Assembly: GCF_016132545.1 (NCBI RefSeq)
Contig: NZ_CP066167.1
Coordinates: forward strand, 1,949,001 to 2,013,000
Reading direction: 5' to 3'
DNA: 64,000 nucleotides
Source: Spongiibacter nanhainus
GTDB lineage: Bacteria; Pseudomonadota; Gammaproteobacteria; Pseudomonadales; Spongiibacteraceae
The translations under genes were made by a program, and so were the position numbers. Numbering within the stretch: position 1 is the stretch's first letter; each line of letters starts with the position of its first letter. Below, piece by piece: positions 1-64,000 of this stretch. The notes beneath the pieces were generated by a model, which ran no database searches, was not told the DNA's origin, and worked only from the letters and a program-made list of their open reading frames with translations.

Positions 1-1
1 G

Positions 2-949
2 GAAGCCTTGCAGGTTCCCCAGGCCGATATTGATCGCATTAAGCGCACCGGCAAGGTCAGCCAAACCATCACCGTAGCCGCGCCACAATCCGGGGTACTG
101 GACAACCTGATGGTGCGAGAAGGCATGTTTGTGAAGCCTGGAATGGAGATGATGTCCATTGGCCAGCTAGAGCATATTTGGGTGATCGGTGAAGTCTTCG
201 AGCGCCAGGCTGTCAGCGTTAAAGAGGGCGATCCGGTGCGCATGAGGCTGGACTACGTGCCGGGTCGGGAATGGACTGGCAAGGTGGATTATATCTATCC
301 GACCCTTAACCCCAAGACCCGCACTGCCCAGGTCAGGGTGCGATTTGATAACAATGACCGCTACCTGAAACCGGGTATGTTTGCCCAGATGGCTATCGAT
401 ACACACCCGTCTGAAGCGGCACTGCTCATCCCCCGGGAGGCGTTGATCCGCACTGGCAGCCAATCCCGGGTGGTGCTGGCACAGGGAGAGGGACGGTTTA
501 AATCCATTGCTGTGAAAGTAGGGCGGGTCGGCGAGGATCAGGTGGAAATTCTGTCCGGTTTGGTGGCGGATGATCGCATTGTGACATCAGCGCAGTTTTT
601 GATCGATTCCGAGTCCAGTAAAAGCTCTGATTTTAAACGCATGGACCACGGCGATATGAAGGTCGAGCCCGATAACACGGCGGAGGTCAGTGGCACTGTC
701 AACCGAGTCGACGTGCAAGCTGGCACCGTGAACATCTCCCGGGGGGCCATAGCGAAGTGGGGTAGACCGGCTTCGACACTGGATTTTGGCGTGGGTCGGG
801 GAGTAGACCTCGACGCATTGTCTGAGGGGGATCGTCTTCGATTTCGCTTTCGGGTCGACAATGGCACCTTCACCGTCGTAGAGGTCTTGGAGCACGGCGC
901 CAGTCTCAGTGACACAGATCAGCGGGCACAGGAGCACAGCCATGATTGA
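2..949 (+). CDS. cusB: CusB-type RND periplasmic adaptor with C-terminal CusF-like domain (5' partial)
   Basis: Periplasmic membrane-fusion subunit of a heavy-metal (Cu/Ag) efflux pump. The frame is open to the window edge, so the N-terminus is missing. The visible part has a lipoyl/barrel-sandwich segment (APQSGVLDNLMVREGMFV), a beta-barrel segment (GRVDYIYPTLNPKTRTAQVR-like) and a membrane-proximal region, as in CusB. After roughly residue 215 a separate domain of about 75 residues resembles CusF, which in E. coli is the periplasmic Cu(I)/Ag(I) chaperone. Its Trp is present (AKWGRPASTLDF), but the Met residues expected in a W-x-x-M-x-M pattern are Ser and Leu here. The stop overlaps the cusA start by 8 bp, so the two are translationally coupled. 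Family assignment is firm; metal specificity is inference. Confidence 0.9.
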   Translation, partial: EALQVPQADIDRIKRTGKVSQTITVAAPQSGVLDNLMVREGMFVKPGMEMMSIGQLEHIWVIGEVFERQAVSVKEGDPVRMRLDYVPGREWTGKVDYIYPTLNPKTRTAQVRVRFDNNDRYLKPGMFAQMAIDTHPSEAALLIPREALIRTGSQSRVVLAQGEGRFKSIAVKVGRVGEDQVEILSGLVADDRIVTSAQFLIDSESSKSSDFKRMDHGDMKVEPDNTAEVSGTVNRVDVQAGTVNISRGAIAKWGRPASTLDFGVGRGVDLDALSEGDRLRFRFRVDNGTFTVVEVLEHGASLSDTDQRAQEHSHD

Positions 950-3900
950 AGCTTTGATCCGCTGGTCGGTCCACAACCGGTTTTTTGTGGTGCTGGTGAC
1001 GCTGATTCTGGTTGGTGTTGGCGGCTGGTCCCTGAAAAACACCCCGGTGGACGCCATACCCGACTTGTCCGATGTGCAGGTCATCATCAAGACCAACTAC
1101 CCCGGCCAGGCACCCCAGGTGGTTGAGGACCAGATTACTTACCCCTTAACCACCGCCATGTTGTCGGTACCCGGGGCGGTAACCGTGCGGGGCTATTCCT
1201 TTTTTGGTGACTCCTACGTCTATGTGATTTTCGACGAGGATACCGACACCTATTGGGCTCGCTCCCGTGTATTGGAGTATCTGTCTCAGGTAGCGCCTAC
1301 CTTACCGACGAACGCCCGGCCGCAACTTGGACCAGACGCCACGGGGGTGGGCTGGATCTATCTCTATGCCCTGGTGGATCGCAGTGGCAAGCACGATATC
1401 AGCCAGCTACGGAGTCTTCAGGACTGGTTCTTAAAATACGAATTGCAGACGGTACCCGGCGTTTCTGAAGTGTCGGCACTGGGCGGCATGGTGAAGCAAT
1501 ACCAGGTCAAGGTGAATCCCGACAAGCTTCGCGCCTTTAACATTCCCCTGTCCCATATTCAGATGGCTATCCAGCGTGGCAACCAAGAGGTCGGGGCCTC
1601 GGTGGTGGAAATGGCCGAAGCCGAGTACATGGTTCGCGCCAGCGGTTATATCCAGAGCATCGACGATCTGGAAACGATCCCTCTGGGCCTGGACGTGAAC
1701 GGCACGCCGCTGTTGCTAAAAGATGTGGCCGATATTGGGCTTGGCCCGCAAATGCGGCGGGGCATTGCTGAACTGAATGGCCAGGGCGAAGTCGTGGGTG
1801 GCATTGTGGTCATGCGATCCGGAGAAAACGCCCAGCAAACCATCAACGGTGTAAAGGCGAAACTTGAATCTTTGAAAGACGGCCTGCCTGAAGGGGTCGA
1901 GGTGGTGACGGTTTACGACCGCTCCAGCCTGATCGAGCGTGCCGTGGACAATCTGTGGCACAAATTGCTGGAGGAATTCATCGTGGTTGCTCTGGTGTGT
2001 GTGGCGTTTCTATTTCATGTTCGCTCCAGTTTGGTGGCCATCGTCAGCCTGCCAGTGGGGATTCTCACCGCCTTTATTGTGATGCATCTACAGGGCCTGA
2101 ACGCCAATATCATGTCCCTCGGGGGAATTGCCATTGCCATTGGCGCGATGATCGACGGCGCCATAGTGATGATCGAGAACATGCATAAGCACATGGAGCG
2201 TACACCGCTGACTCGCGAGAATCGCTGGCAAGTGGTGGCGGACTCCGCTTCGGAAGTGGGGCCAGCTTTATTCTTCAGCTTGTCCATCATTACCGTTAGC
2301 TTTGTGCCGGTTTTTACTCTGGAGGCCCAGGAAGGGAGGATGTTTTCACCCCTGGCCTTTACCAAAACCTATGCCATGGCAGCCAGTGCGGCCTTAGCGG
2401 TGACGCTGGTGCCCGTGCTGATGGGCTATTTTATCCGCGGCCGAGTCCTGCCGGAGGACAGGAATCCCCTCAATCGCCTTCTGACCAGGTCCTATATGCC
2501 GGCCTTAAACACCGTGCTGAACTATCCGAAAGCGACGCTGGTCGTGGCGCTGATGATCACCGCTCTGGGCTTTTGGCCCACAACCCAGATTGGCAGCGAG
2601 TTTATTCCTCCTTTGGATGAAGGGGATTTAATGTATATGCCCACCACCTATCCTGGCTTGTCTATCGGTAAGGCCCGGGAGTTGTTACAACAAACCGACA
2701 AATTGATTGCCACTGTACCGGAGGTGGAAACAGTATTTGGCAAAATCGGCCGGGCCGAAACGGCTACCGACCCGGCACCCTTGACCATGATCGAAACCTT
2801 TATTCAGCTAAAGCCCAGAGATCAATGGCGACAGGACTTGACCACTGAAGCCCTTAAAAAGGAGCTGGATGCCCTGGTCAAATTTCCCGGTCTGACTAAC
2901 GCCTGGGTCATGCCGATCAAAACTCGCATTGACATGTTGGCTACCGGTATCAAAACCCCGGTGGGCATCAAGGTTGCCGGCCCCGACCTTAGCCAGATAG
3001 AAGCCATTGGCAAGCGCCTGGAGCAAGTGTTGAAAGACGTGCCAGGCACGGCGTCTGTGTACTCCGAGCGAGTAGCGGGTGGCCGTTACATTAAGGTGGA
3101 CATCAAGCGGGACAAAGCCGCCCGTTATGGGCTGAATATTGCCGATGTCCAACAGGTAGTGGCCACTGCCATTGGTGGGATGAACGTGACCCAGACGGTC
3201 GAGGGGCTGGAGCGCTACCCGGTGAATTTGCGCTATCCCCAGGACTACCGCGACTCGCCAGAGCAATTGGCCTTGTTGCCCATCGTTACCGACAGCGGCC
3301 AGCGCATTGCATTGGGCGATGTGGCCGAGGTCTATGTCGAGGATGGCCCACCTGCAATAAAAAGCGAAAACGCTCGTCTCAATGGCTGGACCTTTGTGGA
3401 TATCGATGGCGTTGACGTGGGCAGCTACGTCAATAAGGCAATGACGGTGGTGAGTGAGCAGGTCGATCTGCCGCCGGGTTACTCTCTGAATTGGTCGGGC
3501 CAGTACGAGTACATGCTGCGTGCCAAGGAAAAACTCAGCTACGTGGTGCCGCTGACCCTGGCCATAATTGTGGTGTTGCTCTACCTCAACTTCCGCAGTT
3601 TTGCCGAAGTGGCGATGATTATGGGAACCCTGCCGCTGGCGATGGTGGGGGCCATCTGGTTGATGTACGCGCTGGGTTACAATTTTTCGGTGGCCGTGGG
3701 GGTCGGCTTTATTGCGCTGGCCGGTGTTGCCGTGGAAATTGGTGTGATCATGTTGGTCTACCTCAATCAGTCATACCAGCGGATGCTGGCGCTAGCCCGA
3801 CAGCGGGGCAAACAGCCCGATCATCAGGATCTGCGCTCGGCTGTACTGGAAGGGGCTGGCCTGAGGGTGAGGCCAGTGATGATGACTGCCGCCTCCATCA

Positions 3901-4100
3901 TTATCGGTCTGTTGCCGATCATGTTAGGCACTGGCACTGGCTCAGAGGTGATGGGCCGCATTGCCGCGCCGATGGTTGGGGGAATGTTAAGCGCGGTGCT
4001 TCTGACCTTGTTGGTGCTGCCTGCCCTTTACTATTTGTGGAAAGCTCGCAAATCCAGTCTGAATGGTTACCCCTCGGGGCGGCCCGATGATCCGGAATGA
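942..4100 (+). CDS. cusA: CusA-type heavy-metal RND efflux pump
   Basis: Inner-membrane proton-driven pump of the HME-RND family, about 1052 residues, the usual length. The start at 942 is chosen because MIEALIRWSVHNRFF is the canonical CusA N-terminus and GGAG lies just upstream; a longer frame from 909 has no such support. TM4 carries GAMIDGAIVMIEN. The three methionines that form the metal relay in E. coli CusA appear in matching contexts: DLMYMPTTYPG, PLTMIETFIQL and TRIDMLATGIK. This supports monovalent Cu/Ag export rather than Zn/Co/Cd (CzcA). It overlaps cusB by 8 bp; no outer-membrane factor is visible, so that gene is presumably upstream of the window. The 3' end converges on a crotonase 22 bp away. 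Confidence 0.94.
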   Translation: MIEALIRWSVHNRFFVVLVTLILVGVGGWSLKNTPVDAIPDLSDVQVIIKTNYPGQAPQVVEDQITYPLTTAMLSVPGAVTVRGYSFFGDSYVYVIFDEDTDTYWARSRVLEYLSQVAPTLPTNARPQLGPDATGVGWIYLYALVDRSGKHDISQLRSLQDWFLKYELQTVPGVSEVSALGGMVKQYQVKVNPDKLRAFNIPLSHIQMAIQRGNQEVGASVVEMAEAEYMVRASGYIQSIDDLETIPLGLDVNGTPLLLKDVADIGLGPQMRRGIAELNGQGEVVGGIVVMRSGENAQQTINGVKAKLESLKDGLPEGVEVVTVYDRSSLIERAVDNLWHKLLEEFIVVALVCVAFLFHVRSSLVAIVSLPVGILTAFIVMHLQGLNANIMSLGGIAIAIGAMIDGAIVMIENMHKHMERTPLTRENRWQVVADSASEVGPALFFSLSIITVSFVPVFTLEAQEGRMFSPLAFTKTYAMAASAALAVTLVPVLMGYFIRGRVLPEDRNPLNRLLTRSYMPALNTVLNYPKATLVVALMITALGFWPTTQIGSEFIPPLDEGDLMYMPTTYPGLSIGKARELLQQTDKLIATVPEVETVFGKIGRAETATDPAPLTMIETFIQLKPRDQWRQDLTTEALKKELDALVKFPGLTNAWVMPIKTRIDMLATGIKTPVGIKVAGPDLSQIEAIGKRLEQVLKDVPGTASVYSERVAGGRYIKVDIKRDKAARYGLNIADVQQVVATAIGGMNVTQTVEGLERYPVNLRYPQDYRDSPEQLALLPIVTDSGQRIALGDVAEVYVEDGPPAIKSENARLNGWTFVDIDGVDVGSYVNKAMTVVSEQVDLPPGYSLNWSGQYEYMLRAKEKLSYVVPLTLAIIVVLLYLNFRSFAEVAMIMGTLPLAMVGAIWLMYALGYNFSVAVGVGFIALAGVAVEIGVIMLVYLNQSYQRMLALARQRGKQPDHQDLRSAVLEGAGLRVRPVMMTAASIIIGLLPIMLGTGTGSEVMGRIAAPMVGGMLSAVLLTLLVLPALYYLWKARKSSLNGYPSGRPDDPE

Positions 4101-4122
4101 GAGCCGGTGCAGTGAACTAGAT

Positions 4123-4776
4123 TCAGAGGGATGTCCGCATTGCCGCCAGGGATTGCGCCCGGAGATCCCGCTTGTTGGCGGCGTAAGCTGCCTGAGGTAG
4201 CTCGGCAAGCTTCTCCGCCATAGTCTGCGCTGTGGTTAAAAGCTCATCGGGGGCCGCGACCAGGTCGAGAAACCCCGCCGTGACGGCAGATTCCGGGGAG
4301 AGGGGGCTGGACTGAAGCGCGGTGCGGGTTTGATGGCTACTGCTCACTCGGTCGTTGATCAAGGTGAGCAATACTGGGGTGAAGGGCATACTCAGTGCTG
4401 TCTCTGGCAGGGTGATCTGGTAACTCCCGGCGCTACCAATACGGTTGTCTGAAGCCAACAAAATGAAAGCACCCAGGCCAATAGCGTGCCCGCTACAGGC
4501 CGCGATCAATGGCAGCGGGTACTCATAGAGGCGCACCAACATGGCCATGCCTCGCTGTACAAGCCGGGCGGCGGCCTGTTCGTCACCCTGGAGAGCTTTG
4601 AGGTCAAAGCCGGCAGAAAACATTCCCGGCCGCCCAGTGATGATCAAGGCACCGGCGTCCCGCTCGGCATCGTCGAGATACTGATTGAGCTGGTCGATAA
4701 ACGCCTCATTCACAGCGTTAACTTTGCCATCGTCGAAGGCTGCAATGGCGACCTTATTGTTTAATTGGTAAGTCAT
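4123..4776 (-). CDS. Crotonase-family protein (enoyl-CoA hydratase/isomerase-like)
   Basis: About 217 residues, a short member of the crotonase superfamily, which acts on acyl-CoA thioesters. The start at 4776 (MTYQLNNKVA) fits the usual crotonase N-terminus; an in-frame start 66 bases upstream would add 22 unrelated residues. The CoA/oxyanion-hole segments are visible: MFSAGFDLKAL near residue 55 and ACSGHAIGLGAFILLASD near residue 95. The C-terminal helix is shorter than in typical 255-residue hydratases. The Glu pair of classical hydratases is not clearly aligned, so isomerase, hydratase or hydrolase activity are all possible. It is monocistronic, convergent with cusA. Confidence 0.82.
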   Translation of the reverse strand: MTYQLNNKVAIAAFDDGKVNAVNEAFIDQLNQYLDDAERDAGALIITGRPGMFSAGFDLKALQGDEQAAARLVQRGMAMLVRLYEYPLPLIAACSGHAIGLGAFILLASDNRIGSAGSYQITLPETALSMPFTPVLLTLINDRVSSSHQTRTALQSSPLSPESAVTAGFLDLVAAPDELLTTAQTMAEKLAELPQAAYAANKRDLRAQSLAAMRTSL

Positions 4777-4903
4777 AACCAGTGGCACTCTTAATTGGGG
4801 CCGGTAACGGACTGAACCGGCCGAGTTACAGATGATCTTCACCCGGCCAATGTTACAGCGCCGCCATACAAACTACGGGGAGGGCGAGCCCTCCCACAGC
4901 TTG

Positions 4904-6178
4904 CTACTTGGCGGCGTCCAGGGCCTGGCTGATATCGGCCAATATGTCGTCGACATGCTCTATACCGATAGACAGACGCACCATGTCCTGACTGACTCCG
5001 GCATTGGCCAGTTCCTTCTCGTCCAGTTGCCGGTGAGTCGTGGACGCTGGATGACAGGCCAGAGAGCGGGCGTCGCCGATATTGACCAGTCGTAACACCA
5101 GCTCCAGGGCGTCGATAAATCGCGCGCCGGCTTGCTGTCCGCCCTTTATACCAAAGCTAAGAATACCCGAGGCGCGTCCATTCATATAACGCTGGGCGAG
5201 CTGGTGATAGGGGCTTTCCGGCAGGCCAGCGTAATTGACCCAGTTCACCTGGGGGTGATCTCGCAGGAACTCGGCGACTTTTTGCGCGTTGTCGCAGTGG
5301 CGATCCATACGCAGTGGCAGCGTCTCAATGCCCTGCAGTATTAAAAAGGTATTCATGGGACTGAGGGCGGCACCGGTATTGCGCAGTGGCGCGACCCGGG
5401 CTCGTCCAATGAATGCCGCCTCCCCCAGCGCCTCGGTATAAACCACGCCGTGATAGGAAGGGTCCGGCTCGTTGAGCATGGCGAAACGCTTTTTGTGCTC
5501 AGCCCAGGGGAATTGACCAGAATCCACAATAATGCCGGCTACAGAATTGCCGTGGCCGCCCATGTACTTGGTGAGGGAGTGAATCACGATATCGGCGCCG
5601 TGCTCGATGGGCCGCCACAGGTAGGGGGTAGCAACGGTGTTGTCCACCATCAGCGGCACCCCGGCCTGGTGGGCGATTTCGGCCAGTTTGGCAATGTCGA
5701 CAATGTTCCCCGCCGGGTTCCCCACCGACTCACAAAATACCGCTTTAGTGTTTTCGTCAATGGCGTTGGCGATGCCCTCGTAATCGTCGTGATCGACGAA
5801 ACGGGCTTCTATACCACGTCGGGGCAGGCTGTGGGCGAAGAAATTGTAGGTGCCGCCATAGAGTTTACCGGTAGTGACGATGTTGTCGCCGACTTGGCAG
5901 ATAGTCTCCAGGGAGTATTCGATGGCGGCCATACCAGACGCCAGGGCCAGAGCTCCCACACCGCCTTCCATCGCGGCAACGCGTTCTTCCAATACGGCGT
6001 TGGTGGGATTCATGATCCGGGTATAAATATTGCCTGGTACTTTGAGATCGAACAGGTCCGCGCCGTGCTGGGTATCATCAAAGGCATAGGATGTGGTTTG
6101 GTAAATTGGAGTGACAACCGCATTGGTGGTGGGATCAACGTGAAAACCACCACGCACAGCCAAGGTTTCTATTTTCAT
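4904..6178 (-). CDS. metY: O-acetylhomoserine aminocarboxypropyltransferase (MetY)
   Basis: PLP enzyme that makes homocysteine directly from O-acetylhomoserine and sulfide, in the Cys/Met-metabolism family. It is 424 residues, matching MetY (about 425-430) rather than the shorter MetB/MetC. Near the N-terminus is the MetY signature PIYQTTSYAFD; the PLP lysine lies in IHSLTKYMGGHG near residue 205. The C-terminus has ARSLACHPASTTHRQ, typical of the group. The start is preceded by AAGGA at 8-9 bp. It is transcribed divergently from acetate kinase across a 208 bp intergenic region. Confidence 0.93.
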   Translation of the reverse strand: MKIETLAVRGGFHVDPTTNAVVTPIYQTTSYAFDDTQHGADLFDLKVPGNIYTRIMNPTNAVLEERVAAMEGGVGALALASGMAAIEYSLETICQVGDNIVTTGKLYGGTYNFFAHSLPRRGIEARFVDHDDYEGIANAIDENTKAVFCESVGNPAGNIVDIAKLAEIAHQAGVPLMVDNTVATPYLWRPIEHGADIVIHSLTKYMGGHGNSVAGIIVDSGQFPWAEHKKRFAMLNEPDPSYHGVVYTEALGEAAFIGRARVAPLRNTGAALSPMNTFLILQGIETLPLRMDRHCDNAQKVAEFLRDHPQVNWVNYAGLPESPYHQLAQRYMNGRASGILSFGIKGGQQAGARFIDALELVLRLVNIGDARSLACHPASTTHRQLDEKELANAGVSQDMVRLSIGIEHVDDILADISQALDAAK

Positions 6179-6386
6179 AGGGTGTCCTTTCTTATAGTGT
6201 CCTTATTAGTGTCAATGTCGTAGTTAGATGATACTCCCAAAGGCGAATGAGGCGCGAGCTAGTATTCAGAGTTGCGCCGCTGTGGACAGTCACGGCAGCG
6301 TGAATGCACCCTGTTTACACTCAGCCCTTATAAAGCGCACTTAAAGCCAAAAACCTTGAGTTTCTCTTGCTTATGGTCCTTAGCGT

Positions 6387-7559
6387 ATGACGCATTCACA
6401 TTCTGCAGAACCTGCATTGCTGGTTCTCAATCCGGGAAGTTCTTCTATTAAGTGGAGTGTGCACGAACAGACTGAATTAGCCTGTTATCGTGGTTCGGGG
6501 CCGCTTTTTAGCGGCCAATTTAAAGAGGATGCAGAGCAGGGGGCGACGGTCGCTCTTGCAGAGGCCATGGCCCACTGCGATGTATGTTCAGTGGTGATTC
6601 GCTTTGTCCACGGCGGAGCCTTTTACAGCGAGCCCCTACTCGTTGATAACAACAACCTTAAAACGTTGAAGGGGCTAGTGCCCCTGGCACCACTACACAA
6701 CAAGGTCGCTATCGACCTCATTGAGCAACTTCAGTGGGCCCACTCCAACCCATCTTTTTTCAGTCCACCCATTGTTGTCGTCTTCGATACCGAATTTTTC
6801 AATGATCTGCCGAAGGTGGCTCAGGACTATGGATTGCCGGCGTCACTGGTAGAAAAATACCGGCTGCGTCGCTACGGTTTTCATGGCTTTGCCCACCATG
6901 CAATGGTGGATCAGTGGCAAATCTTAAACCCCGGTAAACGGGACTACACCTTGGTAACAGCACAGTTAGGTAGCGGTTGTTCAATGGCGGCAATCAAAGA
7001 CGGCAAACCGGTCGACACCACCATGGGCTTTACGCCTAACGAAGGCTTGCTGATGCGCACTCGCTGTGGAGATCTTGATCCGGGGCTGGTGACCTGGCTC
7101 CAGCGCCAGGAAAACTGGTCCCCCGAGGATACTGACGCGGTGCTGAACAAGCAGTCCGGCTGGTTTGGGGTATCGGGCGGTCACGACAATATGGCGGATT
7201 TGTTCGCCAGTGAGGACGCCAAGAGCCAACGCGCTTTTGAGCTGTTCCGCCATCGCTTTCAGAAAACCCTGGGCAGTTACTACGCGATTCTGGGTGGGCT
7301 TGACGGCGTGGTGCTGAGTGGCGGGATTGCCGAAAACAGCGCTGAGATTTGCCATAAACTGTTATCAGGGCTCGACCATCTGGGAATAGAGCTGCGCCCT
7401 CCAGGTGGGCGCGCTGAGTTGCCGCGACAACTCACCGAGGACACCTCAGCGGTAAAGTGTTGGGCTAGCTTTGCCGACGAAGCCGCCGCTATGCTCAGCG
7501 CTGTCGACAGGCGATTTTACATTAACGATAACCATGAACTTATCCGTCGAGATCGCTAA
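6387..7559 (+). CDS. ackA: Acetate kinase
   Basis: ASKHA-fold kinase that interconverts acetyl phosphate plus ADP with acetate plus ATP. It is 390 residues, near the family length of 400. Motifs: phosphate-1 LLVLNPGSSSIKW at the N-terminus, RRYGFHGFAHH near residue 165 (the usual form is FHGTSH), DTTMGFTPNEGLLMRTRCGDLDPG near 210-235, and SGGIAENS near 312. The catalytic Arg and His positions are kept, but several neighbouring residues differ from textbook AckA. It lies 45 bp upstream of a phosphoketolase-family gene, so the pair plausibly converts phosphoketolase-made acetyl phosphate to ATP. Confidence 0.9.
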   Translation: MTHSHSAEPALLVLNPGSSSIKWSVHEQTELACYRGSGPLFSGQFKEDAEQGATVALAEAMAHCDVCSVVIRFVHGGAFYSEPLLVDNNNLKTLKGLVPLAPLHNKVAIDLIEQLQWAHSNPSFFSPPIVVVFDTEFFNDLPKVAQDYGLPASLVEKYRLRRYGFHGFAHHAMVDQWQILNPGKRDYTLVTAQLGSGCSMAAIKDGKPVDTTMGFTPNEGLLMRTRCGDLDPGLVTWLQRQENWSPEDTDAVLNKQSGWFGVSGGHDNMADLFASEDAKSQRAFELFRHRFQKTLGSYYAILGGLDGVVLSGGIAENSAEICHKLLSGLDHLGIELRPPGGRAELPRQLTEDTSAVKCWASFADEAAAMLSAVDRRFYINDNHELIRRDR

Positions 7560-7604
7560 CGGCCAAAGGCGTTTATTGATCAGTACAGCCATGAGGATGT
7601 TGGG

Positions 7605-9983
7605 ATGTATTTTGTAGATCCGCAAGATAACCGTCGTATTGAGCAGCGCGCTCGTCAGTATCGTGATACCTATCCAGCCTTTGCCCATTGGTCAGCAGGC
7701 TACGGGGTGGTGACTCACAGCGACCAGACTCAGGTCCGGGTATTTGACCTTTGTCAGCAATTAATTTGCGAGGGCCGGTTTCAGCGAATTGACGAAGTGC
7801 TGGAGGTGCTATCCGCCGCTGACCGTGTTACCAGTGCCGCAATGTGGCTGGTAGTGCATATGACCTATAGCACCACGGTAGATCTTTCCGGCAGGGAACT
7901 GGAAACCGACGATTTCAAAACTAACCCCCAGGGCCACACCGGTGGCTCCCTCAATATGGTGCCGGCCTATGTTGGCTATATGGTGGCTAACCGACTGGCG
8001 GGCATTACCCGAAGTTGGCTGATGGGGCAGGGGCACTGTGTGGCTGCCATTGAAGCCGTCAACGTACTGCTGCAAAACCTCCATGCTGAACAAGTGGCTC
8101 GTTATCCTCTAAGTGACGAGGGTTTATCTCAGCTGGCCAGGGACTTCTACAGCTATGCCATTGATGATAAGGGTCGGCCTGGCGTGCCACTGGGCAGTCA
8201 CGTTAACCCCCACACGGCCGGCGGCCTAATTGAGGGTGGTTATCTGGGCTTTGCCGAGCTGCAATACGTGCACATGCCTTTGCCCGGCGAACGGTTGGTG
8301 GCTTTTTTAAGTGACGGCGCCTTCGAAGAACAGCGCGGCAGCGACTGGGCCAGTCGCTGGTGGCGGGCAGAGGACTGCGGTTTAGTGACTCCAGTTATGA
8401 TCGCCAATGGCCGGCGTATTGATCAGCGTTCTACGATGTATCAACAGGGTGGTCTGTCATGGTTTTACGAGCACCTGGAGCAAAATGGCTTCCATCCCAT
8501 CGCCATCGACGGCCGCGACCCCGCCGCGTTTGTATGGGGGGTGTTTGAGGCGGAGTCGAGGTTACAGGCCTGTTGCGATGCCCACAGTGCCGACCACACC
8601 CGTTATCCAGTGAAGTTACCGTACCTGATTGCGGAAACCGAGAAGGGCTATGGTTTCTATGGCGCCGGGACCAACGCGGCTCACGGCACACCGCTGCCGG
8701 GCAATCCCCGAAGCGATGAACAGTCCCGGCAATTATTCAATGAACACGCCTCCAAGCTGCATGTTAACCGGCAAACCCTGGATGACTGTCTCAGTCATCT
8801 ATTGCAGCACGATGCAGATCAACGACTGCAGGAGAAAGACCATCCTCTCAGCCGTCGGGACGTCTCATTGCAGCATCCGGGAACCGCTGAGGAATACCAC
8901 CTGGGCGATGCCGCGTCACCCATGTCTGCCGTGGATGCGCGCTTTTGTCAGTGGCATCAAGCCAATCCCGATATCCGGGTACGGGTTGGCAATCCCGATG
9001 AGTTACGCAGTAATCGCATGAACCAAACCCTGGATTTGCTCAAGCACCGGGTGCTCAGCCCCGAAGCCGGTGTGGCGGAATCCCTCCACGGCTCGGTAAT
9101 CACTGCCCTCAACGAGGAGGCCGTGGTCAGTGCTGCACTGGGCAATAAAGGGGGGCTGAATCTGGTTGTCAGTTATGAAGCCTTTGCGATGAAAATGGTG
9201 GGTGCCTTACGGCAGACCATTATCTTTGCCCGCCATCAAAAAGAACTTAGCCGCGCACCCAAGTGGCTTTCGGTGCCGGTGATCGCAACTTCCCACCTGT
9301 GGGAGAACGGTAAAAACGAACAATCCCACCAGGATTCAGCCTTTGGCGAGGTGTTGATGGGGGAGATGAGCGACATGGCGCGGGTTCAATACCCCGCCGA
9401 CGCCACCAGTGCTGCCGCCTGTATCGATGCCTGCTATCAAAGCCAAGGCCAAATCTGGGCGATGACGATCCCCAAGCAGGAATTGGAAACGACTTTTAGC
9501 CCCGAAGAAGCAAAACAGCTGGTGGAGCAGGGCGCATTAGTGGTGGAAGAGGGGGACGCCGCCGAGGTCGAGCTGGTGGCGGTTGGAGGTTACCAATTAC
9601 AGGTATGTAAAGCGGTTAAGGAGGCTTTGACTGGCAGGGGAGTCCAGTGCCGTATTAGCTATTTGCTGGAGCCTGGCCGATTTAGGTTGCCAAGGGACGA
9701 CTATGAACAGGACTTTGTTGTCGAGCCCGGCCGGCAATATCAGCTGTTTAAAAAGGATATCCGTTTGCGGGTATTTGTGTCCCACTTGCGGCCAGAAGTA
9801 CTGATGGGCGTGTGCAGGCCGCTGGATCTGGGCCCCGAACGCTGCTTGGCATTTGGCTATCGCAACCGAGGTGGCACCTTTGACACTGAGGGTTTGCTAA
9901 GGGCCAACGCTTGTGACCCACAAACGATAACCAAGCAAATTCAGCAGCAACTCAAAAACCTTAGCCAGTTACCTGGCAGCTAG
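7605..9983 (+). CDS. Phosphoketolase-family (XFP) thiamine-diphosphate enzyme, divergent
   Basis: 792 residues, the size of xylulose-5-P/fructose-6-P phosphoketolases, with the same three-part architecture: XFP N domain, central ThDP domain and C-terminal XFP domain (PEVLMGVCRPLDLGPE; FGYRNRGGTFDTEGLL). ThDP binding is suggested by LSDGAFEEQRGSDW followed by ANGRRID. However, the almost invariant GPGHGGP of classical phosphoketolases is replaced by MGQGHCVAA, and the GDG of the ThDP motif is SDG. This is therefore a divergent subfamily; some relatives are labelled xylulose-5-phosphate 3-epimerase. Co-localisation with ackA supports acetyl-phosphate production, but the reaction should not be assumed. 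Confidence 0.82.
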   Translation: MYFVDPQDNRRIEQRARQYRDTYPAFAHWSAGYGVVTHSDQTQVRVFDLCQQLICEGRFQRIDEVLEVLSAADRVTSAAMWLVVHMTYSTTVDLSGRELETDDFKTNPQGHTGGSLNMVPAYVGYMVANRLAGITRSWLMGQGHCVAAIEAVNVLLQNLHAEQVARYPLSDEGLSQLARDFYSYAIDDKGRPGVPLGSHVNPHTAGGLIEGGYLGFAELQYVHMPLPGERLVAFLSDGAFEEQRGSDWASRWWRAEDCGLVTPVMIANGRRIDQRSTMYQQGGLSWFYEHLEQNGFHPIAIDGRDPAAFVWGVFEAESRLQACCDAHSADHTRYPVKLPYLIAETEKGYGFYGAGTNAAHGTPLPGNPRSDEQSRQLFNEHASKLHVNRQTLDDCLSHLLQHDADQRLQEKDHPLSRRDVSLQHPGTAEEYHLGDAASPMSAVDARFCQWHQANPDIRVRVGNPDELRSNRMNQTLDLLKHRVLSPEAGVAESLHGSVITALNEEAVVSAALGNKGGLNLVVSYEAFAMKMVGALRQTIIFARHQKELSRAPKWLSVPVIATSHLWENGKNEQSHQDSAFGEVLMGEMSDMARVQYPADATSAAACIDACYQSQGQIWAMTIPKQELETTFSPEEAKQLVEQGALVVEEGDAAEVELVAVGGYQLQVCKAVKEALTGRGVQCRISYLLEPGRFRLPRDDYEQDFVVEPGRQYQLFKKDIRLRVFVSHLRPEVLMGVCRPLDLGPERCLAFGYRNRGGTFDTEGLLRANACDPQTITKQIQQQLKNLSQLPGS

Positions 9984-10007
9984 TCACGCTGATGTCGTTA
10001 AACAGCG

Positions 10008-10640
10008 CTACTGCCGATCGGCATAGTTGCGTTTAAAGGTCGTTTCGCCCATTGCTTCGATCTGTTGATCAATCATGCGCTCAAAAGCTCCGAGGATGGC
10101 AGTGAACTCGGTGTTGCCGTGGAGCAAATTCAAGGCCTCTGCCGTGGCCTCGATGGTCGACAGACTGTCGGGGCGGGGTGCTTTGCGTATCCGGTAGCGG
10201 CTGGGAGAATTGGGCTGCAAAGCCAGCCGAGGCAGCTCACCCAACCAAGGATTTAAATGCAAAATTTTAGCAGTTTTGCGCCAGGTACCGTCCAGCACAA
10301 TAAGTTGAGATATGCCCTTAGACTCCACGGCACTCGCTGTCATTGCCGATTCGCCTGGGTAGAGCAACACGCTAGTGTCCCGCCAATTGGCCCCAACTAT
10401 CTCAGGTGGGTCAAACACTTCACCAACCAGTAAACAGCTATTACCGATAGAGCGCCGAAGCAGCGGCGCAGAGGAGAGGGCATGCCTGGCTTCCTTGGGG
10501 TGTTGAAGAATCAGCACGCGATAGACACTGTCGCGCTGAACAATGGTCTCGCAGAGGCAAACCGAAAGCGGGCGTTGGCAGTGACTACAAGTAGGGCGAG
10601 ACGGCATAAGCGGAAGTATAGTCGAGGGATAGACCAGCAT
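10008..10640 (-). CDS. tapT: DTW-domain tRNA-uridine aminocarboxypropyltransferase
   Basis: DTW-domain protein related to E. coli TapT (YfiP), which transfers the 3-amino-3-carboxypropyl group of SAM to U47 of tRNA (acp3U). Four cysteines near the N-terminus (CSHCQRPLSVCLC) form the expected zinc-type cluster. The family motif is present as LDGTWRKTAKIL near residue 118, followed by RKAPRPDSLSTIEATAEAL. The start could be 10640 or the internal ATG at 10607 (MPSRPTCSHC); the latter gives the more typical N-terminus. It converges on the phosphoketolase gene with only 24 bp between the stops. Confidence 0.87.
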   Translation of the reverse strand: MLVYPSTILPLMPSRPTCSHCQRPLSVCLCETIVQRDSVYRVLILQHPKEARHALSSAPLLRRSIGNSCLLVGEVFDPPEIVGANWRDTSVLLYPGESAMTASAVESKGISQLIVLDGTWRKTAKILHLNPWLGELPRLALQPNSPSRYRIRKAPRPDSLSTIEATAEALNLLHGNTEFTAILGAFERMIDQQIEAMGETTFKRNYADRQ

Positions 10641-10700
10641 CTAACGTAAAGAATTGCTGGCTCGATTCACTGCAGTAGCGAACCGAGCCAGCGAGCGGCA

Positions 10701-11804
10701 TTAACGAACCGCCATTGCCATTTGCACAAAGCGACGGCTGTATTCCCGCGCTGTGCGCTCGTAAATCACCGGGTTAACCTCAACACCTTGCTGCTGAATA
10801 TCGATGGTTGATGAACCCGTTGAGCCCGCCAACGCAGAGAGCATGTTGAGTGTATTGGCAAGCCCTTCGGCGACCTTGGAGCCGGTAGGCTGAACATCGC
10901 GAATAGCGACGTAGGCTTGTTCCTCGGCAATAAGAGGCTTCAAACTCACCACCCTGGGCGTAGCGCCATCAGCCATGCACTCGGTTTTGCCGAATCGTTC
11001 CCAGCATTTCAGTTGAGCTGCGGGGATAAAGTTGATATCTCCAGTCACCATCATTCTGGTGTCATGCTTGATTTCGGCGGTATCGTCAGTCGCGAACATC
11101 GATTTCCGGCCTGTGTCGCCCTCAGCAGAGGCGAACGCAACGGCAAAGTGCATCGCTACACCGGTGGCTTGCTGGCTATTTACCAAGCCAGTTAGAAGTT
11201 GGCTGGAGTTGGTACCTTTTGCCGCTAAAAAGGCAGATTTCAATCCGCCTGCAACGTTGAGAAAACGGTCATCCCAAATCTGGTATCCCGCTGGTGCAAA
11301 TACGGCATAGTCGCTTTTGTTGAAGTCCCAGCTGTAAGGCGATGGCTTTCCGCTATTTTGCAGTTGTTGAAACAAAGGGTCTTTCGATGCATCAATCACA
11401 TTATAGCCAGCTTGTACCAGGGTGGCTTTGGCCTCGGTGCAGATCGAATTGCCAATACGGTCGAGCTGCGCGTCCTCGATTCCTTCCAGTATCAGCTCAG
11501 ATTTCACTTTGGTATCGACCCGAACTTTGCCGTCGTGGGTATAGCCGCGATTGAGAGCGCCAGCTTGCGTTGACGCGCTGGCACGGGTTTTCTTACCAAA
11601 GGCGACATTACAGCTGGTTATCACGACATTGCCGGATTTGGGGAGCTTGTCACCGTTTTGTAGCACCACATACTCAGCGGCAACTGTAGAGGGATCGATG
11701 TTTAAACTCAGTGGTTCTTGCTTGGGCGGTGGCGCACTGGCACAAGCGGTTAGCAAAATACATAAAGCAGTAGAGCCAGCCAGTTTTGAGCTGAAACGAG
11801 TCAT
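10701..11804 (-). CDS. Predicted outer-membrane lipoprotein of unknown function
   Basis: 367 residues with a lipoprotein signal peptide: hydrophobic segment, then lipobox LLTA-C with the lipidated Cys at residue 21. Ala at +2 and no Asp suggest sorting to the outer membrane. The following APPPK stretch is a flexible linker. The body is mixed alpha/beta with an N-terminal region (VVLQNGDKLPKSGNVVITSCNVAFG) and a conserved-looking central stretch (FNKSDYAVFAPAGYQIWDD); no family was recognised. AGGGA precedes the start. It is 60 bp from tapT on the same strand but probably transcribed separately. Function unknown. Confidence 0.8.
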   Translation of the reverse strand: MTRFSSKLAGSTALCILLTACASAPPPKQEPLSLNIDPSTVAAEYVVLQNGDKLPKSGNVVITSCNVAFGKKTRASASTQAGALNRGYTHDGKVRVDTKVKSELILEGIEDAQLDRIGNSICTEAKATLVQAGYNVIDASKDPLFQQLQNSGKPSPYSWDFNKSDYAVFAPAGYQIWDDRFLNVAGGLKSAFLAAKGTNSSQLLTGLVNSQQATGVAMHFAVAFASAEGDTGRKSMFATDDTAEIKHDTRMMVTGDINFIPAAQLKCWERFGKTECMADGATPRVVSLKPLIAEEQAYVAIRDVQPTGSKVAEGLANTLNMLSALAGSTGSSTIDIQQQGVEVNPVIYERTAREYSRRFVQMAMAVR

Positions 11805-12190
11805 GCTTGATTCCCTGTTCGAAGAAAATAAGTAATTGGGTAAAAGTTTGGGGCGTGCAGGTTTTGCCCGTATTGAGTCACACTACGCTCTGAGGAACGT
11901 AAAATTCCAACTGAGATGAGTGCACTGAACGAAGGGCAAGCAATAGTAGCTCGATGTTGAGTAAAACTAGAAACGGTTTTTATCCAGCTATGCAGCAACG
12001 ATGTTGGAATAACCGGAAGGCGCGGATTTATGAGGTGGGTGCCGGGCCTTTTAAGGGTGTTTCGACATATGCTACTAGAAAATTCCATAGCTAGGCGGGA
12101 TGCCGTAACACTATGATTATTAATGATTTATGTGGTGTTTATGGCTTTTGTAGATGGTCAAGTGGCAGTGGCGCAGCTCTCTTTTTGCTC
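11805..12190 (+). other. Intergenic stretch, left border of the accessory region
   Basis: About 390 bp between the lipoprotein gene and the first degraded fragment. It should contain the lipoprotein promoter near its left end. No convincing coding frame, RNA gene or repeat was seen. Confidence 0.4.
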
Positions 12191-12649
12191 CTAATCTAGT
12201 TTCGTAACACGTAATATTTCTTCGTAGCTGGTTTCGCCAAGCATTACTTTTCTTACACCATCCTGGTAAAGGCTCGCTCTCTGCACTCCGACCCACTCCA
12301 ATAGCTCAGATTCTGGCTTTTGGCTATGAATCATTTTTCGTAACGGTTCGTCGATAACCACAACTTCATAGATAGCGGTGCGTCCGTTGTAGCCATCTGC
12401 CTGGCGTACAGTGCAACCATTAGCGTTCGCTCGATAGGTTGAACCGCAAGCGTCAGACGCTTGATCTTTTAGTTCTGGAGGAAGGTCGTCTCTTCCAACG
12501 GGTAACCGGCAGTTAATGCATAGATTTCTTACCAAGCGCTGAGCGATAACGGCACTCAGGGTGGAGGCGATCAGGTAGGGCTCTACGCCCATATCCTCTC
12601 AGCGGGTCACTGCACCTATAGCAGTATTGGTGTGTAGAGTGGATAAAAC
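12191..12649 (-). pseudogene. GspE/PilB-type secretion ATPase, C-terminal fragment
   Basis: Only the last ~150 codons of a type II secretion/type IV pilus assembly ATPase remain. The reading begins abruptly at 12649 with VLSTLHTNTAIGAVTR, a canonical GspE segment, then hits an in-frame TGA at 12599-12601 where GspE normally has LRD, and continues in the same frame as MGVEPYLIASTLSAVIAQRLVR to the natural-looking C-terminus (GETSYEEILRVTKLD). The Cys motif of GspE is partly kept (CINC, then a single C). The fragment is joined at its 5' side directly to RHS sequence on the opposite strand, so it is a dead rearrangement product. Confidence 0.85.
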
Positions 12650-13220
12650 TACGATGACACCGGCAATATCGTCAGCGATGCCCGGCAGAGCGATAACCGG
12701 GCGCTGATCTACGGTGCCAATAACCGCTTGCGGCGTGTGAACACCGAAGAGATCAACGCCACCTACCGCTACAATGCCAAAAGGCAACGGGTGAGCAAGC
12801 ACCTCAATCGCGCTGATGGTTCGACGGAAACCACCCACTTCCATTACGACCACCAGAACCAATTGATCGCGTAAACCCGCGCGAATGGCGCGGTGGTTCG
12901 GGAGTACCTCTACCTGGGCGGTCAGCGTATTGCCATGGTGGAGGGGGAGCCTCGGTCTGAGACAAAGACAGAAACAGAAACCTCGACAACCCTGCGGCAA
13001 CTCACGCTCAGCAGCTAGTGTTTATGCACACCGACCACCTGGGTACACCCAAGGTGATGACCGATGCGGCGGGCCAACCTGTGTGGCAGGCCAGTTCTAC
13101 ACCCTATGGTGAGATGAAGACGGCTTCTCTGACACAATCCGAGAACCCGCTGCGGTTCCCGGGGCAGTATGTGGATGCTGAAACGGGCTCTGCGTATAAC
13201 TACTTTAGGGACTATGCCCA
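12650..13220 (+). pseudogene. RHS-repeat protein fragment (frameshifted, truncated)
   Basis: Read on the + strand, this stretch encodes YD-repeat sequence (DTGNIVSDARQSDNRALIYG; ATYRYNAKRQRVSKHL; THFHYDHQNQLIA), interrupted by an in-frame TAA at 12872-12874, continuing through REYLYLGGQRIAMVEGE. After a frameshift near 13010 it reads HTDHLGTPKVMTDAAGQ and LRFPGQYVDAETG...YNYFRDY, the classic C-terminal end of the RHS core that precedes a variable toxin tip. It stops at about 13220, where IS3 sequence begins; no toxin tip is preserved. RHS proteins are large secreted polymorphic toxins. Only a remnant of perhaps 190 codons survives. Confidence 0.85.
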
Positions 13221-13563
13221 GAGGCACCACAAGCGGCATCGGTGGTCGCTTTAGCTTCTTCTTGCGTCGGTGACGTAGTTGTAGACCTTCCTCAGAGTAC
13301 AATCGGTAAGTTCGCTTTCTGTTCACGACCAGAGACTCTGATTTCAGCATCCCATGTAGCATGGGATAACCGAGCCCATTGTGCTTTGCTGCTAGATCCA
13401 AGAGGCGATGTCTGAGCTCCTGATCCTGACGAACCACCGGTTGATACCTGAATGCCGTTCGGCTCACGCCCGATAGCTGGCAGGCTCGCCGCTCACTGAG
13501 TCGATCATGTGAGAGGCGACATTTTTGCGCACAGCGGGCGTTACCACTTTTTTGAGAGCACAT
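13221..13563 (-). pseudogene. IS3-family transposase OrfB, N-terminal fragment
   Basis: Encodes the HTH/linker start of an IS3-type OrfB: LSERRACQLSGVSRTAFRYQPV, LGYPMLHGMLKSESLVVNRKRTYRLYSEEGLQLR and RRKKKLKRPPMPLVVP. It then runs into RHS sequence at about 13220, before the DDE catalytic core, so the transposase is dead. It overlaps OrfA at a typical IS3 A6G slippery run (complement of 13547-13553), the kind used for -1 programmed frameshifting to make OrfAB. Confidence 0.85.
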
Positions 13564-13804
13564 CCTTCATAGCTTCAACTTCGAGGAGCTTGTCGGCCAG
13601 CAGCTTCTTGAGCTTGTTGTTCTCGGACTCCAGCTCCCGTAGGCGCTTGGCTTCGTTAACTTCCAGTCCGGCGTACTTACTCCGCCAGTTGTAGAAAGTG
13701 CTATTAGAGATATTGAGCCTGCGGCAGATGTCTTCAACCTTCGCTCCAGCCTCATGCTCCTTGATGGCTTTGATGATTTGTTCTTCGGTATACCGCTTTG
13801 TCAT
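13541..13804 (-). CDS. IS3-family transposase OrfA
   Basis: Complete 87-residue OrfA with the HTH (EEQIIKAIKEHEAGAKVEDICRRL...STFYNWRSKY) and the leucine-zipper region (RLRELESENNKLKKLLADKLLEVEAMKDVL) used for multimerisation. It belongs to a truncated element whose OrfB lacks its catalytic part, so it can at most produce a non-productive DNA-binding protein. Confidence 0.88.
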   Translation of the reverse strand: MTKRYTEEQIIKAIKEHEAGAKVEDICRRLNISNSTFYNWRSKYAGLEVNEAKRLRELESENNKLKKLLADKLLEVEAMKDVLSKKW

Positions 13805-13879
13805 GCTGAGATCTCCATCCCGGTAGGTTAACTGGAAATCTCATCAAGGTCATGGCGTTAAATTTGGGTACAAGGTCAG

Positions 13880-14083
13880 CACCAACGAGAATACCAAGGG
13901 GATCCTGCGCCAATACTTTCCAAAAGGCACGGACTTGGCCCGATGGAGCGCACGAGAAATCAACGCAGTGGCACAAGCGTTGAATGCCAAACCTCGGAAA
14001 AGTTAGGCTGGAAAACTGCAGCAGAAGCGCTTGATGAGTATTTACAATCTATTCAACAACACTGTGTTGCAACGACCGGTTGA
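13880..14083 (+). pseudogene. IS30-family transposase, C-terminal fragment
   Basis: The + strand reads STNENTKGILRQYFPKGTDL and AVAQALNAKPRK, the signature C-terminal end of IS30-type transposases. A single-base deletion after AKPRK throws the frame off; LGWKTAAEAL follows in the next frame and ends at the TGA at 14081-14083. The catalytic N-terminal and central parts are absent. Confidence 0.82.
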
Positions 14084-14087
14084 ATCC

Positions 14088-14369
14088 ACCCAATACGGCA
14101 GTGATGTTTGGCAGCGATTCTGTGAGGAGCACAACCTACAACCCGGTATGAGCCGGCGCGGTAACTGTTGGGATAATGCGGTTGCGGAGTCCTTTTTCAG
14201 CAGCTTGAAAAAGGAGCGAATCAAGAAACGCATCTACAAAACCCGTGACATGGCCTCTTGCGATGTGTTCGATTACATCGAGATGTTCTACAATCAAAAA
14301 CGCCGCCAAAGCCACCTTGGCGGCGTCAGCCCAGAGGTCTTTGAAGCCGCCTCAAAACCGGCGTCTTAA
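14088..14369 (+). pseudogene. IS3-family transposase OrfB, C-terminal fragment
   Basis: Encodes the last third of an IS3 OrfB: TQYGSDVWQRFCEEHNL, GMSRRGNCWDNAVAESFFSSLK with the catalytic Glu region, and FYNQKRRQSHLGGVSPEVFE at the C-terminus. Upstream in the same frame the sequence is IS30 relic, so the open frame starting near 14031 is a chimera. It could be the C-terminal half of an element like the one truncated at 13221, but lies on the opposite strand. Confidence 0.83.
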
Positions 14370-14451
14370 GTACCTATGTTCGCAGGGCAGTCCAAATTCT
14401 GCGAATAGAATTCTCGGAAAATGTGGAAATAGACAATATAGCAGTACCTCT

Positions 14452-14483
14452 ATTGTACAAGTGTATACAATAAGGGTATTATA
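14452..14483 (+). promoter_or_regulatory. Promoter and palindromic operator of the MarR gene
   Basis: A sigma70-like promoter, TTGTAC (14454-14459), 17 bp spacer, TATTAT (14477-14482), lies 28 bp before the marR start. The imperfect 20 bp inverted repeat ATTGTACAAG/TGTATACAAT (14452-14471) covers the -35 element and the spacer. ATTGTA-N-TACAAT arms are typical of MarR-family sites, so autorepression is likely (inference). Confidence 0.65.
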
Positions 14484-14510
14484 ACCGATTTTTAAGGCTG
14501 AATTAGACTT

Positions 14511-15041
14511 ATGAATGGTAGGCAGCGACTAAGCGACATAAACAGAAGCTCAGATAGATTGGCAGAAGAGCTAGAAGGATATCCAAGTAAAGAGATTAAA
14601 CCCCTTCTCCTGTTAAGGTTGGCGGACAGGTTGCTTGATAGCTGCTTTACAAGAATGCTTTCTGCTTACTCAATAAGTGCAAGCGAATACCACATGCTGG
14701 CTGTTCTGGAGGTATGCGACGAAAGCACATCGTCCCCTGGTGTACTAGCCGAATTAGTTGGGCAAACTAAAGCAAACACCACGCGAATTCTAGATTTGCT
14801 ACTTTCGAAGAAGCTAATTAAAAAAAAGAAGAACATTGTGGATGGCCGGAGGCACGATATAACAATTACCAAAACTGGTCGTGATTGCGTAAAGCTTTGC
14901 ACCAACAACACCATAGGGCCCGACACTAAGTCTATGATGGCCGGATTTTCTCCGAGTCAATTAAAGAATTTGGAGTGTCTTCTTAGTCAGCTAATATTGG
15001 TTCTGGATGATAGATCTCGAGCTGGTAACTTCGGCTCATGA
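14511..15041 (+). CDS. MarR-family transcriptional regulator
   Basis: 176 residues, winged helix-turn-helix. The region SISASEYHMLAVLEVCDE is helix 2 of the MarR fold; LAELVGQTKANTTRILDLLLSKKLIKK is the recognition HTH, and KKKNIVDGRRHDITITKTG is the wing with its DxR motif. An N-terminal extension of about 25 residues precedes the fold. It is preceded by its own promoter and a palindrome. MarR proteins usually respond to phenolics or acyl-CoA-type ligands. Which genes it controls beyond itself is not evident; the catabolic island 6 kb downstream has a different inverted repeat. Confidence 0.88.
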   Translation: MNGRQRLSDINRSSDRLAEELEGYPSKEIKPLLLLRLADRLLDSCFTRMLSAYSISASEYHMLAVLEVCDESTSSPGVLAELVGQTKANTTRILDLLLSKKLIKKKKNIVDGRRHDITITKTGRDCVKLCTNNTIGPDTKSMMAGFSPSQLKNLECLLSQLILVLDDRSRAGNFGS

Positions 15042-15179
15042 GATGAAAGTTTAATTGCCCGTCGTTACTTCCCCAATGCCATAGAAGGCGCAGAGTTGCC
15101 TATATTACCCGGGGAAGTCCAAAACGCACACTTGCACGCAAACTCAAAAAGGAGTTCACTAGATTTCGCGAAATTCGCA

Positions 15180-16114
15180 GAGGGTGTTCAATACTCTGTG
15201 TCATTCTAACGGGTTCTATAAGCTGATATAGTTATCCAGTCGCCCCGGGAAGTGGCCACGCACTCCATCGAGTTGCGAATTTGGTGGATGATGCAGTGCT
15301 GTATCTCGGTATGTGGGTACAGACTCTTGATGGCCTCAGGGAAGCCTTTAAGGCCATAGACACAGGCGATCAGGATATCTTTGACGCCGAGATTGTTGAA
15401 GTCAGTGAGGACGCTGAGCCAGTGATGTGCGCCGTCTTGGTCAGAGAAGTATAGGCCCAGCAGCTCCTTCTTGCCTTCAATGTTCAGGGCAAGAATGGTG
15501 TAAATAGCTTTGCTAACGTAGCGCCCATTTTCATTGATCTTGTAGTGAATGGCGTCCAGCCAGACGATGGGGTAAATGGCATCCAGGTCGCGCTCCTGCC
15601 AGGCTTGTAGTTCCGGTAACAGCTTCTCGGTAATGGCATTGAGGGTGCCATTTGATACGCTGATACCGTACAGGTCTTCAATATGACCGCGGATGTCTTG
15701 GTAGCTGTTGCCCAGAACGTACAGCGCAAGAATTTTACGTTCAATTTCATCGGTGAGGTGGGGCTGGTGTTTCCTGACGAGCTGGGGTTCGAAGGTGCTG
15801 GTCCGATCTTGTGGCGTTTTTAGCTCGAAGCTGCCGGCTGTGCTCTTGACGGTCTTGACGGTCTTGGCGGTGCTGCCATTCTTACGATTGGGGGCGTCGT
15901 TCTGGTCCAGGTGGCTGTCGAGCTCTGCCTGCATGGCGGATTCGGTAAGCTGCTTGATCAGGGGCGTGAGGACACCATCTTTCCCGGTCAAATCTTGACC
16001 GTCACTCAAAGCAGCGATGGCGGCTTCCATGTCGAATGTGGGTTTTTGCTTGGACATCGGTCATTCCTTTTTACTGTAGGATAAAGAAATGACACAGAAT
16101 TCTGAACATTACCT
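15180..16114 (-). mobile_element. Internally deleted IS256-family element
   Basis: Terminal inverted repeats are visible: TGTTCAATACTCTGTGTC at 15185-15202 and its imperfect complement at 16091-16108 (14 of 18 match). Between them only the first two thirds of the transposase is left, so the element is about 930 bp instead of about 1.3 kb. Confidence 0.65.
15206..16057 (-). pseudogene. IS256-family transposase, C-terminally truncated
   Basis: The first ~270 of about 400 residues of an IS256 transposase are intact: GKDGVLTPLIKQLTESAMQAELDSHL, then RNRKNGSTAKTVK-like linker, ILALYVLGNSYQDIRGHIEDLYGISVS, the first catalytic Asp in YPIVWLDAIHYKI and the second in the DILIACVYGLKGFPEAI region (the usual D in DGL is Y here). 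Homology ends after IHQIRNSMECVA, and the last ~15 codons are unrelated. The catalytic Glu is therefore lost. Confidence 0.88.
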
Positions 16115-16146
16115 CGCGACGAGATTCTGTCTCAGCAAGCTACCTA

Positions 16147-16278
16147 CTAAATACCCAATTGTCCATCGAGGCCATTGCCGCGTTGATGAACTATCACGAC
16201 GGAGCCAATTTCAGGCGTGCCTGCAAGCGCTGGTTTGGCCGACCACCTGAGCAAATCAGGAGAAGTGGTAGAGCATAA
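16147..16278 (+). pseudogene. AraC-family regulator, C-terminal remnant
   Basis: A short frame reads LNTQLSIEAIAALMNYHDGA, then NFRRACKRWFGRPPEQIRR and a stop at 16276-16278. This is the second HTH and final helix of the AraC/XylS DNA-binding domain. Everything upstream has been replaced by the IS256 remnant, 30 bp away. No N-terminal part is seen on the other side of the element. Too small for routine gene calling, but the motif is clear. Confidence 0.75.
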
Positions 16279-16336
16279 ACCTCGCATCGCCCTCACGGAC
16301 GGCCCTATACAGCTCCGGCGCCTGCATAGCCAGATA

Positions 16337-16951
16337 CTATGTTTGCGTACCTTTATTAACCACCCCGTCGATAGCGATCTGCCAGATAAAGTCACCGATA
16401 GCGTCCAGCGAATGATCACCGTTTGGGTCAAACCAGGTCGCGACCCAATTCAGTGCCCCAAGCCCGAAGAGTCGGAGCAAACGGTGATCGATATTCTTCC
16501 GTGTTACGCCGTTTTCAACCGTGTTTTCAATGATTCTTGACCACAGGGATTCGTATTGGTCACGCAGGTCGATGACATCTTTGCGAGCCTCCGGACGCAG
16601 CGCTCGCCACTCAAACAGCAGCACGTAAACCGCGTCCGAGTCCACCAACAAGGCTCGCAAATGCGCATTGATGCAAAGTCGCAATTGCTCTGCCGGGTCA
16701 TCAGAGCTCTCGTACGCCGACTCGACCTCAGAAGACACTAAGTCAATTCCCCAACGCATCAGCTCGACAAGGAGGGCCTCCTTAGTCTTGTACCGATAAT
16801 GCAAACTCCCGGGAAGCATGCTGCAGGCTTCCGCAATTTCTTTAAGCGAAGTCTTCTCGAACCCTTTCTCACGAAAAAGTCGGGCCGCGTGAGTCAAAAC
16901 ATCGCTCTTATCGCCTAGCTTTCCCGCGGAAAAAATCTGTCTGTTAACCAT
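16337..16951 (-). CDS. TetR-family transcriptional repressor
   Basis: 204 residues. N-terminal HTH: AARLFREKGFEKTSLKEIAEACSMLPGSLHYRYKTKEALL, with the SLHYRYKTKEAL form seen in regulators of fatty-acid, steroid and CoA-thioester pathways (KstR2/PsrA type). The C-terminal part is the all-helical ligand-binding/dimer domain. It is divergent from the thioesterase-hydrolase operon at 17201, with a perfect 22 bp palindrome between them, so it very probably represses that operon and itself. Ligand unknown; an acyl-CoA is plausible. Confidence 0.9.
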   Translation of the reverse strand: MVNRQIFSAGKLGDKSDVLTHAARLFREKGFEKTSLKEIAEACSMLPGSLHYRYKTKEALLVELMRWGIDLVSSEVESAYESSDDPAEQLRLCINAHLRALLVDSDAVYVLLFEWRALRPEARKDVIDLRDQYESLWSRIIENTVENGVTRKNIDHRLLRLFGLGALNWVATWFDPNGDHSLDAIGDFIWQIAIDGVVNKGTQT

Positions 16952-17064
16952 GGCTATAACAAACCCTTGAGCAATTTAGATTATTATTCGTAGTAGTGCC
17001 TCGTCGCCTCGATCGTACTTCATAAAACTGGTGATCCGCTAATAACACATAAAAAACCTTGACC

Positions 17065-17086
17065 TTTGGTTGGTTAACCAACCAAA
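17065..17086. promoter_or_regulatory. Perfect 22 bp palindrome, likely TetR operator
   Basis: TTTGGTTGGT/TAACCAACCAAA style dyad: 11 bp arms with no spacer and no mismatch, centred between 17075 and 17076. It lies 114 bp upstream of the TetR start and 115 bp upstream of the first thioesterase start, almost exactly midway, as expected for a shared operator. Confidence 0.75.
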
Positions 17087-17200
17087 ATTAGACACGAATG
17101 ATATGCGGGCTGTCAATGCGATGACAATGACCAATGAAAAAGTAGCGATTCCCGCCAACGCTAACCAGTTAGAAATATAGAGCAAGCTGCGAAATCCTAA

Positions 17201-17674
17201 ATGACAGATTCGAAGCATAATCAGTGGAATTCAGCCACAGCGATAGCTTGGCAGTTTACCGAACAAGTCCCTCACAGCAGGGATCTGGGCATGCAGATTA
17301 TCTCTATCACCAAAAACCAAGCATGTATTCGCTTGCCGCCCAACCCGCGGTTGTTCGTCGACGATAATACCGAGGAATTCTGCGCCAGTGTGCTTTACTC
17401 CCTGGCAGACTCAGCCAGCGGGTTAGCCGTGCTTGCAGAGGCAAGAGATTCGTCACCAATTGCCACGCTAGATTTACGGGTGGATTACTTTCAACCAGCC
17501 AAGGGCGATCGCGCCCTATTGGCGGTAGCAACCTGCCCCAAGTTAACAGAGGAGGTCGCATTCATTCATTGCAACATTTTCCATGAAGGCTGCCATGAGC
17601 TACTGGCGACAGCGAATGCAACCTTTATGCGCAACACTCCAGGTGGAAGAATTCTAGCAAATGAACGCGCCTAG
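17201..17674 (+). CDS. Hotdog-fold thioesterase (PaaI-like)
   Basis: 157 residues with hotdog-fold signatures: FCASVLYSLADSASGLAVLA (central helix) and ATLDLRVDYFQPAKGD (typical strand after the helix in PaaI-type thioesterases). Such enzymes hydrolyse acyl- or aryl-CoA thioesters. The usual catalytic HGG before the central helix is replaced by a region with VDDNTEEF, so activity or substrate may differ. First gene of a three-gene operon (8 bp gap to the next) facing a TetR repressor. Confidence 0.75.
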   Translation: MTDSKHNQWNSATAIAWQFTEQVPHSRDLGMQIISITKNQACIRLPPNPRLFVDDNTEEFCASVLYSLADSASGLAVLAEARDSSPIATLDLRVDYFQPAKGDRALLAVATCPKLTEEVAFIHCNIFHEGCHELLATANATFMRNTPGGRILANERA

Positions 17675-17682
17675 GGGGATGT

Positions 17683-18174
17683 ATGTGCACTACCGGTAAT
17701 TCGAAATACCAGGCCGCTGGCGCCGCCAATAGCCCCGACGAGTGCTTAGCCTGGCAAGGCTTACTGGAACGCATTCCGTATGCCCGGCATCTTGGGCTTC
17801 AGGCCCAAACTGACAATGGAGGAGTCTTAATTCATTTGCCCTATCGTGAGGCATTGATCGGCAACTTTAAGTTACCCGCGCTCCATGGCGGCGTTCTAGC
17901 CGCACTAATCGAGCTGACCGCACGGACGGCTGCTCAACGTCGAGATAAAGACAACCGTTGCCCACGCATTCTAGACAGCCACATTAACTATTTGCGCTTC
18001 GCGGCTATCCGTCCGACTTTCGCCAGCGCAGAAATTATTCGACAAGGCAGGCGAACAAGCCTGGTCGAGGTAATGTGTTGGCAAGACAATAGGGCTGCAC
18101 CGATTGCCAGCGGACGAGTCCAGCTGTTACTCCCGGCAGTAGTCGCCACGAATACAGAAGCTCAGGAGCAGTAG
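17683..18174 (+). CDS. Second hotdog-fold thioesterase
   Basis: 163 residues. LPALHGGVLAALIELTA carries the HGG of PaaI/4HBT-type thioesterases before the long helix, followed by RILDSHINYLRFA and an RRTSLVEVMCW strand. The start at 17683 has a GGGGG purine-rich RBS at 8 bp. It is a paralogue in fold, not a close copy, of the gene just upstream; two adjacent hotdog proteins may form a heteromer. Same operon, 7 bp before an alpha/beta hydrolase. Confidence 0.8.
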   Translation: MCTTGNSKYQAAGAANSPDECLAWQGLLERIPYARHLGLQAQTDNGGVLIHLPYREALIGNFKLPALHGGVLAALIELTARTAAQRRDKDNRCPRILDSHINYLRFAAIRPTFASAEIIRQGRRTSLVEVMCWQDNRAAPIASGRVQLLLPAVVATNTEAQEQ

Positions 18175-18181
18175 ACAGACC

Positions 18182-19054
18182 ATGCCTCGGCGAAGCGAAT
18201 TTCAAGCTACAGACGGACAAGCAATCTCATTCTGGCGCTGGCCACAGTCTCAATCGCGCCCAATGCTTCACTGGGCACACGCTACGGGATTTCATGGTCG
18301 CCTATACCAGCCACTCCTTGATGATATTCAGGCCGAATGCAATGTCCTGGCTTGGGACATGAGAGGTCATGGATTCAGTGCCAATGCAGCAGAAGCTTCG
18401 ACATTCCGCGGATGGGAAACCTACTATCAGGATTTAACTACGCTACTGGATCACCTCGATACACCGATTTGGTTGGCCGGCCATTCAATCGGTGGAACCG
18501 CAAGCATCATGGCCGCGGCCCGTCGCCCAGAGAAAGTGCTCGGATTGATTCTTGCGGAGCCTGTAATTATGGATAGAAAACAGGGTCTGGAGATGTGGCT
18601 CGTCAAACGGCTGCGCCGGTCACAACGCCTAGCGCTTGCTGCGGGAGCTGCGCGTCGGCGCGCAGTCTTTGAGTCGCACGAAGCTGCGGTGAATCACTAC
18701 CGTGGCAGAGGTATTTTCAAAACTTGGCCTGATACCTGGCTAGAGGCCTATGTTCGCTTTGCTTTCATGGATCACGAGGATCACATACGCCTTGCTTGCT
18801 CGCCGGAGTGGGAGAGCACCACCTTTGCTCAGACTGAACACAATCCATGGCCTGGTATTCGCCAGTTACGTTGCCCAGTAGTCGCTTTGTCCGGGGACCG
18901 AGGATCAACTTTCTCGTTAGCCGCACGCGAACGCTTGCAAACCTTACTACCTTCCGCAGACGTTAAAGTGATCGAGGATACGACCCATTTTCTTCCGATG
19001 GAAAAAAGCGATACAGTACGCGCCGCCATTCATCGTCTTGTTTCGCAAAAGTAA
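18182..19054 (+). CDS. Alpha/beta hydrolase
   Basis: 290 residues, alpha/beta-hydrolase fold. The oxyanion region is HWAHATGFHG near residue 32; the nucleophile elbow is AGHSIGG (Ser near residue 101); the acid is probably the Asp in ALSGDRGS near 240; and the catalytic His lies in EDTTHFLPME near 268. These form a complete Ser-Asp-His triad. It could be an esterase, lactonase or C-C hydrolase. As the third gene of the TetR-controlled operon with two thioesterases, it probably acts on a carboxylic ester or CoA-derived intermediate. Confidence 0.85.
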   Translation: MPRRSEFQATDGQAISFWRWPQSQSRPMLHWAHATGFHGRLYQPLLDDIQAECNVLAWDMRGHGFSANAAEASTFRGWETYYQDLTTLLDHLDTPIWLAGHSIGGTASIMAAARRPEKVLGLILAEPVIMDRKQGLEMWLVKRLRRSQRLALAAGAARRRAVFESHEAAVNHYRGRGIFKTWPDTWLEAYVRFAFMDHEDHIRLACSPEWESTTFAQTEHNPWPGIRQLRCPVVALSGDRGSTFSLAARERLQTLLPSADVKVIEDTTHFLPMEKSDTVRAAIHRLVSQK

Positions 19055-19413
19055 GACAATCAACGATTATAGCTACCGATCCCACTGCTTTTGCTAATCG
19101 AGACGCGCGCGGGCATTACGACTGAATACTGTACCTGCAGTGACTGACCTTTCCGCTATTTAGCAAGCATATTCAAAACCCAGTAACGTTCATAGGTTAC
19201 GACAATGACAGCACGGTCGAGCCGCGGCGGGTCAAACCTGTGGGGTCTTTGCGACGAAACAACCTCAACCAATTTCTGGGGTATTACAGATAAGCTATAG
19301 ACATAAGGGCTGCTTAAAATCGCCTTGAACAGCGCAAGCTCAGGGTAATGAGTGTGTCATCAGTGAACTTAAATGCTATATCACTTTACTTCAATAAATT
19401 AGATACGCATCAA
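19055..19413 (+). other. Intergenic stretch before the IS3 element
   Basis: About 360 bp. No coding frame, RNA or clear terminator was recognised. Its last three bases (CAA) are duplicated on the far side of the IS3 element. Confidence 0.4.
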
Positions 19414-19564
19414 TGAATCCCCCGGGGTTTCTAGGAGGGTTCTTGGTTTGAGTCATGCAGCTGTAGACTCGCCTTGTTGATAATACAGATATTCGTATTC
19501 CGATGGCGGCATATCTACAATTGAACTCAGTATCAGTCGGTGGTTGAACCAGTCGCTTTGTCCG

Positions 19565-20334
<770 letters not shown>

Positions 20335-20435
20335 TACTTCGGTTTGCGGTCGAGCTCCGCCTGGGCGAAAAAAGCGGTGGTCTTGCGCGGTATCTCATTG
20401 GCCCTCATCAGCTCACGGTTCTCTCTTTCCAGCTG

Positions 20436-20654
20436 CTACAGCCGAGCGTCTTGATCAGTGGTGATACCAGGCCTGGCACCGCTATCTGCTTCTATTTTGT
20501 TAACCCAAGACCGTAAGGTCTCTGGGGTACAGCCAATCTTGGCCGCGACAGACTGTATCGCCGCCCATCGCGATTTGTGTTCATGCTCGCCGGTTAACAC
20601 CTTGCACACAGCGCGTTCCCGAACTTCGGGAGAGTATCCAAGTCGTTTGATCAT
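20436..20654 (-). pseudogene. IS3-family OrfA with nonsense codon
   Basis: MIKRLGYSPEVRERAVCKVL and SVAAKIGCTPETLRSWVNK form the OrfA HTH. A TAG after DQDARL interrupts the frame; the expected zipper QLERENRELMRANEI continues in the same frame after it. OrfA is thus truncated to 72 residues. Confidence 0.85.
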
Positions 20655-20716
20655 CAGCTAATCCTCTCAAGAAAGTTAGCCTCCGAGAAACCCGGGGGGG
20701 ATTAACAAGCCAAGTG

Positions 20717-20759
20717 TTGACTTCGAAAGGTCATATATATATAGTACATCACTATACTA
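20717..20759 (+). promoter_or_regulatory. Promoter with TAGTACA inverted repeat, upstream of the small secreted protein
   Basis: TTGACT (20717-20722), 17 bp, TATAGT (20740-20745). The inverted repeat TAGTACAT-CA-CTATACTA (20742-20759) overlaps the -10 element and transcription start. The same arrangement is seen at 24958-24975, which suggests a common regulator for the island. Confidence 0.6.
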
Positions 20760-20790
20760 TAATTATTACCCGTAGGAAGGATATATTGAT

Positions 20791-21261
20791 ATGCTTAAGT
20801 ATGCCCCCGTCCCATTACTATTAATCCTTTCATCTTGGAGTCTTGCTCAAGCGCCCAATATAAATGCTGTAGCGAGCAGCCAAATTGGGATGGATGCGGT
20901 TTCGCCCAGAGCTGTAATTGGGCTTACATTTGATGTGTTATATGCGACTACAGAGCCGCTGAGTAATATTCCGGCTTTAATAATTCCAGGTGTCGCTGAA
21001 ACCCCGCTTGCACCAGTCGGGGCGTTAGTGCAGCTTGGAACCAGCGCCGTTTTTAATCTCGGCGATACACTGGGTATAGTTGAAAATCTTGCAATACCGA
21101 CTGTGGAAGGGTTGGCTCCAGTGGCTAGCGTTTTGCTTGACGAGCCACTAACCACTGTTCAATATATCCTGTCTGGTGGGACCATTCTTAACCCGGCGCT
21201 CGGGATTCCAGCAGCGCCTTTATTGTCAGAACCGTTACCTAAGCTGCTACCATCATTGTAG
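20791..21261 (+). CDS. Small secreted hydrophobic protein, unknown
   Basis: 156 residues. An N-terminal signal peptide (MLKYAPVPLLLILSSWSLAQA, cleavage after AQA) is followed by a low-complexity body rich in Ala, Pro, Leu, Val and Ile with repeated loose motifs of the type APVxxLxxxP. There are no cysteines after the signal and almost no Lys or Arg. AGGAAGGA is a strong RBS. No family was recognised. It has its own promoter with the island's TAGTACA repeat, so it is probably expressed together with the catabolic genes; a role in binding or moving a hydrophobic substrate in the periplasm is a guess. Confidence 0.65.
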   Translation: MLKYAPVPLLLILSSWSLAQAPNINAVASSQIGMDAVSPRAVIGLTFDVLYATTEPLSNIPALIIPGVAETPLAPVGALVQLGTSAVFNLGDTLGIVENLAIPTVEGLAPVASVLLDEPLTTVQYILSGGTILNPALGIPAAPLLSEPLPKLLPSL

Positions 21262-22149
21262 TCAGGTTGCGCCATTTTGCCCCACAATATGGATAGGATT
21301 TAAATATATAACAATTATCTGCTTGTGGTTTTGAGGTGATTTTAAGCGTCTCAGAGCCTGCGGAACCTCCCATTACATTAAGCCGGAAATGAACGACATC
21401 TGATATATCTCGTCCCTGTCGAAGAGAGAATGGGTGCAAGTAAATTGTTGCTGGAAGTGCTTGAGCTGAAAATACTGAGATCTATTTCGATGATGAGGCA
21501 GGCCTGCGTAACGGCAATCGTCATAGAGGGGCAGTGCCTAGACAGATCAGGAGCATGTGGTACAGCTCCTTGGAGCTTGGTGGCGGTTACTCGTTTAAGT
21601 GTATCGGTGCAGGTATTCAGCGGCGCCACTAACGCGGAATATCAAATTGGTTTTTTGCCGCAGACTGGTTTTTGCGGCAGAAAATAGTTCTTGGTGGTGG
21701 ATAAAATGTATATCCAGAAAGCACAGCATTCGATGCATAGTTATCCAGTCACGAGGATGGGCTCGATGTGCTTTACCTTCTTTCCTATTCACCTGAATTG
21801 ATCTAGGTGAGTGTCAGAGTTGTGATCTCAAGACAGGAGTTCAGAGTCGAAAACCGATGAGAGGCTAGATGAAATTCGAGAGTAAGGTGATTTCGAGCAT
21901 GAGCGCGCATACTGAAAAAGCCGAAGCCAATCGCTTAATTTTATGAATATCATGACATTTACTATGCAGCAGCATAGCAAATATTTTTATTTGCTGGGTT
22001 AATAATATCAGGCAGGTCTCCGTTAGATGCCTTTTGCCCCTTCGGGGGCTTTTTTACCCAGTAATACAATAAATTATAGTTACGGCAATGGGCTTGCCTA
22101 GGTAATATCGGCAGCTCCGTGCTATACAATTAGCATAGGAGGAGGTCTC
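21262..22149 (+). other. Non-coding stretch with a terminator near its end
   Basis: About 890 bp without a supported gene; short open frames on both strands show no recognisable motif. It ends near a hairpin terminator at 22034. It may be decayed sequence inserted between the secreted-protein gene and the receptor gene. Confidence 0.4.
22034..22057 (+). terminator. Rho-independent terminator
   Basis: GCCCC-TTC-GGGGGC hairpin followed by a run of T residues (gggggcttttttac). It sits nearly 800 bp after the nearest + strand stop codon. Confidence 0.65.
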
Positions 22150-22275
22150 ATGGGCAGTCCAAGATATACACCGGAATTTAAAGACGAGGCCGTTCGTCAG
22201 ATCGTTGAGAGAGGATGATGCAATCAGCGATGTGTTGGAGCGGCTGGGCGTCTCTTCTCATAGTCCGCAAAAGAT
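22150..22275 (+). pseudogene. IS3-family OrfA remnant
   Basis: ATG at 22150 with GGAGG upstream encodes MGSPRYTPEFKDEAVRQIVE; after a small frameshift near 22212 the sequence continues as AISDVLERLGVSSHS. This is the N-terminal HTH of an IS3 OrfA. The rest of the element is missing. Confidence 0.8.
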
Positions 22276-22298
22276 TAAATTAATTAAATAACCATATA

Positions 22299-22316
22299 TA
22301 ATTTATAGGTGTACTA
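22299..22316. promoter_or_regulatory. Weak copy of the TAGTACA inverted repeat before the first TonB receptor
   Basis: TAATTTAT-AG-GTGTACTA: the right arm matches 7 of 8 positions of the consensus CTGTACTA, the left arm only 5 of 8. A possible -10, TATAAT, lies downstream at 22334-22339. Tentative. Confidence 0.35.
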
Positions 22317-22420
22317 TCGGTAAACATTTGTTTTATAATTGGAGTGTATTCGTGTTTTCGAGGTGGTGCGCAGAATACCATTCATAGAGTTGCTCATAAT
22401 AAAATAAAAGGGATTTACTA

Positions 22421-24739
22421 ATGATAGATTATAAGATAGCCCGCTATTGCTGTTTCTCAATTATTTGTGTTTTTAGCATTGCTAACCATATAAAAGCCGA
22501 TGAATATAAATCTTCAAATCGTATGATTGAAGAGGTTATGGTTGTTGCACAAAAACGTGAGGAGAAATTACAAGATATTCCTATTTCAGTCCAAGCGTTC
22601 TCTGAAAACAGGCTTGAGGCGATGGGAATTACGTCGATTGCAGACCTGCAATTGGTTGCGCCTGGTATGAATTACACCGAAACATCCGGTTTTGGAATCA
22701 TCTATATTAGAGGTGTTGGTTCAGATACATTTTTAATGGGCGACCCCAATGTGGCGACTTACTTAGATGGAGTCTATTTGCCATTTGCTGTTGGACAAAA
22801 TCAGGAGCTTTTTGGCCTTGAGCGAATAGAGGTGCTTAAGGGCCCGCAGGGGACATTGTTTGGTCGCGGCGCCAATGGTGGTGCAATCAATATCATGACC
22901 AAATCGCCTTCGTTAACAGAGTCGGAAATTCAACTAGAGCTGGGCTATGACTCTCTGAATACAACGCAAACGAAAGCCTATTTTTCATACCCCATAGTCG
23001 ACACGTTAGCAATGTCAATTTCGGCGTCCTACAAATCAGGGGATCATTGGTATGATGAGGAGTCAACTGGAGGTGGTGAAAAGTTACCTCAAGTCTCATC
23101 GCAAGCCATGCGTGTAAAATTATTATGGACTCCAGTCGATGAGTTGGAGTTGGGCTTGTCATATATGCAGTCCCTTGAGCAAGGAACCTCCTCTGGCTTA
23201 CAAGGTAATTCCGAACCGAGCCTGTTAGCGCAAGTTGTAGGTATAACCCCGCAAACAGGATACACCGTTGACAATGATGTCCCCGTGTATTACCACGCCA
23301 ATAATAAAATAATGAGTTTCACCGGGTTATGGAGCGGAGAAAATCACGATTATAAGTTCCTAGTGAGCCGGCAAGACGGGTCGCCCATGGGCCTGTTTAT
23401 TGATTTTGATGGAGCGCCACAGCCCGTAGCTTACTTTGGCACCAGTAATGGGGCGGTGAACGAAGTTAAGACTGCCGAGGTGCAAATGATATCTGCGAAC
23501 GAAGGTTTATTTGGCAGCAACGTTCGTTATAACTTTGGTTACTATTGGGTAAATTGGGTTTCCGCACTAGACCCAGTATTTCTAGGGTTGCTGGGCATAG
23601 ATCTTTCTACCGGGGTACAAAATTCAACTCTTAGCTTGCCAGCTGGTTTTGTTGGATTATTAGACTCCCTCCTAGAGCCATTATTAGGCTTTGGTACGCC
23701 GTCGGGTGCCGTTCGATTGGTGGGTAGAAATACACTCGATTCCCACGCATTATACGCCCAAACATCTATTGACTTTCTTGATGATTTTACATTTACAGTC
23801 GGCGTTCGGTACCAAGAAGAAACAAGAACGCTTGATGAATCCAGTTCTTCGCTTGGCGACTCGAATATAGAGCCTGTTGTATTTATACAAAAATATGAAG
23901 ATATAGAGGATGAGGTGAAAAGCACTAAACCAAAGATAGGTTTAGAGTATCGACCACCGTTTCTGGATGAAGGGATGATATACGCAAGTTGGCAGCAATC
24001 GATTAAGGGAACTCAGTTCAACTTGATTAATATTTATGATCCGCCAGAAATGATTTTGCCTGAGGAGATGGATGCTATTGAGCTTGGTATAAAAACATCA
24101 CCTTTTGGTGCGGGATCAGTATTTAATTTTGCCTACTTTAAATACGACATTGAAAACCTCCAGGTTCAATTTGTCTCTTTGCTTCAAGGTGGGGCGGTTA
24201 CGCAAGAGAATGCGGGGGGGGCTGCGATAGAGGGTTTTGAATTTGAGTTTCAAACGTTGCTTTTCCCTAGTGTAATCGACAATTTGGTCCTAATTGCTAA
24301 CGGTACCATGCTGACCACTAAGGAATATACAGAATATCTTAATGGAAGCGGATTCGATCCAAATACAGGGTTACTATCAACCGGCAACGATTTTTCAGGG
24401 AATGAGATTGCTCGGGCGCCTGATGCCACCGGGACAGTGGGAATATCAAAAACTACTGAAGTGCCCGGTGGAAGCTTAGAAATCGGCGCAGATTATTACT
24501 ATAACTCTGGGTTCTATTATCTTGCACAGAATTCGGAAAAAAGCGTAGAGGATGCCTATACGGTATTGAATGCGAGGGTCAGCTATTTTTATCAGCCAGC
24601 AAATTTACGTATCACGCTATATGGAAGGAACCTTCAAGGAACAGAATACAATTATGGCCGATTTCATGTAGATTTTGGTACGGCAGATTACAAGGCACCA
24701 CGGGATATTATTGGTTTGAAAGTAAACTGGCAGTTTTAA
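22421..24739 (+). CDS. TonB-dependent outer-membrane receptor 1
   Basis: 772 residues. Signal peptide (CCFSIICVFSIANHIKA), TonB-box-like region IEEVMVVAQKREEKLQDIPIS, plug domain with GTLFGRGANGGAINI near residue 145, then a 22-strand barrel ending in a terminal aromatic (VNWQF). This is the catabolic type common in sphingomonads and marine gammaproteobacteria, which import bulky hydrophobic compounds rather than siderophores. It is paralogous to the receptor at 30390; the last ~360 codons are nearly identical in DNA while the first ~405 are clearly diverged. It contains a G8 run at 24214-24221. Likely role: uptake of the island's substrate. Confidence 0.92.
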   Translation: MIDYKIARYCCFSIICVFSIANHIKADEYKSSNRMIEEVMVVAQKREEKLQDIPISVQAFSENRLEAMGITSIADLQLVAPGMNYTETSGFGIIYIRGVGSDTFLMGDPNVATYLDGVYLPFAVGQNQELFGLERIEVLKGPQGTLFGRGANGGAINIMTKSPSLTESEIQLELGYDSLNTTQTKAYFSYPIVDTLAMSISASYKSGDHWYDEESTGGGEKLPQVSSQAMRVKLLWTPVDELELGLSYMQSLEQGTSSGLQGNSEPSLLAQVVGITPQTGYTVDNDVPVYYHANNKIMSFTGLWSGENHDYKFLVSRQDGSPMGLFIDFDGAPQPVAYFGTSNGAVNEVKTAEVQMISANEGLFGSNVRYNFGYYWVNWVSALDPVFLGLLGIDLSTGVQNSTLSLPAGFVGLLDSLLEPLLGFGTPSGAVRLVGRNTLDSHALYAQTSIDFLDDFTFTVGVRYQEETRTLDESSSSLGDSNIEPVVFIQKYEDIEDEVKSTKPKIGLEYRPPFLDEGMIYASWQQSIKGTQFNLINIYDPPEMILPEEMDAIELGIKTSPFGAGSVFNFAYFKYDIENLQVQFVSLLQGGAVTQENAGGAAIEGFEFEFQTLLFPSVIDNLVLIANGTMLTTKEYTEYLNGSGFDPNTGLLSTGNDFSGNEIARAPDATGTVGISKTTEVPGGSLEIGADYYYNSGFYYLAQNSEKSVEDAYTVLNARVSYFYQPANLRITLYGRNLQGTEYNYGRFHVDFGTADYKAPRDIIGLKVNWQF
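23643..24730 (+). repeat. Near-identical tract shared with receptor 2
   Basis: From about 23643 the DNA is almost base-for-base the same as 31615-32702, including synonymous positions, whereas the upstream halves differ at many third positions. This points to recent gene conversion or partial duplication. Confidence 0.8.
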
Positions 24740-24947
24740 AAGGTGAGCTCAAGCCAAAATGCTAAGGTTGATTGGTTCACATCTGATCTTAAACAATCGC
24801 GCGAGCCTCTTTTTAGCGCCGTTCGCTCTGACTGTTAATTTTTGAAAATATAGAGCTTGTTTTCCACTAATAAGCTAAGTTCCGGTTATATAGAGCTGTG
24901 GAATAGTAGTGCAAGTGTGACTATTTTCAGCAGAGTTCAATAATATA

Positions 24948-24976
24948 TTGCTAACTGTAGTACAGTGCTGTACTAT
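24948..24976 (+). promoter_or_regulatory. Promoter and palindromic operator of the 19-gene catabolic operon
   Basis: TTGCTA (24948-24953), 17 bp, TACTAT (24971-24976). The near-perfect inverted repeat TAGTACAG-TG-CTGTACTA occupies 24958-24975, filling the spacer and overlapping -10. The DUF35 start is 36 bp further on. This is the best copy of the island's motif; repression by an undetermined regulator is inferred. Confidence 0.65.
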
Positions 24977-25011
24977 ATGTGACATAAAAGAGGCTGTCTG
25001 GGAGTTAATCT

Positions 25012-25431
25012 ATGTCTTCAAGGTCAATGGCTAAGGGTGTTTATCGGGACCGCGGAGGCTCTGTGGCTTTGCTTGCAAGCCGTGACGGAAAGGGGGGGGT
25101 AGTCTTTCCTGTTATGAGTTGCGGTCAGTCTGAGTGGGAAGGGGTGGTGGAGATCTCTGGAGTTGGTCGTTTGTGGACTTATACTGTCCAAAGGTTTAGG
25201 CCTAAGCCTCCGTTTGATGACGGGCGTTCAGATTTGGAATTTGTTCCATATGTCGTGGGTTATGTGTCGTTCGAAGATAGTGGCCTGATTGTTGAGGGCC
25301 GGATAGTTGTTGGAGATCCCCGCGAGTTAGAGATTGGTCAGGAAATGTCTATTTGCAAGGTTGTGGTGGCTAAGTCGCAGGGCGAAGACGTAGAGTTATA
25401 TGCTTTCGCGCCTCATGACGCACAAGGTTAG
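25012..25431 (+). CDS. DUF35 OB-fold protein, partner of the thiolase-like enzyme
   Basis: 139 residues. VEISGVGRLWTYTVQRFRPKPPF and FVPYVVGYVSFEDSGLIVEGRIV are characteristic of the DUF35 OB-fold that associates with thiolase-fold enzymes. In steroid side-chain degradation a DUF35 domain (of ChsH2) binds Ltp2 to form a retro-aldolase. The rubredoxin-like zinc ribbon that normally precedes the OB-fold is degenerate: only one Cys remains (PVMSCGQSEW). A G8 run lies at 25092-25099 inside the coding region. First gene of the long operon, 25 bp before the thiolase-fold gene, so the two products very probably form a complex. Confidence 0.8.
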   Translation: MSSRSMAKGVYRDRGGSVALLASRDGKGGVVFPVMSCGQSEWEGVVEISGVGRLWTYTVQRFRPKPPFDDGRSDLEFVPYVVGYVSFEDSGLIVEGRIVVGDPRELEIGQEMSICKVVVAKSQGEDVELYAFAPHDAQG

Positions 25432-25456
25432 CATAGAAATAAGCTGGGAGTTATGT

Positions 25457-26599
25457 ATGGTCGGTGTGCAGATAGTGGGTGCGGGGATTCATAAGTTTGG
25501 TCGTTCTGACGGTGTATCCGGGTTAGATATGGGGGTTGCGGCTGTTCGTTCTTCTCTGGCTGATGCTGGTATTGATTGGGAAGATGTTCAATTTGTTTTT
25601 GGTGGTTCCGCCGACTGTGGTGCTATCGATTCGGTTCTTCCTGTGCTTGGATATACAGGTATTCCGACAATTAACGTTGCAAACGGTTGCGCAACTGGGG
25701 GCTCGAGTTTGGTCTCTGCGGTAGCGGCTATTCGCTCCGGGGAATACGAGCTGGGTGTGGTGCTGGGGTTTGATAAGCATGCGCGTGGCGCGTTTAACGC
25801 AGATCCGGAATTGTTCGGCTTGCCACAGTGGTATGGGCAGGCAGGATTTATGTTAACAACTCAATTTTTTGCGATGAAGATCAAGCGGTACATGTGGGAG
25901 TACGGCATTGATGAAGAAAGTTTGGCTAGGGTAGCTGAAAAGTCGTTTATCAATGGTGCCTTGGCGGAGCATGCATGGCGGCGCACTCCGATCGGGTTCG
26001 ATGAGATCGTATCGTCTCCGATGGTGTCGGATCCACTGCGGAAGTATATGTTTTGTTCGCCCTCGGAGGGAGCTGTTGCCTTGGTGGTGGCATCTGAAAA
26101 ATATGTTAAAGAAAAAGGTTTAAGTGGGCCGCATATTAAGGGCGTTTCAATTAAGTCCAGGTTAAAGGGCTCGTTTGAGGTCTTTTCGCCATCTATGCCT
26201 TTCGATAGGGATGTCTCGCCTACTGTGCTCGCGGCCCAGGACGTGTTTGAAAAAACCTCGGTGTCTCCACGTGATATCAATATTGCACAGCTGCAGGATA
26301 CTGAGTCTGGTGCAGAAATTATGCATATGGCGGAAAATGGATTTTGTGAAGACGGTGAGCAATCGGCGATGCTAAAAAATGGCGAGACTGGCTTGCGTGG
26401 AAGGCTGCCAATTAATACTGATGGTGGATGTATTGCTTGTGGTGAGCCGATAGCGGCGTCTGGATTGCGCCAAGTTTATGAGAACTATACGCAATTAAAG
26501 GGGCGGGCTGGAAAGCGCCAAGTTGAGAGCGTTCGTCTCGCATATAGCCATGTTTACGGTGCCCCTGGGGTATCCGCTGTTTGTATCCTGGAAAAATAG
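25457..26599 (+). CDS. Thiolase-fold enzyme (SCP-x/Ltp2-like)
   Basis: 380 residues from the ATG at 25457, which has GGGAG at 6 bp; a longer frame from 25400 has no RBS and overlaps the upstream gene. The fold is that of lipid-transfer-protein/SCP-x thiolases: VQIVGAGIHKFGRSDG at the start, INVANGCATGGSSLVSAV with Cys78 in the thiolase nucleophile position, RKYMFCSPSEGAVALVVAS near 205, and a C-terminal YSHVYGAPGVSAVCIL. With a DUF35 partner it could be a thiolase or, like Ltp2, an aldolase that releases a C2/C3 unit from a CoA thioester; retention of Cys78 leaves thiolysis open. Confidence 0.85.
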   Translation: MVGVQIVGAGIHKFGRSDGVSGLDMGVAAVRSSLADAGIDWEDVQFVFGGSADCGAIDSVLPVLGYTGIPTINVANGCATGGSSLVSAVAAIRSGEYELGVVLGFDKHARGAFNADPELFGLPQWYGQAGFMLTTQFFAMKIKRYMWEYGIDEESLARVAEKSFINGALAEHAWRRTPIGFDEIVSSPMVSDPLRKYMFCSPSEGAVALVVASEKYVKEKGLSGPHIKGVSIKSRLKGSFEVFSPSMPFDRDVSPTVLAAQDVFEKTSVSPRDINIAQLQDTESGAEIMHMAENGFCEDGEQSAMLKNGETGLRGRLPINTDGGCIACGEPIAASGLRQVYENYTQLKGRAGKRQVESVRLAYSHVYGAPGVSAVCILEK

Positions 26600-26645
26600 T
26601 ACATCGTTTTAGGTGGTAATAGATTATTTAGTTAGGAGTGACAAA

Positions 26646-28043
26646 GTGGCGAATATAATAAAAGGCGTAGCAAGTAAAGTTAGTCCCTTGGTTCCGGACT
26701 TACTGGCTCATGATTCGTTTTCTAATGAGGCCCTTTCCGCGGATGGCAATTACATGCCAGAAGGCGTGAATATTGATGTGTCGAAATATATCAGTGAAGA
26801 CTTTGCTGAACTTGAGAGAGAAAAAATCTGGAAAAAATGCTGGCAGTATGCGGCGCGTGTAGAAGATATACCCAGGGTGGGGGATCGTACCGAGTATACC
26901 GTGAGTGGCTTATCCTGCTTTATTGTGCGTGGCGACGACAATGAAATTCGGGCGTATTTGAATAGTTGTCCGCACCGCGGCACCAAGCTGTGTGTTGGCT
27001 TTGCCAGTTCAGGCGAAGTTGTTTGCCCGTTTCACGGCTGGAAATGGCATTTAGACGGCAAGATTAAATGGATTCCCAGTGAGTGGGATTTCCAAAGTTG
27101 CGACAAAGACGACGCAGGGCTTGTTGAGATTAAGTGTGAGGTTTGGCAGGGCTACATATTCATTAACTTCGATGACAACGCCAAACCCTTAGATAAGTAC
27201 CTTGGTGTACTGAAGCCACACTTTGCAACACTACCTCAGCTGAACCGCGTTACGATTGCTCGTGTGAAAAAAGTCATTAAGGCGAACTGGAAAGTGGCGA
27301 TGGAAGCCTTTTTGGAGTCGTATCACACTATTGAAACACATCCGCAGATACTAAATACCTTGGCTGATGCCAGTACCAAATATGATGTGTGGGATGACGC
27401 TGTTTCCTCGGTTAGCCGCTTGTACTCACCGATGTCTGTTCCTAGCCCGCATTTGGGGGATGAAGTGGACTTGGCTGAATGCGCCAAAGAGTACGCGAAA
27501 GCCATGGAAATGCCCGGGCTAGAACATTTAAATTTTGTGCTCGATAGGAATAGTAACCTGGCGCCTCGGACCCAGGTAGCTAATTGGCGCCGGTCTGTCT
27601 TTAAAGAAGTTCTCGGGGTGAATTTAGAAAGCATGCCCGATGCTGCACTGCTGGATGCGATTCAGTACTGGATGTTTCCCAATTTTTGTCCGTGGTATGG
27701 AGAGGGTGGCCCCATTGCGTACCAATTCCTGCCAGTGAACGGCAAGACCAATGAATGTGTAATGGAAGTCAGGTTGCTAGCGCCATTGCCTGACGGTGTG
27801 CCTCTTCCTGAGGTGCCGACACAAATTGATTATCTGGACGCCTGCGACAGTTTTGCAGAGAAAGCCACTGGGTTTGGAAGCTTGGCCATGGTGTTTGATC
27901 AAGACATGATCAATATTCCGGTTATTCAGGAAGGCATAGAAAATGCTTATCATTTAAATAAATCAAAAGTGCGTCTGGCGGATTACCAAGAGCAGCGTAT
28001 AGCTTATTTTCACGAAGTGCTGGACCGGTGGGTAGCTAAATAA
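26646..28043 (+). CDS. Rieske non-heme iron oxygenase, alpha subunit
   Basis: 465 residues from the GTG at 26646, chosen because AGGAG lies 7 bp upstream; an alternative GTG at 26613 lacks an RBS. Rieske [2Fe-2S] ligands: Cys108-x-His110 (NSCPHRGTKL) and Cys127-x2-His130 (VCPFHGWKW). The catalytic domain has NWKVAMEAFLESYHTIETHP (two Fe-binding His, Glu at the electron-bridging position often held by Asp) and DQDMINIPVIQEG with the third ligand Asp. It hydroxylates the substrate using electrons from a ferredoxin, probably the Rieske protein encoded next. No beta subunit is present. Substrate unknown. Confidence 0.92.
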   Translation: MANIIKGVASKVSPLVPDLLAHDSFSNEALSADGNYMPEGVNIDVSKYISEDFAELEREKIWKKCWQYAARVEDIPRVGDRTEYTVSGLSCFIVRGDDNEIRAYLNSCPHRGTKLCVGFASSGEVVCPFHGWKWHLDGKIKWIPSEWDFQSCDKDDAGLVEIKCEVWQGYIFINFDDNAKPLDKYLGVLKPHFATLPQLNRVTIARVKKVIKANWKVAMEAFLESYHTIETHPQILNTLADASTKYDVWDDAVSSVSRLYSPMSVPSPHLGDEVDLAECAKEYAKAMEMPGLEHLNFVLDRNSNLAPRTQVANWRRSVFKEVLGVNLESMPDAALLDAIQYWMFPNFCPWYGEGGPIAYQFLPVNGKTNECVMEVRLLAPLPDGVPLPEVPTQIDYLDACDSFAEKATGFGSLAMVFDQDMINIPVIQEGIENAYHLNKSKVRLADYQEQRIAYFHEVLDRWVAK

Positions 28044-28372
28044 TGCAATTGGTAATTGAGAGTGACGGTAAGCGAGAGCTTATCGAAACGCCAGAATTAA
28101 AACCAGAAACCTCAGTTCAAATTGATGCATTCAAAAAAGATTTGTTGGTTGTAAAAGATGCGAGTGGAGAGGTCTACGCAATTGAGAATTACTGCCCACA
28201 TGCGATCCAAAAATTAGCCGATGGGGAGGTGATTGGTTCAATGATTAAATGCAAAAAACATGGTGCAGTATTCAGCTTGGTTGATGGCCGCTGTATCGGT
28301 AATGAACGAATTGGTAATCTCAATAAATATTCGGTGTCAGAAGTAGATGGCGCGATAATAATTAAACTATAG
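28043..28372 (+). CDS. Rieske-type ferredoxin
   Basis: 109 residues. The ATG overlaps the end of the oxygenase gene (TAATG). Cluster ligands are in NYCPHAIQKL and KCKKHGAVF with VDGRCIG after them, the pattern of small Rieske ferredoxins. It probably passes electrons to the oxygenase encoded immediately upstream. No ferredoxin reductase is encoded nearby. Confidence 0.9.
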   Translation: MQLVIESDGKRELIETPELKPETSVQIDAFKKDLLVVKDASGEVYAIENYCPHAIQKLADGEVIGSMIKCKKHGAVFSLVDGRCIGNERIGNLNKYSVSEVDGAIIIKL

Positions 28373-28380
28373 AGCTAGTT

Positions 28381-30360
28381 ATGAAATATACGCACGTCAA
28401 TACGCCCCTTAAGATTGGGCCTGTTGAAATCAAGAATAGAATTGTCCGTCCGGCACACGGGACATTGATTGGGCAAGGCTCCGTTAACGATAATTTAATT
28501 GCCTATCATGAGGAGCGGGCCAAGGGCGGTGTTGCCCTGTCTATTATTGAAATTATGGGGGTTCATCCCAGTTCATTAGGTGCATTAAATAGCTATGATC
28601 CCTCGCTTGAGGAGAGTTATCCCAAGCTAGTTGATGCCTGCCATATGCATGGAATGAAAGTATTCCAGCAGCTTTGGCACGGTGGCCATAACATTGCGAT
28701 GCCTTCGGTGGACGGCTCTCCGCCCTGGTCAGCATCGGCAATTCGAGGCCTACACTCTGCGCAGACTCCGACGCCAATGACGTTATCGATGATCAAGGAG
28801 ATTATCGCATCGTTTGAAGCTGGCGCCAGAAAGTGTGAAGAATGGGGCGTTGACGGCGTCGAAATCCATTGTGCGCATGGCTACTTGCCGGCCCAGTTCT
28901 TGTCGCCAGCGATAAATCAGCGCGATGATGAATACGGTGGCAGTTTAGAAAATAGAGCACGGTTTATTATAGAGCTAGTGGCAGCGGTTCGAGCGGCAGT
29001 GTCTCCGAATATCGCGGTTGGTGTGCGGGTTGCGCCGGATACTTTAGAGGGTGGTGCGGGTCTTGAGGACTATCAGTACATTGTTAAGACGTTAGAAGAA
29101 AAAAAGCTGATTGACTATGTCAATATCTCGCTTGGTAACTACCAGACATTCCCCAAAATGATCGGCGGAATGCATGAGCCGGCGGGTTATGAAATGGATA
29201 CGAGTTCGGTGATCGCTGCGTCAACCGACTTGCCAACGATAGTTGTCGGACGCTTCAGAACATTGGAAGAAGCCGATCAGCTGATCCGTTCCGGTGACGC
29301 GGATATGGTAGGGATGGTGCGTGCGTTGATCGCTGATCCCAACTTGGTGGCGAAATCGTTAGATGATCGAGCAGATGACGTTCGCCCCTGTATTGGCTGT
29401 AACCAAGGATGTGTGGCTGGAATATATAAACCCATCATGCCCGTGATGGGCTGCACGGTTAACCCAGCAGTAGGGTTGGAGAATTTTCTTTCGGAAAACC
29501 TGATTCAAGCTGCCCAGCAGACTAAGAAGGTCGTCGTTATTGGCGGTGGCCCAGCGGGGATGGAAGCGGCGAGAGTGGCGGCCTTGCGTGGTCATACAGT
29601 TTCGTTGTTCGAAGCGAATAAAGAGCTTGGGGGAAAATTGCGTTATGCGGCCCTGGCGCCGACGCGGGCAGGGATTCGTGATATAGCGGTGTGGCAAGAA
29701 GAGCAGCTCTATAAGCACGGCGTCGACGTCCATCTTAACAGTTTTGTGGAAATGGCCGATATCACTACATTAAACCCTGACATGGTAATCGTTGCTGTTG
29801 GGGCTACACCGCGTAGCGACGGTAAGCAGTTATCGAATCCTGGTGAAGAAATTACGCTAATTAATAATGCACAGCTAAAAACCAGCGTTGAGCTATTTGA
29901 AGAAGGCAAAGACTACAGCGGTAAAGATGTCACCGTGATTGATGATCTTGGAGAGTATGAGGCGATTGCCTGTGCGGAGTATTTGTTGTCGATGGGCGCG
30001 AATGTAAATTACGTCACGCGACACACCAGCTTTGCGCCTTATGCTGAATATTCATTGATGACAGAACCTGCCCTGAAGCGGCTATACGGTGAGCGTTTCA
30101 CTTTACATTTACGCAGCCGAGTAACTGGATTTGACGGCCAAAATGTAGCTGTTCTGCCAACCTATATTGACAGAGCAGAAGATGGAATGACCGTGGCAGC
30201 TGCTGAGGTTTTCTATATCTCATCTGGCACTAGCAATAGCGAATATCTGAATATCTTTAATGAAACTACTGTTGATATTAAATATATTGGAGATGCAAGA
30301 AGCAGCAGAAGCTTAGTGGAGGCTATTGCCGATGGCTATAAAAGTACAATATTTTCCTAA
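28381..30360 (+). CDS. NADH:flavin oxidoreductase / 2,4-dienoyl-CoA reductase-type (OYE family)
   Basis: 659 residues, two modules. N-terminal FMN TIM barrel: HGYLPAQFLSPAINQRDDEYG near residue 165 is the OYE/FadH signature. A [4Fe-4S] cluster motif follows (CIGCNQGC and MGCTVN near 340-360). The C-terminal module has an FAD/NAD(P) dinucleotide fold, VVVIGGGPAGMEAARVAALRG near residue 385. Enzymes with this layout reduce activated C=C bonds, such as dienoyl-CoA, or demethylate amines. In this operon it likely reduces an unsaturated ring or side-chain intermediate. It starts 8 bp after the Rieske ferredoxin and is followed by the second TonB receptor after 29 bp. Confidence 0.9.
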   Translation: MKYTHVNTPLKIGPVEIKNRIVRPAHGTLIGQGSVNDNLIAYHEERAKGGVALSIIEIMGVHPSSLGALNSYDPSLEESYPKLVDACHMHGMKVFQQLWHGGHNIAMPSVDGSPPWSASAIRGLHSAQTPTPMTLSMIKEIIASFEAGARKCEEWGVDGVEIHCAHGYLPAQFLSPAINQRDDEYGGSLENRARFIIELVAAVRAAVSPNIAVGVRVAPDTLEGGAGLEDYQYIVKTLEEKKLIDYVNISLGNYQTFPKMIGGMHEPAGYEMDTSSVIAASTDLPTIVVGRFRTLEEADQLIRSGDADMVGMVRALIADPNLVAKSLDDRADDVRPCIGCNQGCVAGIYKPIMPVMGCTVNPAVGLENFLSENLIQAAQQTKKVVVIGGGPAGMEAARVAALRGHTVSLFEANKELGGKLRYAALAPTRAGIRDIAVWQEEQLYKHGVDVHLNSFVEMADITTLNPDMVIVAVGATPRSDGKQLSNPGEEITLINNAQLKTSVELFEEGKDYSGKDVTVIDDLGEYEAIACAEYLLSMGANVNYVTRHTSFAPYAEYSLMTEPALKRLYGERFTLHLRSRVTGFDGQNVAVLPTYIDRAEDGMTVAAAEVFYISSGTSNSEYLNIFNETTVDIKYIGDARSSRSLVEAIADGYKSTIFS

Positions 30361-30389
30361 TAACATAATGAGTTTAGAGGTTGTTAGAC

Positions 30390-32711
30390 ATGGTGATTTT
30401 CCGATCGAAGCTAATGTTGCTGCTATTTCTGTGGGGTGGAATAGGTTTACATAGCATTTTCGCATTTGGTAATGAGAAAACAAAGTCCAACCGGATGATA
30501 GAAGAGGTTGTTGTTGTTGCACAAAAACGTGAAGAGAAGATGCAAGACATCCCCATTTCGATTCAAGCATTTTCCTCAGATAGGCTTGACGCAATGGGGA
30601 TTACCTCTATTCCTGATTTGCAGTTGGTAGCGCCGGGTTTGAACTACACTGAAACATCTGGTTTTTCTATTATTTATATTCGAGGTGTAGGTTCAGATAC
30701 ATTTTTGATGGGTGATCCCAACGTCGCAACTTACTTGGATGGCGTCTATTTGCCCTTCGCTTTTGGTCAGAGTCAGGAGTTATTTGGTATAGAACGAATA
30801 GAGGTACTTAAGGGACCGCAAGGCACATTATTTGGCCGAGGCGCTAATGGTGGTGCAATCAATATCATGACCAAGTCGCCTTCGTTAACTGAGCCAGAGG
30901 TCCAGCTTGAGGTGGGCTACGATTCGTTAAATACCACGCAAACAAAAGCCTATTTCTCCTACCCATTAGCGGACACGTTAGCGATGTCTATCTCGACGGC
31001 CTATAAGTCAGGGGATCATTGGTATGATGAAGAGTCAACCGGGGGGGGGGAGAAGTTACCTCAAGTCTCATCACAAGCCATGCGCGTAAAGTTGTTATGG
31101 ACTCCAGTTGATGAGTTGGAATTGGGCTTTTCTTATATGCAATCGCTGTCGCAAGGTACGTCCTCTGGTTTACAAGGGAATTCCGAGCCGAGCCTGTTAG
31201 CGCAAGCTTTGGGTATAACGCCACAAAAGGGGTACACCATTGATAATGATGTCCCTGTATTTTTGCATTCAAATAACAAAATTATGAGTGTTAATGGAGT
31301 GTGGGCCGGAGAGCAGCACGACTATAAGTTTCTAGTGAGCCGCCAAAACGGATCACCATCTGGCTTGTTTATTGATTTCGATGGTGCGCCGGAGGGGATT
31401 GCCTATTTCGGTACAGCAGATGGATCTATAAATGAGGTTGATACTGCTGAACTGCAGATGGTATCGACGCCTGGAAATTGGGCGGGTAGTAACGTTCGTT
31501 ACAATCTCGGATATTATTTCGTGAATTGGACGTCTGCGCTTGATCCGGTTTTCTTAGGTTTACTTGCCGTAGACCTCTCTACAGGTGTTAAAAATTCCTC
31601 TCTTAGTCTGCCTGCTGGTTTTGTTGGGTTATTAGACTCCCTCCTAGAGCCATTATTAGGCTTTGGTACGCCGTCGGGTGCCGTTCGATTGGTGGGTAAG
31701 AATACGCTGGAATCCCACGCATTATACGCCCAAACATCAATTGACTTTCTTAATGATTTTACATTTACAGTCGGCGTTCGGTACCAAGAAGAAACAAGAA
31801 CGCTTGATGAATCCAGTTCTTCGCTTGGCGACTCGAATATAGAGCCTGTTGTATTTATACAAAAATATGAAGATATAGAGGATGAGGTGAAGAGCACTAA
31901 ACCAAAGATAGGTTTAGAGTATCGACCACCGTTCCTGGATGAAGGGATGATATACGCAAGTTGGCAGCAATCGATTAAAGGTACCCAGTTTAACTTGATT
32001 AATATTTATGACCCACCAGAAATAGTTTTGCCTGAGGAGATGGATGCCATTGAACTTGGTATAAAAACATCGCCCTTTGGTGCGGGATCAGTATTTAATT
32101 TTGCCTACTTTAAATACGACATTGAAAACCTCCAGGTTCAATTTGTCTCTTTGCTTCAAGGCGGGGCGGTTACGCAAGAGAATGCGGGGGGGGCTGCGAT
32201 AGAGGGTTTTGAATTTGAGTTTCAAACGTTGCTTTTCCCTAGTGTAGTCGACAATTTGGTCCTAATTGCTAACGGTACCATGCTGACCACTAAGGAATAT
32301 ACAGAATATCTTAATGGTAGCGGATTCGATCCAAATACAGGCTTACTATCGACCGGCAACGATTTTTCAGGGAATGAGATTGCTCGGGCGCCTGATACTA
32401 CCGGGACAGTGGGAATATCAAAAACTACTGAAGTGCCCGGTGGAAGCTTAGAAATCGGCGCAGATTATTACTATAACTCTGGATTCTATTATCTTGCACA
32501 GAATTCGGAAAAAAGCGTAGAGGATGCCTATACGGTATTGAATGCGAGGGTCAGCTATTTTTATCAGCCAGCAAATTTACGTATCACGCTATATGGAAGG
32601 AACCTTCAAGGAACAGAATACAATTATGGCCGATTTCATGTGGATTTTGGTACGGCAGATTATAAGGCACCACGGGATATCGTTGGTTTGAAAGTAAACT
32701 GGCAGTTTTAA
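30390..32711 (+). CDS. TonB-dependent outer-membrane receptor 2
   Basis: 773 residues; the ATG at 30390 has AGAGG 9 bp upstream, better than a TTG nine bases earlier. Signal peptide (LMLLLFLWGGIGLHSIFAFG), TonB-box region RMIEEVVVVAQKREEKMQD, plug with GTLFGRGANGGAIN, barrel ending VNWQF. It is paralogous to the receptor at 22421; the C-terminal half is almost identical, the N-terminal half is not. A G10 run at 31041-31050 lies in frame (codons for Thr-Gly-Gly-Gly-Glu), where receptor 1 has mixed codons; another G8 is at 32186-32193. It is embedded inside the catabolic operon, so import is coupled to breakdown. Confidence 0.92.
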   Translation: MVIFRSKLMLLLFLWGGIGLHSIFAFGNEKTKSNRMIEEVVVVAQKREEKMQDIPISIQAFSSDRLDAMGITSIPDLQLVAPGLNYTETSGFSIIYIRGVGSDTFLMGDPNVATYLDGVYLPFAFGQSQELFGIERIEVLKGPQGTLFGRGANGGAINIMTKSPSLTEPEVQLEVGYDSLNTTQTKAYFSYPLADTLAMSISTAYKSGDHWYDEESTGGGEKLPQVSSQAMRVKLLWTPVDELELGFSYMQSLSQGTSSGLQGNSEPSLLAQALGITPQKGYTIDNDVPVFLHSNNKIMSVNGVWAGEQHDYKFLVSRQNGSPSGLFIDFDGAPEGIAYFGTADGSINEVDTAELQMVSTPGNWAGSNVRYNLGYYFVNWTSALDPVFLGLLAVDLSTGVKNSSLSLPAGFVGLLDSLLEPLLGFGTPSGAVRLVGKNTLESHALYAQTSIDFLNDFTFTVGVRYQEETRTLDESSSSLGDSNIEPVVFIQKYEDIEDEVKSTKPKIGLEYRPPFLDEGMIYASWQQSIKGTQFNLINIYDPPEIVLPEEMDAIELGIKTSPFGAGSVFNFAYFKYDIENLQVQFVSLLQGGAVTQENAGGAAIEGFEFEFQTLLFPSVVDNLVLIANGTMLTTKEYTEYLNGSGFDPNTGLLSTGNDFSGNEIARAPDTTGTVGISKTTEVPGGSLEIGADYYYNSGFYYLAQNSEKSVEDAYTVLNARVSYFYQPANLRITLYGRNLQGTEYNYGRFHVDFGTADYKAPRDIVGLKVNWQF
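31041..31050 (+). repeat. G10 homopolymer inside TonB receptor 2
   Basis: Ten consecutive G within coding sequence in an AT-rich gene, about 217 codons after the start. Gain or loss of one G would truncate the receptor. Confidence 0.85.
31615..32702 (+). repeat. Near-identical tract shared with receptor 1
   Basis: Counterpart of 23643-24730; the similarity rises abruptly at the codons for GFVGLLDSLLEPLLGFGTPS and continues to the stop. Confidence 0.8.
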
Positions 32712-32729
32712 TACATCGGGAGCTATAAA

Positions 32730-33329
32730 ATGAAAAATAAAATTATCTATTTGTTTCTAGTTAAATTTATATTTGGGTTTGTGTGTATTCTTCCCGTATC
32801 GGTTATGGCTGATAACGATATGTGGACGGACAAAAAGTATGTATTTGCTTTTGGCAATAAACGGATAGCAAACGACGACAGTGATCTCGATGAGACAATG
32901 GGATGGGGAGTCGGATTTGGCTACTTTCTCGACAAATGGTCTGTAGAAACCGTATTTCATGGAGAAGTTGCACAAGATGGGAATGCCGATGGGAGCGATG
33001 CAAAAATCAACGGTATTTCAATGCATGTTTTGAAGTTTCCAATTGATAGCGTTCCCGGTGTGTTTGCTAAGTTAGGATTTGGGATTGCTGAGTATTCAGA
33101 TTTTCCCACCGCAACCAACGATGATGATTATCTGGTTACTCAATTTAAATTGGGTGGAGGGTATATTCATAAAATGCTGATAAACGATTTTGAACTTGGT
33201 ATCAGATTTGATGCAACGTATATCTACGGGACTCGAGAAGAACGCCTTAATGCTCAGCGGAATGATATCAATTCCCCTCATTTTTATCGAGACATGAACT
33301 ACTCTTTAGGCGCGGTTATTCCATTTTAA
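32730..33329 (+). CDS. Outer-membrane beta-barrel protein
   Basis: 199 residues. Signal peptide (IIYLFLVKFIFGFVCILPVSVMA), then alternating amphipathic strands rich in Gly and aromatic residues (GWGVGFGYFLDKWSVETVFHG; FELGIRFDATYIYGT) ending in a C-terminal Phe (SLGAVIPF), the barrel-assembly signal. The size matches an 8-stranded OmpW/OmpA-like barrel. It lies 18 bp after receptor 2 and 44 bp before the P450, so it may be a pore for a hydrophobic substrate or product. Confidence 0.75.
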   Translation: MKNKIIYLFLVKFIFGFVCILPVSVMADNDMWTDKKYVFAFGNKRIANDDSDLDETMGWGVGFGYFLDKWSVETVFHGEVAQDGNADGSDAKINGISMHVLKFPIDSVPGVFAKLGFGIAEYSDFPTATNDDDYLVTQFKLGGGYIHKMLINDFELGIRFDATYIYGTREERLNAQRNDINSPHFYRDMNYSLGAVIPF

Positions 33330-33373
33330 AAGTCAATATTTATATAAATATATCGTAATTCAGGAGGTTTTTA

Positions 33374-34624
33374 ATGTTGAATCCAGATGATTATAGTTTA
33401 ATCGATGAGGACGTTCAAAAGTGCCCTTTCGATTTTTACAAGGCGATGAGGTCAGAATGCCCAGTGTATGAGATGCCGGAAACAGGTTTTTTCATAGTGA
33501 GTAAGTACGATGACTGTATGACGGCATTGAGAGACCCAGCGGTTTTCTCTAGCAAGATGGGCTTTAGGGTTATGGAAAACTCTGAGGAGGTTGATCGAAT
33601 TCTTGAAGAAGGCGGTTACGGTGACCAAGTGGACACGCTTGTGACCAATGATCCACCGTCGCATACGCGTTACAGACAATATGTAAACCGAGCCTTTACG
33701 GCTCAGCGTGTCAGTGGCATGCAGCCGTATATCCAGAAGATTATTTCCGATACGTTTGCAGATATTGGTGATAAAAATAATATGGAAGTGGTAACAGAAT
33801 TCGCCATTCCCATTCCTATGAAAATTATTGCAGACCAGTTAGGCGTTAGCCGTGACGATATGGGTAAGTTCAAAGAGTGGTCTGACGCCGCTGTTGAACC
33901 GTTAGGTGGGCTTATTACGCCCGAGCGTCACATTGAAGTGGCCAAGTTGATGGTCGAGTTCCAGCACTATTTCGCAGATCGTATTAAGGAGCGCCAGGAT
34001 GCAGAAGAAGGCGTCTACGATGATATGCTTAACGATTTGGTACAAGCCAGAGTGGAAGGGGAGGAGCCACTCGACTATCGGGAGTTGCTGTCTATCTTGC
34101 TGCAACTTCTAGTTGCTGGCAACGAAACGACTACTAACACGATCGTCTCTGGTGTGTTGCTGTTGTGTCGTAACCCGGACCTGCTGAATGAAATCTACGA
34201 GGACGACTCCAAGGCAGAAAAATTTGCTGAAGAAGTGTTGCGCCTTGAATCTCCAGTGCAGGGCTTGTTCCGTATGACTACCCAGGATGTTGAGCTCGGT
34301 GGTGTGAAAATTCCTGAAGGCTCAATAGTTAACCTACGTTATGGCTCCGCCAATCGTGACGAAAAGATATTCCCAGATTCCGAGAATCTAGATCTCGGTA
34401 GGAAGGGTATCCGTCGTCATTTGGCGTTTGGGTCAGGCATTCATTCCTGCATTGGATCGCAGCTGGCGAGAAAGGAGCTGGAATATACTTTCAGCTTCTT
34501 GGCTAAACAGCTCTCCCACATAGAAATGGATCCGCAAGATCAGTCAGTGGAATATCACCCTAGCTTGATACTCCGTGGCATTAAAAAGTTAGATGTGAGC
34601 TTTGTTCGCAGGGAAGCCGGTTAA
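33374..34624 (+). CDS. Cytochrome P450
   Basis: 416 residues, a soluble bacterial class I P450. I-helix oxygen-activation motif LLVAGNETTTNTI near residue 250; K-helix ExxR in EEVLRLESPVQG; heme-binding loop HLAFGSGIHSCIGSQLARKEL with the thiolate Cys near residue 358. An AGGAGG-type RBS precedes the ATG. It needs a ferredoxin and reductase; the small Fe-S ferredoxin at 38511 is the likely donor. Expected role: hydroxylation or successive oxidation of an unactivated carbon, for example a terminal methyl before CoA activation. Confidence 0.94.
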   Translation: MLNPDDYSLIDEDVQKCPFDFYKAMRSECPVYEMPETGFFIVSKYDDCMTALRDPAVFSSKMGFRVMENSEEVDRILEEGGYGDQVDTLVTNDPPSHTRYRQYVNRAFTAQRVSGMQPYIQKIISDTFADIGDKNNMEVVTEFAIPIPMKIIADQLGVSRDDMGKFKEWSDAAVEPLGGLITPERHIEVAKLMVEFQHYFADRIKERQDAEEGVYDDMLNDLVQARVEGEEPLDYRELLSILLQLLVAGNETTTNTIVSGVLLLCRNPDLLNEIYEDDSKAEKFAEEVLRLESPVQGLFRMTTQDVELGGVKIPEGSIVNLRYGSANRDEKIFPDSENLDLGRKGIRRHLAFGSGIHSCIGSQLARKELEYTFSFLAKQLSHIEMDPQDQSVEYHPSLILRGIKKLDVSFVRREAG

Positions 34625-34648
34625 TATTAGTCAAAGTAGGGTAACAGA

Positions 34649-36064
34649 ATGGAACATGATTATGAGGTAATCGTTATTGGTGGTGGAGGGGCTGGCCTCT
34701 CTGCAGCCTGTGCGGCCGCAGAGCTAGGTGCTAGTGTCGCTCTTCTCGAAGCTGGGACAACGGTAGGAGGTTCAACGGCCTTGTCAGGTGGTGTTTTCTA
34801 CGCGGCGGGAACAACCCTACAAAGGCAGGCGGGTATCGAAAACGACACTGCTGATGACATGTATGAATATTACATGACGTTAAATCAACACCGTGTTAAC
34901 GCACAGAACGTTCGGAAGTTGTGTAATGCTTCTGCCGATGCATTCGAGTGGCTAGTTGAGTGCGGTGTCGAATTCAAGCCAGAAGGACTGTATAAATCGG
35001 GTATTGAATCGGTTCCCAGAGGCCATTCTCCCGCGGCGGCTGGTGCGGGGATTACGCAAGCGCTTGAAGTGAGGGCGCGCAACCTAGGTGTCGATATTGC
35101 TCTTCAGTCAAGAGTTAAAAGGCTCCATATGATTAACGGTGTAGTCAATGGTATTCAACTTGATGATGGTGGAATTGTGACATCAGCGGCTGTGGTTATT
35201 GCCACTGGTGGTTTCGGCCATAACAAGTACCTGCTAAACAAGTATTACCCAGAAGCAGCATCGCAAGGCGATTGGGCTTGGTGTATTAGCGCCAATACAT
35301 GTGTCGGTGACGGCCTGGAAATGGGGCTCGATGTCGGTGCGGACCTTGATGGTTATAACCGAGGCCTTCTATTACCAACGCCTGGTTTTTATCGAAACCT
35401 GGATGTAATGCTACCAAGTTGGCTTATGTTAGTGAATCGGGAAGGACGCCGTTTTGTGTGCGAGAACATTGAATATGCCGTTATGTCGGGCGTCATTTCG
35501 TCCCAACTTGGTGGCTCGGCATTTGCGATATTTGACGAAGACTCCAAAAAGAATGGCAAGCCTGATCCTCAGTTTGCGGCTTACTACGACTCGGGCTTCT
35601 TGACGTTCAACTGGAGCGATGATCGTATCGAAGAGCAGTTGACAACGGGGAAAGTGGTGAAAGCCGATACGATTGCTGAGCTTGCCGAAATAGTCGGTAT
35701 CTTACCTCGGGCGTTGGAAAACACCGTTTGCGAATACAATGCAAGTGTCGAGGCGGGTGCTGACGCACAATTTAATAAAACACCAGAACTGATGCGTAAA
35801 GTGGCTAGACCGCCATTTTATGCCTGCGAGATCAAGCCGGCTATTGTTTGTTTGACGTCGGCAGGGCTGCGAATGAATGAGAACGCAGAGGTTTTGGACA
35901 AATTCGGTGATGTTATTAAAGGTTTGTATGCAGCCGGGGAAGTGACTGGAAGCGTGCTTGGTGAGCGCTATATCGGTGGCGGAAACTCTATATGTAATGC
36001 TGTCGTGTTTGGGCGTATTGCCGGTGAGCACGCAGTTTCTGCATGCCGAAGCAACAATAATTAA
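34649..36064 (+). CDS. FAD-dependent dehydrogenase, KstD/fumarate-reductase flavoprotein type
   Basis: 471 residues. N-terminal dinucleotide-binding motif VIVIGGGGAGLSAACAAAELG, then TTVGGSTALSGGVFY, a second FAD contact VVIATGGFGHNK near residue 185, and a C-terminal GLYAAGEVTGSVLGERYIGG...NAVVFGRIAG. This is the architecture of 3-ketosteroid delta1-/delta4-dehydrogenases and soluble fumarate reductases. The key steroid-dehydrogenase tyrosines cannot be assigned with certainty, so the name should stay general. It likely introduces a C=C bond next to a ketone in the island's pathway. Confidence 0.85.
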   Translation: MEHDYEVIVIGGGGAGLSAACAAAELGASVALLEAGTTVGGSTALSGGVFYAAGTTLQRQAGIENDTADDMYEYYMTLNQHRVNAQNVRKLCNASADAFEWLVECGVEFKPEGLYKSGIESVPRGHSPAAAGAGITQALEVRARNLGVDIALQSRVKRLHMINGVVNGIQLDDGGIVTSAAVVIATGGFGHNKYLLNKYYPEAASQGDWAWCISANTCVGDGLEMGLDVGADLDGYNRGLLLPTPGFYRNLDVMLPSWLMLVNREGRRFVCENIEYAVMSGVISSQLGGSAFAIFDEDSKKNGKPDPQFAAYYDSGFLTFNWSDDRIEEQLTTGKVVKADTIAELAEIVGILPRALENTVCEYNASVEAGADAQFNKTPELMRKVARPPFYACEIKPAIVCLTSAGLRMNENAEVLDKFGDVIKGLYAAGEVTGSVLGERYIGGGNSICNAVVFGRIAGEHAVSACRSNNN

Positions 36065-36076
36065 AAGGGGGTTGAA

Positions 36077-36838
36077 ATGATAGACGATCTAGCAGGTAAG
36101 GTAGCCGTAGTCACTGGTGCTGCACAAGGCATTGGGTTGACCGTTGCCAAAGAACTTCTCGCTAAAGGAGTGAAGGTATATCTAGCCGATATTGAAGACG
36201 GAGACTTCGGTGGTGTCGCAGAAAAATTCGGAGCAGACAAAGCAATTACTGTAAAGTTGGACGTTACGATTCCTGAGAGTTGGTCTGCGTTGCATGACAC
36301 TATTGAGGCTGAATGTGATCGCATAGATATTTTAGTAAATAATGCAGGCATTAGTCCAGCGGGTAGCATAGAAACTACTGATTTTGAATTGTGGCGTAAG
36401 GTTATCAGCGTTAACTTAGACAGTGTTTTTCTTGGTTGTAATACTCTGCTTCCGCTCCTTAAAAAGTCGTCAAGCGCGTCTATAATTAACTTGTCTTCTC
36501 TGATGGGTATTAAATCAGACGCTAATTTAGCGGCATACAGCGCGTCAAAGGGCGGCGTTAGACTTCTAACAAAGTCAATCGCTCTTCATGGTGCGCAATT
36601 TAAAATTCGCTGTAACTCTGTGCATCCCGGTGGCGTTCGGACACGCATGTTAGACGAGTTTATTAAGACATTTGGCGACGAAGAAGAGGCTATTAAACTT
36701 ATTACTGCAAACGTGCCACTAGCCGCTGTTGGCGAGCCAGAAGATATTTCTAATATGATACTGTTCTTGGCATCTGACGCATCTAAGTGGATTACCGGCG
36801 CTGAAATGTGTGTGGACGGGGGGGCGACGCTAGTATGA
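36077..36838 (+). CDS. Short-chain dehydrogenase/reductase
   Basis: 253 residues, classical SDR. Cofactor motif VVTGAAQGIGLTVAKEL, NNAGIS near residue 90, catalytic Ser in NLSSLMG and YSASKGG (Tyr-x3-Lys) near 155, and HPGGVRTRM after it. An acidic residue after the second strand (YLADIEDG) suggests NAD(H) preference. A GGGGG-rich RBS precedes the ATG. There is a G7 run near the 3' end (36818-36824). The stop overlaps the start of the acyl-CoA ligase by 4 bp. Probably oxidises a hydroxyl formed by the P450, Rieske oxygenase or hydration. Confidence 0.92.
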   Translation: MIDDLAGKVAVVTGAAQGIGLTVAKELLAKGVKVYLADIEDGDFGGVAEKFGADKAITVKLDVTIPESWSALHDTIEAECDRIDILVNNAGISPAGSIETTDFELWRKVISVNLDSVFLGCNTLLPLLKKSSSASIINLSSLMGIKSDANLAAYSASKGGVRLLTKSIALHGAQFKIRCNSVHPGGVRTRMLDEFIKTFGDEEEAIKLITANVPLAAVGEPEDISNMILFLASDASKWITGAEMCVDGGATLV

Positions 36839-38502
36839 GTACGGTAGTAGGCAGTGATCCTTGTGCCTGGGCGGAGAGCCACGCCTATAGAAGAGGTGTT
36901 CAGGAGGAGGCAGATAGTAAAAAGGAAATCTGTCACGTAACATCGGATTATTTGTGGTCGATGAGCGAGGATTGCTTAGATGACGTAGCGATGGTTTTTC
37001 ACAACGGTCCTGAGGTGACCTACCGTGACTTGCAGAAAACAACGAAAAAAGTTGTTCTTATGCTCCAAGGTCTCGGCCTCAAAAAGGGAGATGTGGTAAG
37101 CGCTCAATTGCCTAATTGGGAAGAGTTTGTCTATATAAATTTAGCCTGCTGCACCTTAGGGTTGGTTTTTAACCCGATTATTCACATCTATAGGGGTAAG
37201 GAGCTAGGATTTATTCTCGCAGATGCGGGGACAAAATTACTCTTTATTCCCGAAGAATACCGCTCTATGGGTTACGTCGACATGGTTAAAGAGCTCGCGC
37301 CAAAAATCGGGAGCCTTAAGCATGTGCTTGTACTTCGCTCTGAGGATACGTCTAAATTAGATCAGATATTTAAATCCTATGAGTTGCTAGTGCAAGGTGT
37401 AGATCAGAGTAGCGAATTCTCGGTTCCGGAGGCGCCGGATCCTGATCATGTCAAGATCCTAATGTATACATCCGGTACCACGGGCACCCCTAAAGGTGTT
37501 TTACATAGTCACCGCTCGATGGCGGCAGTTGTAGACAATGTTGTAAATTTTAGAGAGATCAATGAATCTGATGTTTACTACATGCCGTCACCATTGGCAC
37601 ACATTACAGGTTATTCGGCGTGTGAAATGATTGTCCGAACATCGTTACATAAGGCGGTTATCCAAGATAAATGGAATAAAAGCGATGCTGTCGATTTTAT
37701 TCTTGACACCGGGTCAACTTTTACAGTGGGTGCTACACCGTTTCTTGTCGAAATACTTGATGAATGTCGTCGACGGAAAGAGAGACTTCCTACACTAAAA
37801 TCCTTTGCATGTGGTGGTGCGTCAGTCCCACCAGAGCTTATTCGCTCTGTTTCTGAAATACTCGAAAATTGCCAAGCTTTTCGCGTTTACGGTAGTACTG
37901 AGGTGCCGTTGGTGTCGCAAGGCCTAACGGCTCGCTCAGAACTTGAACGTGCCGCTACCACAGATGGTCGCATTTATAACTATGATGTGAAAGTGATTGA
38001 TGAGAACGGTGAGGATATTACCGCCAGAGAGCTCGATGGGGAGCTCTTGGTTAAAGGCCCGGGTATGTTCCTTGGGTATACTAGCGTCGAACAAACGGAA
38101 AAAGCGTTTGATGCATCGGGGTATTTTCATACAGGTGATATCGGTCATGTATTATCGAATGGTGATATTGTCATTACAGATCGTATGAAAGATATCATCA
38201 TTCGAGGTGGTGAAAATATTAGTGCAAAAGAAGTCGAAGATGTTCTTCACGAACACGAGAACATCAGGGAAGCGGCAGTTGTAAGCCAGCCAAATGAACG
38301 GCTTGGTGAAGGTGTATGTGCATTTATTATACTGGCTAGTGATGCAGCGCTTACCTTGGAAGAGGTAAATCAGTACCTTAGACTAAAGGGCTTAGCGAAG
38401 CAAAAGCAGCTGGAAAATATGATCATAGTAGACAGTTTCGACAGAACCGCGTCAGGTAAGATTAGAAAAGATATTTTACGGAATATTACCTGGGGAAAAT
38501 GA
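36835..38502 (+). CDS. AMP-dependent acyl-CoA ligase
   Basis: 555 residues from the ATG at 36835 (ATGA overlap with the SDR). ANL superfamily: P-loop-like MYTSGTTGTPKGVLHSH near residue 215, FRVYGSTEVPLVSQG near 350, YFHTGDIGHV near 430, ITDRMKDIIIRGGENISAKEVED, and the catalytic Lys in FDRTASGKIRKDIL near the C-terminus. The sequence style resembles cyclohexanecarboxylate- and steroid/terpenoid-CoA ligases more than aliphatic FadD. It activates a carboxylate to a CoA thioester, the entry step to the acyl-CoA dehydrogenases encoded downstream. Confidence 0.92.
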   Translation: MSTVVGSDPCAWAESHAYRRGVQEEADSKKEICHVTSDYLWSMSEDCLDDVAMVFHNGPEVTYRDLQKTTKKVVLMLQGLGLKKGDVVSAQLPNWEEFVYINLACCTLGLVFNPIIHIYRGKELGFILADAGTKLLFIPEEYRSMGYVDMVKELAPKIGSLKHVLVLRSEDTSKLDQIFKSYELLVQGVDQSSEFSVPEAPDPDHVKILMYTSGTTGTPKGVLHSHRSMAAVVDNVVNFREINESDVYYMPSPLAHITGYSACEMIVRTSLHKAVIQDKWNKSDAVDFILDTGSTFTVGATPFLVEILDECRRRKERLPTLKSFACGGASVPPELIRSVSEILENCQAFRVYGSTEVPLVSQGLTARSELERAATTDGRIYNYDVKVIDENGEDITARELDGELLVKGPGMFLGYTSVEQTEKAFDASGYFHTGDIGHVLSNGDIVITDRMKDIIIRGGENISAKEVEDVLHEHENIREAAVVSQPNERLGEGVCAFIILASDAALTLEEVNQYLRLKGLAKQKQLENMIIVDSFDRTASGKIRKDILRNITWGK

Positions 38503-38510
38503 GGTGATTG

Positions 38511-38708
38511 ATGGTAGTCGTAAAGTTAGATAAAGAGTTGTGTTGTTCTTATCAATCTTGCATGAGCGAATGCCCAGAAGTTTTTGGAACTGATGATATA
38601 GGCGTAGTTAGACTATTGATGACTGAAATTCCAGAGAACTATCGTGAAAAAGTCGAATTAGCAGCATCCGTTTGTCCACAAGGCGTAATAACAATAGAGA
38701 GAGCGTAA
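38511..38708 (+). CDS. Small Fe-S ferredoxin, likely P450 redox partner
   Basis: 65 residues from the ATG at 38511. Cys spacing LCCSYQSCMSECPEVF near the N-terminus and VCPQGVITIE near the C-terminus is that of single-cluster [3Fe-4S]/[4Fe-4S] ferredoxins found beside bacterial P450s. It sits 8 bp after the CoA ligase and 2 bp before the SCP2 gene. Electron donor to the P450 at 33374 is the simplest role. Confidence 0.88.
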   Translation: MVVVKLDKELCCSYQSCMSECPEVFGTDDIGVVRLLMTEIPENYREKVELAASVCPQGVITIERA

Positions 38709-38710
38709 AC

Positions 38711-39025
38711 ATGGCAGATATCGATATTATTTATAAACTTCCCAGTGTTTTTCGGGGAGAGTCACAAAAAGACCTAGATTGCGTCATATTTTTCAATATG
38801 TCGCGTCCTATGACACTTATTATCAAGAATGGAGAAGCGGTTGTTGAAGAGGGGGAGCCAGAGAAGCCAACGCTCACATTGGCGATGAAAGATGATTTCC
38901 TGATCACACTGTTGAGCGGCAAAGTGGCGGGTATGACTGCGGTTATGACTGGTAAGTTGAAATTTAAGGGAAATATGGCTCTTGCTCAGAAATTATCTAA
39001 ATTGTTTGACTTAGAAAAACTTTAA
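38711..39025 (+). CDS. Stand-alone SCP2 sterol-carrier-domain protein
   Basis: 104 residues from the ATG at 38711. Single SCP2 fold: FFNMSRPMTLIIKNGEAVVEEG, LTLAMKDDFLITLLSGKVAGM and LKFKGNMALAQKLSKLF. SCP2 domains bind sterols, fatty acyl chains or their CoA esters. Here it may shuttle a poorly soluble CoA thioester between the ligase, dehydrogenases and thiolase-fold enzyme. Its presence favours a steroid- or terpenoid-like substrate. Confidence 0.9.
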   Translation: MADIDIIYKLPSVFRGESQKDLDCVIFFNMSRPMTLIIKNGEAVVEEGEPEKPTLTLAMKDDFLITLLSGKVAGMTAVMTGKLKFKGNMALAQKLSKLFDLEKL

Positions 39026-39068
39026 ATTTAGATAATTAAAAATTCGTTTAGCAGATTTGGAGAGTCAA

Positions 39069-40031
39069 ATGGTGAAGTTAGAAAATAGCATTTTGTTATC
39101 AATCTACGAGAAAATGACTCGTATAAAAATGAACGATGAGCGATTTATTGCGGAAATGAGCGCCGGTCGTATCACGATGCCTTACTATTCGGCTCGCGGG
39201 CAGGAGTGTATTCCTGCATCTATTTCTGTACTCCTTAATTCAGATGATTATTTGGTCACGATATATCGAGGCATTCACGATATGCTGGCTAAAGGCGTTC
39301 CAGCCAAGTTAATTTGGGCAGAACTGGCCGGGCGGGAGACCGGCGCTTGTAAAGGTAAGGGCGGGCCGATGCACATTACGCATCCTGCGACAGGGTGTAT
39401 GTTAACAACGGGTATCGTGGGTGCTGGGTTGCCGATTGCAACGGGTTTGGCGCTTTCTTCTAAAATGAGGGGAGATCAGCGTGTAACCGTGACTAATTTT
39501 GGTGATGGCGCCTCAAATATCGGCGCATTTCATGAATCGCTAAATTTAGCCTCGGTGTGGAAATTGCCGGTTATATTTGTCTGCCAGAATAACCGGTATG
39601 CCGAGCACACTAATTTTGCCAAAGGTACTGCTTGTGATTCGGTGGCTAGTCGAGCTTCATCGTATAATATGCCAGGTGTTCAAGTTGACGGTAATGATCC
39701 CCAGGCTGTTTATGCTGCTGCAAAAGCGGCGATTGAGCGAGCCCGAGGTGGCGACGGGCCGACTCTTATAGAAGCGATGACGTTCCGATTTAACGGCCAT
39801 ACTATGGGCGATGCGGGCGGATACATCCCTGAAGAAGAATATAAAACGGCGAAAGAAAACGACCCTTATCCTATATTTCGTGCATTCCTTGAGGAAGCTA
39901 GCGTAGCGACAGCTGAAGCTCTTAATGAGTTGGACGAGGCGATTTCGCTCGAATTAGAAGAAGCAGTCAGGTTCGCCTACGATAGTCCATTGGTTGACGC
40001 GAGCGATGTTCTTAAGGATGTTTTTGCATAA
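39069..40031 (+). CDS. ThDP-dependent dehydrogenase E1 alpha (acetoin/2-oxoacid type)
   Basis: 320 residues from the ATG at 39069, with GGAG upstream. Motifs: YYSARGQECIPASISVLL near residue 38, YRGIHDMLAKG, GPMHITHPATG near 100, the ThDP motif GDGASNIGAFHESLN...CQNN near 145-175 and FRFNGHTMGDAGGY near 240. It matches E1 alpha of acetoin and branched-chain/pyruvate dehydrogenases. Together with the E1 beta and split E2 genes that follow, it should decarboxylate or cleave an alpha-keto or ketol compound and pass the acyl group to lipoate. Confidence 0.92.
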   Translation: MVKLENSILLSIYEKMTRIKMNDERFIAEMSAGRITMPYYSARGQECIPASISVLLNSDDYLVTIYRGIHDMLAKGVPAKLIWAELAGRETGACKGKGGPMHITHPATGCMLTTGIVGAGLPIATGLALSSKMRGDQRVTVTNFGDGASNIGAFHESLNLASVWKLPVIFVCQNNRYAEHTNFAKGTACDSVASRASSYNMPGVQVDGNDPQAVYAAAKAAIERARGGDGPTLIEAMTFRFNGHTMGDAGGYIPEEEYKTAKENDPYPIFRAFLEEASVATAEALNELDEAISLELEEAVRFAYDSPLVDASDVLKDVFA

Positions 40032-40048
40032 AACGGGGAGAGAATACT

Positions 40049-41050
40049 GTGCCTAAGAATGAAAATATTATTTCAGCAGTTAATAGAGCTTTGTCATATG
40101 CACTTGAGAACGACAAAGATGTGTTTTTAATGGGTGAAGATATTGCTGACGAAGAAGGCGGCGGTGTTTTAAAAGTTACCCACGGCTTGTCTTCGAAATA
40201 CGGGGCTGACCGCGTTCTGTCTACTCCAATTTCGGAGATGGCATTTACTGGCGCTGGCGTTGGCGCTGCCATTGCCGGCATGAAGCCGGTAGTAGAAATC
40301 ATGCTAATGAATTTTACTGCAGTATGTATGGATCAGATTACAAATCACGCCGCGAAAATAAGATATATGTCTGGCGGCCAGACTAGTGTCCCAATGGTTA
40401 TTAGGACCATGACTGGTTCAGGTTTCCAGACTGGTGGTCAACATTCAGATTTTCTGGAAGCGTGGTTTTGCCATACCCCTGGCCTAAAAGTTGTCATGCC
40501 GTCTAACGCTAAAGACGCATATGGTTTGCTATTGAGTGCCATCAATGATCCTGACCCGGTTATCTACATCGAACATACCGCATCATACTGGAATGAGGGT
40601 GAGGCTGCTGAAGATGGAGAGTTAATTCCTATAGGTAAAGCAAATATTGTTAAAGAAGGTAATGATATAACCTTAATCGGATATAGCCGCTCAATGATGG
40701 AAATATCGATGGTTGCTTCAAAATTACAAGGAGAAGGGATTTCCTGTGAGGTAATTGATTTGCGTACAGTTTCTCCGATTGATTATGACACGGTGGTAAA
40801 ATCCGTCAAAAAAACAGGGCGTGCGCTGATTGCCCATGAGGCGGTTAAGTCTTTCGGTGTGGGTGCTGAGGTTTCCGCGACAATACAGGAGCGAGCGTTT
40901 AAATATTTAAAAGCGCCTGTCGCACGAGTGGCTAGTAAGGATACGCCGGTTCCATTTGCAAAAAATCTCGAGACTGAATTTACCTATGCTCTTTCAGATA
41001 TAGAGAATGCCGTACTAAGTTGTATGAATTATGTGGAGAGCGATAAATGA
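40049..41050 (+). CDS. ThDP-dependent dehydrogenase E1 beta
   Basis: 333 residues, GTG start with GGGGAGAG upstream. FLMGEDIADEEGGGVLKVTHGL at the N-terminus, RVLSTPISEMAFTGAGVGAA, GFQTGGQHSDFLEAW, and the C-terminal transketolase domain (IDLRTVSPIDYDTVVKSVKKTGR) are those of PdhB/AcoB. Encoded 17 bp after E1 alpha and overlapping the lipoyl protein by 4 bp. Forms the alpha2-beta2 E1 enzyme. Confidence 0.92.
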   Translation: MPKNENIISAVNRALSYALENDKDVFLMGEDIADEEGGGVLKVTHGLSSKYGADRVLSTPISEMAFTGAGVGAAIAGMKPVVEIMLMNFTAVCMDQITNHAAKIRYMSGGQTSVPMVIRTMTGSGFQTGGQHSDFLEAWFCHTPGLKVVMPSNAKDAYGLLLSAINDPDPVIYIEHTASYWNEGEAAEDGELIPIGKANIVKEGNDITLIGYSRSMMEISMVASKLQGEGISCEVIDLRTVSPIDYDTVVKSVKKTGRALIAHEAVKSFGVGAEVSATIQERAFKYLKAPVARVASKDTPVPFAKNLETEFTYALSDIENAVLSCMNYVESDK

Positions 41051-41277
41051 GTGTTGATATTATTATTCCTAAAATTGGGTTCGCTTCGAGTGATGGGACG
41101 CTAGTAAAATGGCACGCTGAGGATGGTGCTCAGGTAAATGAAGGTGATCCACTCTATGATTTGGAGACTGATAAATCGATTCAAGAGATCTTTTCCCCGG
41201 CAACTGGAACTCTAAAAATTATTGGTACCGAAGGTGAGGAATATAAGGTGGGCGAAATTGTCGGTGTTGTGGAATGA
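41047..41277 (+). CDS. Stand-alone lipoyl-domain protein (N-terminal part of a split E2)
   Basis: 76 residues, a single biotinyl/lipoyl domain: VDIIIPKIGFASSDGTLVKW and YDLETDKSIQEIFSP, with the lipoylated Lys at residue 43 in the ETDKS turn. In ordinary E2 proteins this domain is fused to a subunit-binding and a catalytic domain; here the gene ends after GEIVGVVE with a stop overlapping the next ATG (ATGA). It is a separate swinging-arm carrier, like the H protein of glycine cleavage in arrangement. Confidence 0.9.
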   Translation: MSVDIIIPKIGFASSDGTLVKWHAEDGAQVNEGDPLYDLETDKSIQEIFSPATGTLKIIGTEGEEYKVGEIVGVVE

Positions 41278-42023
41278 GTTTCTTGTTAGAAAATATAGAA
41301 AACTCTGCTGATTGGCCATTAGAGGATAATGAAAAATATGGTGCTAGCGAGTTAGTCGAGCTATCTCGGATCCAGAGCGTAGTTGGAAAAAACCTGCATA
41401 GAAACTGGTTAGCGATTCCTCATGTTACACACAATGAACACATCGTTGTTGATAGCTTCTTTGATGCCAAAACGGACGGGGTGCTTAGTGGTGTTTCTTT
41501 TTTGGCGTCGATAGTGAAGGCCACCGCGGTAACGCTGAAAGAATTTCCAAGGTTCAATGCCTCTATCGATGCAAAGGGAAGAGAGCTTTCATTAAAAGAA
41601 TTCGTCAACATTGGTGTGGCAGTTGATACAGAATATGGTTTATTCGTTCCCGTTGTGCAACACTGCGATACGAAAAGCATGGTAGACATATCAGAAGATA
41701 TATCAATAATGGCTGGCTTGGCGAAGGAAAAAAAACTGTCGTTTGAAAAGATGCAAGGCGGTACGTTTACCATTAGTTCGCTAGGCAGTATTGGTGGTGT
41801 TGGCTTCACGCCGATAATCAATGCTCCGCAAGTTGCGATTTTAGGCGCTTCATCCGTTTTTGATCGGCCGGTAAGACTACCCGATGACACGCTAGGTTGG
41901 GAGAAATGTTTGCCTGTATCATTGTCCTACGATCATCGGATTATCAATGGCGCTGATGCCGCCCGTTTTTGTAAGAGACTGGAGCATAATTTCAAACGGC
42001 TACTAGGTCGTGGGGAAAGCTAA
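41274..42023 (+). CDS. E2 catalytic-domain acyltransferase (split from its lipoyl domain)
   Basis: 249 residues, only the CAT-like catalytic core of 2-oxoacid dehydrogenase E2: VELSRIQSVVGKNLHRNWLAIPHVTHNEH at the start, GVAVDTEYGLFVPVV, FTISSLGSIGGVGFTPIINAPQVAILG, and the catalytic LSYDHRIINGADAARF near residue 222 (His and Asp present). No lipoyl domain and no recognisable E1/E3-binding domain precede the core. It would transfer the acyl group from the separately encoded lipoyl protein to CoA. No E3 gene is in the window. Confidence 0.9.
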   Translation: MSFLLENIENSADWPLEDNEKYGASELVELSRIQSVVGKNLHRNWLAIPHVTHNEHIVVDSFFDAKTDGVLSGVSFLASIVKATAVTLKEFPRFNASIDAKGRELSLKEFVNIGVAVDTEYGLFVPVVQHCDTKSMVDISEDISIMAGLAKEKKLSFEKMQGGTFTISSLGSIGGVGFTPIINAPQVAILGASSVFDRPVRLPDDTLGWEKCLPVSLSYDHRIINGADAARFCKRLEHNFKRLLGRGES

Positions 42024-42026
42024 TAG

Positions 42027-43223
42027 ATGAAAATTGATTTAAGTACCTGTGATCTTAGTACGTTTCGAGCGCAAATTGAGAGCTTTGTATCTGGCAATCT
42101 ATCCTCGTCACTGCAGCAAGCGGGCCGACTTTCAACAAGTGTTTTCTGCGATTTCCGTGCAATGATGGAGTGGCAGAAAATATTACATAGCAACGGCATG
42201 GCTGCACCCTCATGGCCAATTGAGTTTGGTGGGTGTGGTTGGGACCCTGAGCGAATTCTTGTTTTCAGGGAAGTGTGTGCGTCCCTGGATGCACCTCAGC
42301 TCACTTCAATGGGTATCCAGATGTTGGGTCCGATTTTAATGAGCTATGGCACTGATGCTCAAAAATCTGAGCTGCTTCCTAGAATTTTGAGCGGCGAAGA
42401 TTTCTGGTGCCAGGGATATTCAGAACCATCTGCGGGTTCGGATTTAGGGTCCCTTTCGACGAAGGCTGAGCGAAAGGGCGATTTTTATGTCGTTAACGGG
42501 TCAAAAATTTGGACAAGCTTAGCCCATCACTCGAATAAGATTTTCTGCCTGGTTAGAACGGCGAAGGAAAGAAGCCCGAAGAATAGTATCAGCTTCTTAC
42601 TTATTGATTTAGATACTCCTGGGGTCGAGGTCCGACCAATTGTGTCGTTAGATGGGGCTGTTGAACAATGCGAAGTATTTTTTACTGATGTGAAGGTGCC
42701 AGTGCAGAACATCGTCGGCGAAGAAAACGACGGATGGAAGGTCGCACTTTCTTTACTGGAACATGAGCGTGGCGGCGCGAGTTACTATGTCGGTTTGCAG
42801 CGTAAACTTGAACTGATAAAAGAATTCAGTGAGTCTTACTTGGTTGGCAATATCGTTGCGGAAAGATGCAAGGATGAACTTTTAGATATCGAGGCGGACG
42901 TGTTGTCACTGACCTATTTAGAGCGGGGAATCGCGAAGTCATCAGAAGGAGATAGCCGGATCGGCGCCCTCAGTTCACTCACTAAATTAATAGGCACTGA
43001 ATTGGGTCAAAAGTTAGATGAAATTTCTCTTTCCCTTAGAGGTCGAGACGTATTAGTCGTGATGGAACATGAGCTGGATCCTTACTATATTGGTGAGCGT
43101 TTGGAGTGTGACAAAGACGCTGCAGCATTTAATTCTTACATCAACAATAGAGCGTCGACCATATATGGGGGGACGGCCGAAATACAGCGTAACATCATCG
43201 CTAAGAAAATATTAATGTTGTAA
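42027..43223 (+). CDS. Acyl-CoA dehydrogenase, subunit 1 of a probable heteromer
   Basis: 398 residues. WPIEFGGCGWDPERILVFREV, the FAD/substrate segment CQGYSEPSAGSDLGSLSTKAER near residue 130, VNGSKIWTSLAHHSNKIFCLVRT, and the C-terminal ASTIYGGTAEIQRNIIAKKIL. It resembles FadE-type dehydrogenases of steroid side-chain degradation. The canonical YEGT catalytic motif is YGGT here, so the base must be elsewhere. It lies 3 bp after the E2 gene and 19 bp before a second, shorter dehydrogenase; steroid degraders use such adjacent pairs as alpha2-beta2 heterotetramers. Confidence 0.9.
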   Translation: MKIDLSTCDLSTFRAQIESFVSGNLSSSLQQAGRLSTSVFCDFRAMMEWQKILHSNGMAAPSWPIEFGGCGWDPERILVFREVCASLDAPQLTSMGIQMLGPILMSYGTDAQKSELLPRILSGEDFWCQGYSEPSAGSDLGSLSTKAERKGDFYVVNGSKIWTSLAHHSNKIFCLVRTAKERSPKNSISFLLIDLDTPGVEVRPIVSLDGAVEQCEVFFTDVKVPVQNIVGEENDGWKVALSLLEHERGGASYYVGLQRKLELIKEFSESYLVGNIVAERCKDELLDIEADVLSLTYLERGIAKSSEGDSRIGALSSLTKLIGTELGQKLDEISLSLRGRDVLVVMEHELDPYYIGERLECDKDAAAFNSYINNRASTIYGGTAEIQRNIIAKKILML

Positions 43224-43242
43224 GACAATAGAGAGCTATATA

Positions 43243-44337
43243 ATGAATTCAGAAGAGCGTGATCTGCTATTCGAGAGTGTAAATAAGTACCTTACCCATA
43301 GTTATAATTATTTCGATTTTCGCTTGGATGGAAGAGCTTCTAGCGAAAGCGTAATGAAAATGTATAAGGAAACCTGCGATTTAGGTTGGTCGGCTTTTTT
43401 GTTTTCTGAAGAAGTTGGCGGTTTCGGAGGGGCAGCAGTTGACATTGCTGACCTGTTTCACAAGTTTGGTAGCCATAGGGTAGTGACACCTTATTTGGAG
43501 AGCCAGATTACTGCGGGGGCTATTCTTTCTGGCATTGGGGGAAAGGGTAGTGCGGTATTAGGCGAGCTGATGGCGGGAAATATAACACTTTGTGTTTTAG
43601 GTAGCTCTGATCGTTATTCCGATAGCGGTGCTATCGTTTTAGATCTCGATAATTTAGGCGATCTTGTTTGTGATTATGGCGCTGTACCGTGGGCGCCTGT
43701 CGTCGATAAGTTGCTTTTGTTTGCCTCGAATAAAGGCGAAAACACTCTGTTGTTGGTTGATAGGCAAAGCTCTTTTGTTTCTGTGGAGCGTCGCATCGGT
43801 GTCGATGGGTCGCTCGTTGGTAGGGTGACGATTAATGGATTACGTAGAGAAAGCTGTGAAATTCTTGCCGAAGGAAGCGCGGTATCCGACATTGTGAAAA
43901 TTGCGAGTCTTAAAACGAGCATTGCACTCTGCGCAGAAGCTGTGGGTGCGATGGAGTCGTTGCTTCGCCAAACGGTGGAGTACACGAAAACAAGAAAGCA
44001 GTTTGGTCAGCCAATTTCTAGTTTTCAAGTCCTTCAGCACATGATGGCGAATATGTTTATTGCGCAGACGACCTCTTCTGAAATGTTGAAAGGAATTGCA
44101 TCAGAAATTTCCACCGATTCAGATTACCTTGCGTACGAAAGAGAGATCATGTTACTGAAGCATAAAATCAACAAAGAATCTAAGTTAGTCCGGCATTCAG
44201 CAGTGCAGTGTCATGGCGGCATTGCGACCACAGATGAACTGATGATCGGTCATTATTTAAAGCGGTTAGTGGTGATCGATAATTATTTTGGTGGGCCGCA
44301 TGTAGATATGAATCGAATTAACCGTGAAGCGGCTTGA
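43243..44337 (+). CDS. Acyl-CoA dehydrogenase, subunit 2 of a probable heteromer
   Basis: 364 residues, shorter and more divergent than its neighbour. FLFSEEVGGFGGAAVDIADLF at the N-terminus, YTKTRKQFGQPISSFQVLQHMMA near residue 250 and VQCHGGIATTDELMIGHYLKRL near the end are the FAD-contacting motifs kept in FadE29/ChsE2-like subunits. The central substrate region with S/T-G-SD is not evident, which fits a partner subunit rather than a self-sufficient enzyme. Last gene of the long operon. Confidence 0.88.
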   Translation: MNSEERDLLFESVNKYLTHSYNYFDFRLDGRASSESVMKMYKETCDLGWSAFLFSEEVGGFGGAAVDIADLFHKFGSHRVVTPYLESQITAGAILSGIGGKGSAVLGELMAGNITLCVLGSSDRYSDSGAIVLDLDNLGDLVCDYGAVPWAPVVDKLLLFASNKGENTLLLVDRQSSFVSVERRIGVDGSLVGRVTINGLRRESCEILAEGSAVSDIVKIASLKTSIALCAEAVGAMESLLRQTVEYTKTRKQFGQPISSFQVLQHMMANMFIAQTTSSEMLKGIASEISTDSDYLAYEREIMLLKHKINKESKLVRHSAVQCHGGIATTDELMIGHYLKRLVVIDNYFGGPHVDMNRINREAA

Positions 44338-44560
44338 GCTAACAGCAGTGTCTATAAATAACGCGGTGGAAGTATAGCTCTGCATTATTGTCAAAAAGAA
44401 CCTACTCACGAAAGAAAATTAACTTTTTCTGCACAAGAATAGAAACGTGGAACAACGGCTAAGACCTGGAAGAAGCCGGGGTAAATCGCTGAAATAACAT
44501 ACGCTAGATGTTTCTAGTCGAGCTGCTCTAAAATAGTATAAGCATGTATAAAATGGTTAG
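44338..44560 (+). other. Operon end, with a weak TAGTATA inverted repeat
   Basis: No gene. TAGTATAA-GC-ATGTATAA at 44534-44551 resembles the reverse complement of the island motif at 20742 but precedes only IS630 relic sequence, so it may be coincidental or belong to the element. Confidence 0.3.
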
Positions 44561-44599
44561 CTTAAAGGGGTTGTCTACCGAAAGGTAGAGACCAGAAGT

Positions 44600-45400
44600 T
44601 AACGCCGGTACGAAAAATAATTTTTAAAGCAGATAGCCGGCCTCATCAACTCAAGCTTGACTATGTTTTGGGGGGCACGCAAGACCGTCATGGCGGTGAT
44701 TAAGCGGAACGTGGAATAAAGAAACCAGTTCGTGGCGACGGTGATTATTTAAAGCGTAGGGGTTGCCCATCAAAATTTTGCCTAAAGGGTTTATGAGCTA
44801 AATCCCATAGTAACTGGCGAGTGGCGGGAAGGAGATCATCCCGCCATAAAACAGCGTGCATAGCAGGAAAACGCGGAGATATAATGTGGTGACGAAACGT
44901 GAATTCGCAGTGATTGCTCGCATGAGCGGAGTTATGCACCCGAAGGCAAAACGCTCATTGTGAAATTGAATTCCGAACGGGTCTTTCCCAATATGATTTT
45001 TGCAATCACCAATAGGGGGGCTGCGCGGCATCAGGTTTACGAAGGCACTATGAATGCTGACCGGTTGATCGAGGTTCTCAAGTGAACGATCAAAACAGGA
45101 GCGCGTAAGTGTATCTAATTCTGGACAATTTTAGAGTACATCATGCCTCAGTTGTAAAAGCCTAGTTGGCAAAAATACGAGAACGACATTGAAATATTTT
45201 ATTTGCCATACTATTCACCGGAATTGAATCCGGATGAATACTTTAATTGCTATCTCAAAGCGTGTGTTCGCAGTGGTATGCCGGCACGATCCAAAGTAAA
45301 TCTGAAAGGCAATGTGCTTTCTCATATGAGGATGTTTCAAAAGAGACCTGCTTGGTCTACTTCCTACTTCAGGCACTCTTCAATTAAATATGCAGCGTGA
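44600..45400 (+). pseudogene. IS630-family transposase, heavily degraded
   Basis: Fragments in several frames follow the order of an IS630 DDE transposase: LDYVLWGARKTVMAVIKRN near 44660, YELNPIVTGEWREGDHPAIK near 44800, CGDET near 44885, FPNMIFAITNRG and YEGTMNADRLIEVLK near 44990-45080, and the best-kept C-terminus FYLPYYSPELNPDEYFNC to SIKYAA ending at 45400. Multiple stops and shifts; not functional. Confidence 0.85.
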
Positions 45401-45796
45401 AGAGCTATTTATCCGCCGGGTTAGTAAGTAGAAAAGCGAACGTCGAAGATAGTTCGGTAACGGATCTTTCGGCGCTAGGCGATAGCGGTAGTTGATAGGC
45501 CAATTTTTTTTGCAATGCTAATTAATGATTGGCCTGCTATGTCGATGTACCTACGTAAAGCTGAACAGAACTAGGCAGTTTTCTGGAGGAGAGTGTTCGC
45601 ACTCTGGGGTCGCCTTCGTTATAGGCGTAAATCCTCTAATGTCGGCATCACGAAATTTTTTATATAAATGTACAGTTCATTTAGATTAAAAAATATTTAT
45701 TTCATAGAGATGCAAGTCTGTGGGAAATTATATTTTATAATTTCGTGTCATACCGTTGTCACCTGAGTGGTGGTGCTGGGCAATTATGTTGGCCCG
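45401..45796 (+). other. Non-coding stretch before the efflux genes
   Basis: About 400 bp with no recognisable gene or RNA. It leads into the operator-like repeat at 45797. Confidence 0.4.
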
Positions 45797-45815
45797 TAGT
45801 ACATCCCCGATACTT
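45797..45815. promoter_or_regulatory. TAGTACA inverted-repeat copy before the efflux adaptor
   Basis: TAGTACAT-CCC-CGATACTT: the left arm is identical to the site at 20742, the right arm matches 6 of 8 positions of CTATACTA with a 3 bp centre. It lies about 110 bp upstream of the adaptor start and would link the pump to island regulation. Confidence 0.45.
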
Positions 45816-45924
45816 ATTTACATCATGATTATCGCTGTGCAGCGTATAGTAACAAGTAATGAGTAACATAATTACATGGCAGTATCAGACCTATTGGAAA
45901 TTGTTTTCTGCCTTTGGGATATGT

Positions 45925-46977
45925 ATGAAGGATAGTCGTACAGGATTTTTTTCTACAGTCTACATGATGTGCGTTCTCCTGTTCTATAGTGGGTTCGTCT
46001 ATTCGTTCGACTGTGATTTGTCGGAATATTACAATCCGATTGAGGTGGGGAGTATTCAAGATAAATCGTGTTTTGTCGTTGGGGAAAGGCATCGTAAGCA
46101 CTTGTCGGTACCGGTAATAGCTGAGTCAGAATCAACAATTTCCATTAGTTCTAAGCTCACTGGTTTTGTCAGTGAGATTTTCGTTAACGAAGGGGATAGA
46201 GTCACCAAAGGTGACGAGTTAGTTTTGATAGACGATCCAGTGCTCAATGATAGTTTGAGTGTGGCATACAAGAATCTTGTTGTGGCGAGAGGTAAGCATA
46301 AGAAGTCTAAAGCAAGCTTTAAGCGGATCGCCATTTTATTCCAAAATAAGTTGATCTCTAAAGAGGCGTACGAGGCGGCGGAGCTTGAGCATGATATATC
46401 TCTGGCCGAAATGGAAACAGCAGAAGAGCATTATAAATCCTCGAAGAAATCCAAGTCCTACAGCCTTATTCACGCGCCATATGACGGTTTTGTTCGATCC
46501 GTAGACGCTAGAGTTGGTCAGCTATCCCAATACGGCGAGGGACTCCTGGTATTAACGAAGATTGATGACTTAGTGCTGAAAGGGTGGGTGCCAGCGTCAT
46601 TTATTGCTGATGTCGTTTTTGATGGGCCCGTTGAAGTGGATATTGCAGGCGACCGCTATTCTGCAGATGTTTTGTTTGTCTCTGATGAAATTAATACGAG
46701 GCACCAGTCTGTAGAGATTAAGCTAAAAACGACGTCGAAAATCACTGGGGGAATGAGTGGTATGTATGGCGAGGCGTTATTGAGTTTTCGGGACGACCGC
46801 CTAGGGGGGTATCTGATCCCTAAGGAGGCGATTGTTTTTCACGGGGGTATGTATGGCGTTTTTGTGGCAAGTGAACAGTCCCGCGTTAAGTTCAGATGGA
46901 TTGACTCGGGTGACGAGTATAACGAGATGGTAGAGGTCATCTCAGGGTTAAGCGCCGGAGAGAAAATTATATTTTAA
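45925..46977 (+). CDS. RND efflux periplasmic adaptor subunit
   Basis: 350 residues from the ATG at 45925 (MKDSRTGFFSTVYMMCVLLF), which gives a normal signal peptide; an upstream ATG at 45859 lacks an RBS and would put 22 residues before it. The lipoyl half-motifs SKLTGFVSEIFVNEGDRVTKGDELVLIDD and IHAPYDGFVRSVDARVGQLSQYG flank a coiled-coil hairpin (residues about 115-175); a beta-barrel segment follows. Partner pump: the RND gene at 48380, now separated by an IS4 relic. No outer-membrane channel gene is present. Confidence 0.88.
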   Translation: MKDSRTGFFSTVYMMCVLLFYSGFVYSFDCDLSEYYNPIEVGSIQDKSCFVVGERHRKHLSVPVIAESESTISISSKLTGFVSEIFVNEGDRVTKGDELVLIDDPVLNDSLSVAYKNLVVARGKHKKSKASFKRIAILFQNKLISKEAYEAAELEHDISLAEMETAEEHYKSSKKSKSYSLIHAPYDGFVRSVDARVGQLSQYGEGLLVLTKIDDLVLKGWVPASFIADVVFDGPVEVDIAGDRYSADVLFVSDEINTRHQSVEIKLKTTSKITGGMSGMYGEALLSFRDDRLGGYLIPKEAIVFHGGMYGVFVASEQSRVKFRWIDSGDEYNEMVEVISGLSAGEKIIF

Positions 46978-47055
46978 GCGGCCAGTTTCTAGAGCGTGCG
47001 GAGGAGTTTTCAATACTGCCTATTAAATATGATATCATTGCTGTCCCACAAATAT
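46978..47055 (+). other. Spacer between the adaptor gene and the IS4 relic
   Basis: Short AT-rich sequence containing GTTTTCAATACTGCCTATTAAA, with CTACTATGAATATTTG-type symmetry near 47050; no gene. Confidence 0.25.
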
Positions 47056-48230
47056 TCATAGTAGGCAGAGCTGCACATGAATGACGTTGTTCATGTGCTC
47101 TGGCGGATCACCTCTCAGCAAAGGCAGTAACTCCCGGCGTTCGAATAAATTTAGCTGTAAAATTGGAATCATTTTCTGCGGCCTGAGATCAATTTGGCTG
47201 TTGAACTTAATCCAGGCCAGCAGCAAATAGGCACAAATGGCGATCCAAATCTGGGTCGTGACTGCGTATTTTTTGTGCAAAAAGGGATTTTATTTTGAGG
47301 TTTTCCTTGATGCATTTGAAGAGCAATTCGATTTGCCAGCGGGACTAATACATATTGGAAATGGCCTTGGCGGCAAGATGGAAATGATTGGTTAGAAACA
47401 CATAGCGCTTGACGGTTTCAGGGTCGCGGAATCCGATCCGGCGCAAAGGAACAGAGCAAGACTTTGCCTTGGTGCCAGTGATGAGAATGGTCTGGTCGTA
47501 GCTCAGCCCTTTGGATTTGGTGATATCGCGGCGTTCATCAATACGGTACGTAGCATTACGTTTATGAAGAGTGACAAAGAAAATTCCTCGATCATTACAG
47601 GGCGTTAAACCAGGAATAATCTGTGTAGGCGCGATCCATGATCACAATGCTATCTGCAGGGAATTCAAGGATGGGACGGTAGTGACATCGTGCTTTTTAT
47701 CATCGGTAATGCTGACGAAGCTGGAACGTATTCCATCATGATAGAGGCCAATATGGAGTTTTACCGCTCCGTTGGTTCGGCCGAATTTTAACCAAGGAAA
47801 TACAGAAAGATACAGGTCAATAATCGTGGAGTAGAGGGAATACAGATTATTCCCGTAAGGAAACCCATGTTTGGCGCGAAGCCGTGTCAGCGGGAAGGCA
47901 GCTTGTGACACGGTGCCTTGTAAGGGGTATAGGGCTGACTCTCGTTTACGCGGGAAAGGGTGCTTCGGCTCAAATTGCCGGCGCTGAGGTGGTAGAGCCT
48001 TGCTGCCTGGGCCGACAGCTTGCTGACGATATCGCACAAGCAGGATCGGCCAGAAAGTTGTGCCAGGCTCAGTGCGACGAACTGAGACCGGCGCGATATT
48101 CTGCACAGTTTTTGGCCCTCGCGGTGTTGTTTGGTGAGAGTTTCAAATTCACACCCAAAGCACTTCGCGGGGCAGGCTCTGTCTCGATACCAGTTTTAGC
48201 GATTGAGAAAATACTGTGTTATGATGTGCC
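47056..48230 (-). pseudogene. IS4-family transposase relic
   Basis: Read on the minus strand in several frames: QFVALSLAQLSGRSCLCDIV and LYHLSAGNLSRSTLSRVNE (about 48130-47930), LYSTIIDLYLSVFPWLKFG with GAVKLHIGLYHDG (about 47840-47730, first catalytic Asp region), GIFFVTLHKRNATYRIDERR, FLTNHFHLAAKAISNMY, RWQIELLFKCIKENLKIKS (YREK-like region) and TQIWIAICAYLLLAWIKF (47280-47200). The order matches an IS4 DDE transposase, but stops and shifts interrupt it throughout. It separates the RND adaptor from its pump. Confidence 0.85.
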
Positions 48231-48379
48231 AAGGCTTGAATCTTCCTGTTATTACAGTGTTTGTTCGAAATTTCATCGTAACAAGCAGTTGAGGTTCAAG
48301 CCTTTTTTATGTCTGATTTATTAGGCAGCAATGTTATAAAGTATAAATATAAAACGTCTAAACGTATTTAGGTGTATTC

Positions 48380-51300
48380 GTGGCCAAGTTTGGGATTGCG
48401 TATTTAATTGCTAGTTTGTTCACTGACTCAAAGCTAACGCCAGTCGTTATTCTATGTGTTATTGCTGTCGGGGCGATAGCAATCGATTCTACGCCTAAAG
48501 AAGATAACCCACAAATCGTTGTCCCAGGGGCAAGAGTTATCATTGATTATCCTGGGGCGACAGCGGAAGAAGTCGAACAACTGGTGGTCAGACCAATCGA
48601 GAAATCTGTAAAACTGATTTCCGGAGTATCAGACTATTATTCAACGGCGTCACACTCTAGGGCTGAGTTTGCGATTTTTTTCGAAGTTGCTGAAGATCAG
48701 GAGGAAGCCTTGGTCAGGCTGCATGATCGCTTTGAGAAAATCTCACGGGTTTTGCCCGTCGGTGCCTCTCAACCAATTATTAGTAGCATTAATATTGCTG
48801 ACGTCCCTATTATGACAATCACTATCTCGTCGAACGAGGTGGGGGAGGACCAGTTAAAGATAATGGCAGAGGCGCTTTTGGATGAACTTATGGTGATAGA
48901 AGATGTCTCCTCTGCCTATATTAAAGGCGGACTTAATGGCGATGTCATTGTCGAAGTTGATCCAGCTAAATTGCTAGCATCTAGAGTCGGACTTAAGCAG
49001 GTCGTCACGGCTGTGAAAGACGCCAGTGTTACGGTGCCTTTGGGTCCTGATTCGGTGGGTGATCTCAGCCACATGTATGTTTTTGGTGATGGGCTGACTT
49101 CCGTCGCGGAATTGGAGTCTGTTGCGGTGAGGGCATCAGCTGATAAGGGCGAGATATTATTAAGAGATGTCGCCAAAGTCAGTGATATGCCTGAAAAGTG
49201 GCGAGATACAATTTCATTGTTTGGCTTTGGAAAAGGCGAGCCGAACAAGAGTGAGTTAGCGCCACAGTTAATGCCGGCCCTTACTATTGCTATATCCAAA
49301 AAGCGGCAGGCGAACTCAGTAACGGTTTCGGAAGAAGTCAGAGCGCGGCTGGCGACGTTTGTTGCTGAGCATGACGCAGATATGATCTTCGCCGAAGTGA
49401 CCAGAGATGATGGCTCGGTGGCAAGGGGGACATCCAATGAGTTGTTTCACCATCTTGCGATCGCGATAGCTGTCGTTTTTCTAATTACATATATGTTCCT
49501 CGGGTTTAAGGCCGCATGCGTAGTTGGCTTTACTGTACCGCTGGTGCTTGGTTTAACCATTGGTACGCTTAGTGTGATGGGCTTAACTCTTAACAGAGTG
49601 TCGCTTTTAGCGTTGATTATCGCATTGGGCATGCTGGTCGACGATGCGATTGTCGTTTTGGAGAACATATATACTGTCGGGGGAAGTAGTGGGAAACAGG
49701 AGAATAAGAAAAATATTGTGATTTATGCCGCGTCAGAAGTGGGTAATCCCACAAATATTGCGACTGTTGCCATTGTGATTGTATTTCTTTCCACACTTGT
49801 GGTCACTGATATGCCGGGGGAGTTCTTCTATCCGGTTTCCGTGGTGGTTCCTATCGCAATGCTGGCATCCCTCTTTATCGCGTATAGCGTTGTACCTTGG
49901 CTATCGTTTAAATTTTTGGATTTTTCTAAACACTCGGCGCCAATTGAAAGATACGCGGACAGTATCAACGCGGTATACAAGCGCATGCTGATGGCGTTGC
50001 TAGATAACGCGAGTGTTCGACGCAAATCCTTATATTTATCGGTCTTTTTGTTGTTGGGTGTAATGTTGATGCCCGGGTGGCAGTTCCTTCGGCCTACTGG
50101 TGTAGGCGGTGAGCCTCCGCCATTAGGTGTGTTGTTGCACTCTATGCCACAGATCGATACCAATACTCTGAATATAGTGATTGAGATACCTCCAAACCGG
50201 ACGTTAATGTATTCACAGCAAGTAGCGCAGGAGGTTGCAGCGGAGTTGGCGAAAAAGGATTCGGTAACGAATTTTCAGATTTGGCTCGGTGAGTCGGGTG
50301 TTGAAGACTTCAATGGTATTCTGCGGGGCACCAGTTCTCGTGAAGGGCATAATATCGCTGAAATACGCGTTAATTTGCGGAATAAAAATACGCGGTCTTA
50401 TACGTCAATGGATGTTGCGCGCGATCTGAGAGAGATGGTTTCCGAAATAGAAACAAAGTTTCCAAGTGTACTTATTAGGGTAGTTGAGGATCCCCCTGGG
50501 CCTCCTGCACGCGCTGGGCTGTTAGCCGAGTTGTACGGTGATAATAGCGAGGAGTTGCGGGAAATCGCTCTGGGTCTTGGCGATATGTTTCAGAACACCT
50601 GGGGTGTTATCGAGGTGTCTGATAGCGTGTTTGAAGATATTTATCAGTATACCTATAAGATTAATGAGCGAGCTCTACGGCGCTATGGTGTGAGTAGAAC
50701 TGAGTTGTATTCGGTGCTGAACCTGGCGATTAACGGTGCCGATCTTGGCAGAATTATGAAGGATGGTGGTCGACAAGAAAGGCACATATTACTCAAATTT
50801 CCCTTTTCGTATGTTGATACATTGGTCCCGCTAGAAAGCTTAAAAGTTAGTGGGGCGGGTGGTGTCGAGGTGCCTCTCTCGGAATTGCTGACGTTAGAAA
50901 AGACGATATTGAGTCACCCAATCTTGCATAAGAACGGGTCGCCGGTCGCATACGTAACGGGAGAAATGGGCGAGTCGGTGCCGTTGTATGGCGTTTTGGA
51001 TATCAGTAATAAAATGAAAGAAAAGGGGATAGGTTCCAACTTCCTCGTCAACGACGATATGGTCGTATCGTCACGTAACGACGGTTCCGCTAAAGCTGTA
51101 ATCGTGTGGGAAGGCGCCTATGACCAAGTTATGCAAGCCTTTGGAGAAATGGCGCTAGCACTGCTTATTTCGCTTTTAATGGTTTATGTGTTGTTGGTTT
51201 ATTACTACAAGTCGTTCGCGATACCTGTGATAGCAATGTTGGCGATTCCTTTTGCTTTGATTGGTGTGTTCCCAGCCCATTGGGCGTTTTCAGAACTTTT

Positions 51301-51652
51301 CACGTCGACGTCGATGGTGGGGGTTATTGCGCTCGCCGGTGTCGTGGTGAGAAATTCGCTTTTAATTTTTGATTTTGTGTTCCAGTCTTTGCGGAACGGG
51401 GGAGAGCTAAGGTCGGCGATAATCGACTGTACTGTAGCTCGACTCAGGCCGATCGTTCTTACTGCGGCATCGATATTCCTCGGTAGCGCAATTTTGATAA
51501 AGGACCCATTATTCAGTGGTTTGGGTCTTTCTCTTGTTTTCGGTACAGTAGCGTCAACGGTAATGTCGTTGTTTCTTACACCTGTTGTTTTATATTTCTA
51601 CTTGAAAAGGCCGGAGGTGGGGAATGTTACATCTAACAGAGCTTCTGCATAA
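48380..51652 (+). CDS. RND-family efflux transporter permease
   Basis: 1090 residues, twelve-helix RND pump with two large periplasmic loops. N-terminal TM1 (VVILCVIAVGAIAI), PGATAEEVEQLVVRPIEKSVK of the porter domain, TM4 proton relay LIIALGMLVDDAIVVLENIY (two Asp) near residue 420, TM10 AGVVVRNSLLIFDFVFQ where the usual Lys-Asn is Arg-Asn, and the final TM VMSLFLTPVVLYFYL. GTG start. It groups by motif with hydrophobe/amphiphile exporters rather than metal pumps. With the adaptor 1.4 kb upstream it may export the island's substrate, toxic intermediates or products. Confidence 0.9.
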   Translation: MAKFGIAYLIASLFTDSKLTPVVILCVIAVGAIAIDSTPKEDNPQIVVPGARVIIDYPGATAEEVEQLVVRPIEKSVKLISGVSDYYSTASHSRAEFAIFFEVAEDQEEALVRLHDRFEKISRVLPVGASQPIISSINIADVPIMTITISSNEVGEDQLKIMAEALLDELMVIEDVSSAYIKGGLNGDVIVEVDPAKLLASRVGLKQVVTAVKDASVTVPLGPDSVGDLSHMYVFGDGLTSVAELESVAVRASADKGEILLRDVAKVSDMPEKWRDTISLFGFGKGEPNKSELAPQLMPALTIAISKKRQANSVTVSEEVRARLATFVAEHDADMIFAEVTRDDGSVARGTSNELFHHLAIAIAVVFLITYMFLGFKAACVVGFTVPLVLGLTIGTLSVMGLTLNRVSLLALIIALGMLVDDAIVVLENIYTVGGSSGKQENKKNIVIYAASEVGNPTNIATVAIVIVFLSTLVVTDMPGEFFYPVSVVVPIAMLASLFIAYSVVPWLSFKFLDFSKHSAPIERYADSINAVYKRMLMALLDNASVRRKSLYLSVFLLLGVMLMPGWQFLRPTGVGGEPPPLGVLLHSMPQIDTNTLNIVIEIPPNRTLMYSQQVAQEVAAELAKKDSVTNFQIWLGESGVEDFNGILRGTSSREGHNIAEIRVNLRNKNTRSYTSMDVARDLREMVSEIETKFPSVLIRVVEDPPGPPARAGLLAELYGDNSEELREIALGLGDMFQNTWGVIEVSDSVFEDIYQYTYKINERALRRYGVSRTELYSVLNLAINGADLGRIMKDGGRQERHILLKFPFSYVDTLVPLESLKVSGAGGVEVPLSELLTLEKTILSHPILHKNGSPVAYVTGEMGESVPLYGVLDISNKMKEKGIGSNFLVNDDMVVSSRNDGSAKAVIVWEGAYDQVMQAFGEMALALLISLLMVYVLLVYYYKSFAIPVIAMLAIPFALIGVFPAHWAFSELFTSTSMVGVIALAGVVVRNSLLIFDFVFQSLRNGGELRSAIIDCTVARLRPIVLTAASIFLGSAILIKDPLFSGLGLSLVFGTVASTVMSLFLTPVVLYFYLKRPEVGNVTSNRASA

Positions 51653-51787
51653 TCTGCCACATTTGTGATAATTTATACGCTATTCGGTTTATTCGAAATT
51701 GTGTAACGTTCTGCAAATTTTCCAAAATAGTATCCATACTGAAACGGGACTGGGAAACCGCTGCTCTAATTTATTAAGGTGAAAGCG

Positions 51788-52804
51788 ATGAGTTCAGAAA
51801 TTAACCGGCAATGGTTGTTTGTTAAACGGCCAACCGGACCCGTAGATGAGAGCTGTTTCGAAAAAGTTGAGAGTGCGCTTCCGCAGCTCGACGATGGACA
51901 GGTTCTGTTTAAAAATCTATATTTTTCTTTCGACGCGTCTATGCGTACCTGGATGAATGACGGGCCTAATTATCTAGAGCCATTGAAGCTCGGTGAGCCC
52001 ATGCGAAGCGTCACCCTGGCGGAAGTGGTGCAGTCGAAAAACTCTGAGTTCCCCATTGGCCGGAAAGTTATGGGGATGCACGCCTGGGAAGACTATAGTG
52101 TTTCAAATGGTGTGGGATTTTCCCAACTGTTGCCGGATCTGCCCGGCATACCGCCCAGTTATTTTCTTGGGGCGCTGGGGCCCACTGGTTATACAGCCTA
52201 TTTTGGAATGATGGATATCGGTCAGCCCAAGAAGGGTGATTCAGTGTTGATTTCCGGTGCGGCAGGCGCCGTGGGTTCCATTGCTGGTCAGATCGCAAAA
52301 ATCAATGGTTGCCGAGTTGTCGGTCTGGCGGGATCCGATGAAAAATGTCAATGGATTGAACAGGAGTGTGGTTACGATCGAGCAATTAACTACAAAACCT
52401 GCATGGATCTAACTGAAACCTTAAAGGAGCTGTTTCCCGATGGTATCGATATTTATTTTGATAATGTCGGTGGCCAGGTTCTGGACGCGGCATTAGCCAA
52501 CCTTGCTCAATATGCAAGAATAGTGTCCTGTGGTGTTCTGTCAGGCTATGACACCGGCACTAATCCGTCTGTGCCGATAAAAAATATCTGGATGCTGTTG
52601 ATACGGGAAGCGAAAATGCAGGGCTTTCTTATTTCCAGCTACATGCATCGAGCACAAGAAGCCGCGACCTATTTAGGTACGTACATCAATAGTGGCGAGA
52701 TAGTGTTTAGAGAACATATGGAAGAGGGGTTTGATCGGGCCCCCCAGACATTGAAACTGCTCTATACCGGGAAAAACAACGGGAAACTTTTACTTAAACT
52801 ATAG
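51788..52804 (+). CDS. Zinc-independent MDR-family NADP-dependent oxidoreductase (CurA/prostaglandin-reductase type)
   Basis: 338 residues from the ATG at 51788 (AAGGTG 8 bp upstream). The fold is GroES-like then Rossmann: LFKNLYFSFDASMRTWMNDG, LGALGPTGYTAYFGMMDIG near 125, SVLISGAAGAVGSIAGQIAK near 150, IDIYFDNVGGQVLDAALANL near 215. No zinc ligands, as in medium-chain enone reductases. It reduces the C=C bond of an alpha,beta-unsaturated ketone. AGTAT-CC-ATACT lies about 55 bp upstream. Likely part of the island or a neighbouring detoxification unit. Confidence 0.9.
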   Translation: MSSEINRQWLFVKRPTGPVDESCFEKVESALPQLDDGQVLFKNLYFSFDASMRTWMNDGPNYLEPLKLGEPMRSVTLAEVVQSKNSEFPIGRKVMGMHAWEDYSVSNGVGFSQLLPDLPGIPPSYFLGALGPTGYTAYFGMMDIGQPKKGDSVLISGAAGAVGSIAGQIAKINGCRVVGLAGSDEKCQWIEQECGYDRAINYKTCMDLTETLKELFPDGIDIYFDNVGGQVLDAALANLAQYARIVSCGVLSGYDTGTNPSVPIKNIWMLLIREAKMQGFLISSYMHRAQEAATYLGTYINSGEIVFREHMEEGFDRAPQTLKLLYTGKNNGKLLLKL

Positions 52805-53188
52805 AAATTGAATACGTACTTTGGTCAATTAGTGCCCTTCACAGTCCTTCCTGTGTGGCCTAGAATTCGTCCGTTAACTGTGCTGCCAGGGCTTGGCCCT
52901 CAATGTCGATTCCTGAAATCCGATTTGCCACCGTGCTGATGCTACTATCTGGATGCAGTTCAGCGCTGCTTGCGGTGTAATTGCTTCTGAAGTCACGTGC
53001 AATAAATTTGGCTCAGCAGCTCCTATTGGGGAAAGAAAGCAGGCTTTTTTGTTTAAGAGTATGGTCGCCGTTGTTGTCGCTATCCAGGCAGTATCGGTAT
53101 TAATCTGATGACATTGGGCACTACTATAACATCGATGCGGCTCCATGTCCGGCAAGAGTCTACGAAGTGCCCTCTGGTTTGTCTTATC
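52805..53188 (+). other. Intergenic stretch before IS66
   Basis: About 380 bp. An open frame exists on the minus strand (52874-53203), but it runs into the IS66 end and shows no recognisable motif, so it is not called as a gene. Confidence 0.4.
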
Positions 53189-53218
53189 GTAAGCGCTCAA
53201 CAAACCCCACCGTTGCGT

Positions 53219-53542
53219 TCAGTCGTTTTCTAATCGCCCATCGATCACGGACGACGGCGTGGCATCCTTGACCGCCGAGAGCAGGTGCGGTGAGACATTC
53301 CAGCGCTGCCCGCTGTCCGTCACCACGGTTACCGTCTTGCGATTGAATTTCATAATGGTCGCGAGGACCCGGTCGCCCTGCGGGGAGCTGAAGCTGACCC
53401 GAGCGCCGGGGTGGAACTGCATCATCGACTGGTGTGCGTGCATCGATTCCAGCATCTTCAGGCGCTCAACAATACGCTGGTTCAACGCCATCAGTTCGTC
53501 GGCATCGAGATGATCGATGTCGATTTTCATCACCCGTTTCAT
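53219..53542 (-). CDS. IS66-borne accessory protein, unknown
   Basis: 107 residues from the ATG at 53542 (MKRVMKIDIDHLD), which overlaps the tnpC stop; an upstream in-frame ATG at 53587 lies inside tnpC. N-terminal helix LDADELMALNQRIVERLKMLESM, then a small beta-rich part (FHPGARVSFSSPQGDRVLATIMKFNRKTVTVVTDSGQRW) that looks like a KOW/SH3-type barrel. It lies inside the IS66 ends and is probably co-transcribed with tnpC. A nucleic-acid-binding role in transposition is a guess. Confidence 0.75.
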   Translation of the reverse strand: MKRVMKIDIDHLDADELMALNQRIVERLKMLESMHAHQSMMQFHPGARVSFSSPQGDRVLATIMKFNRKTVTVVTDSGQRWNVSPHLLSAVKDATPSSVIDGRLEND

Positions 53543-55089
53543 GAGGCCACCTTCACTACCTCGGGAGCCTTTGTAGGCATCTGCCATGGCAGTAACGCTT
53601 CGATGTCTTCAAGGCCTTGTGCTCGGGGCAATTCAGTAAACACCCGCTTCAGGTAAGCAAAGGGTTCCAGGCCATTCGCCTTGGCCGTTTCAATCAGACT
53701 GTACAGGTTCGCACTGGCGGTGGCGCCCGAGGTCGAGGCGCTGAACAGCCAGTTCTTGCGCCCCACCACGAAGGGGCGGATCGCGTTCTCTGCCGGATTA
53801 TTGTCTATGCCGAGCCGACCGTCCTGCGTGTAGACGGTCAGTTTGCTCCAGTTCTTCTCCAGATAGCTCAGAGCCTTGCCCAGTAATCCTTTGGGCAGAG
53901 TAGTATGCAGGGTTTTGTCCAGCCAGACGCGGATGGCTTGGAGCTGGGGAACGCTCTCCTGCTGACGCAGGGTGTAGCGCGCTTCCGGCGACAGGGTCTC
54001 TGCCCGCTTCTCGATCGCGTAGAGCTTGGCGATCATGCTCACCGCCATATCGACCTTACCTGCCTTCTTCTGCTTGCCGACGGCCTTCTGCGCTTCCACA
54101 AACTTGCGGCGGGCATGTGCCCAACAGCCCAGCTGGGTAATACCCGCTTGGGCGCAGGCCCCGTTGTACCCCGCATAGTCATCGGTCTGCACATAGCCCT
54201 GGTAGCCCATCAACAGCTGCTGGGCCACCTCTCCCCGGCGACTGTCAGCATAATGGTAAAGTTTAGTGGTTTGCGTGGGCGGCCCGCCGACCCGCACCCA
54301 CATATAGGAGTGGCTCTGAGCCTCCTTACCCGGCTCCTTCAACACCTGCACGGTGGTTTCATCGCACCGCAGTACCGGATAGCTTAACAAGTGATCCTGC
54401 AACAGATTGATCAGCGGCTGTGCCAACTGGCCCGCCTTGACCATCCACAGCGCTAAGGTATGGCGGGGGAGATCGATATCGCTGCGCCCGAGAATACCCT
54501 CCTGCCGGTACAGCGGCAGTGCATCCTGGTATTTGGCAACAGCGATGTGGGCCAGCAAGCCCGGGCTGGCCTTGCTCTTGGGAATCGGCTGCGGCGGCAG
54601 TGGTGCAGTACTGACGTTGCCTTCGCACTGTTTGCAGGCATACTTTTTACGAACGTTCACCAGTACCTGAACCTTGGCCGGAATGATGTCCAGCTGTTCG
54701 CTGGTGTCTTCGCCAATACAGTCACGCACACAACCACAGGTGCAGACTTTGTCGGCGTCGGGCAGGTCATGTTCAATGCGAATGCGGGGCAGGTCTGCCG
54801 GAAGCGGCTTGCGGCCGGGCTTGGCTTTACGGGGAGCCGCTTCTCGCTGAGCTGGCGCTGCCGACTCAAGCGCTTCGGCTTCCGACGCCGACTCCATCAT
54901 GTCGATCAACTCGGCCTCGTTAAATAACTCAGCCTGCTGGTCGCTCTTCTCACTGCTCGACCCAAAGCGCTTTTGCTTGAACAAGCGAATCTGTTCTTCA
55001 AGCAGGTGGATGCGCTGCTCCTTCTTCAGAAGCAGAGTCTTCAGTGCATCGATATCGTCAGGCAGGGACTGTGGAGAAGGCGCTGTCAT
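53539..55089 (-). CDS. IS66-family transposase TnpC
   Basis: 516 residues, full length. N-terminal leucine zipper (LKTLLLKKEQRIHLLEEQI), RFGSSSEKSDQQ, a zinc-binding segment (KVCTCGCVRDCIGED; KKYACKQCEG), the DDE core (VLRCDETTVQVL; VQTDDYAGYNG; QLGCWAHARRKFVEA) and the C-terminal LGIDNNPAENAIRPFVVGRKNWLFS with the catalytic Glu. The element looks capable of movement. Confidence 0.95.
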   Translation of the reverse strand: MTAPSPQSLPDDIDALKTLLLKKEQRIHLLEEQIRLFKQKRFGSSSEKSDQQAELFNEAELIDMMESASEAEALESAAPAQREAAPRKAKPGRKPLPADLPRIRIEHDLPDADKVCTCGCVRDCIGEDTSEQLDIIPAKVQVLVNVRKKYACKQCEGNVSTAPLPPQPIPKSKASPGLLAHIAVAKYQDALPLYRQEGILGRSDIDLPRHTLALWMVKAGQLAQPLINLLQDHLLSYPVLRCDETTVQVLKEPGKEAQSHSYMWVRVGGPPTQTTKLYHYADSRRGEVAQQLLMGYQGYVQTDDYAGYNGACAQAGITQLGCWAHARRKFVEAQKAVGKQKKAGKVDMAVSMIAKLYAIEKRAETLSPEARYTLRQQESVPQLQAIRVWLDKTLHTTLPKGLLGKALSYLEKNWSKLTVYTQDGRLGIDNNPAENAIRPFVVGRKNWLFSASTSGATASANLYSLIETAKANGLEPFAYLKRVFTELPRAQGLEDIEALLPWQMPTKAPEVVKVAS

Positions 55090-55114
55090 AGCGCCCTATT
55101 ATACTGGAGGGAGC

Positions 55115-55474
55115 TCAGGATACCGAGTCAAAATGCAGGGTTTGATGGGGCCGCTGGGCCCAGATATCAAAGCCGTCGAGCAGATAATTCAAATCGCGGC
55201 CATCGCGCTGCTCATACAAGAAGGCTGATTCCCGTGGCCAGCGGAAACGCTGCTTCTCAAGGCGCTTGTACCAGAGCACAAAGCCATTGCGCTCCCAGTA
55301 CAGCATTTTGATCTTGTCTCGTCCCCGATTGCAGAAGACGAACAGCGCTTCTGACATCGGGGAGAGCGCCAGTTCACTCTCAACGAGCAGGGCCAGCCCA
55401 TCAATGGACTTGCGCATGTCTACGGGCTCCAGGTACAAATAGACCTGAACGCTCGGCGACGGGCGAAGCATCAC
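55115..55474 (-). CDS. IS66 accessory protein TnpB
   Basis: 119 residues. VYLYLEPVDMRKSIDGLALLV, LFVFCNRGRDKIKMLYWERNGFVLWYKRLE and a DGFD C-terminal region are the invariant features of IS66 Orf2/TnpB. Its start overlaps the tnpA stop by 4 bp. Confidence 0.95.
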   Translation of the reverse strand: MMLRPSPSVQVYLYLEPVDMRKSIDGLALLVESELALSPMSEALFVFCNRGRDKIKMLYWERNGFVLWYKRLEKQRFRWPRESAFLYEQRDGRDLNYLLDGFDIWAQRPHQTLHFDSVS

Positions 55475-55770
55475 GCTGACTCCCGCAACGCCCGGAGCAC
55501 GGTTGGCAGCAATTCGGCCAGTGCGTGAGCGGGCAACTCGAGGCGTATGCCATGGGGTAAACCGAGCACCAAGCGATCGCTTGTCACCGGGGGCGACAGT
55601 GGCATGAACTTCCGGCGCTTTTTATTAGCCCGTGTGCGCCAGTAGGCGAAGTTCGACGGCTTGAGGTCATGCTGTTTGCAATACTCGATCTGAGACAGGC
55701 CGCTGGCTTCCCAGGCGATGAAGTGCGCTTGCCAGAATTGCTCTTTGGATGAGGTAGGTTCAGTGCTCAT
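55471..55770 (-). CDS. IS66 accessory protein TnpA
   Basis: 99 residues with a helix-turn-helix-like segment (FIAWEASGLSQIEYCKQHDLKPSNFAYWR) followed by a basic patch (NKKRRKF), as in IS66 Orf1/TnpA proteins. First gene of the element. Confidence 0.92.
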   Translation of the reverse strand: MSTEPTSSKEQFWQAHFIAWEASGLSQIEYCKQHDLKPSNFAYWRTRANKKRRKFMPLSPPVTSDRLVLGLPHGIRLELPAHALAELLPTVLRALRESA

Positions 55771-55976
55771 AGGATGCTCCAGGTCAGGAAAATCCGGAGC
55801 GTAGCCAAGTCGCGGCAGAAAATTTAGATGGGGTTTATTGAGCGCTTACGATTTGGGCATGATTTACCTCGAAGAGGGCTCCAATAATAATCCGTAATAA
55901 TGATATTTTAACGGATTATTAGCATAGGAGTGAGGTTTCAAAGGAAAAATGGGCTCAATAGAGCCTTCTTTATATA

Positions 55977-56582
55977 TCAGTCCAGATCTTCCTTGCCCTC
56001 AGGCTTCATGTTCAACCAGTCACGATCTTCCTGATTTAGCCCGAAATCGTCGGTAACGCCGGATTCCGAATTAAAAAAGGCATCCCATGGACCGGTTTTA
56101 GCGAGCGAGCCGTTTGGATCGAGAGATTTTTCAAAGAAAGCGCGAACGGATGCCCAATCTGGAAACTCATTGCTACCAAAGAGAATTAACGAACCCTCAA
56201 AACTCTCTTGGCCTTTGCCTGACGCCATATCGTCAATCAGGTAATGGCCTTTGTTGAGATTTTTGTGCGGTGTGATGATGAGGTTTTCCACCACGGATAA
56301 ACCCAGGTACTTTTCGACCCAGTCGCGCTTTTCGGAATAACAATGAGAGTTATGGACTGACGGCGCCGTCAGAATATAAACATCCGTTTCAGGGTGGTCA
56401 TCTAGCCACCGGTAGGTCTCGATCGCGCCGGGCAGCGGATTCATTCCTATATACATGCCAGGTTGGCTTTGCGGAAACTCCAGGCCAGGAAACAGATTTT
56501 GCTGTTTAGCCCATGCTTCCTCGTAGTCACACAGAACGTGATCCATATCCACGTAAATGACGGTTTCATTTCTATAAGACAC
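55977..56582 (-). CDS. 5'(3')-deoxyribonucleotidase-like HAD protein
   Basis: 201 residues, GTG start with GAGG about 8 bp upstream. HAD motif 1 VIYVDMDHVLCDYEEAW (nucleophile Asp and general-acid Asp), motif 2 VYILTAPSVHNSHCYSEKRDWV, and motif 3/4 NLIITPHKNLNKGHYLIDDMASGKG. This is the NT5C family, dephosphorylating nucleoside monophosphates. The C-terminal ~50 residues (SGVTDDFGLNQEDRDWLNMK) extend beyond the core and are acidic. Confidence 0.85.
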   Translation of the reverse strand: MSYRNETVIYVDMDHVLCDYEEAWAKQQNLFPGLEFPQSQPGMYIGMNPLPGAIETYRWLDDHPETDVYILTAPSVHNSHCYSEKRDWVEKYLGLSVVENLIITPHKNLNKGHYLIDDMASGKGQESFEGSLILFGSNEFPDWASVRAFFEKSLDPNGSLAKTGPWDAFFNSESGVTDDFGLNQEDRDWLNMKPEGKEDLD

Positions 56583-56849
56583 GTTTTTTCCTCGGGATAT
56601 GAATAAGTATGCCTAGACAAAGTACCATAATTTCAATGAGTTACATAATTCTATGGAAGATCGGAACCGTATATGTCGAAACACCCTTTTAAGACCTTTA
56701 ATGGCATGTCTCGGTAAATCCATATGTTCGCATAATATATATTATGTTAAATAAGATAAAGGGGCATGCAGCGATCAACCAGGGAGGCTCCCAAGGGTGC
56801 CCCCTTTTCGTCTCCCGTAGTGTTGGTCTTATGACCAAGATCGGTATGC

Positions 56850-57722
56850 TTAGATTTCCAGCTTTCCACCGCTATAGACCGGAAAGACGTTGGCGTCCCC
56901 GTAATCGGTGATGGGTTCGATGTTTTTTAGGTGTTCCATGTCTTCATCGGAGATCACGAAATCGACATCGGCATTGCTTTTCATATGACTCGGGTTTGCC
57001 GTTTTCGGTATCGGCAGTAATCCCAGCTGCAAGGTGTAACGGATGCCAAGCTGTGGGATTGAAACGCCGTACTTTTCTGCTACCGCGGCAACCTCAGCAT
57101 TTTTCAGCAGTTGGCCGTGGCCTATTGGAGAATACGCTTCTACCACAATCCCCTGGCTCTGGTTGTGCTTAATCAGAGCATGGGGTGTGTTGCCGATATG
57201 GGCGAGAATCTGGTTCACCATTGGTTTCACTGTGCAGTTTTCTACCAGCGTATCAATATCCTGCTCCTGAAAATTGGATACCCCAATCGCTTTCAACTTT
57301 CCGGCCTTGTAGGCGTCTTCCAGCGCCCGCCAGGCCTGTTGATTTCCACTGTAGTAACGATCCTTTTCACCGAATTCTGTCCACGGCTGGGGGCTGTGGA
57401 TGATCATCAGGTCGATATAGTCCAGCCCCATTTTTTCCAGGGATTGGTTGATTGAGGTCACAGCCTCCTCATAGGATTTAATGCCGGCGTCGAGCTTGGT
57501 CGTCACGAATACCTCTTTGCGCTCAATGCCGCAGCTGCGGATTCCCTCTCCTACACCGGCTTCGTTGCCGTAGGCCTGTGCGGTGTCAATATGGCGGTAG
57601 CCGAGTGAAACGGCCTCTCGTACAGCTTCTGCCGCGCTTTCTTCGGGGATAAACCAGGTGCCAAGCCCCAGTTTGGGAATAGATAGGTTGTTGGGGAGTG
57701 TATAGCTCTCGTCTAAAATCAT
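56850..57722 (-). CDS. Aldo/keto reductase
   Basis: 290 residues, TIM-barrel NADPH-dependent reductase. The family tetrad is visible: Asp and Tyr in HIDTAQAYGNE, Lys in VTTKLDAG, His in LMIIHSPQPW. Substrate-side motif AIGVSNFQEQDIDTLV and the cofactor motif LLPIPKTANPSHM near 235 are present. It resembles 2,5-diketogluconate reductase-type AKRs. The start overlaps the stop of the upstream cyclophilin-like gene by 4 bp, so both are co-transcribed. Confidence 0.92.
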   Translation of the reverse strand: MILDESYTLPNNLSIPKLGLGTWFIPEESAAEAVREAVSLGYRHIDTAQAYGNEAGVGEGIRSCGIERKEVFVTTKLDAGIKSYEEAVTSINQSLEKMGLDYIDLMIIHSPQPWTEFGEKDRYYSGNQQAWRALEDAYKAGKLKAIGVSNFQEQDIDTLVENCTVKPMVNQILAHIGNTPHALIKHNQSQGIVVEAYSPIGHGQLLKNAEVAAVAEKYGVSIPQLGIRYTLQLGLLPIPKTANPSHMKSNADVDFVISDEDMEHLKNIEPITDYGDANVFPVYSGGKLEI

Positions 57723-58087
57723 GATTCATTCTCCTGAGTTATTTGCTCGATGGTGACCGAAACCGGGACGCTTCCTTTGAGTGTCTCAACGCCCTCCTTT
57801 ATCCGCCCCAATTTCACTAGGCCCTCGGAGTAAGCAAAATCGCGGTAAAAAATCGCCAAGTTGCCCCAGGGGGCGTAGTAAGTCAGGTCGCCTTCCTCCG
57901 GCTTGAAGCCTTCCGGGGCACCCTGAGTCGATAGGGGCTCAGGAAGATCGCTGACTTTCTCGGTACCGTTAAAATCCGTTAGTGTCAGCGTGAGCGGCAG
58001 GAGGGCCAAAAAATCCCGTGCTGGGACGCTGTTATTCAGCGTGGCGGTGAGCGCCGAATCGGGCAAGGAGATGCGGATTGTTGTCAT
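57719..58087 (-). CDS. Cyclophilin-like fold protein
   Basis: 122 residues from the ATG at 58087 (MTTIRISLPDSALTATL). PARDFLALLPLTLTLTDFNGTEK and EEGDLTYYAPWGNLAIFYRDF are typical of the bacterial cyclophilin-like domain often found beside oxidoreductases and cupins. No peptidyl-prolyl isomerase activity can be claimed. Alternative upstream starts exist but add unrelated residues. Confidence 0.82.
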   Translation of the reverse strand: MTTIRISLPDSALTATLNNSVPARDFLALLPLTLTLTDFNGTEKVSDLPEPLSTQGAPEGFKPEEGDLTYYAPWGNLAIFYRDFAYSEGLVKLGRIKEGVETLKGSVPVSVTIEQITQENES

Positions 58088-58191
58088 TGCTGTTTCCGTG
58101 TCAGCTCTGTTCAGGCCGTGATAAAAGCTCATCGTTAGCGCCAGAATGACCCTCAATGTCGCCCGTGGCGGAACAAGCGATGGGCGCACGT

Positions 58192-58608
58192 TCAGGGAAT
58201 ACACTGTGGCGAGCCGTTGTACTGTTCATCGGTGACTGGCTCGAACCAGTCGACATTCTTGCCGTCGAGCATTTCTTGCACAGCAATGTGGCTCATTCCC
58301 GTATTGGCTGTAGCGCCGTGCCAGTGTTTGTGGCCGGGTGGGCACCAGATGGTATCGCCGGCGTTGACCTCAACTCGCTGCTCTCCATCGCACTGGGTCC
58401 AGCCTTTGCCGGCGGTGACGATAAGCAATTGTCCCAGAGGATGGCTGTGCCAATTGGTGCGGGCGCCGGGCTCGAAAGTGACCACTGCAGAGGTGATCCG
58501 AGATGGCGCCTTAACCTCCATATGGATAGGATCGATACGGACATGACCGGTAAAGTAGTCCGCTGCTCCAGATATAGCGGCTTGTGTACCGTTGCGTTTC
58601 AAAATCAT
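58192..58608 (-). CDS. Cupin-domain protein
   Basis: 138 residues, single cupin. Motif 1 VTFEPGARTNWHSHPLGQLLIVTAGKG supplies two His and one Gln; motif 2 is DTIWCPPGHKHWHGA. It resembles the hydroxynitrile-lyase/gamma-carboxymuconolactone-associated cupins with a Mn or Fe site. It precedes the cyclophilin-like and aldo/keto reductase genes on the same strand with a ~104 bp gap, possibly one operon. Confidence 0.9.
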   Translation of the reverse strand: MILKRNGTQAAISGAADYFTGHVRIDPIHMEVKAPSRITSAVVTFEPGARTNWHSHPLGQLLIVTAGKGWTQCDGEQRVEVNAGDTIWCPPGHKHWHGATANTGMSHIAVQEMLDGKNVDWFEPVTDEQYNGSPQCIP

Positions 58609-58921
58609 ACGCTGCTCCCCTCCTCGGTCGGTGTCGACAAGTCACTACTGCCAGGTTACACCTGTCGCTTAGCGGGCATTTATGGCGAGCCGACTAATTC
58701 GGTAGTACTAGTTCACGTCTGATGGTGTGTATTTTCCCGGAGAAAATCAAAAATCGTTAGAGCGATCCCCTGATTTTCTTGCCTGATTCTATGGAGGAGA
58801 GTCATTGGTGGGAGAAGCCGTCGGGTTCAGCTGATGCCTGAAAATAGTTTTTCACTTCATTGCCTTACCCTAGAACTCTTAAGTCTGCCGACTGATGAGA
58901 CTGCTCAGTCCACTGGGCGCC
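58609..58921 (+). other. Intergenic stretch
   Basis: About 310 bp that should hold the cupin promoter. No gene or RNA was seen. Confidence 0.4.
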
Positions 58922-59257
58922 TCAATTGCCTTCCTTGTCACTTTGGAGAGAACCCCAAGTGGCCTCAAACTCATTGCGCGTAATCTGGCCGTCGTTGTCT
59001 ACATCCAACTGTTCAAATTTCTTTTGAACCCGGTGTGCTTGTTTTACTTCTAGCTTGCTCAGGACTTTGTCGCCATTTCTATCCATTGAGATAAATGCGG
59101 CGTTTTCAGCTCGCTGCTCTGGATCAAGACGTTCATTGGGGGCGTAACGACCGTCCGGGTCCCGGCCGATATCACTGCCTAATGGCGCGGCTATAGCGGC
59201 TGCGCTCAATATCAATGTAGTGCCCAAAGTAGTGCCTATACCTGTAATAGTTCGCAT
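58922..59257 (-). CDS. Periplasmic EF-hand protein
   Basis: 111 residues. Signal peptide (TTLGTTLILSAAAIAA), then two calcium-binding EF-hand loops: MDRNGDKVLSKLE near residue 58 and DVDNDGQITRNEFE near residue 86. Both have acidic residues at positions 1, 3, 5 and 12. Exported Ca2+-binding protein of unknown specific role. Confidence 0.88.
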   Translation of the reverse strand: MRTITGIGTTLGTTLILSAAAIAAPLGSDIGRDPDGRYAPNERLDPEQRAENAAFISMDRNGDKVLSKLEVKQAHRVQKKFEQLDVDNDGQITRNEFEATWGSLQSDKEGN

Positions 59258-59383
59258 ATATGCCTCCTTCCATTATGCCCATCGGTCACCGCTGGACCAT
59301 GGATCTGCAATCCAAAAAGACAACCTTGGAAAGCGGTTGACCAAGCGTGTATTGCTGGCTGGCGGTATTTTGCTCACTACGGA

Positions 59384-59965
59384 TTACAAGCCAAGCCATA
59401 GAGCAGCACCAACCGAGCAGTAGAGCAGTACGGCAATCAGCGCTAACAAACCGTCGCGAAACAGCAATGAAAGGCCAAACATAGTCAATACCAGCCCTGC
59501 TGCGCCGGCGGAGAACGGCACCAGTTCCATTAATGGTGTCGATAGGGACATTACTAGGCAAATGATGGCGATAACTACCGAACCTGTGCGATCGGTCAGA
59601 GGTGTTAATCGTGGCTTTACTAACCTGTCGATATAACTAGCCGGATTTTTCAAACATCGCAAAGCTTTGGCCACGGCTTGTTGATTAAACGAGCGCCGCA
59701 TTAACCACTTAGGAAAATAAAAATACCGGCGCCCCAGTAATAATTGCAGCGCAACCAAAATTATCAATGCTGACAAAGTAGTTGGTGCTCCCGGTATGGC
59801 ACCCAAGGGAGATAAAATAGTCAGCCCTACCACCACTAGCAGTGGACCAAAGGTACGGCGTCCTACCGTATCGACTAACAAACCAACCGACACGCGCTCT
59901 TCCCTATTGATCGAGGTCTGGAGCCGGACCAGTAGTTCCCTCAAATTTTTGGGTTCAGCTTCCAT
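59384..59965 (-). CDS. ExoD-family membrane protein
   Basis: 193 residues from the ATG at 59965 (MEAEPKNLRELLVRLQ), which matches the usual ExoD N-terminus; an upstream ATG at 60082 would add 39 atypical residues. GRRTFGPLLVVVGLTILSPLGAIPG, FPKWLMRRSF and four to five hydrophobic segments are characteristic. ExoD proteins are linked to exopolysaccharide production and alkali tolerance in rhizobia; mechanism unknown. Confidence 0.85.
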   Translation of the reverse strand: MEAEPKNLRELLVRLQTSINREERVSVGLLVDTVGRRTFGPLLVVVGLTILSPLGAIPGAPTTLSALIILVALQLLLGRRYFYFPKWLMRRSFNQQAVAKALRCLKNPASYIDRLVKPRLTPLTDRTGSVVIAIICLVMSLSTPLMELVPFSAGAAGLVLTMFGLSLLFRDGLLALIAVLLYCSVGAALWLGL

Positions 59966-60234
59966 TGATCGGTATCCAGCTCCAAAAATGCCGTTTGCTG
60001 TCGAGCCAGTTGCTACAAGTGCTAATGCCAGGCATTGAGGGCCCCAAGCGGCAAACCTCGATTGCCACCGCTGGTTTCGCAAATGAGATAGACGCTACCA
60101 GATCAATACTCACTACTCAGTGAGCTGCCGGCCGGCACCGGAGTTGCGGACCAATACGCGCACTTGCCGTGTAGCGGACAGCGCCACTCTGGTGCCATGC
60201 CCAGCAAGCCATAGCAACTGAAGGCGACAAAAAG

Positions 60235-60660
60235 TTAAGAGCTAATAATCTTTGCGGCTTCGCCGCTCAGCTCAACTTTATTGTGGCGCGCGATGTCGCC
60301 AAGGCTGATAACCCCGGCCAGTCGCTTCTCGTTGGGGTTATTAAGTACGAGCAGTCTATAAGTATGCTGTTTTTGCATGCTTTCTGCCGCCTCTTCCAAG
60401 CTGTCATTTTGGTAGCAGTACAAAACCCCGTGGGTTTCAATATCCTTCGCCTTGGTAGCGTGTGGATCCATGCCTTCGGCGACGGCGCGAACCGCAATGT
60501 CGCGATCCGTGATAATACCTTGTAGCTTTTGCTGATTTTCATCAGCAATTGGCATAAAGCCGGTATTTAGATCGCGCATTTTCTTTGCCGCATCTTCCAG
60601 GTTCGCTTCTGCTAAAAGATATTCTGCATTTTCAGTCATTGCTTGATGTACTTGCATCAT
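60235..60660 (-). CDS. Tandem CBS-domain protein
   Basis: 141 residues with two CBS motifs: NTGFMPIADENQQKLQGIITDRDIAVRAV and HTYRLLVLNNPNEKRLAGVISLGDIA. CBS pairs bind adenine nucleotides and act as energy or redox sensors. GGAGAC precedes the start. No fused catalytic domain. Confidence 0.92.
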   Translation of the reverse strand: MMQVHQAMTENAEYLLAEANLEDAAKKMRDLNTGFMPIADENQQKLQGIITDRDIAVRAVAEGMDPHATKAKDIETHGVLYCYQNDSLEEAAESMQKQHTYRLLVLNNPNEKRLAGVISLGDIARHNKVELSGEAAKIISS

Positions 60661-60965
60661 TTGTCTCCTTCGTCATCACCAGAAAAATACCAAAGGAATT
60701 TATGCCACGTACTAGTACGGACAGGGCGACTTCGATTGAGTTCATCGCTGTATTTCTTGGATTTAAATAACAGAGAACACCACTGAAAAGCGGCCTTTGC
60801 TGTGCTTTTCCGGTATCGAAGAGAAAAGGCTTAAAGCGACTCGCTCAGTTCTTGCTGACTCTCTGACGGGGAATCTTTAGCAAATTGGTCTCTACCGCGT
60901 TGAAAGGAGGATCAACGCGGTATTGTCTTATGTGAGGAGCGTGTTGTAAGTGACGGTGTGGGTTG
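60661..60965 (+). other. Intergenic stretch
   Basis: About 305 bp, containing the CBS gene promoter. No further gene or RNA was recognised. Confidence 0.4.
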
Positions 60966-62291
60966 CTAGAAGAAAAACTCGATCTGTCCGTAACCGGCAA
61001 AGGAATTGTCGTATCCCTGGGCGCCCGGTGCGTCTTCCATAAAGCGCTGGCGAATTAAATACGCGGCGCCAAACTGCAGCTTTATGCTATCGGTGGGACT
61101 GGCTCGCAGACGAGCCTCCAGCTGGCTACCGGCGTGGCGGCCGGAACTTCCCGTGCTGTCCTGTAGTTTGGCGCCCCGCAAACGATCGCTGTCATCAGCC
61201 AGGAAAATCTCACGGTAGGCGATGAAACCATTAACCCGAGGATAGCGGAAGCTGAGTCCCAGCCAGGGGGTGATAATGTTTTCACGAGTGAAGGCACCAT
61301 AGACCCGCGCCGGCGGGCCAAAATCTGAGCTGGTGGAGCCGTACAGGCGGTCAAAACGGTTGTTCTCACCGTCGGAGGGGCTTTGGTCTCCGCTGGCGTA
61401 ATCGAGGTTAAAAAACACCCGATTAAACCCTCGGTCCGCGTATTGGTAGCCGCTGTGAAGTGTTGCCATCCAGGCCCTGTGGTCGAGCCGCGTGGGATCA
61501 GAGCTGCTGAGTTTGGATTTACCGTGCTGGTAAACGATGTCGATGTCGTGGTCCAGTTGCCCGGTTTCCGGCTTGCGCAACCACTGTACACCGAGGTTGA
61601 CTAGCTCGCGCTGCCGAGTGGCATTGCGGTGCTCGTCATCTTCATTTAGCCCCAAAACATACCCGCGCAGCGTGGATGCTTCCAGGGCCTGCTCCAAACC
61701 CAGTCCCCATAGGTGGGTGTGTTCCAAACGGCGGTCCAGGCTGCGCTCGTTGTTGTCGATGGCGTTGCGGTCGGAGGGCCGCCGACGCATAGGATAGAGA
61801 AAGAAAGCGTCGAATGAGCGGTCAGTGTGATTCAGCTGGCTGTAAACACCGACAAAACTGTGGGGTGCATTGCTGTCGTTGCTGCGGCTCAAAAGTCGGC
61901 GACTCATAAAATCGGCGGTCATTCTGCCCGCGCTGATTTGGCGCATTTCGCCGGCGTCACCTTTGCTCCGCCAAGAGATGTAAGCCTGCAGGGGCTCCAG
62001 TGTGTTGACGTCACTGTTGCCAATTGGTGTAGAAGCGTCGTCCAGCCAGCTGCGGGCATCCAGGAGTTCAGCGGTCGCGCCCCAATTACCCTCATTTATG
62101 CTGCCTTTTAACAACAGCCGCGTCAGGCCCAATTGATCAGAGCCCTGCCGACCGGCAGCCACCACATCGGTGACCCCTTCAGCCTTTATCCTAAACCGGC
62201 CGGACAGCTCAGTAGTGACGGCGTTTGTCCAGGGAGCTACAGTGCACAATACTGCGATCAGCGCCACAAGTGGCAAGCGAGAGAGATTCAT
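60966..62291 (-). CDS. Outer-membrane beta-barrel, alginate-export (AlgE) type
   Basis: 441 residues. Signal peptide (LPLVALIAVLCTVAPWTNA) followed by many amphipathic strands: TTELSGRFRIKAEG, ARSWLDDASTPIG, LEPLQAYISWRS, QISAGRMTADFMSRRLLSRS and FVGVYSQL, and a terminal Phe (GYGQIEFFF). The AGRM-SRRLLSR region is typical of the alginate-export domain. In marine bacteria these barrels are usually general anionic pores; no polysaccharide genes lie nearby apart from exoD-like at 59384. Confidence 0.85.
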   Translation of the reverse strand: MNLSRLPLVALIAVLCTVAPWTNAVTTELSGRFRIKAEGVTDVVAAGRQGSDQLGLTRLLLKGSINEGNWGATAELLDARSWLDDASTPIGNSDVNTLEPLQAYISWRSKGDAGEMRQISAGRMTADFMSRRLLSRSNDSNAPHSFVGVYSQLNHTDRSFDAFFLYPMRRRPSDRNAIDNNERSLDRRLEHTHLWGLGLEQALEASTLRGYVLGLNEDDEHRNATRQRELVNLGVQWLRKPETGQLDHDIDIVYQHGKSKLSSSDPTRLDHRAWMATLHSGYQYADRGFNRVFFNLDYASGDQSPSDGENNRFDRLYGSTSSDFGPPARVYGAFTRENIITPWLGLSFRYPRVNGFIAYREIFLADDSDRLRGAKLQDSTGSSGRHAGSQLEARLRASPTDSIKLQFGAAYLIRQRFMEDAPGAQGYDNSFAGYGQIEFFF

Positions 62292-62433
62292 AAAAATTTT
62301 AAAAACAATGCGTCAGGATTGTTATCTACAGTACAAGATAAGGATGTAACAATAATGTAACGCAAGTGTAACAAAAGTATTTTGAGCAAACACTTTTTTC
62401 ATTTGGGTCCTCGGCCCGATTATCTATCCTCTC

Positions 62434-63246
62434 CTAATCTTTCTCGGGGGTAAGGGCGTCCACTTTCTGCTCGATACGCTTTAGGTTGATGGCCAGGGCG
62501 CTCAGGGTGGCATCGGGGTGGTCTGACTCCCACTGTGAAGCGCCCTCCTCGTCTATCACGCCGACAATGACGCCGATGACCATATTTAAAAAGGCAAAGG
62601 CGCTCAGGCAGATAAACAGCACGTAGTAAGCCCAGCTCCAACCATAGACCGCCATGGTTTCGTACATGACGTCGGTCCAATCCTCAAAGGTCATCACCCG
62701 GAAAAGCGTCAGCATACTGACCCCGATATCCTCCCACAGTGTCGGGTTGATATCGGCAAACAGTGTAGAGCCGGCGGCGGCGAAGATATAAAACACGATA
62801 AACATCAACAGCATCAGATAACCGAGCCTGGGCAGTGCCCGCAGCAGGGAGTTGATCAGCATGCGCAGCTCGGGAACGATGGAGACCATCCGCAACACCC
62901 GAAATACGCGAATTAGGCGCCCCACCATGGCGGCATCTGCATCGGGAATCGGCACAATGCTGACCAGCACGATTAGCGACTCGAAGATATTCCAGCCACT
63001 GCGGAAAAAATCCCTCTTGCGGGGCTCGGCCAAGAAGCGAATGCTGATCTCCACCAAAAAAAACAGCGTGACGGCAATATCGAGGGCAGACAACAGCCGC
63101 GATACAGTGGGCGACACATCAAAGGTCTTGGCCCCCACGACCACCGCAGACAGAATGATGACGGCGATAACAAACCACTCAAAGCCGCGATTGGCACTGA
63201 GTCGCTGCAATTTGTGGTGAAATCCGGAAATGGATGCGGAGTGCAT
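62434..63246 (-). CDS. Bacterial voltage-gated sodium-type ion channel
   Basis: 270 residues with six transmembrane segments and a pore loop. The S4 voltage sensor has four Arg at three-residue spacing (GRLIRVFRVLRMVSIV). The selectivity filter reads TFEDWTD, close to TLESWAS of NaChBac, with Glu in the ion-selecting position. After S6 (FAFLNMVIGVIVGVIDEE) a C-terminal coiled coil (LSALAINLKRIEQKVDAL) should tetramerise the channel. Likely role in Na+ signalling, motility or pH homeostasis in a saline habitat. Confidence 0.92.
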   Translation of the reverse strand: MHSASISGFHHKLQRLSANRGFEWFVIAVIILSAVVVGAKTFDVSPTVSRLLSALDIAVTLFFLVEISIRFLAEPRKRDFFRSGWNIFESLIVLVSIVPIPDADAAMVGRLIRVFRVLRMVSIVPELRMLINSLLRALPRLGYLMLLMFIVFYIFAAAGSTLFADINPTLWEDIGVSMLTLFRVMTFEDWTDVMYETMAVYGWSWAYYVLFICLSAFAFLNMVIGVIVGVIDEEGASQWESDHPDATLSALAINLKRIEQKVDALTPEKD

Positions 63247-63298
63247 GCTGGGGCCTCAAGGCTGGGTTTAGGGCAATGTTGGGGCCCCAGCAGAAAAA

Positions 63299-63670
63299 TC
63301 AAGGTGTGCGGGTGTTTTCCGCCCCCCAGTAGGCTTTCATGTCGACGATAAGGTTGTCCTCGTTGAAGGTGAACACATCTATGACATCCAGTTGCATCTC
63401 GCCATTGCCCGGGTTCAGTTCAACCACAAAGGGGAACGCCGCGCAGTGCTCCGTCAGCCTCACCTCACCGTCCAAGCGGGCCGAAATGCCGGAACTAAAT
63501 GCGGTTTTGTAGAATCCAATAATCGCATCCATCCCGGAAATAGGCTCGCTGCCTACCGGGTCCTCAATGCTGGCGGTGTCAGCGTACAGGTCGCGGATAG
63601 CGTCGAGATCGTGAGTGCAAAGAGCCTTGATATAGTTCTCGACGGCAATGAGTTTGGGGTTTTTGCTCAC
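63299..63670 (-). CDS. ksi: Ketosteroid delta5-isomerase (SnoaL/NTF2 fold)
   Basis: 123 residues. It aligns well with Pseudomonas putida ketosteroid isomerase: ENYIKALCTHDLDAIRDLYA, IEDPVGSEPISGMDAIIGFY and QLDVIDVFTFNEDNLIVDM with AYWGAEN. The three catalytic residues are present: Tyr13 (Tyr16 in P. putida), Asp37 (Asp40, the base) and Asp98 (Asp103, oxyanion hole). The enzyme moves the C5-C6 double bond of 3-oxosteroids to C4-C5. It lies 52 bp upstream of the sodium-channel gene on the same strand, outside the catabolic island. Confidence 0.88.
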   Translation of the reverse strand: MSKNPKLIAVENYIKALCTHDLDAIRDLYADTASIEDPVGSEPISGMDAIIGFYKTAFSSGISARLDGEVRLTEHCAAFPFVVELNPGNGEMQLDVIDVFTFNEDNLIVDMKAYWGAENTRTP

Positions 63671-63849
63671 TGTTTTACTCCATCAATAAGGGGTTATCAG
63701 AACGCGCACCAAGCGGTGACAGCCAAGTTCCATACCACGGCCTTTGGTGCGAATCTGGTCAAATACACGTCGATTTGCAGCCTAATCTGGTCGGCACGTC
63801 GGCACCATGCCGTAAATGAGGTACTATCGGCGGTGGAGAGTTCTGAAGT

Positions 63850-64000
63850 ATGCGGTTTTCTATGTCAATAAATAAGCTGATAACAGTTAAATTCGCCATG
63901 ACCAGACTGGGCCGGGCGGTAACTTCCTCGTCTGCGGTACTGCTGACAATGTTGACGCTGTCGTGGTCGGTGGCGGGCTTTGCTGCGATTACCCCCCTCG
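63850..64000 (+). CDS. Start of an exported protein (3' partial)
   Basis: The frame from the ATG at 63850 (GGAGAG about 10 bp upstream) or the ATG at 63862 is open to the window edge. It encodes a long signal peptide: basic start, hydrophobic stretch SSSAVLLTMLTLSWSVAGFA, then AITPL. Too little remains to name it. Confidence 0.6.
   Translation, partial: MRFSMSINKLITVKFAMTRLGRAVTSSSAVLLTMLTLSWSVAGFAAITPL

Follow-up and report, generated by a model that had tools for sequence, protein, structure and literature searches.

The nineteen genes at positions 25012–44337 are read here, on balance, as an accessory peripheral pathway, spread horizontally, for the catabolism of a bulky alicyclic lipid that is most likely steroid-like or terpenoid-like and carries or acquires a carboxyl group. 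In the window (the whole stretch of 64,000 nucleotides that was analysed), 19 co-directional plus-strand open reading frames (ORFs) fill this interval, as the preliminary description had stated. The listed ORFs are separated by 3 to 44 bp, within the limit of 46 bp given there, and the ferredoxin and SCP2 genes by 2 bp when the corrected start is used; the likely corrected starts of the thiolase-fold, CoA ligase and SCP2 genes are those in Table 1. The 4 bp overlaps reported earlier are ATGA sequences at the SDR/CoA ligase (if the ATG at 36835 is used), E1 beta/lipoyl and lipoyl/E2 junctions, while the Rieske oxygenase (RO) and Rieske ferredoxin genes overlap by 1 bp. Promoter-like and terminator-like sites between 24740 and 44700 numbered 25 and 24, respectively, which is near chance (shuffled expectations, 32.7 and 17.5). 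The operon is probably a single transcript and a compact example of a cluster type that sphingomonads have as well. A Pfam cut-off was reached by 18 of its genes; the exception is the small outer-membrane barrel, whose structure prediction (pLDDT 36) gave no usable model. Genes for import, oxidation, CoA activation and C–C cleavage are present, which bears out the idea of one catabolic operon. Matches to the MaoC, KshA_C and extradiol dioxygenase families were not found among the Pfam results for the 19 genes, and the absence of MaoC agrees with the earlier observation.

Gene content, conserved gene order, families, active-site residues and the association of the E1/free-lipoyl lineage with Rieske oxygenases are established by the analysis, whereas we infer the substrate, the order of steps and every reaction of the following route. 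The TonB receptor and the small barrel would bring the substrate across the outer membrane, and the P450 with its ferredoxin would oxidise an unactivated carbon. The ring ketone formed by the SDR would be desaturated by the FAD enzyme and could be reduced by the OYE. Activation of the acid would fall to the CoA ligase, and SCP2 may serve as carrier of the hydrophobic ester; the paired acyl-CoA dehydrogenases (ACADs) would produce an enoyl-CoA, and the Rieske oxygenase would add a hydroxyl group. One C–C cut each, with release of acyl-CoA products, would be made by the thiolase-fold/DUF35 pair and by the unit of E1 alpha/beta, free lipoyl protein and free E2 core, after which the 9,10-seco-type ring pathway encoded elsewhere on the chromosome could take over a steroid nucleus. 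Against this reading, the FAD, OYE, P450, CoA ligase and SDR proteins are members of promiscuous superfamilies, and the operon has neither an E3 gene nor a hydratase that would lead from the ACAD product to a beta-hydroxy ester.

Table 1. Genes of the operon and one related gene outside it, with positions in the window.
Feature	Position	Strand	Basis
DUF35/OB_ChsH2_C protein, 139 aa, putative thiolase-fold partner	25012..25431	+	PF01796, 48.8 bits, over cut-off
Thiolase-fold enzyme, 380 aa; Cys78, Gln280-Asp-Thr-Glu, Gly-Glu330-Pro	25457..26599 (ORF listed from 25400)	+	Pfam, motifs, predicted structure
Rieske oxygenase (RO) alpha subunit, distantly GbcA/carnitine-monooxygenase-like; Glu in E-S-Y-H motif	26613..28043	+	Family matches, motif
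Rieske-type ferredoxin	28043..28372	+	PF00355
OYE (old-yellow-enzyme)-type ene-reductase, 659 aa, 2,4-dienoyl-CoA reductase/BaiCD-like superfamily	28381..30360	+	Family matches
TonB-dependent receptor	30381..32711	+	PF00593, PF07715
Small outer-membrane beta-barrel, 199 aa, weak assignment	32730..33329	+	PF13505, 24.1 bits, below cut-off of 28.7
Cytochrome P450	33374..34624	+	PF00067; PDB relatives including CYP267B1, CYP125MRCA
FAD_binding_2 flavoprotein, 471 aa, flavocytochrome c/ketosteroid-dehydrogenase superfamily	34649..36064	+	Family matches, residue comparison
Short-chain dehydrogenase (SDR)	36077..36838	+	Pfam
Acyl-CoA ligase; ATG at 36835 overlaps SDR stop	36835..38502 (ORF listed from 36808)	+	PF00501; best NCBIfam model cyclohexanecarboxylate-CoA ligase, below cut-off
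Small single-cluster ferredoxin, 4Fe-4S-type family	38508..38708	+	PF13459
SCP2 sterol-carrier domain protein	38711..39025 (ORF listed from 38672)	+	PF02036
E1 alpha, TPP-dependent dehydrogenase	39057..40031	+	PF00676
E1 beta	40049..41050	+	PF02779, PF02780; tree
Free-standing lipoyl protein, 76 aa, motif ETDKS	41047..41277	+	PF00364
Free-standing E2 acyltransferase core, 249 aa, without lipoyl domain, H-R-I-I-N-G motif	41274..42023	+	PF00198 only
Acyl-CoA dehydrogenase (ACAD), larger of pair	42027..43223	+	Nearest PDB Tcur3483 (6wy8/6wy9), 4x28
Acyl-CoA dehydrogenase-like second member	43243..44337	+	Only C-terminal Pfam domain scores; PDB relatives
Second TonB-dependent receptor, outside operon, possibly uptake-related	22421..24739	+	Paralogue, 90.5% identity over 747 aa to operon receptor

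The lack of KshA and Hsa genes had been taken as a mark of novelty. None of them matched in the operon, but HsaA-like, HsaC-like and KshA_C genes lie together at about 2.338–2.340 Mb of the same chromosome, and KshA_C is found in 16 of the 18 genomes of the genus. The host genome thus carries counterparts of genes of the canonical 9,10-seco pathway (KshA, HsaA, HsaC), and because the ring genes lie elsewhere, their lack in the operon is unremarkable. A wholly new ring pathway, as suggested by this lack, was therefore rejected.

The ACAD pair is related to enzymes of the steroid type, which supports the earlier proposal on this point. The best solved relatives of the large subunit are Tcur3483 followed by 4x28, and the matches of the second subunit are weak, with 4x28 first and Tcur3481 fourth (E 3e-11 and 3e-9). 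Tcur3481/3483 and 4x28 are steroid heterotetrameric ACADs, and the paired subunits of the operon are related to them at the level of sequence. The label of KstD-type flavoprotein was not borne out by the curated models, since the FAD protein scored 199 bits against a cut-off of 789 bits for the KSTD model PRK12844 and reached no 3-ketosteroid-dehydrogenase cut-off. It does have a Tyr in the C-terminal Y-x-G-x-G motif, where this residue has a role in 3-ketosteroid dehydrogenases; its ERYIGGG aligns with CYPGAG and FYPGAG in relatives of the KSTD type.

It is unlikely that the substrate is not a steroid or large terpenoid but an alicyclic acid of smaller size (a cyclohexane-type acid, a naphthenic acid or a monocyclic terpenoid). 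Several high-scoring curated models are for cyclohexanecarboxylate or pimelate and not for steroids, which counts against the steroid- or terpenoid-like reading; they include the NCBIfam cyclohexanecarboxylate-CoA ligase (373 bits), the large and small subunits of pimeloyl-CoA dehydrogenase and trans-4-hydroxycyclohexanecarboxylate dehydrogenase, and all are below their cut-offs. The name of the metagenome-assembled second genome that has the operon, Lab_640_Crude_bin.4, also favours a smaller acid. In contrast, the nearest relatives of the ACAD pair, the clustering of some E1/lipoyl relatives with 3-ketosteroid dehydrogenases, and SCP2 with the TonB receptor, which suggest a large hydrophobic substrate, argue against such an acid.

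The thiolase-fold enzyme resembles the Ltp2-ChsH2 and Sal-Shy aldolases (6ok1 and 9myr, among the Foldseek matches) in its fold and its adjacent DUF35 gene. The catalytic Tyr motif of Ltp2/Sal enzymes is Y-D-(H/C)-(F/Y) in the available part of PMC12329534, and these aldolases have lost the N-terminal thiolase Cys according to the available part of PMC8399759. In all 28 aligned homologues, the window protein included, the Y-D-H/C-F position reads Q-D-T-x (Q-D-T-E in the operon enzyme), GHP reads GEP, and the N-terminal Cys (Cys78) is kept. No fused or adjacent MaoC hydratase domain was found: the DUF35 protein is a single protein with one Pfam match, and none of the 19 genes gave a MaoC match. 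The Ltp2-like hallmark claimed earlier and a standard Ltp2 step were both rejected by this motif test; judged by its residues, the enzyme is not a typical Ltp2. Both its sequence and its predicted fold (pLDDT 82; nearest PDB entries, SCP2-thiolase and BbsB) come closest, among solved structures, to BbsAB benzoylsuccinyl-CoA thiolase (7pxp) and SCP2-thiolases (6hrv, 6hsj). The operon enzyme shares their N-terminal Cys, but the HDxF His is replaced by Gln and the GHP His by Glu, so that the SCP2-type triad is incomplete.

These residues bear on a known igr-like steroid side-chain operon, in which a P450 starts the route and a steroid ACAD is followed by Ltp2/DUF35 retro-aldol removal of C3 with a hydratase supplied in trans. 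The co-occurrence of a P450, two paired ACADs whose nearest relatives are 4x28 and Tcur3481/3483, DUF35 and SCP2 in a host that is probably a steroid degrader is consistent with such an operon. It is nevertheless a still less likely account than a smaller acid, as the catalytic Tyr motif and the MaoC domain are missing, the thiolase Cys is kept, a separate YDHF-type homologue lies in the region 2890001–2910000 of the same genome, and the classical route leaves the Rieske and E1/lipoyl genes unaccounted for. The ibuprofen cluster ipfABDEF (pIBU218) likewise has a Rieske oxygenase, a thiolase-fold enzyme, a DUF35-type protein and a CoA ligase. Identity to the operon is 24–30% for RO, thiolase-fold enzyme and ligase, and the DUF35 proteins do not match each other at 1e-3. 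Unlike the operon, ipf has an RO beta subunit and an IpfD with YDAF and without the N-terminal Cys, and the annotation of the 49 kb examined lists neither an E1 nor a lipoyl gene. An ibuprofen-type route of RO and retro-aldol cleavage by homology was rejected, since IpfD is of the aldolase type and identity is low.

The E1 alpha, E1 beta, lipoyl (with a DK motif) and E2 core families of acetoin and pyruvate dehydrogenase complexes are all present. The E1/E2 complex described previously is therefore confirmed in its families, but its E2 is two proteins and not one: the lipoyl domain and the catalytic core, joined in one chain in 2-oxoacid dehydrogenases, are encoded by separate genes, and there is no E3 gene among the 19. 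"Acetoin-type" is not a firm label, because the only cut-off that E1 beta reaches is that of a pyruvate-dehydrogenase subfamily, and E1 alpha, lipoyl protein and E2 stay below the cut-offs of all listed models; the acetoin dehydrogenase model gave only a weak lipoyl match (61.8 against 307 bits). The E1 beta tree places the operon protein in a clade separate from the sampled full-E2 clusters. The E1 belongs to a distinct lineage with a free lipoyl protein of 74–78 aa (19 such proteins were found), accompanied here by a free E2 core.

Among 20 surveyed lipoyl loci, a Rieske oxygenase was found within the same 20 kb in 12, E1 in 16 and ACAD1-type genes in 11, compared with 0, 1 and 1 of 20 control stretches, respectively. 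Two plasmid clusters combine E1 alpha, E1 beta and lipoyl genes with an RO gene, and their FAD genes score 924 and 915 bits, above the 3-ketosteroid-delta1-dehydrogenase cut-off of 789 bits. The Rieske oxygenase would make an alpha-hydroxyketone or alpha-diketone, and the most likely step for the E1 unit, on the analogy of acetoin dehydrogenase, would be to cleave this product in a CoA-dependent reaction. A wider proposal is tentative and rather doubtful, namely a recurring opening machine in which RO would form an alpha-hydroxyketone or diketone beside a ring ketone, and a TPP-dependent E1 alpha/beta, helped by a free lipoyl protein and in some cases by a free E2 core, would cleave it to an acyl-CoA in place of extradiol or Baeyer–Villiger cleavage, together with a thiolase-fold enzyme (Cys, Q-D-T-E and GEP) as a third catalytic class among enzymes that pair with DUF35 proteins. 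RO is absent from 8 of the 20 loci, and KSTD-type and thiolase-fold genes occur at 4 and 3, respectively; of 12 free-lipoyl loci outside the survey, 5 have no RO in the stretch examined. No E2 core was seen beside the four sphingomonad E1/lipoyl clusters, and the shortest E2-matching frame in those genomes is 388 codons, which leaves acyl transfer there without explanation. These counts stand against the preferred reading.

A second Zhongshania genome has the complete set of 19 genes in identical order (73–96% identity; 45,982-base contig JAGPVP010000030.1), so the order is not due to chance. This genome was the only one of the 144 others searched to contain the Rieske gene at about 90% identity, and the operon therefore looks patchy within the genus; its RO match has one stop inside the aligned stretch, most of which is covered by a 465-aa ORF. 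Insertion-sequence genes on both flanks and the low GC content of the operon (45.7%, compared with 49.4% for the window) fit horizontal gain. SCP2 was rejected as an operon marker, as 100 of the 341 genomes of the order (host included) match it at 1e-10, with 29–42% identity when the host's own gene is set aside. An RND adaptor and pump are encoded downstream (45859–51652) and adjoin the operon in the second Zhongshania genome too; they would suit complex-lipid modification or detoxification in place of carbon supply, a very improbable role given the catabolic set of two ACADs, CoA ligase, thiolase-fold enzyme and E1/E2 unit.

In the open-licence papers searched, no described operon with such a gene set was found, in line with the earlier claim that it is unlike described clusters; searches for papers on Zhongshania and on acyloin-type ring cleavage gave nothing helpful. 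The implied uniqueness was not upheld, since a largely syntenic cluster, for which no description was found in these papers either, is present in sphingomonads (Sphingopyxis bauzanensis, Sphingomonas sp. ID1715 and relatives). Four genomes share a core that likewise has the order OYE (46–47% identity), P450 (48–52%), FAD enzyme (57–58%), SDR (51–54%) and CoA ligase (49–51%), as well as Rieske (34–41%), E1 alpha (53–55%), E1 beta (58–61%) and lipoyl (43–48%) genes and the DUF35 (36–41%) and thiolase-fold (59–62%) pair, with an overall range of 34–62%; in a fifth, E1 alpha, E1 beta and lipoyl genes were not seen. The sphingomonad TonB receptor differs from that of the operon (28–29%), and these stretches have no match at 1e-5 to the operon SCP2, two ferredoxins, small barrel or E2 core. 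The Sphingopyxis cluster has a TetR gene at its end and an enoyl-CoA hydratase nearby.

The way in which the bile-acid degrader Sphingobium Chol11 and other Sphingomonadaceae degrade side chains was called so far unknown in the available part of a 2021 review. The present operon belongs to a cluster type that sphingomonads also possess, and its host has 9,10-seco-type genes in addition. Two candidate enzymes emerge from it. One is a split 2-oxoacid dehydrogenase, with arm and core as separate small proteins, a little-known form whose free lipoyl carrier is associated with Rieske oxygenases; the other is a thiolase-fold/DUF35 enzyme whose active-site residues are an unfamiliar set.

The preliminary description of 19 co-directional genes is confirmed: all lie on the + strand, with a largest gap of 44 bp and three ATGA overlaps. 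By Pfam, genes 1-7 encode DUF35, thiolase-fold, Rieske oxygenase (RO), Rieske ferredoxin, old-yellow-enzyme-type reductase (OYE), TonB receptor and small barrel (weak match) proteins; genes 8-13 encode P450, FAD_binding_2, SDR, CoA ligase, small ferredoxin and SCP2 proteins; and genes 14-19 encode E1 alpha, E1 beta, a lipoyl protein, an E2 core and two acyl-CoA dehydrogenases (ACADs). The host genome is a single contig of 4.08 Mb. When the RO was searched in 145 genomes (the host and 144 others), an 89% match was found only in a second Zhongshania genome, MAG Lab_640_Crude_bin.4 (contig JAGPVP010000030.1), and the next best reached at most 40%. This MAG carries all 19 genes in identical order at 73-96% identity. 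The operon is a real, conserved, accessory catabolic unit.

In both genomes the operon is followed by an RND adaptor and pump (81% and 90% identity), which may export an intermediate. IS remnants flank the operon on both sides in the window. The two TonB receptors of the window are 90.5% identical as proteins; their DNA is 90-99% identical over the last half and only 65-69% in a middle stretch, a pattern resembling the outcome of gene conversion. In the MAG, about 9 kb separate the first receptor from the operon, which it precedes on the opposite strand.

Coordinates of the operon and of associated features in the window and the host genome
Feature	Position	Remark
Operon	window 25012-44337	+ strand
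First TonB receptor	window 22421-24739	
Second TonB receptor	window 30381-32711	
RND adaptor and pump	window 45859-51652	downstream
IS remnant	window 15206-16057	Mutator transposase
IS remnant	window 20260-20376	ALIL pseudoknot, transposase-type HTH ORFs
IS remnant	window 45203-45397	DDE_3 fragment, below cut-off
IS remnant	window 53539-55089	IS66 transposase
KshA_C match	genome 2339892-2340497	above Pfam cut-off
Second KshA_C match and second HsaC/BphC-like dioxygenase	genome 297514-301183	
Second split set	genome 1385620-1386360 and 1406853-1410541	L228, L171

A steroid substrate was considered from several sides. The larger operon ACAD is closest to Tcur3483 and 4x28; for the second, 4x28 is closest and Tcur3481 fourth, with weak scores. 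All three have a steroid role. Outside the operon, the host has a KshA_C gene beside HsaC-like dioxygenase (295.7 bits) and HsaA-like (372.5 bits) genes; because both Hsa genes fall below the equivalog cut-off of 450, the locus is termed 9,10-seco-like. Within the genus, KshA_C occurs in 16 of 18 genomes; the host's second match has another HsaC/BphC-like dioxygenase about 2 kb away. The operon flavoprotein, labelled KSTD-type earlier, scores 199 bits against a 3-ketosteroid dehydrogenase (KSTD) cut-off of 789. This counts against a steroid, as do several high-scoring models for operon proteins, which are cyclohexane or pimelate enzymes, all under cut-off. The FAD proteins of the P. sprentiae and Azospirillum clusters clear the 3-ketosteroid-delta1-dehydrogenase cut-off; those of Zhongshania loci L222 and L224 are under it (L222 at 741 of 789 bits).

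The thiolase-fold enzyme had been likened to the steroid aldolase Ltp2. According to excerpts of PMC12329534, the aldolase residues are YDHF and an additional Tyr in TcLtp2 and YDCY in CtSal, and excerpts of PMC8399759 describe Sal1 and Sal2 as devoid of the N-terminal Cys. The active-site residues are not those of a typical Ltp2 in an alignment of the window protein with 27 homologues chosen from 80 loci: all 28 have Q-D-T instead of Y-D-H/C-F/Y, GEP for GHP, and a retained Cys. A host paralogue has YDHF, as expected of the aldolase type, and IpfD, the aldolase-type protein of the ibuprofen cluster, has YDAF without the N-terminal Cys, in contrast to the operon enzyme. The predicted structure (pLDDT 82) most resembles SCP2-thiolase and benzoylsuccinyl-CoA thiolase; Ltp2-ChsH2 appears from rank 19. 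Cys-based acyl transfer seems more likely than retro-aldol cleavage.

At 76 aa the lipoyl protein is free-standing, as is the E2 core of 249 aa, which has no lipoyl domain. Free lipoyl proteins were compared across Alpha-, Beta- and Gammaproteobacteria: all 19 measure 74-78 aa, lengths that depend on script-chosen start codons, and share a (D/E)K(S/T) site. E1 alpha-E1 beta-lipoyl-E2 core sets occur on plasmids of Paraburkholderia sp. PGU19, P. sprentiae and Diaphorobacter, and a plasmid of Azospirillum B510 has RO-E1 alpha-E1 beta-lipoyl without E2. All eight free E2 cores aligned carry H-R-x-I-N-G, and both full-length E2s (lipoyl domain and core in one chain) carry H-R-x-I-D-G. Asn at this position is known in Azotobacter pyruvate dehydrogenase. 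The host's second split set comprises E1 alpha-E1 beta-lipoyl-RO and, about 20 kb off, a 246-aa free E2 core. Among 397 genomes drawn from the phylum, 17 matched the lipoyl search, with short frames (76-82 codons) in the host and G185, 162-163 codons in G643 and G515, and at least 267 in the remainder. In the Sphingopyxis order, 28 of 297 genomes matched at 1e-24. Lipoyl loci were surveyed at 19 of the 29 places from this order plus G185, against 20 control stretches.

Genes at surveyed lipoyl loci and controls (loci partly related, so counts are not independent)
Gene	Lipoyl loci (n=20)	Controls (n=20)
E1 alpha	16	1
E1 beta	16	1
RO	12	0
KSTD-type	4	0
ACAD1	11	1
ACAD2	5	0
CoA ligase	7	1
SDR	14	3
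P450	4	0
TonB receptor	6	3
OYE	2	0
DUF35	2	0
Thiolase-fold	3	0
E2-core match (any chain length)	2	0
SCP2	0	0

No E1 gene was found in the fetched stretch at four lipoyl loci (L279, L280, L282 and L285), and control L301 has its own E1/lipoyl set with a long lipoyl frame. Seven of 12 further free-lipoyl loci (L171, L175-L178, L181, L222-L227) have an RO match; the fetched stretches of L175, L177, L178, L226 and L227 (7 kb) have none. The ROs beside E1 that were aligned carry E-(S/G)-Y-H, where IpfA, the RO of the ibuprofen cluster, has D-G-Y-H. In a 58-row E1 beta tree, a supported branch (99/95) separates the 38 rows labelled free-lipoyl, together with two rows lacking a nearby lipoyl hit, from 12 of 13 full-E2 rows and five rows without a lipoyl hit. 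The thirteenth full-E2 row, L301, belongs to neither group and sits on a long branch.

Of 532 confirmed thiolase-fold relatives, the best 80 were kept; their record titles place most of them in Sphingomonadales and other Alphaproteobacteria. DUF35 was found at 70 of these loci, RO at 42 and E1 beta at 22, counts affected by the many loci that end at contig ends. Five of 13 genomes tested gave one FAD match each (E <1e-60), and four of these share the order OYE-P450-FAD-SDR-CoA ligase-TonB receptor-RO-E1 alpha-E1 beta-lipoyl-DUF35-thiolase; for the fifth, G349, locus L093 covers the right half of the cluster and showed no E1 alpha, E1 beta or lipoyl gene. In Sphingopyxis there are, in addition, an enoyl-CoA hydratase, more ACADs and a TetR gene. 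In the four genomes whose syntenic cluster lacks E2, the shortest E2-matching frame was 388 codons; the search took in 10 genomes, three of which have no other bearing on this point. Within the window's order, G004, G008 (both of the same genus as the window), G049 and G086 have DUF35-thiolase (54-58%) and RO (36-38%) adjoining E1 alpha-E1 beta and a full-length E2, with a putative E3-like ORF judged from the open frames. Other Zhongshania genomes, G001 and G016 (L222-L224), have RO-FAD-E1 alpha-E1 beta-lipoyl, to which L222 and L224 add a free E2 core.

The open-licence literature searched yielded no description of such a cluster. Among the papers listed there, none contained 'acetoin dehydrogenase' in either of two sets (15 of 26 and 12 of 26 listed), and none in the second set contained 'lipoyl'; a description in subscription journals is possible. 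We infer the substrate and reactions of the operon. It is a new variant among bacterial polycyclic-lipid catabolism clusters, and its split E1/lipoyl/E2 unit is unusual.
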